Origin: Leeuwenhoekiella polynyae
Lineage (GTDB): Bacteria > Bacteroidota > Bacteroidia > Flavobacteriales > Flavobacteriaceae
Assembly (NCBI RefSeq): GCF_004104075.1
Contig: NZ_QOVK01000028.1
Coordinates: forward strand, 1 to 46,437
DNA length: 46,437 nucleotides
Direction: 5' to 3'
Shown here in pieces: positions 1 to 46,437 of this stretch; within the stretch, counting starts at the first letter, position 1, and each line of letters opens with the position of its first letter. The position numbers and the translations under genes are program-made. The notes below the pieces were generated by a model. It searched no databases and was not told the DNA's origin. It worked only from the letters and a program-made list of their open reading frames with translations.

Positions 1-2
1 CT

Positions 3-1154
3 AAGAAAAGGAGCTTTAAAGAACGAGTAACATTAATTTTATATATAATTGCAGTATCTTTTAAAGTGGCACTGTTTGACCGAAACAGCTGGCACCATTA
101 CTCCGAAATAGCCATAAGACGACTTAATGATGGATTTATAGTGATAAACCAACGTTTTTTGGATATAGATTTCGATAATAGTGAAACATTAGCATTTATA
201 GGATTCATTAATCCGTCTCTTGAAGACTTCCTTAAGTACTATATAAATAAGAATTATTCGGAAATAGAACGGATTTTAATGAGCTCTAAACACATTAAGC
301 AATGGTACTTTTTTTTTAAACCTTATGTTTCAAATAGGCAGAAAATAAGTATAAAATTGATTGATCATTTAAGAAAATTTGGTAACACACTTATTTCGAA
401 AAAAGACTTTAATAATGATTACTATTTAACCTCAATATTTGATTTTTACTTTAATACTCAAAATGAAACCCCAATTGCCAATAGTTTTTTACTGAAAATT
501 TCAAATTGGGAGTTCTTAAAAGGTAATGATAATTCTCATTTTTATTCTAAGAAATTTCTGAATGAAATTAAAAGTAATCAAAATCTAAACAAAATCATTT
601 CTAATTTTAGCCCCGATTTTTTTATTTACTCACTGTTAAACGAAGGGAGTTTAGACGAGTTTTTAGATTTGTTCAAGCTATTTCTAAAACACTTCAATAT
701 CAACACGAAAATTTTAAAATCTAATAGTATTTTATTTGATCGCACAAAAAACCTATTTAATCAAAAAGTTAATGAAAGCTACTATTTTTTGGAAAAGGTT
801 AATGTGGAAAAAGATTACCATATCGAATTAATACGACAATTAGAAGAAAGTAAGGAATATATTCAAAATTCCATTTACAGTTCTTTTAGTTTCGATATAG
901 AGTATATTATAGATAAGAATTGGAATTACAATGCTTCAATAAATTTAATAGAACAAAGTAATCCATCAAAAACTACTCGAATTGAAGATTATGACTCATA
1001 TGCTGATGAAATGATACCAACTTATGAGGATTTTTATTACCATGAAAATAGGAGTTTAGATGACATTATAAATGATGAACTTGAAAGAAGAAAAAAAACC
1101 TTAGATAACTTTAGTCACATTGAATCTGACGACGATGATGACCTTCCATTTTAA
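3..1154 (+). CDS. C-terminal part of a probable nSTAND-type NTPase/defence protein (5' end outside window)
   Basis: The frame is open from base 3 with no stop to its left, so the gene probably enters from outside the window. A GTG at 66 would give 362 residues, but I do not think it is the true start. No catalytic motif is visible. A segment reading ETLAFIGFINPSLEDFL resembles the 'F-NPS-x-x-DF-L' stretch that follows the helical region in nSTAND3 proteins, and is preceded by a 'LNDGFI' motif like those found there. The tail is very acidic and ends in a run of five Asp followed by LPF. Base composition is strongly AT-rich, like the broken nSTAND3 gene at the right edge, which has the N-terminal half of the same kind of protein. 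Whether they are pieces of one gene or paralogues cannot be decided here. The family assignment is inference from a short motif. Confidence 0.5.
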   Translation, partial: KKRSFKERVTLILYIIAVSFKVALFDRNSWHHYSEIAIRRLNDGFIVINQRFLDIDFDNSETLAFIGFINPSLEDFLKYYINKNYSEIERILMSSKHIKQWYFFFKPYVSNRQKISIKLIDHLRKFGNTLISKKDFNNDYYLTSIFDFYFNTQNETPIANSFLLKISNWEFLKGNDNSHFYSKKFLNEIKSNQNLNKIISNFSPDFFIYSLLNEGSLDEFLDLFKLFLKHFNINTKILKSNSILFDRTKNLFNQKVNESYYFLEKVNVEKDYHIELIRQLEESKEYIQNSIYSSFSFDIEYIIDKNWNYNASINLIEQSNPSKTTRIEDYDSYADEMIPTYEDFYYHENRSLDDIINDELERRKKTLDNFSHIESDDDDDLPF

Positions 1155-1779
1155 TGGTCCACTGAGAAATCGCATCAGACAGTCAAGCATTATTTACAGG
1201 CGTATGTGACATCTCGACTGCACTTCGACAAAGCTCAGTGTGACACGCTCGATGCGACAAACTCGAAAAGATATTCTGAGCGATTCTAAAACCAGTTTAG
1301 GATGATCTAAGAACTAGTAATAGCTAATTTTTAGAATCTGCTGAGCTCTAAACTCATATTAACTTATTCACCATAGTATACGAAATCTCTTCATAAATCG
1401 TCGCAACACCCAACTTTTCAAAGAGTTTGTTACGGTGAAATTTCACCGTATTAGTACAATAATTAGTAGTACAGTTAAATAACCAACTTCCACCCCTTAC
1501 TTAAGGAAGGAGTTCGGGAGATGGGCTGGGGTGAGGAGAATACTTCTAATGGCTCCCTTCTGACATACACAAAAGCCCTCATGCTACTTGAGGTACGGAA
1601 CATTTTGTATTCAAAAAGCATAAATACTTGATAATCTAACGGTTATTCGGTTATTATTTTTTTATTACCGTCATTTTTTTTTCAAAAACGAATTGGATTA
1701 TTATATATATTCGTCCGCAAATAGGACCTCCTAAACAGCGGTCACGTTTCTGTAAATCAATACCTTAACAACATCCTTT
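1155..1779. other. Intergenic region with a luxR 3'-end remnant
   Basis: No open reading frame here looks coding. The only recognisable content is a decayed fragment of the 3' end of a luxR-type gene on the minus strand (listed separately). A stretch near 1205-1255 resembles simple intergenic repeat DNA. The last 150 bases are AT-rich and probably hold the promoter for the two lipoprotein genes, but I cannot place it precisely. Confidence 0.5.
1341..1452 (-). pseudogene. Remnant of the 3' end of a PAS-LuxR regulator gene (third copy)
   Basis: Read by eye against the intact regulator at 4296-5054, this stretch matches its last roughly 35 codons and stop region with scattered substitutions, including the shared run CCCAACTTTTCAAAGAGTTT. 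Homology ends abruptly near 1452, and no upstream part of the gene or linked S41 peptidase follows. It is the third trace of the same regulator in this window, after the intact copy and the deletion remnant at 37659-37713. The direct base-by-base resemblance is what I see; a history of repeated duplication and decay is inferred. Confidence 0.7.
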
Positions 1780-2172
1780 ATGCGGTATGCTTTTCTATTT
1801 TTTAGTGTGGTAATTACATTCGGGATCACCGGGTGTAGTCCAAAACTGGCTTCCCACGTGTCTAATCCACTAACCTCTTTAACCCCTGATGAACCTGTAG
1901 CCTTTTTAGACGTGGAACACCAGCTGCCGGACGACCTTATTAAAGTCGGCAGCTTGCGCTTTCAGGATTCCGGTTTTTCTACAGATTGCAGTTTCAACAG
2001 CTTGTTGAACAAAGCACGGATCGAGGCTAGAAAAAACGGAGCCAACATCGTAAAAGTAACTGATACCAAAAAACCGGATCTATGGAGTTCGTGTTACCGA
2101 CTCAAAATAGACCTCTACCGCTATAACGGCGATGTTGCTAAACTCAAACAGTACGAACTAAAACTAGATTGA
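1780..2172 (+). CDS. Small putative lipoprotein, RcsF-like
   Basis: The 130-residue product begins with a hydrophobic signal peptide ending in a lipobox (ITGC, Cys19), so it should be lipidated and membrane-anchored. The mature part contains two further cysteines and a block with KVGSLRFQDSGFSTDC followed by a helix rich in Ala, Arg and Asn (KARIEARKNGANIVKV). This resembles small Bacteroidota lipoproteins of unknown function with a possible RcsF/YbjQ-like alpha-beta fold; that likeness is recalled, not tested. It lies 7 bases upstream of a PEGA-type lipoprotein gene and is probably cotranscribed with it up to the terminator at 2667. No substrate or partner can be named. Confidence 0.75.
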   Translation: MRYAFLFFSVVITFGITGCSPKLASHVSNPLTSLTPDEPVAFLDVEHQLPDDLIKVGSLRFQDSGFSTDCSFNSLLNKARIEARKNGANIVKVTDTKKPDLWSSCYRLKIDLYRYNGDVAKLKQYELKLD

Positions 2173-2179
2173 TTAAACC

Positions 2180-2647
2180 TTGAATACCCATTTAAAAACA
2201 GCAACCTTAGGCTTAGCCTTAGCGCTTAGCGGTTGCGCAACCATCATTTCCGGATCCAGACAGGATGTTCACATCAATTCGTATCCCAAAGAAGCCCGGG
2301 TAGCGATCAACGAGATTGATATGGGGCCCACACCCCTTCAACAAAAGCTGAAACGCAATCAGGAATACACGCTGCTTTTGGAGTTGGAAGGCTATGAGCC
2401 GTATATCACGACCCTAAAAAAGAAGTTCAACGCCTGGTATTTAGGAAACGTGTTGATCGGTGGTCTTATTGGTTTGGTGGTAGACCCGATTACCGGGGCA
2501 ATGTATCAGCTAAAACCTGAAGAAATTGACGGACAATCTAAAGAAGGAACTTCCTATACGATGGATAACGGTACACTTTACCTTACCATCAGTATGGAAG
2601 TAGATCCCAACTGGGAACAGGTAGGGCAGCTGCAACGCAAACCTTAA
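2180..2647 (+). CDS. PEGA-domain lipoprotein
   Basis: The product of 155 residues has a signal peptide ending in a lipobox (LSGC, Cys19), so it is a predicted lipoprotein. Residues from about 25 to 70 carry a PEGA-like repeat: a sheet-forming segment with 'INSYPKEARVAINEIDMGPTP' followed by 'LLLELEGYEPY', the usual 'x-P-x-G-A-x-V-x-I-x-G-x-x-x-G-x-T-P' pattern. A Gly-rich hydrophobic stretch (GNVLIGGLIGLVVDPITGAMY) follows, as in many Bacteroidota PEGA lipoproteins. The start is TTG at 2180; no ATG lies nearby in frame and the signal peptide starts immediately after it. It follows the preceding lipoprotein gene with 7 bases between and is closed by a strong terminator, so the two form a small operon. 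Function beyond cell-envelope localisation is unknown. Confidence 0.8.
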   Translation: MNTHLKTATLGLALALSGCATIISGSRQDVHINSYPKEARVAINEIDMGPTPLQQKLKRNQEYTLLLELEGYEPYITTLKKKFNAWYLGNVLIGGLIGLVVDPITGAMYQLKPEEIDGQSKEGTSYTMDNGTLYLTISMEVDPNWEQVGQLQRKP

Positions 2648-2666
2648 CCCGGGATCGTTTACTTGA

Positions 2667-2697
2667 AAAGGCTCCGCATCAAAACGGAGCCTTTTTG
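2667..2697 (+). terminator. Rho-independent terminator after the lipoprotein pair
   Basis: A GC-rich hairpin (AAAGGCTCCG / CGGAGCCTTT) with an 8-base loop is followed by a T run. It lies 20 bases past the stop codon of the PEGA lipoprotein gene. It is the clearest terminator in the window. Confidence 0.85.
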
Positions 2698-3008
2698 CTT
2701 AAAAAAAGTAAATAAAATAGAAGCCTATGTTCCCGCTTTGCCAGCTCCGTGAATATAGAATTTGCATCCGTTTGTGAATAAGAATTGGTACTCTTTTTGA
2801 CGCGCGATTGTATCGCGTGTGCCAACAATAACATATACAACCAATACAGTATCAATAATTTAACCCAAGTATAAATCACATCTTCTCAAAAGTTTTGGCA
2901 TTCCCATTGCTAAATTCCTAAAAATGCAGATAACGCATTTAATTTCAATGCATTACACTTGACTTTTGCCGTATTTGACTATATCTTAGTGCTTTAAAAC
3001 AAAAGGTC
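2698..3008. other. Intergenic region, probable promoter near its right end
   Basis: No credible gene. A short minus-strand frame (2679-2879) overlaps the terminator and has no family features. A possible promoter precedes the next gene (listed separately). Confidence 0.5.
2959..2988 (+). promoter_or_regulatory. Possible flavobacterial promoter
   Basis: A TTG at 2959 and TATATCTTA at 2980, 18 bases apart, fit loosely the Bacteroidota pattern of a -33 TTG and a -7 TAnnTTTG element. The gene start is 20 bases downstream. The -7 match is imperfect, so this is tentative. Confidence 0.3.
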
Positions 3009-3836
3009 ATGGCAAAACCAATATCTAAATTAGGGGATTTTAAAGGAACGATTGACGGAATTACCTATTACACCCTCAATGGAAAATGGGTATGTAGAAA
3101 AGCGACGCCGCCCAACAAAGAACGTATCAACAACGACCCACGCTACAAGGCGGTTCGTAAAAACAATCAAGAATTCGGGGGGGCTTCTTCCTATGCCAAA
3201 GCCATCAGAAACGAACTGGCGCCGTACTTGGATAACTTTAAAGATGCGAGCTTTAACAACCGACTTACCAGCTGTTGCCTAAAAATGGCCAAAAAGGGCA
3301 GAGGAGTACCGGGACAACGCAGCATCAATGCCAGCAATCTTCCCGAAGCACTCATCGGCATCCAACTCCATAAAAAATATGAGTTTAACAAACAATTGAA
3401 GTATTCACCAAGATTACGACTGACCTCCAAAGGGATAGACATTGCTTTTTCAGGGATGCAATCCCATGACCTGGTGGGTACACCCAAATATGCGAATCAG
3501 TTTACGCTCATGGTTCTACAAATGACTCTCCCGGAATACATCTGGGATACAAACATGCAAAAATACACCCCGGTAAACCCAGGAGTTGCACCCGCAAATA
3601 CCCACCTCACCACACCGCCCATAGCACTAACCGATATTCCCGAACCAATTGAGTTTTATATACCAATTCCCAAAAATAAACCCCATAAATCCTTACCATC
3701 CAACCCTGCGTCAGCTGCCCATGCTCCAAAAGCAACCCATATCCTCTGGCTGGGAATCCAGTATGGCAAACAGCATAACGGTCAATTTATAGCCCTAGAA
3801 ACCGGCCGATCCATGCAATGCATCGCCGTATACTAA
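3009..3836 (+). CDS. Conserved protein of unknown function with a DUF6266-style N-terminus
   Basis: The 275-residue product has no signal peptide or membrane segment. Its N-terminus (GDFKGTIDGITYYTLNGKW, then RKATPP and an Arg/Lys/Asn-rich helix) follows the same layout as the DUF6266 family of Bacteroidota: a Gly-containing hairpin motif, a basic 'R-x-x-P' and a 'N-P-x-T/Y-x-x-x-R' helix. The rest does not match that family as I remember it, so I call this only a resemblance. A middle region is rich in Lys and Arg, and residues about 180-235 are Pro-rich. It is a single gene with its own probable promoter and is followed by non-coding DNA containing short tandem repeats. The role is unknown. 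Confidence 0.6.
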   Translation: MAKPISKLGDFKGTIDGITYYTLNGKWVCRKATPPNKERINNDPRYKAVRKNNQEFGGASSYAKAIRNELAPYLDNFKDASFNNRLTSCCLKMAKKGRGVPGQRSINASNLPEALIGIQLHKKYEFNKQLKYSPRLRLTSKGIDIAFSGMQSHDLVGTPKYANQFTLMVLQMTLPEYIWDTNMQKYTPVNPGVAPANTHLTTPPIALTDIPEPIEFYIPIPKNKPHKSLPSNPASAAHAPKATHILWLGIQYGKQHNGQFIALETGRSMQCIAVY

Positions 3837-4295
3837 GACTTTCCTCAAAATCTTAACGCTTTCTAGAACCAGGTTGACCCATAGTTCACCCGAGGTTCAC
3901 CCACGGTTCACCCGACCTTCACCCGGGGATACGCCCATGCAAAGCCCATGATACCTCCATGATACGTCCGGTATACCGCTCCCCAAATACACGAACCAAA
4001 TGCTCCAAAACGCTATGTTTAGTTCGATAATACTCGATAATTCAATAGATATTAGTGTTTTGTATATATTTCAACCTTCTTTTTCTTCAGTATAGCAAAA
4101 AGGCCCCGTTAAAAATTTTCGAAGCCTTGGAGAAAATTTAGGGGACTTGTTGCGGTTTTGCCTTATCAGGCAAAAATACCTAAGAAAAAGGGTCTTTTCT
4201 TTTGGTTCGTTTTCTTTGGACAAGCAAAGAAAATGAACAGAACATGCTACTATAGATATAGGCACATTCAAGTAAACTTTATATCAGCTCCAAAC
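3837..4295. other. Intergenic region with tandem repeats and a flavobacterial intergenic repeat
   Basis: Begins with short tandem repeats containing TTCACCC (listed separately) and continues into a segment with GGTTCG-TTTTCTTTGG and AAAGAAAATGAACAG, which recurs in variant form near 40340-40400 and 40780-40810. Short overlapping frames on both strands here show no coding features. Confidence 0.5.
3872..3928. repeat. Short tandem repeat, about five units of 10-12 bases
   Basis: Five consecutive units of the form (A/C)GGTTCACCC(G/A) with small variations in the first and last unit. They lie 35 bases after the stop codon of the upstream gene. The units are too short and too tightly packed for a CRISPR array. 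Confidence 0.75.
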
Positions 4296-5054
4296 TCATA
4301 TCAACTTATTTCCCGTAGCATACGAAATCGCTTCATAAATGTTCGCCACGCCCAACTTTTCAAAGAGTTTTTTACGATGAAATTTAACCGTATTGGATGA
4401 AATATAAAGCTGTTCAGCAATCTCCGTAATCGCGTAACCTCTCATCGCGTAGTGCAGGATTTCCTGTTCCCGTTGAGTGAGTTTAATCTTTTGGACAGCC
4501 TTCCAGCAATCCGTCGCTAGATCATAGATTCGTTTTTCAGAACTGCCTTTTTGGGTAATCGTGATATTACCCGCCTCCTGTTGGGTAGACAGGGAGACAA
4601 AACAAATGGCTTTCCAGATTTTTCCGCTTTCGGTTAAAAAGAGGGGCGTGAGGTTTTGGTTGATCAATAGGGGTTTTCCGGCTTCCGTTTTTATATGAAA
4701 ATCATACGAAATACTGTAGTCCTTCCGTTCTGCAACAGGCTTGGTTTCGTAAAAATCAAACCCAATGGTATTTATTTTTAAGAGCAGTTCGAGATCAACA
4801 TCGGGCACATACTTAAAATAAAAATCATACCCCATTTTTTGGACTTCCGCAGCCGAATTTCCGCATAAAAACAACGGATTATCCGATACATACTCAAATC
4901 CTTTTTGTTCATAATCAATCACATAAACACTTTGATAGGTGGTTCTGGCAAAGGCCTCTACAACTTCGAGATAATTTTCGGTTTGCTGTTTATCGGTATC
5001 CGTTAGCGTGTTGATGCTGTTTTTAAGCGAGAAAAAAGAAGGAATGTCTGCCAT
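4296..5054 (-). CDS. PAS-LuxR transcriptional regulator
   Basis: The 252-residue product has an N-terminal PAS-like sensory region (about residues 25-165) and a C-terminal LuxR-type helix-turn-helix (about 185-250): 'LTQREQEILHYAMRGYAITEIA' followed by 'YISSNTVKFHRKKLFEKLGV'. There is no receiver domain, so it probably responds to a ligand or redox/cell state through PAS. I chose the ATG at 5054, giving 'MADIPSFFSLKN', over a start 36 codons upstream because the longer form would run across the two palindromic sites, and because the copy at 37714 preserves the region up to this ATG and no further. It is divergent from an S41 peptidase gene, and two ACTACTC-GGGTAG palindromes lie between them, so it probably regulates itself and the peptidase. 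The adjacent peptidase is broken here but intact at 37972. Confidence 0.85.
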   Translation of the reverse strand: MADIPSFFSLKNSINTLTDTDKQQTENYLEVVEAFARTTYQSVYVIDYEQKGFEYVSDNPLFLCGNSAAEVQKMGYDFYFKYVPDVDLELLLKINTIGFDFYETKPVAERKDYSISYDFHIKTEAGKPLLINQNLTPLFLTESGKIWKAICFVSLSTQQEAGNITITQKGSSEKRIYDLATDCWKAVQKIKLTQREQEILHYAMRGYAITEIAEQLYISSNTVKFHRKKLFEKLGVANIYEAISYATGNKLI

Positions 5055-5079
5055 ACTAACAAATATACCTTTTCTACAC

Positions 5080-5097
5080 ACTACTCCTGAGGGTAGT
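5080..5097. promoter_or_regulatory. Candidate operator 1 (left copy)
   Basis: ACTACTCCTGAGGGTAGT is a near-perfect inverted repeat (ACTACYC-N4-GGGTAGT) just upstream of the luxR start. It is conserved at 37741. LuxR-type dimers bind such sites, so it is a likely binding site of the adjacent regulator; this is inferred. Confidence 0.6.
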
Positions 5098-5142
5098 TTT
5101 AACGATCTGAATATTTTTCTATGAAACCGGTTATTTTTAAAA

Positions 5143-5160
5143 ACTACTCGTGCGGGTAGC
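5143..5160. promoter_or_regulatory. Candidate operator 2 (left copy)
   Basis: ACTACTCGTGCGGGTAGC repeats the pattern of the first site exactly 63 bases away, which is about six helical turns, so two dimers would sit on the same DNA face. It is conserved at 37804. Confidence 0.6.
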
Positions 5161-5310
5161 ATATTAACAAGTTGATAACCATAACTTTAACACATAATCG
5201 AGATTTAAATGCGGTCAGACTTGCTGAGGAATCAAAAGCGGTTTCCTTTTAATATCTTTTTGGGATTGCCCCTTGGCAATTTTATAACTCATTCATCAAT
5301 CCAAATAACG

Positions 5311-5790
5311 ATGGTTAAATTAATTCTTATACTACTCAATCTATTCCTGGCCCTTCAAGGGGTTGCACAAGAAAACGGAAATGCTACGCCGTGGCAGGAA
5401 GATCTTCGGTTTTTTCAAAATACCATTCACGAGGACTATCCCTTTCTGTTTGTAAAAACAAGCCCGGAGGCTTTTGACCGGGAAGAGGAAACACTCTACG
5501 CGGAAATCCCAAATTTAAAAAAACATAAAATTATTGTGGGAATTTTCCGATTGATTTCAGTATTCAATAGGGGGTACACACCTTAATTTTTGGAAAAAAG
5601 AAGTTCAATTTTCACAATTAACCTTCGATTTATATGCATTTAAGGGTGGACATTCTATTGAGTACCCATCAAAACTAACCGAAAACGTGGAGAGCCAAGG
5701 GACTGGCTGTAGCCCTCAAAATGCTTCGATTTAGATATGGTATATAAAGGGACTAAAACCCTATTTCAAAGCATATCAAGCATGTAAATT
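5311..5790 (+). pseudogene. Decaying 5' part of an S41 peptidase gene
   Basis: The first 90 or so codons from the ATG at 5311 encode a signal peptide (MVKLILILLNLFLALQGVAQ) and the start of the S41 peptidase seen intact at 37972. A stop appears at 5584 after a frame change. Beyond it, base-level similarity to the intact gene continues in other frames: 'TTTTTGGAAAAAAGAAG' matches 'TTTTTGGCAAAAACCGG', 'ATTTATATGCATTTAAG' matches 'ATTTATACGCATTTGAA', and a later segment can be read as KPYFKAY like QYFKAYG in the intact protein. The protease core with the catalytic Ser is missing. This is therefore an inactive gene that has drifted, not a short functional one. It lies directly upstream of the large operon. 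Confidence 0.85.
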
Positions 5791-5921
5791 CAGATTCTTT
5801 TCGGGATTAAATAAATTAAAAATTTAAAAAAGGGTGTTTATCCCTGTTACACAAAATTTTTAAACACTTAATTTTAAGTGGGATAAAATATTTTAGTACT
5901 AATAATTAATTCTAAAAACTC
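5791..5921 (+). promoter_or_regulatory. Leader region of the 30-kb operon
   Basis: This AT-rich stretch separates the dead peptidase gene from the first gene of the operon and must hold its promoter. I see no convincing -33/-7 pair. The notable element is the palindrome at 5865-5880. Confidence 0.4.
5865..5880. promoter_or_regulatory. Palindrome upstream of the operon
   Basis: CACTTAATTTTAAGTG is a perfect inverted repeat with 7-base arms and a 2-base centre, ending 41 bases before the first start codon. It could be an operator, but AT-rich palindromes also arise by chance. Confidence 0.35.
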
Positions 5922-6512
5922 ATGACAGATCAAAATGTTGCAAATGGGAACTCTCTATTTACAGAAACCAATGCTAAATTTGGATTACAGGGTGATTTTA
6001 ACAATTTTAGTTTAGACGGCTCCAGTAACGAATCTGTAGTTTTTTCTGGAGATCTAAGTATTTCATCTTTTTCTCCTTCGATACACAAGGTTAATCAAAT
6101 CGGTGAACTAAAATATTTGATTGGTTCCGATCTAAGTTCAGACCAATTTGTTGTTTATCCTAAACCATTTACTAACACTTATCAAGAAATCCTTGATGCT
6201 ATAAAGGAAGGGAAATCAATTACTGATTTATTGACTAAATCGGTTAAAGATAATTTAGACATAGCCTATGCGGCATATCTCAATGGAGATACAGCAAAGG
6301 TGAGTGACTATGTTGAACTTCTGGAAGCAATATATTTTCCTTTAAAACTAGCGTACTTTGCTACAAAAGATACTATGGTCGTTAGTCAAGATATCACGGT
6401 TTCTGGGGAAGACCCCGTTGTGCTTAACTGTAATGGAATTAAATTTTCTGGAACTAGCGGAATCTCCTCGGAGACTCAACTTACCGTGATTTCTGAAACC
6501 ATGATAAAATAA
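5922..6512 (+). CDS. Protein of unknown function, first gene of the operon
   Basis: The 196-residue product has no signal peptide, membrane segment or known motif. It shares a domain with the next protein: HKVNQIGELKYLIG here (about residues 55-68) corresponds to VTVNSIADLRKMLG there, and SDYVELLEAIYFPLKLAYFA (about 128-146) corresponds to EKYESLLNEVQFPMKMAVFS. In both, a beta-rich tail follows, ending in a similar 'TQLTVISETM / TDFIMVTDSL' strand. The two genes therefore carry paralogous domains, and this one lacks the Gly-rich extension. It is the first of ten closely spaced genes, followed after 28 bases by the paralogue. It may be a structural partner or cap of the Gly-rich protein. Function unknown. 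Confidence 0.75.
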   Translation: MTDQNVANGNSLFTETNAKFGLQGDFNNFSLDGSSNESVVFSGDLSISSFSPSIHKVNQIGELKYLIGSDLSSDQFVVYPKPFTNTYQEILDAIKEGKSITDLLTKSVKDNLDIAYAAYLNGDTAKVSDYVELLEAIYFPLKLAYFATKDTMVVSQDITVSGEDPVVLNCNGIKFSGTSGISSETQLTVISETMIK

Positions 6513-6540
6513 CTTAGCCCATTAACTAAAGACCAAATAA

Positions 6541-7836
6541 ATGAACTTTAAAAAATTATCGTTAGAACGGCAAAAGAGATTTGCAGCAACAAACAAGAAG
6601 CTAGGATTGCCTGCAGAACAGGGTACACATACACCAGTAGATCATCCAAAAAACAAAACCATTATATATTCTTCAGATCCGGAGGAGTCAGATGTACCCC
6701 CTAAATTGGTTACGGTTAATTCTATAGCAGATTTAAGAAAAATGTTAGGTTTCGATGATGCTAGTCAAATGATTGCTAAAAAATCGGCAACTGTTTTAAC
6801 AGCTAACTTGAAGGCATTAGAGAGCATTCATAAGATTAAAACAGCCAATTTATCTGATGGTAAGCCGCTTAAAGATCAATTATCTACTCAGCAGAAGGCA
6901 GAATTAAAAACTGCAAGTGTTCAACTCGTCACTACAGGCGCGCCAGAGTTAGAAAAATATGAATCTCTACTAAACGAAGTGCAATTCCCTATGAAGATGG
7001 CCGTGTTTTCTGATCCAGCACCAAAAGTGATAGATGGTACAGCGGTTATCAAATCTGGAAAAGATGGACTCCCCGTTACTTGGAACTATTCCGAGATAAT
7101 TATGGGGCCAGAAGGTAAAATTCGCCAAGAAACCGATTTTATAATGGTAACGGATTCTTTAGAAAGTAGCAATGGGGCTACAGGAGATTTACCCATAAAT
7201 AATACTCCCCCTGATTATTCTGAACATGCGCCGGAAGGAGGTACATCGGGACCCCCGGGGCAAGCAGGTGGAGGTACTGCAGGAGTAGCTAAAGCAAACA
7301 ACAGTAAAAAAGGATGCCCAATTGAATGTTACACACCACCTGGAGATGGTAAGCCAGGAACACAAGGTGCAGATGGTGGCGATGGTTCACCAGGGCAAAA
7401 AGGTGGAGCTATGAGTAGTTTAACCATAACAATTAATGAAAAACTTACAGGTAAAATAATTATACAAGCCGGCGGAGGGAATGGCCAAGTGGGTGGAAAA
7501 GGTGGAAAAGGTGCAGATGGCGGCGAAGGTGGCCCTCCAGGATCTTGCCCTACACAATGTACTGCAGCAAATAAAGGACCTCAAGGTCCTGGAGGACAAG
7601 GAGGCATGGGCGGCAATGGTGGAGATGGCGGAGACGTTGGAGTGATCATTATAAAATTACCTTTTGATATGGCACAACCACCAGTAGATTTAACCCCAGT
7701 AGGTGGTAAAGGTGGTAATAATGGTAGCCCTGGTGAAGGAGGTTTACCTGGTGGTAAACCTGGAGATACTAATCCCCATACACCTAACCCAAGTCCTGCA
7801 CCACAAGTGATTTTTCAACGTTTGCCACCAAATTAA
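6541..7836 (+). CDS. Gly-rich, collagen-like/polyglycine protein with paralogous N-terminal domain
   Basis: The 431-residue product has an N-terminal domain (about 1-210) paralogous to the preceding 196-residue protein, then a Gly-rich region to the C-terminus. That region alternates short beta segments (SLTITINEKLTGKIIIQ, VGVIIIKLPF) with runs such as GGKGGKGADGGEGGPPG and GPGGQGGMGGNGGDGG. Two C-P-x-x-C pairs lie just outside the Gly runs and could form disulphides or bind metal. The GG-x-GG-x spacing is closer to the polyglycine-II lattices of phage adhesins such as S16 gp38 than to strict Gly-X-Y collagen, although GPP and GPQGP triplets occur. No signal peptide. The next gene encodes another Gly-rich protein. 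A structural or adhesive role is inferred. Confidence 0.8.
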   Translation: MNFKKLSLERQKRFAATNKKLGLPAEQGTHTPVDHPKNKTIIYSSDPEESDVPPKLVTVNSIADLRKMLGFDDASQMIAKKSATVLTANLKALESIHKIKTANLSDGKPLKDQLSTQQKAELKTASVQLVTTGAPELEKYESLLNEVQFPMKMAVFSDPAPKVIDGTAVIKSGKDGLPVTWNYSEIIMGPEGKIRQETDFIMVTDSLESSNGATGDLPINNTPPDYSEHAPEGGTSGPPGQAGGGTAGVAKANNSKKGCPIECYTPPGDGKPGTQGADGGDGSPGQKGGAMSSLTITINEKLTGKIIIQAGGGNGQVGGKGGKGADGGEGGPPGSCPTQCTAANKGPQGPGGQGGMGGNGGDGGDVGVIIIKLPFDMAQPPVDLTPVGGKGGNNGSPGEGGLPGGKPGDTNPHTPNPSPAPQVIFQRLPPN

Positions 7837-7846
7837 TATAAATAGT

Positions 7847-8596
7847 ATGAAAGCTGATATAGAAATTTTAGGAATTTCTGGTGCTGACGGCATAAATCCG
7901 GGTAAAGCACCAAATGGAGAAAACACTAAAGAGAATAATATGGGTCAAGATGGGAGCAATACTAGCGACGATAGCCCTTCAATGTGGAGACGAGGGAATT
8001 GTAAGCAGGCTACAAATGGAGAAAATGGCGCTGCTGGATTACCTGGATTAGCCGGAGGTGATGGTCAAGACGGTGGCAAGTCCCCCTTGCTAATTTTAAA
8101 AATTGGATCCATTAATCCCAACTCCAATCAAATCATTGTTCAAAGTAATGGAGGAAAAGGGGGTAAAGGGGGTAAAGGCGGAGATGGTGGCGATGGTGCT
8201 AAAGGAGGCAATGCAGGAGTAAATAATTTAAAATGTATCTCCAAAAGATATACGCACTATTCAATGGGAGGAATAGGAGGAGACGGAGGCAAAGGAAATG
8301 ATGGTGGTAAAGGCGGTGACGCTGGAAACGGTGGCGAAGTTTATGTGTATTCAGATCAGTCAAGTTTAAACACATTGCTAGTAACCTCTAGTAATGCTTC
8401 TACCCCAGGAGATGGTGGTGCCGGTGGAAACGGAGGGCAACCGGGTGAAGGAGGACTCGATGAGCCTCAAGATGGCCAACCGCCTAATCAACAAATAAAG
8501 GGTAACTTCTTAGGAGGAGGTTTGGGTAAATCATCTGGAGGACCTGGAGAACCAGGTACTGTAGCCTATAGAAGGTTAACAAACCCAGTAAGTTAA
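7847..8596 (+). CDS. Gly-rich polyglycine-like protein
   Basis: The 249-residue product is built of Gly-rich runs (GGKGGKGGKGGDGGDGAKGG; GGIGGDGGKGNDGGKGGDAG; GDGGAGGNGGQPGEGG) separated by beta-forming segments (LLILKIGSINPNSNQIIVQ; EVYVYSDQSSLNTLLVTSS). This is the same plan as the C-terminal half of the preceding protein, without its N-terminal domain. Two lone Cys residues (in GNCKQ and LKCIS) lie outside the Gly runs. There is no signal peptide. The start lies 10 bases after the previous stop, so the two are translated together. The layout would suit a stacked polyglycine-II sandwich, possibly assembling with the preceding protein; that is a structural guess. Function unknown. Confidence 0.75.
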   Translation: MKADIEILGISGADGINPGKAPNGENTKENNMGQDGSNTSDDSPSMWRRGNCKQATNGENGAAGLPGLAGGDGQDGGKSPLLILKIGSINPNSNQIIVQSNGGKGGKGGKGGDGGDGAKGGNAGVNNLKCISKRYTHYSMGGIGGDGGKGNDGGKGGDAGNGGEVYVYSDQSSLNTLLVTSSNASTPGDGGAGGNGGQPGEGGLDEPQDGQPPNQQIKGNFLGGGLGKSSGGPGEPGTVAYRRLTNPVS

Positions 8597-8621
8597 ACTG
8601 GTTAATCAGAAATTTAAAAAT

Positions 8622-10235
8622 ATGGTTACCCAAACGGATTATCTTAAGATTCAGGACGCAAGTTTAATACTAAGCATAGCAGCTCAAGCCAATGAATATA
8701 CAATTGCCAATTTAAGTCAAAATTTTCCGGCCAATTGGAATGTTATAAAAATTAGCGTATTGCCTGCAGGTGGTTCTGGTAATCCAATACCTGTACAATT
8801 ATTATTGGCAAGGGAACCTATTGATCCCGCACAGCCAGACCAGAACACTAAACTTGTGTTAGCTTTTGGAATTAATTGGGGGAGGTATTTAGAAAAATAT
8901 CAGGATATCAATAAGGCTAGGGTAACAATAGATGCTAGCTTATTATTAAATGCTTCTACGGCCAAACTAGATCCAGATTTTCAAACTACCTACTTAAGTG
9001 GTTTAAGAGATCAAGTCTGGAATCTTATTAAAAAACATTTAACGAATAAGGACACTCTCATTTTATGTGGTATGGGCTTAGCTACACCATTAGCACAGCT
9101 GGCCGCCTTAGACTTAATTCCTACTCATATTGTACATGGGTTAGATCGTTCTCCCTATTTAGACTATCAACCAGAATGTTTTGTTTTTTCGGCACTTAAT
9201 TTTACAAATCAGGCTTTATCAGAATTATTTAATACTAAAGTTACAAATAAAGAAGGAAAAACGGCTTGCTACAGTTACAGCGTTAACAATAGAAATATGC
9301 CGTTATTAATTGATCATTTTCCCTTAAAACCGAACCAAGAAGAAGATTATTTTCCTTTAGGTAACGTAGAAGCAACTCCACAAGTAAAACTGCCAACAAC
9401 CCCTTCTTGGCCTGGTCCATGGCTAGAACGTGGAAATGCCTATTATTTTGATATGTTTAATAGGACATTTATTACCGGGCCACGTATAGAAAATCAAGAT
9501 ATAAAGCGGGCCTCAGGATTTAGTCAAGTTTTTGCTCATAATTTAACCCAGCTTATTTCTTCTACCTATTTGTTTAGTCAGCATCCACAGGCGGGCCCTA
9601 TACTACCAGGAGGTTATGAAGCACTGCCAACGGGAAAGATTGAATTTAATGGTACGCTTTGGGGCAGGATTTACACCAATGCTAATGGAGATGCTATTTT
9701 AACCTTACGGGGAACCACTACTTGGGAAGAGTTTAAATTGATAACCTCAAATTCGGAATTAGCTACTTATCAATTAGCTACAACAGAACATGTTCACAAA
9801 GGCCTCCAAAATTTATTTTATGGTACAGGCTCACTTTATCATGGAACTGGAGGTCTTAAGAATGCTATTATGAGCACCTTATCTAATAATAATATAACAA
9901 AGGTTACACTAACAGGTCACGACATTGGTGGAACGTTATTGAACTTTTTGGCTTTAGATTTAGCTTTTTCAGACGCTACGCTAAATGTACAATCTGTTTA
10001 TACATTTGGGGCGATTCCAATAGGAGGAATGGGCTTTGCCGGTATATTTAATCACAAACTAAAAGATAAGGTATACTCCGTTCGCCGTATATATGATAGG
10101 ATATCAATGAGTTTGATTTATGGTACCAATTACCATCCGGTTGGCAGCGCTATAATTTTTGAAGGCCAATTGGCACAAGAAGAGAACAGTTATCATGCAA
10201 TTAATGGCTATGTACACTTGCTAGATCCTTCTTAA
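8622..10235 (+). CDS. Tandem lipase-like protein lacking serine nucleophiles
   Basis: The 537-residue product looks like two alpha/beta-hydrolase-like halves. The second (about residues 340-537) follows the lipase class 3 plan: ILTLRGTTTWEEF (near 363), VHKGLQNLF, then TGHDIGGTLLNFLALDL, then VYTFGAIPIGG and a C-terminal Asp and His (YDRISMS; NYHPVG). The nucleophile elbow GHSxGG is here GHDIGG, so Ser is replaced by Asp434. The first half has an equivalent block, LCGMGLATPLAQLAALDL (near 150), with Gly152 at the nucleophile position, and a degenerate Asp/His region (VNNRNMPLLIDHF). Both halves therefore appear unable to act as serine hydrolases, though they may bind lipids or proteins. No signal peptide. 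It sits between the Gly-rich proteins and the giant protein. Confidence 0.75.
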   Translation: MVTQTDYLKIQDASLILSIAAQANEYTIANLSQNFPANWNVIKISVLPAGGSGNPIPVQLLLAREPIDPAQPDQNTKLVLAFGINWGRYLEKYQDINKARVTIDASLLLNASTAKLDPDFQTTYLSGLRDQVWNLIKKHLTNKDTLILCGMGLATPLAQLAALDLIPTHIVHGLDRSPYLDYQPECFVFSALNFTNQALSELFNTKVTNKEGKTACYSYSVNNRNMPLLIDHFPLKPNQEEDYFPLGNVEATPQVKLPTTPSWPGPWLERGNAYYFDMFNRTFITGPRIENQDIKRASGFSQVFAHNLTQLISSTYLFSQHPQAGPILPGGYEALPTGKIEFNGTLWGRIYTNANGDAILTLRGTTTWEEFKLITSNSELATYQLATTEHVHKGLQNLFYGTGSLYHGTGGLKNAIMSTLSNNNITKVTLTGHDIGGTLLNFLALDLAFSDATLNVQSVYTFGAIPIGGMGFAGIFNHKLKDKVYSVRRIYDRISMSLIYGTNYHPVGSAIIFEGQLAQEENSYHAINGYVHLLDPS

Positions 10236-10287
10236 CAACGGATTGAGAATAGACGAATTAAAATTAAACTACTAATCATTGAAGATC

Positions 10288-13200
10288 ATGGCAGGCTCAT
10301 TAAATACACCAAACACTAGTGCACTCATTGAGCGCAGATCTAATACTAATGAATTTGAGGTAGCGCAAGACAATAAAAACTATATTAAGTTCGAAGGTCT
10401 GGATCCTGTATTAGGTACCCTTGGTATTATGATTGGTTTGTTACTCAAGGAGGAATCTGCAGAAGACACCTATTTGCTAGACCCGGAATGGTTTACAGAT
10501 CCCTATAATAAAACCAAAAAGGGGATCACTAAAAATGGACAGCAAATGGGCCCCTTAATTGGTCAATTATTGGGCAGTTTTGGTGGAAACGCATTAGGTA
10601 TTCCTATAAAAGATCCTGCAATATTGGGAACTTGGTATCCTATACAATTAAAGAATAAAACCTCCGAAGCATTTGAACCTACTGGACTTTACGTGGTCAG
10701 TACAGATAATAAAGTTAAAGACGAAGTTGTTACTACAGCCATTGGGATTGGAGTATTAAAGAAATGGGAATTTAATAACGAAGATCAAGAAGTTACTGAA
10801 AGTAAAAAGGATACCAATAAAAAAGAAGACAAAAAAATAGATAAGGATGCCAATAGCGATAAGAAGGATCAAGGCATAAAAGTAGAGGTATGGGCTTCGT
10901 TACCTATTGTGGTTTTAGGAGCAGATGGAGTTAGCCTTACATTCATAGATGAAAATAATGTAAATCCAGTAACAATTGGGGTTGCCGCCGAAGGAGTAGA
11001 TCCAGAGAATGCGCTAATAAAAATAAACGGGATTGAATTTAATGGGGTGAAATTTAGCTCTAATTTATTTATTGCTCCAGAACCTAAATTTGAAGTTAGT
11101 TTAGAAATTTTAGGCTTAAAACTCGCTAAAGATGATACCCCAAAAAACTATTCCTTAGCAGATTTAGAAGCAATTACTCCTTTAGAAATACTAGATACAG
11201 CAGTAAACTTATTTATTGGTGCTTTAAGCAAGCAATTCACAGATAAGGAAAAAGAACTTCAATATTTTGCTCCTTTATTCGGCTTTTCTAGTCACGTTCC
11301 AGACCACGATGAGATTCGTTTACCACTCATGCAGTGGATTGAGCTTACAGAAAATGCTATAAACCAAAAAGACGCTGCGATTCCTTTCTTCAATTGGTTT
11401 AACGCCTTGTGCAGCGATACAAATAATCTTAAAGCTTGGCTAAGTTGTTTCTCAGGTTTCTTAGGGATTACTGATCCATTAAAAGCTGTAATGGGAAAGG
11501 GTTCTAGATTGCAACCGTTCCAGTCCCCTTTGATTCAGGTTGACGGAATTGGACAGCTAAATTTTAACTTGGGAAGTGGCGTTACCGGAAATGGTGATAG
11601 ATTCTTATATCCAGGATTGAGTTTTACAAGTAAGAGCCTGCAAATTGATACGTCTGATGCCTATTTTATGATGGAAGCCGACTTAGAGTTGGCGCATTTT
11701 AGGTTAAGCACAACGCCTAATACAACCACTAACAATGCTGCATTAGCATTAAACTTTATTACAAACTTTAATCTTACTGGGAAAGATGGTGATGTACTCT
11801 TAGATGATTATAAAGGTATAAGTCTAGGAAAGCTTTCGGGAGGGATCGCTATTGGAGCATTAACTGGAGCCGTAATTCCACACTTTGAACTTATTAATTT
11901 AACACTACCCGCACAGCGGGGTGGCAAAACACAAGACGATAACACTCCTAATAAATTTGGAGTAGTCAACTTACTGTCTCCAGACGAATTAGCCAATATA
12001 GGCGCAGTTGCACTTAGTGCTGCTCTACAAGAACTTATTTTAGGTAAAGAACCAGGTAGTTTTAGAAATGGAATCGCAGTATTATTAGGCCTAAAAGAAC
12101 CTGTATCACCCATAGAGTGGCCAATCCCTCCGTTTTCCGAGGCTGGTATTTCCAATAGTATAAAAGACCCAATTCACGCGTGGGCTCAATATTACTTAAC
12201 ACTAATAGAAGATAAAACCCTTACCAATGGAGTGCGACCTTTTACCTATTTGTTAAAAGCCTTTGCACAAATGCTTGAAATAGGTGGAAGTTCATTAGAT
12301 GTTACTGGTGGAGGTACACCAGATAATCCGTGGAAGGTAGGTTTAACAGTAAATGGGAGTGATATGCCTGTGCATTTAATTGCATACGAAGACACTTCAG
12401 ATTCTAATGATACGGTAAGTTTAGTATTTGGCCTTAGTTTAATACCAGAACTACAACTGGATGGAATAAAAATTGTTCCTAACATTACCATTGAGACCAT
12501 ACAAATAGATCTTTTTAAAGATAAACCCGCTGCTGCAAGTTGGTTTCATAAAGCACAGGCCACAATATCACTCCCAGATGGATTTACTACTCCTAAGTTT
12601 GGCGACGCCACTATAGGGGTTACTAATGTTGCACTCTCTGGAGGATGGTATCAAACTACAGGCTGGTCTTGGTCTATGTTAATTGATAACCCCACGTTGA
12701 GTATAGGCTCCAATAAACCAATTGTAGGAGCATCTTTAAATTTTAGTGAACAAAGTAGTTGGAGTAATCTAGTTAAAGAAGGGGTAGAGGCGTTCGGCCC
12801 ATTTTTTACAGGAGCATTAGGCTTGGCCATGATGCGCAGTAAAACACGTGTTGGATTATTAACAGCAGCATCTTTTGGGTTATTAACTGATTTTTCTGAG
12901 TATTCAATTTTTCAAGAAAGTGGATTAAAATGGGAAGGGTTTAAAGGATTAAAATTAGATGACTTTGGTGATCCTTTACAGCTTATTAGAAGTCAATTGG
13001 CCGGTAATTTAGAAACACCATCCCACGCACAGCGTTTTCTAAGTTTACTTTCATGGAGTTTAACCAATCAAGCTAAGGCACCTAAAATATTAGGTGTAGG
13101 TAGTTTCGCAGACCCTTACTTAACACCTTTACCTCTAGGGTTCGATCTGCCTATATCTTACAATGAAGCGACTCAAAGTATTGGATTAGGCTTGGCCAAA

Positions 13201-16200
13201 AACCTAACTTATGAGTACAATACCACCGATTTTAAGTTTAAGGTAGCGGTTTCTAACAGGTTAAATGGAATTGTTTATGGATTGGCAGATGGATCGTTTC
13301 CCAAAAACGATCAAACACCGTCTTTGGTAAATAGCGTACTCCTTACTAATGTAAATACAGCAGAACATTTAATAACCCTTCCAGACGATTTAGGTTATTT
13401 AGGCGCTTTGGAATTAGGCTTTAAAATAACACTTATAGATGACACACTAGATTTTGAACCTACGCTTGTATTAAAAAACACAAGATTGGAAGGTCAAAAA
13501 GCCGCTGCAGATATAGATTTAGCTACGTATTTAGCAGAATCAAAACACGTGCAATCGGCTTTTATGAGCATGCTCAATACCGGATTGCAAAAAGTGTTCA
13601 AAGTGGTATCAAATAAGGATCTTTTTAAAGATGTGTATTCGGTATTGTCCGAATTGGGCTTAACATTAGATTATAATTTCTCAGCAAAAAATAAGGTAGC
13701 TCCAGGAGTTCTAGGTATAAATATTGGAGGGTGGCAATCACTTTTAGCCAACCCAAAAACCTTTATGGAAACCCAGTTGATTGGGCTTATGGGAAAACCC
13801 GACTCCGGAAATCAATTGACAGAGTTAGTATCAACCTTAACAGGCTTTAAATTTCCAGATGTTCCTTTGCCAGCCTTGCAATTACTATCCGGTTTAGGTA
13901 TTGTGGGTTCAGAAGAAGATAATTTCGTTTTTAACTTAAAAACACTCCTCAACATTGTAACCGATCCCGTTGAAGAATTAAAAAGAAGATTCGAGGAGCT
14001 ATTTACAAATACAGCAAATAGACAGGCTCTTGCAAAGCAACTAACTAGAACTATACCGGAGACGGAAGTTGGATTTTTTGTATTCAGCGCGAATAATAAC
14101 GGACTTGTAAGCTTTAAAATCCCCGAAGAAAAACCACTTAATTTTGGTGCAGTTACTGGAAGAGATGATAAAGAATATCCATTTGTCTCTTTATTTGGTG
14201 GTATTGACTTAAGTTTTGCTAACGATAGTTTAGAAGTTCAAATAAATTCAAGAGTTCCGCTGTTGAATCTCGCGCTCCAAAATAGCTTTACTATTTCCCT
14301 GCAGGGCAATCAAATTGTTTTGCCAACCCCGGCAATATCTATTAGTTGGGGAGATGGGAAAAAACCAGCTGCTCCTCCCTTTGTTATTTTGCCTATTGAT
14401 AAAAATAAATCAACCTCAAGCTTTTATACAGATCAATTTACAACCTTAGCACCGGCGTACGCAATAAATACAATTTCTAATGCCGTGTTTGAATCCGCTC
14501 TGCTGGACAAATATCCACTAGTACAGCATATATTTAGCATGTTAGGTATTGCAAAACCAATATCAAATGATCCCCCCGAAGTCTTATTAGCTGAATCTGA
14601 AGCTACAGTGCCAATGACCATGCAATCTATTTTAGGTCTGCTTACAGACCCACTAGGTTGGTTGTTGTCTGACCAAGTATTGGGAACTAATGGTCGCTTT
14701 AATATTGCAAAATTAACTAATAAGTTAGCATTAATACCCGAAAAATCGTTTACTCCTGCAAGCGGAAATCCCATAACTATTGGACCTAATACGCATAAGA
14801 CGGGAATGCTTCTTAAAGGGCTTCCCTATAACTTTAGTATTGAAATTTCCGGTTCAGTAACAGATATCAAGAAGGAGAACATACACAATACAGATTTAGC
14901 CTTATTTAAATTTGGATGTTCTGCCATAGACATTGCCGATTCGGCAAGTGTCAATGACTTGAGTTTTGCTGTACGGGTTACTCCAGATTTTCAAGCGGCC
15001 ATAAGTGGAGGAGCTAAACTGGCAACTGGCGCAGCAGGCGGTTTATTTATTGATTTTGAGTACGATAATGATTTTAAATTTTCTTTTGCAGGCGGCACAC
15101 CTAAAAACCCTAGCGGTGTAGTTCAACTTATACCTTTTACGGGCTGGGGAGCACTTGCCGGGCAAGCAGGGACTTTAGCTACTACAAAAGTGATAGAACA
15201 AGTAGTTCCTGTAATATTAGAAAAACTAAAACCAAAAGCACCAGATTTTGTAACTGCGCTTACTGATTTTGGAACAAATGTACCCGTTAAAAATTTAATT
15301 AATACCATAGCAAATTTGGTGTCTAACCCACCTGCTGAACAACTATTAGGTGAAGCGATAGAAGAGGCTGCCTTAAATTGGATAAAGGGTTTATTTATTG
15401 AGGATCAGTTAACTAAAACCATAGTGGCAATTCAAGGTATTTTCGCACAAGTACCTGAACAAATAGGTACTGTAACTGTAGATACTAAGGAGAAAGGGCT
15501 TTTGGTATTCTCTCCAGGAGTTAATTTACCTATTGAGTTGTTTTTTGGAGTAGATGGAGAGAATTTAGGGCTTTGGGTAGGACTAAATATTCCAAAAATC
15601 CCATATTTAAGTATGAATGTTCTACGAACTGGAATTGGAATAGACGTAGCCACATTATCTAAAGTAAGTATATCATTTGGTTCTCAAATTATTTTACCAC
15701 TGGATCAGTCTTACGGACCAGGAATTAAATTAGAACGTAATAAGGACTCTGAATTTAGTCTTATTCTGGACCCTATGGCCAATAGTAAAGATCCAGATAC
15801 CAATTCAGATATGGCTATCCAATTATTACCTGTATTCTTTGGTACAAAGGGAGAAGAGCCAGAAGACCTAGGAGAAACAATACAGGCATGGACGTTACAG
15901 GTCATTAAAAATGTACTTCCAAGATACGTATCTATTTTAGTACTAAACAACGAGTTTGTGAAAATGTGGTTGGAATACAATTTATTCACCAAAGTACCCC
16001 ATACCGAAATAGAGCTTAGTGCTGCTCAAATTTTAGTAGCCACTACGTTAATATGCGATGGAGACAGTTGCAATTCAACTAAAAAAGAAGAAGAAATACG
16101 TTATGTCTTAAATACCATAGACAAAATTGCCGATATTACTCCACTTGGTTTTTTAAGTAATTTATTACAAGAATTACTATCTGAAACCGTAACGATTGTT

Positions 16201-19200
16201 AAAATTGGAGAACAGGGATCCATAAGTATTGGACCTAAGTCTGACCCTAATCCAGACAATCTCTATGGTATTAATATCCATATGCCAGATTTTAAAATTG
16301 AAAAAGCCCCAAATATGGTTCTACAATTCGGGGCTACTAATTCTGAATGGATAGACCAAACTTCCCAAATCACGATGGTGACGGGCTCAGAGAGTGGCAG
16401 TGCTACGGCAAAAGCAGAGTCTAAAACCAAGGGTAATATAGCCGTTAAAAAAGCAGATGATACTAAAAAATCACTTAAACCTGGTATTCAGTTTTATGTA
16501 CCTATAACCATTAATAACAGTGTACCCGAAATTGATTTTGATCAGTTTAATATTGTATTGGGTAATATTGGTTTTGATGTGGTTGGAAAGAATGGCCAGC
16601 CTATAGTAGATTTATCTCGATTTAAGCTTGGAGGTGTACAACCTAGAGTACTTTTAGATTTTCAATTTAAAGGAAAAAATACCCCGGAGGTCACATTTGG
16701 AGGTAATTTAACCTTAGCAGATATGGGGCTTTCACTAGCACCCAATACCTTAAGTAGCGGGAACGATCAAGGCGAAAAGTCGAACACTAAGAATCCAATA
16801 GCCAGTAATTTATTAGGTTCAGGTAGTGAAGGAGATGATAGTAAAAATCAACCTTCAAATCCAACTTTTTCTATTCAGGCGGCTTACACCCAAAACTTTG
16901 CTTCAGATCAAGGCAATCTGTGGGTAAATCTGGCAAACCCAACAGGAGAAGGTAAACAAATAATTTTTCCAATACAACGTTCCTTTGGTCCATTATTTAT
17001 AGACGATTTAGGAGTAGGTTGGAACGATAAAGAAAAAGACAGACCCCTTCTTGATGTATTGTTTTCAGGGAATGTAGATTTGGCTGGTTTAAAAATTGAC
17101 CTAATTGGCTTAGATGTTGGAATTCCAGTAAAAACGCCAGCAGATTTTGGAGCCTACGAAATTTCTCTTCAAGGAATGGATGTAAGCTTTAACGGAGGAG
17201 CAGTTACAATTAACGGAGGGCTTTTAAAACAAGATTATGAAGACACTGTAATCTATAATGGAGCGGCAGTTATTAAAGCAGCTTCTTTCTCTCTCATGGC
17301 ATTGGGTTCATACGCTCAAATAAAAAATACTAACAATAATAATGTGACTTCCCTATTTATTTTTGGGGCCATAGACATTCCGCTAGGAGGACCTCCAGCA
17401 TTCTTTATAACGGGACTGGCAGCAGGTTTTGGTTTTAATCGTGACATTCAAATTCCACCTATTACCGAAGTGATGAACTTCCCACTTATAACAGGAATGT
17501 TGAATGGTGACTTGAGTAGCAGTGACAATCCAGAAAGTGCTTTGGCATATTTAGGAGATCTTGTAACTCCGCGAGTTGGTCAATATTGGTTAGCAGCGGG
17601 TATTAAGTTTAAATCTTTCGAATTAATAAATACCGCAGCATTATTATTTGTTCAGTTTGGGGTTAATTTTGAAATAAACATCCTAGGCTTAAGTTATGCT
17701 GCTTTACCTCCAGAAACAAAACAGGAGAACGCTCTGGCTTATTTTGAATTAGCCTTAAAGGTATCTATTAAACCAGATGCAGGTGTAATTAGTGTAGAAG
17801 CAATGCTAACACCAAATTCCTTTGTTCTTACCAAAGATTGTAAAGTTACTGGTGGATTTGCGTTTTATTTATGGTTTAAGAATACCACCCAGTTAGTAGA
17901 TGGTAAAACTGTACTCGTGCCTAAAGGGCAGTTTGTAATTACTTTGGGGGGATATCATCCTAAATTTAAAGCACCCGTGTATTATCCCAAAGTACCAAGG
18001 CTTGGGTTAATGTGGAATATGGACTTTGACGTGGCAAGTTTAAGTATTAATGGAGGTGCTTATTTTACTATTTGTCCAACTGCTGTAATGGCTGGAGGGT
18101 ATTTAGACGCCGTATTTAAAGCTGGTCCTTTAAAAGCTTGGTTTAGCGCTTATGCGAATTTCTTAATAGAATGGAAACCGTTCTATTTTGATGTGGGAAT
18201 AGGGGTTACAGTAGGTGTCCTTTTTGGAGTTACCATTGCAGGTGTAGATATAACGCTATCTGTCCAAATGAGTGCTGTTTTAGAATTACAAGGACCGCCA
18301 GTAGGTGGTTTCATAAAAGTGGATTGGGTTGTAATTTCATTTACCATTCCATTTGGAGATAAAAAACCAGACACCAGTGATAATAACTTGGGCTCTTGGG
18401 ACGCTTTTGCAGAAAGTTTCTTACCACAGTCCGAATCTGAAAAGGATATTAATAAACCGGTACAACCCTTGCTGAAAGCAGGAGCTAGGGATGCAAAAGC
18501 TGCTTATACAGATCCTAAGAAACAACAGGTGCTAAAGTGGAACTCTGGTGCAGGTTTATTAAACGCTAACGCCAAACAAATTCCAGATGATCAGACACCA
18601 TGGACAGTAAACACTATGTTTTATTCGTTCAATATTAAGAGTGTAGTTCCTGTTAATGTTCTCAATGCACAACTAACAGAAGAACCTTCAGATCTATACA
18701 GTATAAACGGTGTTTCTAGCATAGGTGTGCGTCCAATGGGATTCACTAAAAATTTAAAATCTCCAGTATTAGTCACTGTAAAATATTTAGATGGAACTGT
18801 AGTTAACCTTAAGAAACGTCACTTATTGCCAGAGGCAAGTTTAGATGGTTCTCCAGCAGCATTGTGGTCTCAAATGAAATTGTCTAAAAGCGCACCACCT
18901 GGTGGTGATAATATGATTATCGTAGACACGTTAGTTGGAGCGACCATAACGGCCAATACGTTTATTATAAAGGATACCATCCCAGCGTTTGACTTAATTA
19001 ATTTGAAATACACAAAAAACAGTCCTAGACTCTTACCTTTTGCCAAAACACCAGTGTATTCTGGTTTAAGTACTCCATTAAGTCAGACGTTACCATATAC
19101 GCAAATTATGAACACCATTATGGCCGACGGCACTAATGAAACGTCTAATATTATTGAAAGGAGAAATAATATTTACAAATCGCTACAGCAAATACCTGCA

Positions 19201-20439
19201 TATCCAATTCCAACAAGCTTTGGTCCTGATAAAACCAAGTTTAGCTCTCTTCAAGAAGCTTTATTAAAAACTAGAGCTATTGTAGGGATTAATGCGCCGT
19301 TATTTCCAGATTTATCTGTTATGGCACACGCAGCGAATCTAATATTCCAAGTGTTTCCCACTATGGCAACTGTGGGAATGTATCAAAATAAAGGACAAAT
19401 TACTCCACCCAAACCATATCAGCCTGAAGAAATTGCCGTAAAAAGTTTTGACTCTATAGCTGATTATAAGCAACCTAAATTAGAGGGGGTTTTAAGAAGA
19501 CATATATCAAATGAAGCACTTGGTGAACATATAATAAAGGGCTCAAGAATATTGTCTAAGTGGACAAATAAGGCACAATTAGATTTAAATCAAAGCCTAC
19601 AAATGGCTAGGTTTGGTGAATCTAGAAAGAATAGTGTTGAAACAAAACGCTTGTACGAAGGGGGTGCCTACATATGGCGTTTGGATAGCCGGAAATCCCA
19701 TAAAATTAAATTGGATGGAAATTTAGAGGCCATTGCATATTACTTTGACAACGCAGATAATTTAATTGGAAAACACCTTGTTTCGCCTAACAAACAATTC
19801 AAAATAGAGCAAGGAACCGCTCAAGTAGCCATTCTTGCACATGATTCTGGAATACATTCTTCGGTTGGTTGGCAACTAGATACTAAAGTTGCTAAGATAA
19901 ACTCAAAATGGGCCATGACAGATGGAAGTTTAATATGTGTGCAAAATGCACAACGTGTCAAACTTTCAGAAGCAAGAAGTCTTACAGGGGTAATTAGGAT
20001 GAACAGTATGCTTGCTCAAAATCAAGTGCTTGCACTAAACGATGAACTCGTACCCGGTTGGATTCAGACCAGCTGCTTCACCCAAGACAAATACATTGGG
20101 GTTTTACTAGATAGCGATCAGGATAATTCTATTCAAGTAAGTACAGCAACTAATAATTTACCAGAGATTTTAGGTAATGGAAAACGCGTTAAAATAATTC
20201 CTTGCAACGGTAAATTTGTTCATGTTTATAAGTTGCGAGAGCATAAAGATGAAAAGCAAATCTATGCTGGTATTATTGTAAAACCAACTGATAGCAGGAC
20301 AACTGTGCACGCTATTTATAGTATGAAACCTAAAGACTTTACTCGTAAAAAATCTTTAGAGCAACAAAGTATAGTACAACAAGCATTGAATACTTGCGAG
20401 CGTGAGCATAAAACTTCTAATATATCAGTAACAGGTTAA
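10288..20439 (+). CDS. Giant DUF6603-like protein, 3383 residues
   Basis: I chose ATG 10288 (MAGSLNTPN) over a TTG 9 bases upstream. There is no signal peptide. The N-terminal 160 residues are followed by a charged Lys/Asp/Glu linker (about 164-197). A very long middle part alternates amphipathic beta strands ('L-x-F-x-x-G', 'G-x-x-L-x-L-x-L') with helices and recurrent 'DP-x-x-x-L' turns. Two low-complexity linkers occur near 2032-2064 and 2155-2191. From about 2230 a region with GPPAFFITGLAAGFGFNR (near 2369) matches what I recall of DUF6603, a large bacterial domain of unknown function. The last 600 residues are a separate mixed domain. It shows none of the usual enzyme motifs. The strand-rich layout could form a long groove or solenoid, perhaps for lipids or as a scaffold; this is speculation. 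It is followed after 10 bases by the next gene. Confidence 0.75.
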   Translation: MAGSLNTPNTSALIERRSNTNEFEVAQDNKNYIKFEGLDPVLGTLGIMIGLLLKEESAEDTYLLDPEWFTDPYNKTKKGITKNGQQMGPLIGQLLGSFGGNALGIPIKDPAILGTWYPIQLKNKTSEAFEPTGLYVVSTDNKVKDEVVTTAIGIGVLKKWEFNNEDQEVTESKKDTNKKEDKKIDKDANSDKKDQGIKVEVWASLPIVVLGADGVSLTFIDENNVNPVTIGVAAEGVDPENALIKINGIEFNGVKFSSNLFIAPEPKFEVSLEILGLKLAKDDTPKNYSLADLEAITPLEILDTAVNLFIGALSKQFTDKEKELQYFAPLFGFSSHVPDHDEIRLPLMQWIELTENAINQKDAAIPFFNWFNALCSDTNNLKAWLSCFSGFLGITDPLKAVMGKGSRLQPFQSPLIQVDGIGQLNFNLGSGVTGNGDRFLYPGLSFTSKSLQIDTSDAYFMMEADLELAHFRLSTTPNTTTNNAALALNFITNFNLTGKDGDVLLDDYKGISLGKLSGGIAIGALTGAVIPHFELINLTLPAQRGGKTQDDNTPNKFGVVNLLSPDELANIGAVALSAALQELILGKEPGSFRNGIAVLLGLKEPVSPIEWPIPPFSEAGISNSIKDPIHAWAQYYLTLIEDKTLTNGVRPFTYLLKAFAQMLEIGGSSLDVTGGGTPDNPWKVGLTVNGSDMPVHLIAYEDTSDSNDTVSLVFGLSLIPELQLDGIKIVPNITIETIQIDLFKDKPAAASWFHKAQATISLPDGFTTPKFGDATIGVTNVALSGGWYQTTGWSWSMLIDNPTLSIGSNKPIVGASLNFSEQSSWSNLVKEGVEAFGPFFTGALGLAMMRSKTRVGLLTAASFGLLTDFSEYSIFQESGLKWEGFKGLKLDDFGDPLQLIRSQLAGNLETPSHAQRFLSLLSWSLTNQAKAPKILGVGSFADPYLTPLPLGFDLPISYNEATQSIGLGLAKNLTYEYNTTDFKFKVAVSNRLNGIVYGLADGSFPKNDQTPSLVNSVLLTNVNTAEHLITLPDDLGYLGALELGFKITLIDDTLDFEPTLVLKNTRLEGQKAAADIDLATYLAESKHVQSAFMSMLNTGLQKVFKVVSNKDLFKDVYSVLSELGLTLDYNFSAKNKVAPGVLGINIGGWQSLLANPKTFMETQLIGLMGKPDSGNQLTELVSTLTGFKFPDVPLPALQLLSGLGIVGSEEDNFVFNLKTLLNIVTDPVEELKRRFEELFTNTANRQALAKQLTRTIPETEVGFFVFSANNNGLVSFKIPEEKPLNFGAVTGRDDKEYPFVSLFGGIDLSFANDSLEVQINSRVPLLNLALQNSFTISLQGNQIVLPTPAISISWGDGKKPAAPPFVILPIDKNKSTSSFYTDQFTTLAPAYAINTISNAVFESALLDKYPLVQHIFSMLGIAKPISNDPPEVLLAESEATVPMTMQSILGLLTDPLGWLLSDQVLGTNGRFNIAKLTNKLALIPEKSFTPASGNPITIGPNTHKTGMLLKGLPYNFSIEISGSVTDIKKENIHNTDLALFKFGCSAIDIADSASVNDLSFAVRVTPDFQAAISGGAKLATGAAGGLFIDFEYDNDFKFSFAGGTPKNPSGVVQLIPFTGWGALAGQAGTLATTKVIEQVVPVILEKLKPKAPDFVTALTDFGTNVPVKNLINTIANLVSNPPAEQLLGEAIEEAALNWIKGLFIEDQLTKTIVAIQGIFAQVPEQIGTVTVDTKEKGLLVFSPGVNLPIELFFGVDGENLGLWVGLNIPKIPYLSMNVLRTGIGIDVATLSKVSISFGSQIILPLDQSYGPGIKLERNKDSEFSLILDPMANSKDPDTNSDMAIQLLPVFFGTKGEEPEDLGETIQAWTLQVIKNVLPRYVSILVLNNEFVKMWLEYNLFTKVPHTEIELSAAQILVATTLICDGDSCNSTKKEEEIRYVLNTIDKIADITPLGFLSNLLQELLSETVTIVKIGEQGSISIGPKSDPNPDNLYGINIHMPDFKIEKAPNMVLQFGATNSEWIDQTSQITMVTGSESGSATAKAESKTKGNIAVKKADDTKKSLKPGIQFYVPITINNSVPEIDFDQFNIVLGNIGFDVVGKNGQPIVDLSRFKLGGVQPRVLLDFQFKGKNTPEVTFGGNLTLADMGLSLAPNTLSSGNDQGEKSNTKNPIASNLLGSGSEGDDSKNQPSNPTFSIQAAYTQNFASDQGNLWVNLANPTGEGKQIIFPIQRSFGPLFIDDLGVGWNDKEKDRPLLDVLFSGNVDLAGLKIDLIGLDVGIPVKTPADFGAYEISLQGMDVSFNGGAVTINGGLLKQDYEDTVIYNGAAVIKAASFSLMALGSYAQIKNTNNNNVTSLFIFGAIDIPLGGPPAFFITGLAAGFGFNRDIQIPPITEVMNFPLITGMLNGDLSSSDNPESALAYLGDLVTPRVGQYWLAAGIKFKSFELINTAALLFVQFGVNFEINILGLSYAALPPETKQENALAYFELALKVSIKPDAGVISVEAMLTPNSFVLTKDCKVTGGFAFYLWFKNTTQLVDGKTVLVPKGQFVITLGGYHPKFKAPVYYPKVPRLGLMWNMDFDVASLSINGGAYFTICPTAVMAGGYLDAVFKAGPLKAWFSAYANFLIEWKPFYFDVGIGVTVGVLFGVTIAGVDITLSVQMSAVLELQGPPVGGFIKVDWVVISFTIPFGDKKPDTSDNNLGSWDAFAESFLPQSESEKDINKPVQPLLKAGARDAKAAYTDPKKQQVLKWNSGAGLLNANAKQIPDDQTPWTVNTMFYSFNIKSVVPVNVLNAQLTEEPSDLYSINGVSSIGVRPMGFTKNLKSPVLVTVKYLDGTVVNLKKRHLLPEASLDGSPAALWSQMKLSKSAPPGGDNMIIVDTLVGATITANTFIIKDTIPAFDLINLKYTKNSPRLLPFAKTPVYSGLSTPLSQTLPYTQIMNTIMADGTNETSNIIERRNNIYKSLQQIPAYPIPTSFGPDKTKFSSLQEALLKTRAIVGINAPLFPDLSVMAHAANLIFQVFPTMATVGMYQNKGQITPPKPYQPEEIAVKSFDSIADYKQPKLEGVLRRHISNEALGEHIIKGSRILSKWTNKAQLDLNQSLQMARFGESRKNSVETKRLYEGGAYIWRLDSRKSHKIKLDGNLEAIAYYFDNADNLIGKHLVSPNKQFKIEQGTAQVAILAHDSGIHSSVGWQLDTKVAKINSKWAMTDGSLICVQNAQRVKLSEARSLTGVIRMNSMLAQNQVLALNDELVPGWIQTSCFTQDKYIGVLLDSDQDNSIQVSTATNNLPEILGNGKRVKIIPCNGKFVHVYKLREHKDEKQIYAGIIVKPTDSRTTVHAIYSMKPKDFTRKKSLEQQSIVQQALNTCEREHKTSNISVTG

Positions 20440-20449
20440 ATTTATTAAT

Positions 20450-21955
20450 ATGACAAATAAAAATACAACCAAAGGGAGCATAAAAAAGAGCACGTTACAA
20501 GCTGGCAAGATTAAGTTTATTGATGCTATCGAACCTCCTTTAAAAGCTGGAGAATATACATTAGAAGCAGTACAGGAAATTCAAGATATTTCTAACGACG
20601 GTAAACCACTACCTACTTATAATGCCACTAGAGAAATTAACGTAAGAGGACCGCAGTTCAGCATTAGCCAGTCATTAATTCATGCAACATATCCGGCGCC
20701 CTTATCCGTTGGAGGCTATGCTGCAGATTTGCCACATGTAGTATTAACAGATTTTGCATTACCATGGTCAAGACCTATTAACTATAAGACACCAAGTGAA
20801 GATTTAGAAACTCCTTGGATAGGTTTATTAACCCTTCATCCCAACGAAATAACAAAAAATACAAAACCAAAAATTGTTACTGTACAACAGCTGATCACAC
20901 CAGAAGATAATATTCAAGGCCCAGTTTTGGATAAATCGGCATTAAGTGATCAGTTAAATGATCAAGTAACAGTGATAGACCTCAATTTTGAACTTTTTCA
21001 GAAGATTTCCCCAACAATAGGGGACTTAAAGTATTTGGCACACGGACGTGAAGTTAATACCGATGGTAAAGTCATGCTTGGAATGGACGCTGATGGTTTG
21101 TTTTCATTAGTTATAGGGAACCGATTACCGGCAGGAGATCCTGAAAATAAAGTTCCTGTAGAAAACCAGGTGTTCATGGTTTCTTATGAAGGACATGAGA
21201 ATCACTTAAGGAATAGCTTAAAACCAACGGCCGATACTATACGACTGGTTGTACTGTATTCTTACAAGTTTTCTCAAATACCTGCTGCTTCAAGCTTTTT
21301 AGGAGAAATGCTGGCGCTTTGTGACCCAGGTAGTGGAGGGGTTAGGTTGCTCCAGATGCCAGGAGATATTAAGAATATAACAGACGATATGGCTCGTTTA
21401 GCAATAGATATTGGATATACAGCTTTGCAAAACGATATGCGTGCAGGAGAAGAAATGACTTCTTGGTATCGGGGACCAACTGTTCCAGCTCCAACTAAAA
21501 GACAGGAAGATTTAGCTTATGGTACATATTTATACAGTGATCACGCCATTCACTACGATCCGTCAACTGGAATTTTTGATCAATCCTATGCAAGTGCATG
21601 GCAACTGGGGCGTTTGCTAGCACTTTCTGATGGAGCATTTGCACGGACTTTGTTTAATTGGCGGAATGCATATGTATTAATTGCTATGCAAAAAGCCAAA
21701 CAAAAAAATATAGATGATAATATTAAAAAATTAGCAGGAACCTTCGCTAATGACCCTAGAGCAATACAGGATTTGGATTCTAGTTTAAAATATAGTTTGG
21801 TGAAGTCTTTTACAAAACAAGCCTGGCCCATGGCGACATCACGAAAAGACAAAATGCTAGGAACACATTTACCGGGTGTGCTTTCGAAAGAAGAAAAATT
21901 AGAGATATATAACAACGGTCAGGATCCGCTCCTGGTACTTTTAAATAAAAAATAA
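20450..21955 (+). CDS. Large protein of unknown function, 501 residues
   Basis: No signal peptide or membrane segment. The N-terminal part is basic and Thr-rich, then a conserved-looking block reads YNATREINVRGPQFSISQ and SVGGYAADLPHVVLTDFALPW with W/P/R pairs. The C-terminal third is helical (AWQLGRLLALSDGAFARTLFNWR; MQKAKQKNIDDNIKKLA) and ends near a KEEKLEIYNNGQ segment. I recall similar sequences only as conserved hypothetical proteins. The gene starts 10 bases after the giant protein and its stop codon is followed by the next ATG after one base, which points to translational coupling and a shared complex with the 311- and 1376-residue proteins. It has no enzymatic motif I can name. Confidence 0.65.
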   Translation: MTNKNTTKGSIKKSTLQAGKIKFIDAIEPPLKAGEYTLEAVQEIQDISNDGKPLPTYNATREINVRGPQFSISQSLIHATYPAPLSVGGYAADLPHVVLTDFALPWSRPINYKTPSEDLETPWIGLLTLHPNEITKNTKPKIVTVQQLITPEDNIQGPVLDKSALSDQLNDQVTVIDLNFELFQKISPTIGDLKYLAHGREVNTDGKVMLGMDADGLFSLVIGNRLPAGDPENKVPVENQVFMVSYEGHENHLRNSLKPTADTIRLVVLYSYKFSQIPAASSFLGEMLALCDPGSGGVRLLQMPGDIKNITDDMARLAIDIGYTALQNDMRAGEEMTSWYRGPTVPAPTKRQEDLAYGTYLYSDHAIHYDPSTGIFDQSYASAWQLGRLLALSDGAFARTLFNWRNAYVLIAMQKAKQKNIDDNIKKLAGTFANDPRAIQDLDSSLKYSLVKSFTKQAWPMATSRKDKMLGTHLPGVLSKEEKLEIYNNGQDPLLVLLNKK

Positions 21956-21956
21956 T

Positions 21957-22892
21957 ATGAAATCTTGGGTAAATAAAAAGACATTTCATGAAAGATTGGC
22001 AAAGTCAATGTCAGATGATTCGACCCATTCAGATCTTCCCGATTTGCAACTTGATCCAGAAGTAGCGCAATGGTTGGGTAAACTGTCTTTGCTATACGGG
22101 GTTCCTCTGGAGTATTTGGTGCCAGACAGTCGTATGTTACCGCCAGAGAGTATTCGTTTTTTCTATTTGGATAAAAACTGGACAGATCGACTGTTAGACG
22201 GTGCTTTAAGTGTTGGTGTATTATCCACTAAAGAACAAATATTTAATAAAACATTTTTTAATAAAATATACCAGGCAACCGATTTAGCTCAACAAAATAC
22301 TAGAGCATTAATTCGCAATAAAATACCAGAAGTTCCAACTCATATAGGAGGCACAATTACCGGCTTACTTATTAGATCTAGGGTGGTTTCTGATTATCCT
22401 GGTTTAGAGATTAAAGGAACTACAAATAGTGGTGAAAATGAGCTTAAAATCCTTAGAATGGATAGATTGTCTGATACCTTAATTATTTGTTTGTTCGACG
22501 GAAAGCCCGATAAGGTAGAATTTATTCAACCTTCCGAAGGCTTACACTTCGGGATTCCTCAATTCTTTATTAATGAACCCAATAGAAATGCAATACTACT
22601 CAGGGGTCTTGGATTTAATGGAATATCGGGCGGAGACCAGATAACAACTAACGATGGTAAAGACAATGTAAGCGTGCATGTACCTTTAACCGAAACAGCT
22701 AAAGGGGTTTTAGACATCACACAATTAGTTGAAAACATTACAGATAAATTTAAAAGTCTTCCTAAAAATCCAATGGGAGATTTATCTGAACTTGGTGCAG
22801 GTGGGTTTGCCATTCAAATGGTGGTAACACAACAAATTCAAGAATATATGTTAAAAACATCTGAAGGAGAAACTCCAGATGATTGTAATTAA
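21957..22892 (+). CDS. Protein of unknown function, 311 residues
   Basis: The product is soluble by sequence. A distinctive N-terminal block reads LGKLSLLYGVPLEYLVPDSR, then LPPESIRFFYLDKNWTDRLLDGALSVG, a Pro-, aromatic- and Trp-containing helix pair. A central region LRMDRLSDTLIICLFDG and PSEGLHFGIPQF is beta-rich. The C-terminus is helical, with GDLSELGAGGFAIQM. It begins directly after the previous stop codon and ends 6 bases before the next start. I believe proteins with the 'GVPxEYLVPD...LPPESIRFFYLD' block occur as conserved hypotheticals beside similar large genes in other bacteria, but that memory is unverified. A part in the same assembly as its neighbours is inferred from coupling alone. 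Confidence 0.65.
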   Translation: MKSWVNKKTFHERLAKSMSDDSTHSDLPDLQLDPEVAQWLGKLSLLYGVPLEYLVPDSRMLPPESIRFFYLDKNWTDRLLDGALSVGVLSTKEQIFNKTFFNKIYQATDLAQQNTRALIRNKIPEVPTHIGGTITGLLIRSRVVSDYPGLEIKGTTNSGENELKILRMDRLSDTLIICLFDGKPDKVEFIQPSEGLHFGIPQFFINEPNRNAILLRGLGFNGISGGDQITTNDGKDNVSVHVPLTETAKGVLDITQLVENITDKFKSLPKNPMGDLSELGAGGFAIQMVVTQQIQEYMLKTSEGETPDDCN

Positions 22893-22898
22893 TTCATT

Positions 22899-25800
22899 AT
22901 GGCAAATAAAATGAAAGTTTGGCCCGGGCCTAGAGTTCTTGTACCAATGGCAACAGATGTGTTGTTAATAGGAGAAAGAGATATTCCAATAAACAACGGC
23001 GGAATTCCTATGTCTTCAACTAAAACAAATTATTTTAATTTGTTTTTTACAGGTAACGCAGAATCGGAGCCTTTCAATAAATTATCAGTTAATTCTCAAA
23101 ATGAATTTAAAGTTGGTGCGCACATGATGTGGACCTTGCCTTATAGTCTTAGACAAGGAAGTCAAGTTAAAGATGACAACGGAAGCACAACAACCGATTT
23201 TCCATTTACACCTAATCGCTGGTTAATAACACGCTTTGAATATTCAAATATTAAAAACGGGACAGCTCCTAAGGTAATCTCTAAAATAATTGCCAGTGAT
23301 ACTTTATCGCCCTCATCTTTCCCTCCAAAATTTAGCGAAAGCTTGTATCCAAAAAAAATAGAGGGTTCTCAGACCCCGGTAAGTCAAATTGGAGCGCATA
23401 TGGACTTATCTGATTGGGATGGGAGTCCCGGGACAGAACAGAATACTGCCCAAATAAAAGCAGTAGGACCGGGAGTCGTATCGTGGTCTGTAGTATACGA
23501 CAATATCCAAAATGTCTATTCGTTTGTAGATGATAGTTTGAGTCCCGAGGCCACAAGTGCGAACCCTTATAACTATACCTATTCTATAATGGGATGGTAT
23601 CAGGATCCTAATCAAGATTTGGTACAAAAAATTAAAGGAGAAAATGCACTAGAATTTGCAACCAATTTAAAAAACAATTTAGGTTGGGATTTTGGCACAG
23701 ACGAAGATAACTCTATAGAAACCGCTATTGAGGCCTGGAATATTTGGAAGGAAACGCACGGTCTTAACGGTGATTTTAATCCGGACAATCTTAAATTACC
23801 GCCACAAGTAAAAGCTGCAATAGTTGCATGGCATTCTTACTGGGAAGCCAATGGCGAAGCCACAGACCCTGGAAATCTAGCAAAGCAAATGTTGTGTCAC
23901 TCTATGGTTGGAACCGTTAAATGGATAGGTCCCAAAACTGCTTACGAATCTGGAAATCCGCTTGCTTCAAAATTGGAAGTTCCTAAAATTACAGTAGGCA
24001 GTACTGCAATTGATGCGGTATCCACTTATATTGCCAAACAGATTCAAGAAAATTCTGAGAATGGAAACTCACTGGCAGATGTTCCAGTAATTTCTCGAGC
24101 ATTATCTGCATTTCAAAAAGACTTATTAGAAGATTATACAGTAGATCCAATCCGGGTTGAGAATTTATTGCACGCCTCTTCTTTTTCCAGAAATTCAGCA
24201 GGAACACAGTGGATTGTAACACGACTTACCAGTGATACCAACAACCAAGATACAAAACCGCCAACAACCTTTGCTGGTAGACAAAGTATTCCATTGAACC
24301 AAGAACAAACCGCTGCTCTTACCCAACTAAATGGGAATCAAAAGAGCTTAAATGCGATTAATTTGAATTTAGAAACACAACGTGCAGAACTGTTTAGACT
24401 GTTATACAAACAAAACCTGATTGAAGGAATTGTGAATACTGTAAAAGTGAGCGATTCAACTAAGGGAGCTGTATTGGAAAGCATTCAGGCGTTAACAACT
24501 GTAATAAAAACAAATCATGATAAAGCAGGTCGATTAGTACAAACAATAACTCAAGAGAAAACAGCATTACAAAAAATGCTGGTTGATGAATCCATGATTC
24601 CTGAAGTTGACCTGCCAGGGTATGAGTTGAAGGAAGTTGATTTAACCGGGTATTCAGCACCTATAGACCCCATTATTGCCATTGCTGGGGCTCAACTGGA
24701 TACTAAATTTTCTTCTGCGGTAGCGACCAATTCAAATGCTCCATTGGCCGTAAGATATACGGGTCAAGAAATATCTTCTTTTTTGGTTCCGGCTTTTTTA
24801 AACAAACCTTCGGTAACCATAACAGCAGCGGAGCTATTGTCAAAAATTCAAATGCCTGATTGGAATATTATTCCAAAAGAAGTTATGGGATTGTGGATAG
24901 AAAATGTCTTATTAGATTATTCTATGGCAGCTGTCATGGCCATTATTTTTTTCGAGAAAAATCAGGTCCCAGATTCGGTATACAATGCCAAATCTGGAAC
25001 CGACCGCACCACTCCTTTAGAAGATTTAACTCAGCGCATTGGCTATAGGCAAACTTTGGTTTGGGAAAATGCAGATTCATTAGAACACACTACACAAGCA
25101 TTAGTAAGTGCAGCTGGATTTAAAGGTATATTACCCGCTAAGGCCGGTGTAGCCTTTAGAACAAAACAACCTTGGACTCCAGTATTTATGGACTGGAAAG
25201 TTAGATGGTATCCTACATCAATAAATGCTGTGAATCCTTTTGACGGATGGAGCCTTGGCGAAATAGATTATGTTACTTCGAATACAAGTTTAGAGAAAGA
25301 TGGAAGTATACTTCTATGGGGGAGAACTATTCTCAATCCTAATGTAGCTAAAAGCATTCAAAATAGATTAAAGCCCTTAGAAGACCAATCCTTAGATGAA
25401 TTTCCTGATTGGATGCAAACGGGTTTAGAGTGGGCTTCAAGACAAGCTGGAAGCTTTGATTTATTGACACAATCATTAAGCGGGTTTAATGAACAACTCA
25501 TTACTAAACTTAGTGCTGCAACATCTTTTATGAGCAGTGGAGCAGGACATAGTAAGGAACAAGATTTACTATTTCCCGCAATGAAAGCCCTAGCTACTGA
25601 ATACGAAAGCTATATACCACAAGTTGGAACAACTTCCTGTAGCGATATCCCAGAAAATGAGCAACAATATGCACCTATAAGATCGGGTCATCTTGAGATT
25701 ATAAACTTAAATGTAGTGGATGGCTTTGGGCAAGTAATGTTTGGAAAACTAGATCGCGATGGCGGTGATGATTCACCTATTGTAAATGTCCTATGGTCTG

Positions 25801-27029
25801 AAACTTTTTATTCAAGTTTAGACAAACAAATCAATTCTTTTGGGAATATTAATCCAAGAGTATTACAAAATACCAGGGTTAATATTGACCTGATAAGAGC
25901 AGATACGACTCAAATTGAGTATACCAATTCATCCGATTTGACCAGCCCTATTTGTGGATGGGTTATGGCGAATCATTTAGATAATTCTTTAATGGTTTTT
26001 ACCAGTGAGGGAACTAATATAGGTGCTGTTATAAAAGTTCAATCGGAAGATGTAGAATCCAGAGGGAACTGGAGTATTCGCTGGGATAGTGCCCCAGGAT
26101 TAGACAATCCGTTAGGTGCACCGCCAGATATTGAGAACGAATTTTTATCAGGTTTTATTAATGCCTTGTTGCAAACAGGTTTTGAAGGGTCGTTGGCCTT
26201 CGAAAACCTTATGCAAGCTATAGATAGTACGTTGTGGACAATGGGAACGTACGGACGTCAACAAACAGATAACCTGTCTTTACTAGTAGGACGTCCTATA
26301 GCCGTTGTTAGAGGAGAGGTAAGTGTAACCATTGCCGGCAATCCTATTTATAAGCAATACTGGTGTAATACAGGGGATTTTTATAATGAGAATGGAACCT
26401 ATAAGCCACAGGACCCACCATACATGTCGATTTCATTTCCATTGCGTATTGGCGATGCCTTTTTGGCAAATAATGGAATATTGGGGTATTTTCCAAATAA
26501 TAAATACGACGTATTTTATCCGGTATATGGGGCAGAAGGACAAACTCAGAATTTAATGGAACTGCTTCGTGCAGGCAAAGATTTCAGATTCAATCCTGAA
26601 ATGGTAATCACCGGATTTAAATCAGACTATATTAAAGAAAAACCAGTTCAAATTACAACTCAATTAAACGGAACTCCAACGCCGTTAACCATGTTAGTAG
26701 ACCCCAATGGGGTAATTCCGGTTTTTTCAGGGTGCTTGCCATGCGTAGAAACTAATTTGCCAAATGGTCCGGTGAGTAAAGCATTAGAAAGATTAACAGC
26801 ATCTTTTCGTGTTGGACCTATATTGCTACCCCCAGAAAACGTTCAAATGCCAACACCAGACGAAGTCACAGGAAAATGGTCTTGGAAGCAACGTAAAGAT
26901 ACCGTAAGCTGGAGTCCAGACCAAGAGGTTCAAGATCGCGTGCATTTGGGTGATTTACATTCAAATCCACTCCGAATAAAAGAAGGGTGGCTCACACTTT
27001 CTAGAAAAGATAAAAACCAAGAATCCTAG
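22899..27029 (+). CDS. Very large protein of unknown function, 1376 residues
   Basis: No signal peptide. The N-terminal 200 residues contain WTLPYSLRQG and FPFTPNRWLITRFEY, a 'W-x-LP-x-x-LR ... PNRW-x-x-x-R' arrangement that looks conserved. Residues about 472-564 form a long helical, probably coiled-coil segment (repeated Leu, Gln and Lys heptads). Trp-rich blocks follow (WTPVFMDWKVRWYPT; WENADSLEHTTQALV). A C-terminal domain holds VNVVDGFGQVM-like strands and IRSGHLEIINLNVVDGFG. The last part carries a Cys-x-x-Cys (SGCLPCVE). The helix in mid-protein and the size suggest a scaffold or elongated structural protein. It begins 6 bases after the previous gene and ends 4 bases before the next. 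Function unknown. Confidence 0.65.
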   Translation: MANKMKVWPGPRVLVPMATDVLLIGERDIPINNGGIPMSSTKTNYFNLFFTGNAESEPFNKLSVNSQNEFKVGAHMMWTLPYSLRQGSQVKDDNGSTTTDFPFTPNRWLITRFEYSNIKNGTAPKVISKIIASDTLSPSSFPPKFSESLYPKKIEGSQTPVSQIGAHMDLSDWDGSPGTEQNTAQIKAVGPGVVSWSVVYDNIQNVYSFVDDSLSPEATSANPYNYTYSIMGWYQDPNQDLVQKIKGENALEFATNLKNNLGWDFGTDEDNSIETAIEAWNIWKETHGLNGDFNPDNLKLPPQVKAAIVAWHSYWEANGEATDPGNLAKQMLCHSMVGTVKWIGPKTAYESGNPLASKLEVPKITVGSTAIDAVSTYIAKQIQENSENGNSLADVPVISRALSAFQKDLLEDYTVDPIRVENLLHASSFSRNSAGTQWIVTRLTSDTNNQDTKPPTTFAGRQSIPLNQEQTAALTQLNGNQKSLNAINLNLETQRAELFRLLYKQNLIEGIVNTVKVSDSTKGAVLESIQALTTVIKTNHDKAGRLVQTITQEKTALQKMLVDESMIPEVDLPGYELKEVDLTGYSAPIDPIIAIAGAQLDTKFSSAVATNSNAPLAVRYTGQEISSFLVPAFLNKPSVTITAAELLSKIQMPDWNIIPKEVMGLWIENVLLDYSMAAVMAIIFFEKNQVPDSVYNAKSGTDRTTPLEDLTQRIGYRQTLVWENADSLEHTTQALVSAAGFKGILPAKAGVAFRTKQPWTPVFMDWKVRWYPTSINAVNPFDGWSLGEIDYVTSNTSLEKDGSILLWGRTILNPNVAKSIQNRLKPLEDQSLDEFPDWMQTGLEWASRQAGSFDLLTQSLSGFNEQLITKLSAATSFMSSGAGHSKEQDLLFPAMKALATEYESYIPQVGTTSCSDIPENEQQYAPIRSGHLEIINLNVVDGFGQVMFGKLDRDGGDDSPIVNVLWSETFYSSLDKQINSFGNINPRVLQNTRVNIDLIRADTTQIEYTNSSDLTSPICGWVMANHLDNSLMVFTSEGTNIGAVIKVQSEDVESRGNWSIRWDSAPGLDNPLGAPPDIENEFLSGFINALLQTGFEGSLAFENLMQAIDSTLWTMGTYGRQQTDNLSLLVGRPIAVVRGEVSVTIAGNPIYKQYWCNTGDFYNENGTYKPQDPPYMSISFPLRIGDAFLANNGILGYFPNNKYDVFYPVYGAEGQTQNLMELLRAGKDFRFNPEMVITGFKSDYIKEKPVQITTQLNGTPTPLTMLVDPNGVIPVFSGCLPCVETNLPNGPVSKALERLTASFRVGPILLPPENVQMPTPDEVTGKWSWKQRKDTVSWSPDQEVQDRVHLGDLHSNPLRIKEGWLTLSRKDKNQES

Positions 27030-27033
27030 TACT

Positions 27034-28239
27034 ATGGCTACCCGTTTAAAATACTCAAGTAATCCTAATCATTCATTTGCTAAAAAGACTTTAGATCTTA
27101 CTATAAATGCCGTAAATCAAAGTCCTAACGATATTGTTATTACTAACGACGATTCCATCACCATTACCCTTCCAAAGGATCTGGTTCTGGATTTTGATAT
27201 TCAAATTACAACTCCTTCAGATAGTGGCTATTATGTTGAAAAGGGCAATAATCCAGGTGTATACATTGTAAAAAGTAACCCGTTTGTTCCAGGAGGTGTT
27301 ACCATTAAACCTCAAGCCTTTTGGGAAATTAGATTCATCAATCTTGGATTGTCAGATAATACCGGAGCACATAATATTGAGGTCACAGAGGTACTTGAAC
27401 AACAAACCAACCAAGAATCTATTGTTTTCAATATAGAAAAAGAGATGGAAAAAATAATTGCTTGGTTAGATCCTAAGTATGTTGGTGACCTACAAGAATC
27501 TACTTTACATTGGCAGGCACCTAAAGGAATAACGGCTATTACTATTTCTGGTTATCCTAACCAAGCAGACGTTCCTGTACCCAACGCGCCACAACAAGGA
27601 AATGTTAAAGTAACTATGCTGCCTGGGAATAATGGTACGAATCAAAGAAATTATACTGTTAATGGTCAGTTAGGTCAAAAATTGCTTCAATCTCCACCGC
27701 AAACCTTACAAAAAAATAGGCCCGTTATAAACGCTATGTCGGCTACCCTATATAATACTGACACAAGTGTCGAAGGGATTCCAATAATAGAAATTGCAGT
27801 AAATCAAGAAGTAGGACTTACTTGGCTTACACAGTATTCTAGTAATGTGATTCTTACGGGACCTTTAACTCCAAATGCATTAGTCTTTAAGCGAGATATA
27901 AATCTAAAAATAAGTCCGGGATTAGATGTAATTCGAGCCTATTACGGATTTATGGAACAATTTCCTGCTAAAGCAGAGTATTATCTCACGGCTAACGGGA
28001 TGAATCAGCCAGTAACACAGAAAGTATCTTTAATCTTTAAGAACGTTGAGCTCCTGTATTTTAAATACACTGATGCAACCAAAAAATCTGTAAAACTAGT
28101 AACTAATCCACCAAATTGGATTGGCGCAAATCCAGAATTGGTAGATGGTAACAAATGGCAATGTACATTTTATCAGCCTGGGGGAGAGTCTACAATAATC
28201 TATCCCAATGGAATAATAGATGGTAGTGAATCCAATTAA
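27034..28239 (+). CDS. Beta-rich protein of unknown function, 401 residues
   Basis: No signal peptide. The sequence alternates predicted beta strands throughout: an N-terminal domain with SITITLPKDLVLDFDIQITTPSDSG and a second part around residues 130-400 with repeated 'I-x-x-F/Y-x-x-N' strands, consistent with two or three Ig-like or jelly-roll domains. No catalytic motif is visible. It is translationally close to the 1376-residue protein upstream (4-base gap) and to the polyketide synthase gene downstream (its stop lies 22 bases before the chosen PKS start). This position, between the structural-looking genes and the lipid-making enzymes, supports one functional unit. Function unknown. Confidence 0.6.
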   Translation: MATRLKYSSNPNHSFAKKTLDLTINAVNQSPNDIVITNDDSITITLPKDLVLDFDIQITTPSDSGYYVEKGNNPGVYIVKSNPFVPGGVTIKPQAFWEIRFINLGLSDNTGAHNIEVTEVLEQQTNQESIVFNIEKEMEKIIAWLDPKYVGDLQESTLHWQAPKGITAITISGYPNQADVPVPNAPQQGNVKVTMLPGNNGTNQRNYTVNGQLGQKLLQSPPQTLQKNRPVINAMSATLYNTDTSVEGIPIIEIAVNQEVGLTWLTQYSSNVILTGPLTPNALVFKRDINLKISPGLDVIRAYYGFMEQFPAKAEYYLTANGMNQPVTQKVSLIFKNVELLYFKYTDATKKSVKLVTNPPNWIGANPELVDGNKWQCTFYQPGGESTIIYPNGIIDGSESN

Positions 28240-28261
28240 AGCAACCAAAAGATTAAACTTT

Positions 28262-31200
28262 ATGCCGCATACAACCTTAGTAGACCTTATTCTTAATTAT
28301 CCTAAAGATCGTGCCCAAGAGGATGTTCTAATATTTTTAAATGCTAAGGGTAAAGTGAAGAATAACCTTACGTTTAAAGATCTTGAACAGCGGTGCATGA
28401 ATTACGCTTTTAATATCTCTCAATTTGCCTCAAAGCATGAAATAGTACTAATTACTTTAGAAGATCAGGAAGATTTTGTAGTCAGCTTTTTTGGCTGTCT
28501 TTTGGCTGGGAAAATTCCAGCTCCAATTGCGCCATTACAGCATAAAAGAAACCAATCCTCTTGGGGTAAATTGGAAAATATATTAAAAAAACAATCTAAT
28601 GCTTCTGTATTAGTAAGAGAATCAGAATATGATGATGTACTAGGTTTTTTACAAGAGAACGGACTCCTAAATACGCGTATTTATACTACAGAAGCTCTGG
28701 ATAAACCAGATGCAATACCTGTTGAATTACCAAAAATACAGACGTCTCAGGTTGCTTATATTCAGTATACCTCAGGTTCTACTTCCAAACCAAAAGGGAT
28801 TGTGTTAACGCATGAACAAATATTAAAAAATCTGGAAAAAATGTATCGGGTTTTTAATAGAGGACAAGTAGTTCGTGTGGCTGGATGGATTCCATTTTAC
28901 CACGATATGGGATTGGTTGGTCACCTTTTTACAGTGCTTTACGAATCTGGTTTTGGTGTTTTTTTAAATCCGAGTACATTTTTAGCAAAACCAGAACTAT
29001 GGTTAAAAGCTTTTAGTGAGTATCATGCCAATAGTGGTGCTGCACCTACTTTTGCTTTTAAGCATTGTGTGTCTAAAATTAAAAATTTTGATGGAATTGA
29101 CTTATCCTCCTGGCAGCATGCCTATGTGGGTTCAGAAACAGTTACTATAGAGGTTCTAGAACGTTTTATAGACACATTTAAGCCTCAAGGCTTTAACCCC
29201 AATACGTTTAGACCGGTATACGGCTTGGCCGAAGTAACACTTTTAGCTGCAGGTGGCGCTCTGGGTTTTGAAGACTTGTTAAGCACAGTTGAAAAAAATT
29301 CCCTTTCTAATTCATCACGGCGTAAGCTAATTCCTTATACATTAGATAAGGAATGTACTACTGTTACAATTGTGAATCCAGATACGCTACAAGAGCTACC
29401 CGATGGACAAGAAGGTGATATTATTGTTAAAGCCAAACATAATTTTTCAGGCTACTTAAAATATGATTTAAATTTTGATAAACTCCAGGCCGTAACCGTT
29501 AATACCGGAGATGTTGGATATATTAAAGATGACAATCTATATATAACGGGAAGAAGAAAAGAAATCATTATTGTACGAGGTCGTAATTATTCAGCCGAAG
29601 ATCTTGAGCATAGTGCAAGACAATTTATTACGAATTTACGACCAAATGACGCCACTGCTTGTCTGCAAGATTTAGAGGATCCATTAAATTCTGTAATTGT
29701 GCTTCAAGAAATTCACAGGCATTTAGATTCAGATAAACAGGAAGAAATAATAGCTCAAATCAAGGCTAACCTTAGTGATGGATTTGGCATTAAAGCCCAA
29801 GCTATTTTGTTGATTGCACAAGGTACTTTAGCTCGGACTCCCAACTATAAATTAGCGCGTGGAAAGTGTCTTGATCAGTTTAAATCAAATAAGCTCAGAA
29901 TACTAAGTCAATCTGGCAAGACCTCAGGTTTAGCAACTACTCGTAATAAACAAAATGAAGAGGTTGTTATTGTTGGCATGGCCTGTAAATTCCCAGGAGG
30001 TGTTACCAGTTTAGATGATTTTTGGGAATTATTAGCCACGGGTACTGACGCTATTCAAGAGGTGCCTAAAAATCGCTGGAATAACGATTTGTTTTACGAT
30101 AAAGACATAGCTGTTCCCGGCAAAGTAAATACAAAATGGGGTGGTTTTGTTGATGGAATAGATCAGTTTGATCCTGCTTTTTTTGGTGTTTCTAAATATG
30201 AAGCGGCAGAAATGGATCCACAACAACGTCTGGTTTTAGAGACTTCTTGGAGACTAATGGAACATACGGGCTGGACAAAACCACACGTAAAAAATTCCAA
30301 TACAGGAGTGTATATAGGTATTTCTACAAATGATTACCTGTACATGAAAATTAAACTCACAACAGGATTAACAGGTTTTAACGCTTATTCTGGACTAGGC
30401 AATGCACATAGCATTGCTGCTAATAGACTGTCTTATTTCTACGATCTTAAGGGGCCAAGTATGGCTATAGATACTGCCTGTTCCTCTTCTTTAACAGCAT
30501 TTCATCTTGGTGCACAAGCCATTTTAAATGGGGATTGCCAACAGGCCATTGTAGGTGGTGTTAATGCCATATTATCTCCCGGTTCAACAGTAACCCTGTC
30601 TCAATTTGGAATGATGGCTCCAGATGGTCGTTGTAAGGCATTCGATCAATCTGCTAACGGTTATGTGCGCTCTGAAGGTTGTGGATTGGTTATGCTTAAG
30701 TTAAAATCTGCGGCATTGCGAGACGGTGACAATATTTTAGCAAGCGTTGTATCTACCGCGGCTGCTCAAGATGGTATGAGCCCGGGTATAACGTATCCTA
30801 ATGCTTCTGCTCAACACGCTATTATTGGTAAATGTTTGGCTAAAAGCGCTATATCCCCGTCTCAAGTGAGTTATGTAGAGGCGCATGGTACAGGTACAGC
30901 TTCAGGAGACCCTATAGAAATGGAGCAACTTGTTCACCATTACGGGGATTATGAAAATAATTCAACCTGTTTTGTCGGATCTGTTAAGGCAAATATTGGA
31001 CATTTAGAGGCTAGTGCTGGTATTGCAAGTGTTATAAAAACGGTTCTCATGCTGCAAAAAAAGCAAATCCCTCCACAAATTCATGTGAACACGTTAAACC
31101 CTAAAATTCAACTTGAGAATACTAGAATTCAGATTGCTAAAAAACTAACTCCCTGGGAGTCTGATCAAAATAGGAATGTTGCGATTAGTTCCTTTGGGTT

Positions 31201-34200
31201 TGGTGGCTCTCTAGCACATGTAATTTTACAAGAGGCTTCTAATACTCTTGAACCTAAAACTGCCATTCCTACTGATCACTTTGTATATCCCTTTATTCTA
31301 AGTGGTCATTCTCAAACCAACTTAATACAACAAGCTACAGCTTGGGAGTCTTGGTTAACTTCTAATTCAGTTTTGCCATTTGCAGACCTTTGTTTTACTC
31401 AGGCAAAGCACAGAACCAATTTACAGTTTAGAAAGTACTTTTTGGCTTCTGATAAATTAGAATTGGCTAATCAGTTAGATTCTTTCATTACATCTAAAAA
31501 GCCAATACAAGCTGCACAAGAGAATTTAAAATTATGCTTTTTGTTTACGGGTCAAGGGGAGCATTATTATGACATGGGACGTTCTTTATATTTTAGATAT
31601 CCCAGATACAAAACCTATTATGATCATTGTATTTCCCAACTAAATTTAGACGAACAGGCATTAGAAAAAATAAATAATGCACTTAATAAAGAGCATATTT
31701 TTAGAATCACCGAAGCTCATGCACAACCCTTACAGTTTGCACTACAATATGCATTAGCTAAATTTTTAATGGATTTGAATTTAAATCCAGATTATTTATT
31801 AGGATATAGTTTTGGTGAATATGTAGCAGCCTGTTTAGCAGGATGTTTCACCCTAAAAGAGGGTATGCTTATGGTACAAAAAAGAGGGCAACTTCTAGAT
31901 GATTTAGAGGTTTATGGATCTATGGTTACCATATTTGAAAGTCCTGAGGTAGTCTTACCTGTAATCAATCCGGAAAAGGTAACTATAGCCGTACATAATA
32001 GTCCTAAAAAGACTGTGATTTCTGGTGATCAAATCGAGATAGAGCGCATTTGTAAACAATTCAGGTCCTTAAATGTTAAGCTCTATTATTTAAAAACAAT
32101 AAAACCATATCACAGTCATTTTATCGAGCCTATTTTAGAGGAATATAAGCAGTTTTTAGAAACTGTGAATTTTAAAAAACCCATCAAAAAGTGGGTGTCT
32201 AGTGTTACTGGTAGTTTAATGGAAAAGTGCCCAGATACTATGCATTGGATTAATCAAACCCGCAACACTGTTTTGTTTTCAGAAGCGGCACATTCCTTAA
32301 ACCAACTAGATAATGCTGTTAGTTTTATAGAAGTTGGACCAGGGGCCAGTACATTGTCGGCAATTTTTGAAAATATAAATCCAAGGTCTCAGGTACTTGT
32401 GCGAACGTTGATGCAAAATAAGCGTTTAAAACCAGAAGGAGACTATTTATTACACGCCTTGGGTAAACTTAATGACTTTGGGTTTAATATTAACTGGGAG
32501 AATTTCTATTCACATAAGACCTATCCTGGCAGTATTCCTGGCTTGGCTTTAAACAATAAAAGATTTTGGTTGCGAGGAATAGATGCTGCAAAACTGGCCA
32601 CATTTGCGGCACAAGAGGATAACTCTAATTATAAGAAAGATATTCTAAACGCTACAAACGATGAGGGTCAAGAAATGGAAGATAATTTGCACTATACTTT
32701 AAAATGGATCCCCTATGATTCATTAAATATAGCATCTCTTCCAATTACCTTGGCCGACCCAATTAATTGGATTTTAATAGGAGAGTCCAGCCCATTACTT
32801 TTAGAAGTGTTGCAAGAACTAAAGGATCAGAATACATCTGTCTATTGGATGGGTTCAAAGCAAAAAGGAGCCGTAAAACCAGACATAGAAATAACACACG
32901 AAGCAACTAAGGAAGCTTTACATAAAAAGTTTGATCGTATTGTAAATTTAATCGCCAAAAGATCCATTAGAGATTATCGCATAGTATACATTACTCCGGA
33001 ATTGAATCCCACCATAAATCTAGAAAATATTGATTCAACCGTTAATAAAACAGTAGTTTTTTACACTCGATTACTAAAAGCTATTAAACAGCTTGTATTT
33101 TCGCAACCTATTTGGGTAGTGACTCAAGGAATTCATTGCTTAGAAAATGAAAATGGAAACCAAGTAAACTTAGCACAATCCGTGTTATGGGGTTATGCAA
33201 AAACTGCATATTTAGAACATCCCGAATGGCGTGGTGGACTTATAGATGTCTCACAACACAAGAATCCTAATACTGCAAAACAGATCTTATATAAAATCCT
33301 AAAACCTGAGCAGGAACGTTGTGTTTTGTTAAGAGAAGGGGTACAGTATATTGAACAATTGTATGCAGCGCCCTGTAGTCCTACTAATACATTAAAACTA
33401 CGAAACGATGGGGCGTATATAATCACGGGTGGATTAGGTGGATTAGGATTAAAATCTGCAGCTTGGTTAGTAAATAATGGCGTAAAACATATTATATTAA
33501 TTTCTCGAAGGGAATTGCCTCAACAAGCACAATGGGAACAATTATCACAAGAAAATCCTGAATATAGTTTTTTAAAGGAATTGATTAGCTTAAAAAGTAA
33601 AGTTGATGTTTTAGAAATCATAGCTATGGATATTTCTGATGTCGAAAAATTGGAATCCTTTTTTAATACGCTAAACACAAAGAATACAGTAGTTCGTGGA
33701 ATAGTCCACGCAGCTGGTGTTAACTGGTTTTCTAAACTAATAGATATAGACATTGCTAAGCTGCAGCAAACTTTAAAAATTAAAACAGCCGCATCCTGGC
33801 AACTGCATACACTTACAAAAAACATGGATTTAGATTGCTTCATTTTGTTTTCTTCGGTTTCTGCTGTTTGGGGTTCTGTTGAATTAAGCCATTATACAGC
33901 AGCTAATTATTTTATGGATCTTCTTGCACGTTATAGACAGACTTTAAAGTTGCCTGCATTGTCTGTAAATTGGGGGCCTTGGGCAGAAGTTGGTATGAGT
34001 TCCGGAACTAGAGAAGTAGAAGTTCTAGGTAAACTAGGATTTAATCTGATGCCTCCCAATACAGCCCTAAATGCCTTGAAGAATCAATTAAGTACCGGTA
34101 ATGCAGTTGCTGTAATTGGCGATATCAATTGGGGAAAATTTAAGCCCTTTGTAGACTTTTCCTTAAGACCTTCTTTATTCACTCCAGTTATGCCAGAGGA

Positions 34201-35329
34201 TTATGTGCAGCTTAAACCTGCTTCCGAAGGAGTTACAGAAATACTAAACAGCACGATGAAGCAGGCCCGCAAAAAAATAGAGGAAGTAGTACGGCTAGAA
34301 TTACGTCGCGTAATGCTAGTAGATTCTATGGGGCCTATAGAGGCTACAGAACGTTTTAATATGTTGGGAATGGATTCTTTAATGGCTATTTCTTTTGTGG
34401 TAGAAATTGAACAATATTTTAATATTAACTTACCTAATACATTACCCTATAACTACCCACATATAAAAGCAGTTTCAGATTATTTGTTCCAAGAAATTTA
34501 TGTTGCAAAACATCCAAGTGCAGCAAACTATCTTGACAAACTATTACAAGATGATAAGCACGATTCTAACCAAAATGATCAAGTTAATATAACAACACCT
34601 GTGTCTAAAATTTGGATTGATTTACGGGAAATTAAAAAAAGCCCAGAGTACACAGTTTTTTGTTTTCCAGCCATTGGATCTGGAGCTTCTGCTTTTAAAC
34701 CATTAGCAAATGCGGCACCTGAATGGCTCTCCCTAATAGGGGTTCAAGCTCCGGGGCGAGAAGAACGCTCCAATCAAAATGCTCATTTAAATATGACTGA
34801 ATTACTTGATGAGTTAATAAGTAGTTTTATAATACCAGACCATCCCTATTCGTTATATGGACATAGTTTTGGTGGTATTCTGGCTTATGAATTTATTTTA
34901 GTACTGCAGCAAAAAGGTTTACGCTTACCAGAAAACCTAATAGTTTCAGGAACCAATCCCGTTAACAAGCCTAGTCAGGGAAAAATCCATGAGTTACCAG
35001 ATCAAGAAATGATTCAAACGGTATTAGAATCATATCCCAATAATCAAGATAATCAAACTAGAAAACAGGCAATACTAAATAGTAAAGACACAGTTAGGGC
35101 AGATTTGACCATTATGGAAACTCACATTTCTAACGGAACTCAAATACCTTGTAATATTCATGTTATTGTTGCCAAACAAGATAAAGTAGCACCGTTTAAA
35201 AACATGAAAGAATGGAAACATTTTAGCAAGGCTAATACTAGCTTTTTAAGAGTAGAGGGATCTCATGATATATTACGTGAAAACCAAGCTACAATTTTAG
35301 AAACGTTAATCACATTAAATAAAAAGTAG
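28262..35329 (+). CDS. FAAL-KS-AT-KR-ACP-TE polyketide synthase
   Basis: I chose ATG 28262 over 28220 because the longer form overlaps the upstream gene and the family N-terminus starts at TLVDLIL. Domains of the 2355-residue protein: fatty acyl-AMP ligase, about 1-555 (YTSGSTSKPKG near 170, GRRKEIIIVRGRNYSAEDLE near 430); ketosynthase, about 566-1000 (Cys740, His875, His914 in the KS motifs); acyltransferase from about 1093 (GYSFGE, Ser1183; KPYHSH); ketoreductase from about 1720 (TGGLGGLG, Tyr1878); acyl carrier protein (GMDSLM, Ser2039); thioesterase (GHSFGG, Ser2202; SHD). Predicted job: activate a fatty acid, add one malonyl unit, reduce the beta-keto group, release a beta-hydroxy acid or transfer it. 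There is no dehydratase or enoylreductase, and no carrier protein between FAAL and KS, where one usually loads. The KR has Trp1870 eight residues before Tyr1878 and lacks an LDD motif, which fits A-type stereochemistry. Confidence 0.9.
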   Translation: MPHTTLVDLILNYPKDRAQEDVLIFLNAKGKVKNNLTFKDLEQRCMNYAFNISQFASKHEIVLITLEDQEDFVVSFFGCLLAGKIPAPIAPLQHKRNQSSWGKLENILKKQSNASVLVRESEYDDVLGFLQENGLLNTRIYTTEALDKPDAIPVELPKIQTSQVAYIQYTSGSTSKPKGIVLTHEQILKNLEKMYRVFNRGQVVRVAGWIPFYHDMGLVGHLFTVLYESGFGVFLNPSTFLAKPELWLKAFSEYHANSGAAPTFAFKHCVSKIKNFDGIDLSSWQHAYVGSETVTIEVLERFIDTFKPQGFNPNTFRPVYGLAEVTLLAAGGALGFEDLLSTVEKNSLSNSSRRKLIPYTLDKECTTVTIVNPDTLQELPDGQEGDIIVKAKHNFSGYLKYDLNFDKLQAVTVNTGDVGYIKDDNLYITGRRKEIIIVRGRNYSAEDLEHSARQFITNLRPNDATACLQDLEDPLNSVIVLQEIHRHLDSDKQEEIIAQIKANLSDGFGIKAQAILLIAQGTLARTPNYKLARGKCLDQFKSNKLRILSQSGKTSGLATTRNKQNEEVVIVGMACKFPGGVTSLDDFWELLATGTDAIQEVPKNRWNNDLFYDKDIAVPGKVNTKWGGFVDGIDQFDPAFFGVSKYEAAEMDPQQRLVLETSWRLMEHTGWTKPHVKNSNTGVYIGISTNDYLYMKIKLTTGLTGFNAYSGLGNAHSIAANRLSYFYDLKGPSMAIDTACSSSLTAFHLGAQAILNGDCQQAIVGGVNAILSPGSTVTLSQFGMMAPDGRCKAFDQSANGYVRSEGCGLVMLKLKSAALRDGDNILASVVSTAAAQDGMSPGITYPNASAQHAIIGKCLAKSAISPSQVSYVEAHGTGTASGDPIEMEQLVHHYGDYENNSTCFVGSVKANIGHLEASAGIASVIKTVLMLQKKQIPPQIHVNTLNPKIQLENTRIQIAKKLTPWESDQNRNVAISSFGFGGSLAHVILQEASNTLEPKTAIPTDHFVYPFILSGHSQTNLIQQATAWESWLTSNSVLPFADLCFTQAKHRTNLQFRKYFLASDKLELANQLDSFITSKKPIQAAQENLKLCFLFTGQGEHYYDMGRSLYFRYPRYKTYYDHCISQLNLDEQALEKINNALNKEHIFRITEAHAQPLQFALQYALAKFLMDLNLNPDYLLGYSFGEYVAACLAGCFTLKEGMLMVQKRGQLLDDLEVYGSMVTIFESPEVVLPVINPEKVTIAVHNSPKKTVISGDQIEIERICKQFRSLNVKLYYLKTIKPYHSHFIEPILEEYKQFLETVNFKKPIKKWVSSVTGSLMEKCPDTMHWINQTRNTVLFSEAAHSLNQLDNAVSFIEVGPGASTLSAIFENINPRSQVLVRTLMQNKRLKPEGDYLLHALGKLNDFGFNINWENFYSHKTYPGSIPGLALNNKRFWLRGIDAAKLATFAAQEDNSNYKKDILNATNDEGQEMEDNLHYTLKWIPYDSLNIASLPITLADPINWILIGESSPLLLEVLQELKDQNTSVYWMGSKQKGAVKPDIEITHEATKEALHKKFDRIVNLIAKRSIRDYRIVYITPELNPTINLENIDSTVNKTVVFYTRLLKAIKQLVFSQPIWVVTQGIHCLENENGNQVNLAQSVLWGYAKTAYLEHPEWRGGLIDVSQHKNPNTAKQILYKILKPEQERCVLLREGVQYIEQLYAAPCSPTNTLKLRNDGAYIITGGLGGLGLKSAAWLVNNGVKHIILISRRELPQQAQWEQLSQENPEYSFLKELISLKSKVDVLEIIAMDISDVEKLESFFNTLNTKNTVVRGIVHAAGVNWFSKLIDIDIAKLQQTLKIKTAASWQLHTLTKNMDLDCFILFSSVSAVWGSVELSHYTAANYFMDLLARYRQTLKLPALSVNWGPWAEVGMSSGTREVEVLGKLGFNLMPPNTALNALKNQLSTGNAVAVIGDINWGKFKPFVDFSLRPSLFTPVMPEDYVQLKPASEGVTEILNSTMKQARKKIEEVVRLELRRVMLVDSMGPIEATERFNMLGMDSLMAISFVVEIEQYFNINLPNTLPYNYPHIKAVSDYLFQEIYVAKHPSAANYLDKLLQDDKHDSNQNDQVNITTPVSKIWIDLREIKKSPEYTVFCFPAIGSGASAFKPLANAAPEWLSLIGVQAPGREERSNQNAHLNMTELLDELISSFIIPDHPYSLYGHSFGGILAYEFILVLQQKGLRLPENLIVSGTNPVNKPSQGKIHELPDQEMIQTVLESYPNNQDNQTRKQAILNSKDTVRADLTIMETHISNGTQIPCNIHVIVAKQDKVAPFKNMKEWKHFSKANTSFLRVEGSHDILRENQATILETLITLNKK

Positions 35330-35362
35330 GCTGTTAAAAAGTAGCCGGTATAAGCAGAATCT

Positions 35363-36151
35363 ATGAGTACCAGTACACAAACTTCTACAGAGACTAACAA
35401 AATAACACAACCATGGTATAGCGTATGGGGTGATCGATATAACGGGAACCAACCCCCATTTTATAATCGTGAAGACTTACCTTGGACTAAAGTGATGGAA
35501 GACAACTGGGAACTAATGCGCGATGAATTATTGCAATTAATAGAGGATAAACCAGACCGTTTACAACCTTATTTTATAAACAAAACAATGGCTTTTCCTC
35601 CCAGACAATGGAAAACCATGGGCTTATACTTCTGGAGATATAAAATACATAGAAATTGCCGGCGATGCCCAGAGACACTTAAAATAATTAAATCAATTAA
35701 ACATATTTCTTCGTTTTCTATTAGCGTATTAGAAGCAGGATCTAATATAAATCCACATCAAGGAGATACAGACGCAATAATTCGATGTCATTTAGGACTC
35801 GTGGTGCCTGGAGAGCTTCCAGATTTAGGTTTTCAGGTAGGTAGCAAAATAAAAACTTGGGAAGTAGGGAAGTGTTTACCATTTTGTGATGCAATTACTC
35901 ATACCGCATGGAATCATACTAAAAAAAGGAGAATTATAATAAATTTTGATGTGGTAAGACCAGAATTTATTCATAAAAAGAATCGTATATGCGCTCATGT
36001 TTTAGCCTCATCGGGAATTCAAATGTTATATCCCAAATTTCCATCATTAAAAAACAAATCCGGCTATTGGAGAAAGACAATTTACCATTTAATTCGAGTA
36101 ATGACTTTAATTTTATTGCCAGTGCAACGCATTTCTGGTATAGGAAAATGA
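35363..36151 (+). CDS. AspH/LpxO-like Fe(II)/2-oxoglutarate hydroxylase
   Basis: The 262-residue protein belongs to the aspartyl/asparaginyl beta-hydroxylase fold. It has the N-terminal part with WYSVWGDRYNG, then INPHQGDTD (His132) and IIRCHLGLVVPG, and a second iron-ligand region THTAWN (His180) followed by KKRRIIINFDVVRPE, whose Arg would bind 2-oxoglutarate. The usual family pattern has only the two His as iron ligands, as here. Homologues hydroxylate protein Asp/Asn (AspH) or lipid A acyl chains (LpxO). Beside a lipid-building PKS in the same operon, hydroxylation of the released acyl chain or of a conjugate is the more attractive idea, but the substrate is unknown. The C-terminal 30 residues are hydrophobic-basic (MTLILLPV) and may touch the membrane. 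It is the last gene of the operon. Confidence 0.8.
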   Translation: MSTSTQTSTETNKITQPWYSVWGDRYNGNQPPFYNREDLPWTKVMEDNWELMRDELLQLIEDKPDRLQPYFINKTMAFPPRQWKTMGLYFWRYKIHRNCRRCPETLKIIKSIKHISSFSISVLEAGSNINPHQGDTDAIIRCHLGLVVPGELPDLGFQVGSKIKTWEVGKCLPFCDAITHTAWNHTKKRRIIINFDVVRPEFIHKKNRICAHVLASSGIQMLYPKFPSLKNKSGYWRKTIYHLIRVMTLILLPVQRISGIGK

Positions 36152-36350
36152 GTATAACTAAATTTTAAGTTATGAAATAATAAGGATATCATTATGTGAA
36201 ATTACTAAGCAGAAATCTTTATTGTAGTGAATACTATAAAAAACAGTTATCTTCAATGGAGCGTTTAAGTCAAAATTAATGCGTTAACCTACGTGGAAAA
36301 GATATTCTAAGAAAGTTAGTATAGCTCTACCGATCAAGAAAAGAATTCAA

Positions 36351-37154
36351 CTATATAGTCATCTTTTTTATCCTTTTAAGCAACCAATCTTCTTCATAGG
36401 CAATATTGCTATTCAATCGAATAACATGGGTTAGTAGTTGTATTGATCTAAAATTTTTAAAAGATAAGTTGCTGTGCTTTTTATAGTGCTTTAAATAAAA
36501 AAAAGTAAAAAGCAATGCACCATATTTACCAATCCATTGTTTTAGAATACTTTTCTTTTTGTAAGAAGTTGGTGATTGAATTAGCAAAATAGTACGAGCT
36601 ACATCGTACAAAGGGGTTCCATTTGAGGCATCTGCCCAGTCAATAGCAATTAATTTCTTACTTCTTGCATTAACCAATATATTATCTGGTGAAAAGTCGC
36701 AATGGCAAAGACGAGCTACCTCTCCAATCAGACTATTCAGTAGCTGTTGCTTATTTATGTTTAGATTTGGGTAATTTCTAAGCGCATAATCTAAACTATT
36801 GCTTAAGGAATATTCTTGGGCAATTAAAGGTTTTGCTATTTGCGTGTGGATTTGTAGATGCAATTGAGCCGTTTTTTTTGCATATTTAAAAATAAGTAAA
36901 GGATTAGCTCTTAAAAAATCGGCCAAATTGTATCCTTGCTCATAGTTTAAAACAATTCCAAACCTACCTGCTTTCTGTATCTCTTTTAATGCTCTAGCTG
37001 CAGGAATCCCTCGGCTGTAAGCAAAGGTTGTTGCTTTAAATTCGTAGGCAACTTTAGAGGCCGGAACATTCTTAAAATAAAGCTTGGTGAACTCGCTCCT
37101 ATCTCTATTTACAAATATATCTGCCCTTAAGGTTTTGGTTAGAAATATATCCAA
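36351..37154 (-). CDS. Aminoglycoside phosphotransferase-like kinase
   Basis: The 267-residue product carries the APH/choline-kinase signature: HCDFSPDN (His151, Asp153, Asn158) and AIDWADAS (Asp172) with the helix YDVARTILL after it. This is the phosphotransferase-family catalytic loop and metal-binding Asp. The N-terminal lobe is short, but a Lys in TKLYFKN and a hinge-like ALKEIQKAGRFGIVLNYEQG segment are present. Such kinases phosphorylate small hydroxyl-bearing molecules as well as drugs, so resistance cannot be assumed. It is transcribed towards the operon and ends 199 bases after it, with no shared promoter. A role in modifying the product is possible but not shown. Confidence 0.75.
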   Translation of the reverse strand: MDIFLTKTLRADIFVNRDRSEFTKLYFKNVPASKVAYEFKATTFAYSRGIPAARALKEIQKAGRFGIVLNYEQGYNLADFLRANPLLIFKYAKKTAQLHLQIHTQIAKPLIAQEYSLSNSLDYALRNYPNLNINKQQLLNSLIGEVARLCHCDFSPDNILVNARSKKLIAIDWADASNGTPLYDVARTILLIQSPTSYKKKSILKQWIGKYGALLFTFFYLKHYKKHSNLSFKNFRSIQLLTHVIRLNSNIAYEEDWLLKRIKKMTI

Positions 37155-37658
37155 GTACTGTTTTTAGGGTAGAAGATATGTGAATGTTGACTATTAGAAA
37201 AATTATTTACAAATAATCATCCAAAGAATCCTTTTAATTTCTAAAATATGATGATTGTGGTGATTAAAAATAGAGATAGTGATTCTGGAGTAAAGGCTTA
37301 TCAAATAGGTACTGATTATATTTTGGTAAAATTGGAAATTGATGTGCTAAATATGCTTATGATTAATTTTAAAGCATTAAAAAACAAATGATTGCAAAAG
37401 CCTTAATTTCTTGTTTCTTTTTTTATAAAAAGAGAGTTATTTAAAACTAAATTCAAAATAGTATATGAAAAGTAAAAACCATATATAATTTGTGACACTA
37501 ATTTATGGTATGAGATGCATACTTGCAACTATGAAGCCTATGATACGGCTACCTGAAGACTGGGGTAAAACTCCCCATACACAAACTAGAGGACACCCAG
37601 ACAAAGCCCTAGGCTTATCCCATTAATTTTAAACCTTGAATAACGATACATTGCTAGT
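37155..37658. other. Intergenic region with one possible small ORF
   Basis: AT-rich DNA between the kinase gene and the second regulator/peptidase module. It contains one short frame worth noting (37248-37391) and a GGGGT-AAA-ACTCCCC hairpin near 37562. No known element recognised. Confidence 0.4.
37248..37391 (+). CDS. Possible small ORF, 47 residues
   Basis: Starts with two consecutive Met codons and encodes a 47-residue peptide (MMIVVIKNRDSDSGVKAYQI and on to KNK). The codon use is natural for this AT-rich region, but there is no clear ribosome site, no family match and no conserved context. It could be a random open frame. Confidence 0.2.
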   Translation: MMIVVIKNRDSDSGVKAYQIGTDYILVKLEIDVLNMLMINFKALKNK

Positions 37659-37713
37659 AATTTATTGACCGTAGCATACGAGATCGCTTCATAAAGCGTC
37701 GCAACACCCAACT
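37659..37713 (-). pseudogene. Remnant of the 3' end of luxR with an internal deletion
   Basis: TTTATTGACCGTAGCATACG and the next 35 bases match the final codons of the intact regulator gene at 4301-4360. At 37713 this joins directly to the sequence beginning just inside the luxR start codon (37714, ATACTAAC). Roughly 690 bases, the whole coding body, is missing compared with the left copy. Confidence 0.85.
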
Positions 37714-37740
37714 ATACTAACAAATATACCTTTTCTACAC

Positions 37741-37758
37741 ACTACTCCTGAGGGTAGT
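37741..37758. promoter_or_regulatory. Candidate operator 1 (right copy)
   Basis: ACTACTCCTGAGGGTAGT, identical to the site at 5080-5097. With luxR deleted here, the intact regulator at the left module would have to act on it in trans. Confidence 0.6.
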
Positions 37759-37803
37759 TTTAACGATCTAAATATTTTTCTATGAAACCGGTTATTTTTA
37801 AAA

Positions 37804-37821
37804 ACTACTCGTGCGGGTAGC
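37804..37821. promoter_or_regulatory. Candidate operator 2 (right copy)
   Basis: ACTACTCGTGCGGGTAGC, identical to the site at 5143-5160 and at the same 63-base spacing from the first site. Confidence 0.6.
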
Positions 37822-37971
37822 ATATTAACAAATTGATAACCATAACTTTACCCCATAATCGAGATTTAAATGCGGTCAGACTTGCTGAGGAATCAAAAGC
37901 GGTTTCCTTTTAATATCTTTTTGGGATTGCCCCTTGGCAATTTTACTATTCATTCATCAATCCAAATAACG

Positions 37972-39618
37972 ATGGTTAAATTAATTCTTATACTACTCAA
38001 TCTATTCCTGGCCCTTCAAGGGGTTGCACAAGAAAACCGAAGGGCTACGCCGTGGCAGGAAGACCTGCGGTTTTTTCAGAATACCATTCACGAGGACTAT
38101 CCCTTTCTGTTTGTAAAAACAAGCCCGGAGGCTTTTGACCGGGAAGTGGAAACCCTCTACGCGGAAATCCCAAATTTACAGGATCACGAAATCATCGTGG
38201 GCATCTCCCGATTGGTTGCATCCTTCAAATACGGACATACACACCTGAGTTTTTGGCAAAAACCGGTGGAATTTGCTCAATTTCCGTACAATTTATACGC
38301 ATTTGAAGATGGAATCTATATGGAGGGTACCCACAAAGACTATCCGGAAGCCGTAGGAGCGAAGGTACTGGCCGTAGCAGGAACACCCATTGCCGAAGCC
38401 TTAAAAGCCATCGAACCCACAGTTCCGGCAGAAAACGCACAATATTTTAAAGCCTATGGAATCAACAACCTGCGCTATCCGGAAATTGTACACGCGCAAC
38501 ACCTAACCCAAAGCCTTCAAGATACCGTAACCCTCAAGCTGGAAAAAAACGGTAGGGTCTTCAACCAAACCTTTACAGCATTACCAAAAGGCAAAAGCAT
38601 ACCCACAGAGCGGGGTTTTGTCACTCCGGATACCAGTTGGTTATCGGCAAGAGATCAGGAAACCACACCCTTGTATTTACAGCATCTGGATAAGGTGTAC
38701 TTTGAAGAATTTTTAACCGAAGAACAGGCAATGTACGTTAGGCACAGCAGAATTCAGGATGAACCTGGAGAATCTACTAAAGATTTTTACGCCCGTGTTT
38801 TAGAGGAAGTGGTAGCAAAGGATGCCCAAAAACTGATCATCGATTTGCGGCTAAACGGTGGCGGAAACAACTACCTGAATAAAGACATCATCAAAGAACT
38901 CCTTCAAACGGAACACATCAATCAGATAGGAAAGCTGTTTGTAATCATTGGCAAACGCACCTTTTCCGCCTGTCAAAATCTGGTAAACGAACTCGACAAC
39001 TATACGAATGTTATTTTTGTGGGAGAGCCCACCGCAGAGAACCTCAATTTTTGGGGAGATAACCGTCCGGTAACCCTGCCCAATAGCGGTATCGAGATCG
39101 CAGTATCGTATTTATGGTGGCAGGACAAACCCGCTCTGGAAAATGCTGAATGGATGGCTCCGAGTCTTCCGGTTGCGATGACTTTTGAGGAGTACCGTAC
39201 CAATCAGGATCCGGTATTAGAAGCCGCATTAGCCTTTGACGAACCCGATTTTAAACCCAGACCCATGGATTACGTAAAAGAACTGTATTTCTCAGGGCAA
39301 GCTCATAAACTGGCAGAAGAACTTCCTAGAATGATTCAGGACCCGTTGTATGCCTTTTGTGATTTTGAGAACGAACTCATCAAACAAGGAAACCTCTTGC
39401 TGCAAAGTGGACGCGGACCACAAGTTCAGGCAGCAATACAGGTATTTGCTACGGTTTTAAACCTATTTCCAGATTCCGCAAATGCGTACAAACACCTCGG
39501 CGAATCCTATATCGCCACCGGAAATACCCAGAAAGCAAAAGAAGCACTCCACAAGGCCATCACTTTAGATCCGGATGGAGTAGGGGTAGCGGCTCAAGAA
39601 CTTTTAACGGAGATTTAA
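37972..39618 (+). CDS. S41 family serine peptidase with C-terminal TPR
   Basis: I chose ATG 37972, which begins a clean signal peptide (MVKLILILLNLFLALQGVAQ); the frame extends further upstream but that part is not hydrophobic. The 548-residue precursor is exported. An N-terminal helical and PDZ-like part contains ASFKYGHTHLSFW and KVLAVAGTPIAEAL. The S41 protease core begins about residue 235 (YLQHLDKVYFEEFL), with DLRLNGGGNN near 300 and RTFSACQN giving the likely nucleophile Ser332. A TPR-like helix pair (AYKHLGESYIATGNTQKAKEAL) closes the protein. Relatives of this family degrade damaged envelope proteins or process secreted peptides; the substrate here is unknown. Its 5' control region duplicates the one at 5053, with two operator-like palindromes. 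A broken copy of the gene lies at 5311. Confidence 0.9.
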   Translation: MVKLILILLNLFLALQGVAQENRRATPWQEDLRFFQNTIHEDYPFLFVKTSPEAFDREVETLYAEIPNLQDHEIIVGISRLVASFKYGHTHLSFWQKPVEFAQFPYNLYAFEDGIYMEGTHKDYPEAVGAKVLAVAGTPIAEALKAIEPTVPAENAQYFKAYGINNLRYPEIVHAQHLTQSLQDTVTLKLEKNGRVFNQTFTALPKGKSIPTERGFVTPDTSWLSARDQETTPLYLQHLDKVYFEEFLTEEQAMYVRHSRIQDEPGESTKDFYARVLEEVVAKDAQKLIIDLRLNGGGNNYLNKDIIKELLQTEHINQIGKLFVIIGKRTFSACQNLVNELDNYTNVIFVGEPTAENLNFWGDNRPVTLPNSGIEIAVSYLWWQDKPALENAEWMAPSLPVAMTFEEYRTNQDPVLEAALAFDEPDFKPRPMDYVKELYFSGQAHKLAEELPRMIQDPLYAFCDFENELIKQGNLLLQSGRGPQVQAAIQVFATVLNLFPDSANAYKHLGESYIATGNTQKAKEALHKAITLDPDGVGVAAQELLTEI

Positions 39619-39737
39619 TCAATTATCCTTAAACTCTAAAGATGCTTATTCAAACCCCAGTACCGGCATACCAGAAGGTTCTATTTAAATTTACGGCAGA
39701 GCCTTAAAGAATAGTCCTGTCTAAAAAAAGTAAACTA

Positions 39738-39821
39738 CCTCGGGGCAAGCCTGTCTGCCGACAAAGGCAGGCCCACGAGGCATTCATTAGAAACAAATTT
39801 TCAATTTCGAGGCAAGCCTCG
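39738..39821. repeat. Inverted-repeat cluster typical of flavobacterial intergenic DNA
   Basis: A hairpin CCTCG...CGAGG (39738-39780) contains an inner CTGCC-GACAAA-GGCAG stem, and a second hairpin CGAGGCAAGCCTCG lies at 39808-39821. GC content is higher than in the neighbourhood. I recall such sequences scattered between genes in Flavobacteriaceae; they could also act as a terminator for the peptidase gene. Confidence 0.55.
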
Positions 39822-40171
39822 GGGTATTAAACCCTTTGGCGGCGCCAATAAAACATGAATTTAAGTGCAAACGGCCTCAGTAGACTTTGGTTAAAACTAT
39901 AGGTAAAAGGAGCGTTTATATTCTGGAGTAGAAGTAGTAAGGCTTATGGGTTACATAAATTATTAAAACTTATTCAAAGCATTTTAAGGGGTAAGCCTCC
40001 TTTCCAGAATATAGCGAGTGAGCTCCAGCGCCACAGGCTCGCTACTCATTAAAAACATCTTCAAGACGTTTTCTTAACATTCGTCCGTTTCCAAAGTATA
40101 CTGCAGCCTTGATCTTTTGGTTCTTTGGCATCAAGGCAAAAGAACAGAAACACAACTAGAAGTTCAAGTTT

Positions 40172-40327
40172 ATTAAAACATCAGCACCGGCCTACTTTTT
40201 AGATCCGTAGTAAAACAAGCGAAGCCTGTAGCGCGGGGCAGTGGAGGATAGCTTAGCGCAGCGGTTTGCTATCCGCACGATAAAGGATTTGCGTAGTTTT
40301 CAAGGATGTAAAAATAAGCCTAGATTT
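40172..40327 (+). repeat. Interspersed repeat, copy 1
   Basis: Shares TCAGCACCGGCCTACTTTTT, AAGCGAAGCCTG, GCGCGGGGCAGTGGAGG and the block CAGCGGTTTGCTATCCGCAC through AAATAAGCCTAG with copy 2. A short middle part differs. Confidence 0.85.
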
Positions 40328-40570
40328 TTTTGGTTCGTTTTTTCATCGATGGAAATCGCAGATTCACGAAGTCCCGTACACTATATGCGCCTGAGTAAAA
40401 AATGAACAGAAATATAAATAGAAGTTCAAGTTTCTATAGCATGTTCTGTACATTTTCTTTACTCGTCTAAGATCAAAATTCAAGGCAACTTAAAATACAT
40501 TCTGAATCAAAAGAATTTGTAATCGGCTTTACTTATTTAAGTTTGAAGTTATCTATTCTAAAGAATACCT

Positions 40571-40755
40571 ATTAAAATGTCAGCACCGGCCTACTTTTTA
40601 GATCCATAGTAATACAAGCGAAGCCTGAAGCGCGGGGCAGTGGAGGCTTGCATCCGACGAGTGGAACGAGAGGAATGCACAGGCGCAGCGGTTTGCTATC
40701 CGCACGATAAAGGATTTGCGTAGTTTTTAAGGATGTAAAAATAAGCCTAGATTTT
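40571..40755 (+). repeat. Interspersed repeat, copy 2
   Basis: Same as copy 1 except for an extra GC-rich stretch of about 30 bases (from CTTGCATCC to GCACAGG) in the middle. Both copies are flanked by variants of a TTGGTTC...AAAAGAACAG sequence. Confidence 0.85.
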
Positions 40756-41195
40756 CCTGCCCGGCTGACCAGACGGGTTGGTTCTTTAGCATCAAGGCAA
40801 AAGAACAGCATGATGCATCGAAGTTTTTCCTTTTACTTGCAGAACTAGTATTACGCAGAAGTACAGTGTACTAAAAGACGTTAATCCCAAAAATCTACAA
40901 CCTATCAGCGATGACTAATCACACATAATCCTCATGGAATTTTCACCGTAACAAGCTGTTGAATAATTAGTTGGGCTGATAAAAACAAACACAGAAGGAT
41001 AAAAAAGGGCTCTTTGTTTGTATAAGATTATGTTTATCAGTTAATTAGTATAGTGGTTTACACTCTGCAATTAGATAAGCCTGTAACCTATAATAATAGG
41101 AAAGTATTTTGTAGATTAATATTCTTAACATGTATTAGCGGGTAACACTAAGGCGATGTATTTCAGTATCAGACTAGTCTCCAAAAAAATCAGCA

Positions 41196-43310
41196 ATGAA
41201 TTGTACTCTTTTTAAAATTAATCCGATACCCTCATTAATTTTTGATATTCAAACCTTGGAAATACTAGAAGTGAATGGTGCTGCTGTGGATCACTATAAA
41301 TATAAAAGGAATGAATTTCTTAAATTGACCTTAGAAGACATTACTGCTGCAGATGTATGCTACATGAGCAGTATACGCAAGGCTTTGAAAAAAAAAAAGG
41401 GTGATACCTACCTTGGTATTTTCGCAATGCAAACAAAAGAGGGAACGATACTTAAAATGGAAATCAACGGCCATAAGGTTGATTTTAAGGATCGGCAGTG
41501 TTTTCTTATGGTATGTCAGGAGGTAAAAAAGAATAGAGAAAAGGAAAGTACCCGCTCACAAAACGAACGACGTTTAAGTACATTGATGCAAGGATCATTT
41601 GATCTCGTGGGTGTCATAGATACTAAAGGGTTTTATACCTATATGAGTCCGTCAAGCGCTGCTATTACAGGTATTGCAGCTGAAGATTTTATTGGTAAAG
41701 ATGCCTTTGGTTATATACATCCCGATGATATTCAACATACTTTAGACAGCCTCAAAGAGGTTCTCACCCAAGAACGGGTTGTCGTAGCCCCTTATCGCGC
41801 TAAAAATCACAATGACGAATGGTGTTGGGTGGAGACCGTTCTGAAAAATATGCTAGACGATCCGGCGATAAACGGTATTGTTGTAAATTCCAGAGATATA
41901 ACAGAAAGCTTTAAAGCAAAAGAGCATTTAATCGAGATATCAGAACGCCTATATCTGGCAACGACATCTGCAAAAATGGGTATTTGGGACTGGGATGTGA
42001 TCAACGATAATTTGACCTGGGACAATAAGATGTACGCCTTGTACGGTTTAAAGGAGGAAGACTTTACAGGTGCAGTTAGTGCCTGGCAACATGGGCTACA
42101 TCCTGAAGATGCTGCTAGATCCACTCAGGAATTGAAAGATTCATTAAAAGGAGCACGCGAATTCAATACGGAGTTTAGGGTCATTTGGCCAGATAGGACA
42201 GTTCGCTACTTAGAGGCTCACGCAGTTGTTACCAGAGATAAAGAGGGCAGGGCTGTGCGAATGATAGGAAGCAATGTAGATGTTACTGATAGAAAAAAAG
42301 CAGAAGAGAATATTTTAAAGGCAAACGAACGCTTTGAAAAAGTAACGCAAGCCACCAAAGATGCCATTTGGGACTGGGATATTGCCAATGACACCTTTTA
42401 CCGGTCTGATGCATTCAAAACCTTTTTAGGTGAAGATACAAGTAGATTATTTTCTCCTACAGCTTTTGGTGGAGACCATTTATATGTGCACGATAGAGAA
42501 ATGATTATACAGAGTATTGACAAAGCACTTGCAGATCCGCTAGCTACAAAATGGATAAACGACTATAGTGTCTCAGACAAACATGGAAAAATTCATTATC
42601 TTAATGATCGGGGGATAATTATAAGAGACAAAGACGGAAAAGCCCTGCGTATGGTTGGCGCGATGTCAAATATAACCGGACAAAAACAATCAGAGCAGGA
42701 AAACAAGTTTAAAGCCAACTTATTAAAAACAGTTAGTGAGGCTGCTATAGCAACAGATTTAGATGGCGTCGTAAACTACTGGAACAAAGCAGCTGAAACT
42801 ATATTTGGATGGACTGCCGAAGAAGCAATAGGTAAATATGTGAATCAGCTAACGCTTAGCGATGTAATTAAGGAGCAGGGAGAACAAATCATGGCAAAAC
42901 TTAGAAGAGGGGAGACATGGTTTGGGGAGTTTGAAGCATTGAGAAAAGATGGTTCTACCGTTCTTGTTCGGGTTTCAAATGCACCGGTTTATGACGACAC
43001 AAACAACCTGGTAGGGATGGTAGGTATTTCATCAGATATAACTCAGGAGGCAAAAAATAAAAAGTTGCTCAAACAGTATACGCATCAACTGGAACGTACC
43101 AATAAAAAATTGAAGGAAATAGCATGGACACAATCTCATGAAGTACGGGCTCCACTTTCAAGAATTATGGGAATCATCAACCTTATTGAACTAGAAGGTG
43201 GAGCGATTGACCAATTGGATTTTTGGTTGGAGCAACTCAAAATTTCAACTCAGGAAATGGATGCAATAGTGCGGAATATCGTGGATGAAGCCCAGCTCCT
43301 CGATTCCTAA
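41196..43310 (+). CDS. Multi-PAS sensor with a HisKA domain but no ATPase domain
   Basis: The 704-residue cytoplasmic protein has five PAS domains, about 1-110, 125-240, 250-370, 375-505 and 510-635, each ending in a 'DIT'-like motif (SRDITES, NVDVTDRKK, SNITGQK, SSDITQEAK). It ends with a short HisKA segment, IAWTQSHEVRAPLSR, with phospho-acceptor His648 and a helix to residue 704. No HATPase_c domain (N, G1, G2 boxes) follows; the frame stops at DEAQLLDS. It therefore cannot phosphorylate itself alone. I recall this PAS-HisKA form without a kinase domain as common in Flavobacteriaceae, often next to a lone receiver protein, as here: the receiver gene starts 13 bases after the stop. It may act as a phosphotransfer hub fed by another kinase. 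No membrane segment. Confidence 0.85.
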   Translation: MNCTLFKINPIPSLIFDIQTLEILEVNGAAVDHYKYKRNEFLKLTLEDITAADVCYMSSIRKALKKKKGDTYLGIFAMQTKEGTILKMEINGHKVDFKDRQCFLMVCQEVKKNREKESTRSQNERRLSTLMQGSFDLVGVIDTKGFYTYMSPSSAAITGIAAEDFIGKDAFGYIHPDDIQHTLDSLKEVLTQERVVVAPYRAKNHNDEWCWVETVLKNMLDDPAINGIVVNSRDITESFKAKEHLIEISERLYLATTSAKMGIWDWDVINDNLTWDNKMYALYGLKEEDFTGAVSAWQHGLHPEDAARSTQELKDSLKGAREFNTEFRVIWPDRTVRYLEAHAVVTRDKEGRAVRMIGSNVDVTDRKKAEENILKANERFEKVTQATKDAIWDWDIANDTFYRSDAFKTFLGEDTSRLFSPTAFGGDHLYVHDREMIIQSIDKALADPLATKWINDYSVSDKHGKIHYLNDRGIIIRDKDGKALRMVGAMSNITGQKQSEQENKFKANLLKTVSEAAIATDLDGVVNYWNKAAETIFGWTAEEAIGKYVNQLTLSDVIKEQGEQIMAKLRRGETWFGEFEALRKDGSTVLVRVSNAPVYDDTNNLVGMVGISSDITQEAKNKKLLKQYTHQLERTNKKLKEIAWTQSHEVRAPLSRIMGIINLIELEGGAIDQLDFWLEQLKISTQEMDAIVRNIVDEAQLLDS

Positions 43311-43323
43311 TACTATACGATTA

Positions 43324-43728
43324 ATGAAGGTCTTTCTAATTGACGATGATATAATTTACAGGAGAATAGCTTCTAAAATGTGGGAGCTAATCGATTCATC
43401 GGTGGAAACGATAGCGTGTGAAAATGGAGCGATAGGCCTACTTGACCTTGAATGTGAGCGTGACTCAAATCAACCGATAAGTGTGCTTTTAGATATAAAT
43501 ATGCCCGTTTTAAACGGTTGGGATTTTTTAAGAGAACTAGAAAAAAAGAATTTTTATCAACTACCTGATTTGCATATTTATTTGGTGTCATCCTCTACCG
43601 ATGAGCGCGATATTTTGAAGTCGAGGGAATTCCCGTTTATAAAAGCTTTTATTCATAAACCCCTGACTAAAGAAAATATTGAGATGATTATCAACCATGT
43701 TCAGGATCATCCCGATAAACAATCCTAA
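43324..43728 (+). CDS. Single-domain response regulator
   Basis: The 134-residue product is a lone receiver domain: acidic triad IDDD (residues 7-9), phospho-acceptor Asp57 in LLDINMP, Ser cluster 89-91 and Lys112 in HKPL. There is no output domain. I chose ATG 43324, giving MKVFLIDDD, over an upstream in-frame ATG that overlaps the PAS-HisKA gene because the fold begins at MKV. Such single-domain receivers act as phosphate carriers or bind a protein partner. The partner here is almost certainly the PAS-HisKA protein encoded just upstream. Confidence 0.9.
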   Translation: MKVFLIDDDIIYRRIASKMWELIDSSVETIACENGAIGLLDLECERDSNQPISVLLDINMPVLNGWDFLRELEKKNFYQLPDLHIYLVSSSTDERDILKSREFPFIKAFIHKPLTKENIEMIINHVQDHPDKQS

Positions 43729-43794
43729 GGGCTACAAGGTATTTTATTAGGCCCAGGTAAAACCCGTTCTACACCGCTCATCCTCTTTTTTACC

Positions 43795-43803
43795 TACCTT
43801 TAC
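43795..43803 (+). promoter_or_regulatory. Possible -7 element of the guanine deaminase gene
   Basis: TACCTTTAC matches the flavobacterial TAnnTTTG pattern at all but one position, 20 bases before the start codon. No clear -33 TTG is visible. Confidence 0.3.
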
Positions 43804-43822
43804 ACTTTTTAAAATTTAAAAA

Positions 43823-44293
43823 ATGAACAACGAACACTTTATGCAGGAAGCCGTAAACGCCGCTTTAAAAGGCATGCAAAACAACGAAGGCGGACCTTTT
43901 GGCTGTGTGATCGTTAAGGACGGAAAAATAATCGGCAAAGGCAATAATAAAGTAACATCGACCAATGATCCCACGGCGCACGCCGAAGTTACTGCCATAC
44001 GCGATGCCTGTAAAAATCTCGATTCGTTTCAATTAACCGGCTGTACGATCTACACCTCTTGCGAACCCTGCCCGATGTGTTTAGGAGCCATCTACTGGGC
44101 GAGACCCGATAAAGTATACTACGGAAGCAACCAGACTGATGCCGCTAACATAGGTTTTGACGATGCGTTTATCTATAAAGAAATTCCGTTGCCGTATAGT
44201 GAACGCAGCATCCCCTTTGAACAACTCGCTCCCGAAATCGCCATCAAAGCTTTTAACGAATGGACGGAAAAGGAGGATAGGACGGAGTATTAG
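43823..44293 (+). CDS. guaD: Guanine deaminase (CDA superfamily)
   Basis: The 156-residue product closely follows Bacillus-type guanine deaminase in length and sequence. It has the zinc-binding signature of the cytidine/deoxycytidylate deaminase superfamily: THAE-type (TAHAE, His53, catalytic Glu55) and PCPMC (Cys83, Cys86). The stretch LGAIYWARPDKVYYG and the C-terminal FDDAFIYKEI and EDRTEY ending fit GuaD, whose C-terminus swaps between subunits. It converts guanine to xanthine and ammonia in purine catabolism. It is a single gene. A partial second copy of its 3' end lies 390 bases downstream, with the last 80 or so bases almost unchanged. Confidence 0.93.
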   Translation: MNNEHFMQEAVNAALKGMQNNEGGPFGCVIVKDGKIIGKGNNKVTSTNDPTAHAEVTAIRDACKNLDSFQLTGCTIYTSCEPCPMCLGAIYWARPDKVYYGSNQTDAANIGFDDAFIYKEIPLPYSERSIPFEQLAPEIAIKAFNEWTEKEDRTEY

Positions 44294-44325
44294 AATAAAT
44301 GAAAAAAGCTTCTACTGTATCTTAA

Positions 44326-44667
44326 ATGATGATGATTACATTAAAAAATATAACTACGTTTTTAAAGCAATTAAATTGGACTAAAAAATTTGCTATTCTT
44401 ATTTGTATTCTTTTTTTCTTCAGCATCTTATTAGATGTATCAACAGAAGGTTTTAGATCAAACCAAAACCTAAGGTGGATTTATCAATATGGCCAGGTTT
44501 TATCTATTATTTTATATTGTGGAGCATTTGTATGGTCTTTACTAAATTCGGTGTTAATAGCCGGTAAGGAAACCAACTGGAAAAAAAATCTGCTTTGGAC
44601 GACGATCAGTTTACTCCCAATTATTTTCTTAATACTGTCGTTTGTAGCTTGGTACTTTGAGATATAA
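44326..44667 (+). CDS. Small membrane protein of unknown function
   Basis: The 113-residue product has three or four hydrophobic segments (about 21-38, 54-75, 88-110: FAILICILFFFSILL, VLSIILYCGAFVWSLL, NLLWTTISLLPIIFLILSF). The N-terminus is Lys-rich, giving cytoplasmic orientation by the positive-inside rule. I do not recognise a family. It is much more AT-rich than guaD and lies exactly between the complete deaminase gene and a fragment of a second copy, as if it arrived with, or between the arms of, that duplication. Alternative starts a few codons downstream (MITLKN) are equally possible. Function unknown. Confidence 0.65.
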   Translation: MMMITLKNITTFLKQLNWTKKFAILICILFFFSILLDVSTEGFRSNQNLRWIYQYGQVLSIILYCGAFVWSLLNSVLIAGKETNWKKNLLWTTISLLPIIFLILSFVAWYFEI

Positions 44668-44680
44668 CACGATTTAACAA

Positions 44681-44905
44681 TGCCCCATGTGTCTGAGCGC
44701 GATCTACTGGGCGCGTCCCCATAAGGTCTATTACGGCAGTACGCAAACCGATGCGGCAAACATAGGCTTTGACGATGCCTTTATTTACGAGGAATTAGAA
44801 TTACCTTATAACCAGCGTAGTATTCCCTTTGAACAACTCGCTCCCGAAATCGCCATCAAAGCTTTTAACGAATGGACGGAAAAGGAGGATCGAATGGAGT
44901 ATTAA
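44681..44905 (+). pseudogene. 3' fragment of a second guanine deaminase gene
   Basis: Begins at the zinc-binding CPMC codons and runs to the stop codon, matching the second half of guaD. It reads CPMCLSAIYWARPHKVYYG and ends KEDRMEY. The first half of the gene, with the HAE motif, is absent, so it cannot be an active enzyme. Substitutions are frequent in its first part, but the final stretch from TCCCTTTGAACAACTCGCTC to GGAAAAGGAGGAT is identical to guaD, which looks like recent gene conversion. No start codon for the fragment is credible. Confidence 0.9.
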
Positions 44906-44929
44906 GTCTGAAATAATATCTAAGAAATT

Positions 44930-46335
44930 ATGTCTAATTATGATTTTTCAACATTAAGTCCATTTGATTTCGAGGAGTTAGCTTGTGATCTCTTGAACGC
45001 TCATTACGAAAAAGAAAATTTTGAGGGAAATTTCAGAACGTTTGGACCTGGGAGAGATAAGGGGATAGATTTATTGCTATCAACACCAAACACTAACTTT
45101 GAAATAATTGGTCAAGTTAAGCATTATGTAAAATCTTCCTTTTCTAAATTATTGCGAGATTTAAAAAATATAGAGAAGGATAAAGTATTTCTTCTAAATC
45201 CTAAAAGATATGTCATTGTAACTTCCCAAGAACTTAGCCCAGATAATAAAATTGAAATTAAAGCTGCTTTTGAACCATATATAACTACTTTGGGTGACAT
45301 ATTTGGTCGTCAAGATTTAAATAAAATACTTAGACAAAATAAATATATTGAAGAAAAGCATTTTAAGCTTTGGTTTTCTAGTACTCTAATTTTAGATAAA
45401 ATACTCAATTATAAATTTGAAGGTAGACGAAAAGAATTCACTGATACAGTACTAAAAAGAAAATTTAGATTATTTGTCGAGACAAATAATTTTCTTAAAG
45501 CAAAGTCTATATTAAATGAAAACAAGTTTATTATAATCACAGGAGAGCCAGGAGTTGGAAAAAGTACACTTTCTGATATGATGATATATGATTTTATCAA
45601 AGATGATTATCAAATTAACATCATCTATGATGATATTAAAGAAGTTGAAATTAATCTTCGCGATGATAAATCCAAACAGGTTTTTTATTTCGACGACTTT
45701 TTGGGTCACACTCAGGCAGAAATTAATAAATCAAAATCCGCGGAAAATTCTTTGTTAAGAATTATAAGTAGAATCGAGAATTTAGATCATAAGTTCTTGA
45801 TTTTAAATACTAGGAAATTTATTCTCACATCCTTTTTAGATGAGTCTGAAAGATTCAGGAATTTCAATCCTTTAAGGTCTGAGGCAAAAATTGAATTGCA
45901 ATCATATTCATATGATGTAAAAAAAAGGATGATTGAAAATCATATACAGGAATCTACTCTTAGTCCTACACAAATAGATGTTATAAATAAATAATCTAGC
46001 TCCGAGATTATGCTCTCATAATAATTTTACGCCGCGTATTATAGAATTTTTTACGGGAACAAAAGTTATGAACTTAAACGCTACTGAATATGAAAAATTC
46101 ATCATTGATAACATTGAAAACCCTAAAGAAATTTGGAATCACGCGTATTCTTTCCAAATAAATGATTATGAACGATTTTTACTTAATACATTATATTCAA
46201 GAGAGAGTGAAATGGTAAAAGAAGAATTGGAATCTGCTTACGACCATCGTCTGAACTTTGAGGTATCAACTAACAATTTTATTAAACCTATTAATTCTTT
46301 TAATGATAGCCTAAGATGGATAACTCGGATCAAAT
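44930..46335 (+). pseudogene. Frameshifted and interrupted Mrr-like/nSTAND3 NTPase gene
   Basis: The N-terminal domain (about 1-110) is a restriction-endonuclease-like fold of Mrr type: FDFEELACDLL, then GRDKGIDLLL (Asp47) and IIGQVKHY (Gln62, Lys64). An nSTAND3-type ATPase follows, with Walker A GEPGVGKST (205-213), Walker B YFDDFLG near 253, and NTR near 290. A stop at 45992 ends the first frame. The coding sequence resumes in another frame (NNFTPRIIEFFTG, then EIWNHAYSFQINDYERFLLN) and runs to where IS-like DNA begins. Removing one ATAA unit at 45983-45994 restores one continuous frame: DVINNLAPRLCSHNNFTPRI. So the gene carries two lesions, a 4-base slippage and a truncation by insertion. 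Intact relatives are anti-phage sensors with nuclease domains; this one is probably inactive. Confidence 0.85.
45983..45994 (+). repeat. (ATAA)3 tetranucleotide tract that sets the frame
   Basis: Three perfect ATAA units inside the nSTAND3 coding sequence. Two units would keep the gene open; three put it out of frame. Tetranucleotide tracts vary by slipped-strand mispairing, but three units is short for a true phase-variation tract. Confidence 0.75.
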
Positions 46336-46437
46336 TGTGCCACTGATTTCGGTCGGTTAGTGCCAGGCATTTCGGTTTGAATTGTGCCACTTTTGGGTTT
46401 TTAGTTAAGCCTGTATCGGTTCGATTTGTGCCAGTTG
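46336..46437. mobile_element. Terminal part of an IS21-like insertion sequence (continues beyond window)
   Basis: The DNA changes character at 46336. TGTGCCACTGATTTCGGTC is followed by three further TGTGCCA or AGTGCCA repeats (near 46359, 46393, 46427), spaced 20-40 bases. Several copies of a TGTGCCA-like motif at each end are typical of IS21-family elements in Bacteroidota, where they bind the transposase. The element cuts the nSTAND3 gene. Transposase genes would lie to the right, outside the window. Confidence 0.6.

Follow-up and report, generated by a model that had tools for sequence, protein, structure and literature searches.

The described systems closest to the locus analysed here each resemble one part of it. 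The cyanobacterial olefin synthase (FAAL, ACP, KS-AT-KR-ACP, ST, TE) shares with the product of its tenth gene, g10, activation by a FAAL, one KS-AT-KR round and a terminal TE, as described in the review PMC11837247; a multidomain FAAL enzyme without an ACP between FAAL and KS is noted there beside the figure of desmamide A. g10 differs from the olefin synthase in that it lacks a sulfotransferase and an ACP between FAAL and KS and is located in a structural operon. The acyl hydroxylases OlsC and LpxO are the best NCBIfam matches of g11, which differs from them in scores below the cut-offs and in its gene setting. Lipoproteins of the ApoB type are comparable to g5 in being built on a giant protein with a predicted amphipathic beta sheet, a likeness which, judged from structure models, may at most concern the way they work. 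Extracellular contractile injection systems and phage tails share the tip-type domains Collar and Gp10_C with proteins that relatives encode in the g9 slot, whereas the genome studied here has no sheath match and eight of the proteins in question have no PHROG match. Finally, DUF6603 is shared by a group of loci termed type B (G384, G211, G217, G033, G371, G080 and G111), six of which also encode a protein with a g6-like N-terminal part (hhalign 95.8%). Their large partner proteins are unrelated to g8, a kinship ruled out by hhalign, and phmmer gave no g10 or g11 match in those stretches. A search of the open-licence literature retrieved no paper mentioning DUF6603 and nothing direct on the gene combination; the statement of the sequence-only reading that the set is uncharacterised thus stands as far as searched.

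Layout of the eleven-gene block

The window, a stretch of 46,437 nucleotides of Leeuwenhoekiella polynyae (GCF_004104075.1, contig NZ_QOVK01000028.1), contains a block of genes on the forward strand at positions 5922–36151. ORF calls gave eleven genes, g1 to g11, where the sequence-only reading had counted ten. g1 (5922–6512, 196 aa) resembles part of g2 (6541–7836, 431 aa; phmmer 6e-12) and has homologues at the equivalent place in relatives. g2 combines the g1-like portion with a Gly-rich GGx tract, and g3 (7847–8596, 249 aa) has a glycine content of 27% and likewise contains GGx runs. These runs lie within residues 318–393 of g2 and 102–196 of g3, so that the earlier description as polyglycine-like holds modestly. 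g4 (8622–10235, 537 aa) shows a class-3 lipase fold (Lipase_3, 1.6e-10) in which the nucleophile Ser is replaced by Asp: the nucleophile elbow reads GHDIGG, with GHD at residue 432, and lacks the serine of the G-H-S-x-G motif of active class-3 lipases. The designation as a dead lipase is therefore correct for g4 of the window and fails for two relatives, in which GHS is kept. g4 was present in all ten other PKS-clade genomes searched.

Downstream follow the giant g5 (10279–20439, 3386 aa), the core proteins g6 (20450–21955, 501 aa), g7 (21957–22892, 311 aa) and g8 (22899–27029, 1376 aa), the fast-diverging g9 (27034–28239, 401 aa), the synthase g10 (28262–35329) and the AspH-fold hydroxylase g11 (35363–36151, 262 aa). 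No Pfam match above cut-off was found for g1, g2, g3, g6, g7, g8 and g9. The start of g5 was placed at TTG 10279, with ATG 10288 as alternative; the longest ORF of g10 begins at 28220, with ATG 28262 as alternative. From g1 to g11 the intergenic gaps are 28, 10, 25, 43, 10, 1, 6, 4, −20 and 33 bases, and the later ATG starts change the g4–g5 gap from 43 to 52 and the g9–g10 gap from −20 to +22. In agreement with the sequence-only reading, no signal peptide was seen when the N-termini of g1–g11 were inspected roughly for hydropathy. Scanning positions 5100–8000 and 17000–36900 of the window for terminator-like sites gave three sites in the former stretch (2.5 expected) and, on both strands, 19 in the latter (13.3 expected, sd 3.7). 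The borders of the block are sharp with one exception: of the 13 flanking genes in the window, just one has a relative that adjoins the block in other genomes. This gene (36351–37154, reverse strand) encodes a protein with an APH/choline-kinase fold (APH, 5.8e-12), has a relative after g11 in both Vibrio loci (4.8e-21) and is possibly an optional member.

Lipid enzymes, giant protein and the g9 slot

Pfam domains of g10 comprise AMP-binding, KS, AT, KR, ACP and thioesterase, and there is no sulfotransferase among its Pfam matches. The motifs DTACSS, HGTGT, NIGH, GYSFGE, TGGLGGLG, GMDSL and GHSFGG, which we take to be the signatures of the KS, AT, KR, ACP and TE domains, are all intact, as in a type I PKS. 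PP-binding is restricted to one stretch (residues 2039–2089); hence there is no ACP between FAAL and KS. g11 matches Asp_Arg_Hydrox (PF05118) with 6.4e-41 and 140.2 bits, far above the Pfam cut-off of 22.6. Its best NCBIfam matches, OlsC (NF052565; 1.2e-33) and LpxO (6.7e-19), remain far below the equivalog cut-offs with 116.4 versus 450 and 68 versus 500 bits, respectively. Since the synthase motifs are intact and g11 is nearest to acyl-chain hydroxylases, the earlier proposal that the system extends and hydroxylates a fatty acid is still the best reading, and the block's private enzyme line probably makes a hydroxylated fatty acid.

The DUF6603 domain (PF20248) occupies residues 2232–2783 of g5 and was detected with 1.9e-138 and 462.6 bits (Pfam cut-off 27). 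Upstream of it, residues 264–598 are repeated at 789–1131. Alternation in the DUF6603 domain reached a z of 5.0, compared with at most 2 in every other stretch tested, and the strand difference was 2.67 versus 1.43 in shuffled sequences. The domain is thus predicted to form a strongly amphipathic beta meander. Foldseek searches gave weak matches to barrels and to ApoB100; because TM-scores ranged from 0.03 to 0.34 among the 50 matches listed, a fold relation to any of them is not shown. For ApoB100 (E 3.4e-3) the TM-scores of 0.03–0.24 fall short of a common fold. The g5 structure model spans 911 of the 3386 residues, and the structure alignments comprise the window with 58 of 60 listed rows (A3) and with 52 of 64 (A4). 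An outer-membrane barrel is unlikely because the proteins showed no sorting signal and members of the family live in Actinomycetota and Paenibacillus as well.

In many relatives g6 and g7 are a single ORF. A relative of g8 yielded a confident predicted structure, for which no convincing match was found in PDB or viral structures; PDB sequence searches with the g8 and g6 profiles gave best E-values of 0.091 and 0.59. PADLOC gave no match for any of eight proteins, of which six came from the window, and anti-phage defence was rejected.

In the g9 slot, end domains are exchanged between loci: the proteins of relatives carry Collar, Gp10_C, Laminin_G_3 or propeller domains. Because of these collar, lectin-like or propeller domains, the slot looks like an exchangeable recognition tip. 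A profile of g9 relatives matched proteins that occupy the g9 slot elsewhere (99.9, 97.1 and 98.5%); between the g9 family and the actinobacterial slot proteins the match was only 35%. Window g9 itself has no collar, receptor-binding or other recognised recognition domain in Pfam, lies outside the g9-slot cluster at 1e-5 and, as a single sequence, gave no match to a small profile.

Distribution and inheritance of the block

With small variants, the block was found in 11 other loci of three phyla, in Parapedobacter, Chitinophaga, two Hahella, two Vibrio, two Marinomonas and three MAGs, and all 11 contain the FAAL-KS-AT-KR-ACP-TE synthase. The g1–g11 order is kept in both Hahella loci and, apart from a short additional ORF behind g9 in each, in Parapedobacter and Chitinophaga. 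A Flavobacteriales MAG shows the same order with a second g1-like ORF, its sequence being cut inside g10; in a Saprospiraceae MAG the block is spread over four contigs and g3 was not seen. Variants occur in both Vibrio loci, both Marinomonas loci (one examined without its upstream part) and a Bryobacteraceae MAG. In three loci g11 and g10 form an inverted pair after g9, and a single transcript can therefore not be universal.

In a quick DUF6603 tree, calculated without bootstrap and containing several long branches, the PKS rows and L063 form one clade across phyla (SH-aLRT 96). Identities among eight members (the window, L055, L056, L058, L059, L061, L062 and L067) were correlated for g5–g8 (r 0.95), g5–g10 (r 0.85) and g10–g11 (r 0.79) and weakly for g9–g10 (r 0.50). 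L093 (Marinomonas rhodophyticola), which is broken into several frames, was searched only and excluded from the tree and the identity table. A homologue that spans at least 92% of g10, sometimes in two pieces, is encoded at this locus in every one of the 11 PKS-clade genomes searched, our own included, and in none of four genomes of simpler or neighbouring type. Within the genus g8 was found in one of 13 genomes and within the family in two of 299, again including our own. The distribution in the phylum is patchy (17 of 395 genomes).

Simpler lipid genes occur in three further loci, namely ACP, KS and an AspH-fold gene in L064 and L066 and ACP and KS in L068; Niveispirillum (L065), of the sister clade, showed neither a KS nor an AspH-fold gene over the stretch examined. 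A wider bacterial set contains only the core g5-g6-g7-g8 and a protein in the g9 slot, and core members reach Actinomycetota and Paenibacillus. By tblastn, the synthase was found at 10 of the 47 loci in which g8 is flanked by 7 kb or more on both sides, a share that is no census because the loci studied were the best 80 of 138; tblastn counts were used since ORF calling gave wrong-frame ORFs in L066, L068, L101 and L102, among others. The lipid line is thus an addition specific to this clade, as a much wider set has the core and g9-slot protein only, and the assembly as such does not generally require the g10 lipid, most loci having the core without the lipid line. The sequence-only reading regarded the genes as one system in which the large proteins should not regularly occur apart from the PKS and Gly-rich genes. 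Inheritance as a unit was borne out by the same order across phyla, the single clade and the correlated divergence; the other part was contradicted to some extent by the large proteins that are widespread without synthase. Among 77 of 154 operon neighbours in other loci, left after dropping the 67-member g9-slot cluster and proteins below 140 or above 1100 aa, an MBL fold (Lactamase_B) occurred in five and other families in at most two (among 25 of 43 families listed); the neighbour clusters were built from 71 of the 80 loci, nine being near-copies or too short, and from ORFs of 130 to 1900 aa.

Proposed role and competing explanations

The block looks like a new kind of protein–lipid assembly. 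Our preferred reading, to which we give somewhat less than an even chance, is a protein assembly made in the cytoplasm which, in this clade, comes with a dedicated hydroxylated fatty acid that the giant protein holds. The block would be a horizontally inherited operon for this multi-protein assembly, with a core common to many phyla formed by the giant amphipathic beta protein g5 together with g6, g7 and g8, and g9 as its exchangeable recognition tip. The FAAL of g10 would activate a fatty acid, KS-AT would extend it by two carbons and KR would leave a 3-hydroxy group; after release or transfer of the chain, g11 would hydroxylate it, probably near the carboxyl end. The DUF6603 sheet may hold this lipid on its hydrophobic side, as structural component or as cargo. 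g1–g3 and g4 would be accessory parts accompanying the lipid line, and the serine-less lipase fold of g4 could bind acyl chains rather than cut them. The proteins would thus form a particle, be loaded with a lipid of the structure outlined, leave the cell by some release route and bind a target.

Alternatively, g10 and g11 might alter a membrane lipid of the producer itself and thereby allow the g1–g9 assembly to anchor on or cross the cell surface, as a surface structure and not as a carrier. Among curated models, g11 is matched best by those named ornithine-lipid and lipid A hydroxylases, g10–g11 can form a separate inverted unit, and two core loci of Mucilaginibacter are immediately preceded by genes for a CHU_C protein and a type IX secretion PorP/SprF protein. 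We nevertheless regard this explanation as rather unlikely: g11 stays far below the OlsC cut-off (116 versus 450 bits), g1–g11 showed no sorting signal on crude inspection, and the core extends to Actinomycetota and Paenibacillus, which are not known to have an outer membrane.

It is doubtful that the giant protein wraps acyl lipids within the cell, as a lipid store or lipid-body coat whose special acyl chain is supplied by g10–g11. The unseen signal peptides, the amphipathic sheet and the lipase-fold neighbour would suit such a role, but the domains that relatives carry in the g9 slot (collar, lectin-like, propeller) suit target binding better, and the patchy distribution in the phylum also speaks against storage. 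An ordinary natural-product cluster, with the structural proteins as unusual carriers or self-protection parts for a small lipid product, appears improbable as well. FAALs begin many polyketide and lipopeptide pathways, according to the review PMC11837247; however, the structural core has a much broader distribution than the synthase, and no near-full-length g10 homologue occurred away from the core in 15 genomes, a small sample picked for the core.

That the particle is an unusually composed descendant of a phage tail, either a contractile injection system or a tailocin, is very improbable. Pointing to it are the Collar and Gp10_C domains that relatives have in the g9 slot, the gene for baseplate gpV close to the core locus of Paenibacillus polymyxa, and sheath matches somewhere in nine of the 12 genomes that contain the block or its kin (E 0.001; five above cut-off), whereas our own genome (G000), Vibrio ruber and Marinomonas shanghaiensis have no sheath match, the listed matches lie off the contig of the block or, in the single-contig G404 and on main contigs, far away, g1–g4 and g6–g9 have no PHROG match, and no viral model convincingly matches the g8 relative.

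A more far-reaching form of the carrier idea, which we consider unlikely, is a bacterial counterpart of lipoprotein particles, in which the giant amphipathic beta protein would pack the hydroxylated fatty acid made by the operon and be aimed at other cells or surfaces by interchangeable tips in the g9 slot; the wider DUF6603 family would then be lipid carriers with other cargoes.

A 30-kb unit of eleven genes that crosses phyla together without a described function is rare. The g8 family contributes a confident predicted structure that has no convincing match among PDB or viral models. The block ties DUF6603, a widespread family of giant proteins, to lipid chemistry and recognition domains, and thereby offers a first testable hypothesis for this family: lipid handling and action outside or between cells.

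Gene content and borders of the block

ORF calling placed eleven plus-strand genes at 5922-36151 of the window, with intergenic gaps of at most 52 bases; the window makes up all of contig C28 in a draft assembly of 4.79 Mb. Four exceeded a Pfam cut-off: the lipase-fold gene g4 (Lipase_3), the giant g5 (DUF6603), the synthase g10 (domain order FAAL-KS-AT-KR-ACP-TE) and the hydroxylase g11 (Asp_Arg_Hydrox). The remaining seven (Gly-rich or related g1, g2 and g3, core genes g6, g7 and g8, and fast-diverging g9) had no Pfam family over the cut-off and no match in PHROGs or NCBIfam.

Twelve of the 13 window genes outside the block gave no tblastn match at 1e-5 in loci of the PKS clade (those with a g10-type synthase) or their flanks. 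The exception is an APH/choline-kinase-fold gene (36351-37154, minus strand) that faces g11. In both Vibrio a relative lies directly 3′ of g11 and in the same direction (4.8e-21), and the gene may be an optional block member. The gene after g11 differs in Parapedobacter, Chitinophaga, one Hahella and a Bryobacteraceae MAG, where a sigma factor, a methyltransferase and two PEP-CTERM proteins follow the block. Among 114 flank ORFs from nine genomes, between-genome matches at 1e-5 were limited to the Vibrio–Vibrio and Hahella–Hahella pairs. Upstream of the operon and oriented away from it lies a LuxR/GerE-type regulator (4296-5162, minus strand), which has no relative beside the block in other PKS-clade loci.

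The window also encodes, on the plus strand, an S41 peptidase with TPR (37870-39618) and, at 41196-43728, a multi-PAS protein that matches HisKA weakly and precedes a response regulator. Near the contig end, the product of 44930-45994 (plus strand) combines an nSTAND3 NTPase (PF20720, 7.3e-41) with an Mrr-type nuclease domain (PF04471, 8.2e-7) and resembles anti-phage defence proteins of the STAND type.

Co-inheritance in the PKS clade

Scanning named genomes yielded 138 loci, of which the best 80 were analysed; ten of these 80 contain a complete synthase. An eleventh synthase locus, that of a Saprospiraceae MAG (L063), has its contig end in g8; in the same genome g9-g10-g11 lie on a second contig, and g1, g2 and g4 are spread over two further ones. 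In the DUF6603 tree, ten PKS rows (the window and nine loci, L093 being left out) form one clade with L063 (SH-aLRT 96), with hosts from Bacteroidota, Pseudomonadota and Acidobacteriota. Judged from these sequences, the lipid line of g10 and g11 marks one clade of this tree.

Gene order is largely retained. Three ORFs resembling g1-g2-g3, together with g4, precede g5 in Parapedobacter, both Hahella, Chitinophaga, the Flavobacteriales MAG (L062) and Marinomonas shanghaiensis, and a single fused Gly-rich ORF with g4 does so in both Vibrio. On the Bryobacteraceae contig, g4 lies near the contig end and a search for g1-g3 found none. All ten synthase loci contain g6, g7 and g9, and nine of ten contain g11, the L062 contig being cut inside g10. 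An inverted g11-g10 pair lies 3′ of g9 in L059, L067 and L093; in the last (Marinomonas rhodophyticola) the block is split into many frames and looks like a decaying or badly sequenced copy.

Between-gene identity correlations, computed over eight members, were 0.97 for g5-g6, 0.95 for g5-g8, 0.85 for g5-g10, 0.79 for g10-g11 and, as the lowest, 0.50 for g9-g10; since shared descent alone yields such values, they demonstrate joint travel and do not imply physical contact. The block genes have thus travelled together as one inherited unit.

The giant protein and its partners

AlphaFold2 modelling of residues 2066-2976 of g5 (mean pLDDT 80, and roughly 90 or above for most of model residues 261-560) predicts chiefly long successive strands. 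Foldseek matched the model to large barrels (SlpA, SprA, ushers, FadL, VDAC) and to ApoB100, the lowest E being 3.5e-6; TM-scores of 0.03-0.34 among the 50 of 740 matches listed indicate that the likeness is one of local strand pattern only. The hydrophobic/polar alternation difference of the strands was 2.67, compared with a shuffled mean of 1.43 (sd 0.20, maximum 2.06, n=1000). The DUF6603 stretch alone stood out among those tested (z 5.0, with 18.9% of windows); the corresponding values for a PorP/SprF barrel control were z 1.9 and 13.4%. The N-terminal half contains a repeat of ~340 residues (hhalign 97%, 8.8e-11) whose copies are not amphipathic in this test (z 1.3 and 0.3). By its DUF6603 strand pattern, g5 is an amphipathic giant.

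For the g8 relative of Paenibacillus maysiensis, the predicted structure (pLDDT 81, pTM 0.82) had best structural matches at E 0.34 in the PDB and at E 1.5e-3 with TM 0.06 among viral proteins. Core-adjacent proteins from 43 loci yielded one 67-member single-linkage cluster, mostly directly 3′ of g8 (the g9 slot), which sub-threshold Pfam matches (DUF11, PKD, fn3) and appearance suggest to be Ig-like. Window g9 did not join it at 1e-5. A profile of window g9 and seven relatives matched slot proteins of L064/L066 at 99.9%, of Taibaiella/Mucilaginibacter at 97.1% and, at 98.5%, a mixed set made up of five proteins belonging to four loci; an actinobacterial set was matched at only 35%. Scanned slot proteins carry Phage Tail Collar, Gp10_C, Laminin_G_3, kelch, or lactonase-like or WD40-like propeller domains, and several separate collar proteins occupy the slot in two Mucilaginibacter loci and one acidobacterial locus. 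Several collar-type proteins lie 3′ of the core at 15267-16962 (L075), 15279-18829 (L086) and 13620-16476 (L073), Pfam having been run on one. Such tip-like exchange of end domains, observed in relatives, is expected of a recognition tip. One genome belonging to the window's family carries a collar-type ORF a short distance 5′ of its core.

The lipid line and the spread of the core

The lipid enzymes g10 and g11 carry motifs intact at the sequence level. The customary catalytic motifs are present in g10; its thioesterase motif reads GHSFGG in the window, and relatives that extend this far have GHSLGA, GHSMGA or GHSLGG there. A single ACP follows the KR, and Pfam domain matches include no sulfotransferase. 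From this domain order, the product is expected to be a 3-hydroxy fatty acid, two carbons longer. The best NCBIfam match of g11 is OlsC, followed by LpxO, both far below equivalog cut-offs. Strong g11 relatives are scarce (4/296 phylum genomes at 1e-20, own genome counted), and a search of 15-32 kb around the three others revealed no g4-g10 relative.

We propose that g5-g9 would assemble together, that the lipid would be bound to the DUF6603 sheet and that the assembly would function extracellularly. The chief competing reading has the lipid made for the producer's own envelope. Within the open-licence literature searched, no paper names DUF6603/PF20248 or the combination of FAAL, polyketide synthase, hydroxylase and Hahella. 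As far as is known or was searched, no described kind of system accommodates the core or the entire block, which is why we regard the block as new; the proposed assembly is a candidate mechanism only.

DUF6603 is patchy, with matches in 17/395 genomes of the phylum (16 over cut-off) and 7/296 of the order (6 over cut-off), own genome counted in each. The 21 first-mapped loci (the window, 16 DUF6603 loci and four plasmid loci with g8) include the g8 family in 14, the g6/g7 family in 11 and another large partner instead in seven. This second DUF6603 architecture has only a g6-like N-terminal part in common with core loci. Relatives of g8 occur in eight plasmid records from Paenibacillus, Streptomyces and Embleya, with DUF6603 annotated beside one in P. 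polymyxa. On a 392-kb plasmid of this species (L020), the core DUF6603 module lies at 11555-19674, with baseplate gpV and GH-E nuclease genes ~9 kb away. Where at least 7 kb were available on each side of g8 (47 of the best 80 loci), tblastn found g5 in 46, g6 in 43, g7 in 38 and the synthase in 10; the 59-row DUF6603 tree represents eleven named phyla.

Related MBL-fold hydrolases near the core (L072, L102, L119, L124; Lactamase_B matches in 5/77 operon neighbours) are perhaps another partner line. Other giants in L178 and L017 (2203- and 2006-aa frames), with weak DUF6603 matches (4.0e-7 and 6.5e-4), perhaps form a wider superfamily with DUF6603.

The g9 slot of L064, L066 and L068 is followed by a FabF-like ketosynthase and a small ORF resembling an ACP; the ACP of L068 scored 21.8 bits for PP-binding (cut-off 20.8), and those of L064 and L066 were assigned by eye. 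An AspH-fold gene is also present in L064 and, inverted, in L066; tblastn found none in L068. L064, L068 and Niveispirillum L065, in whose available stretch a search found neither ketosynthase nor AspH-fold gene, are sister to the PKS clade (support 99), L066 not being in the tree. This simpler form identifies carrier-protein-based acyl chemistry as the recurrent add-on, of which the big synthase is the elaborate form. The wide occurrence of the core without lipid genes indicates that the assembly as such is independent of g10, and other bacteria with the core may use other lipids or none.
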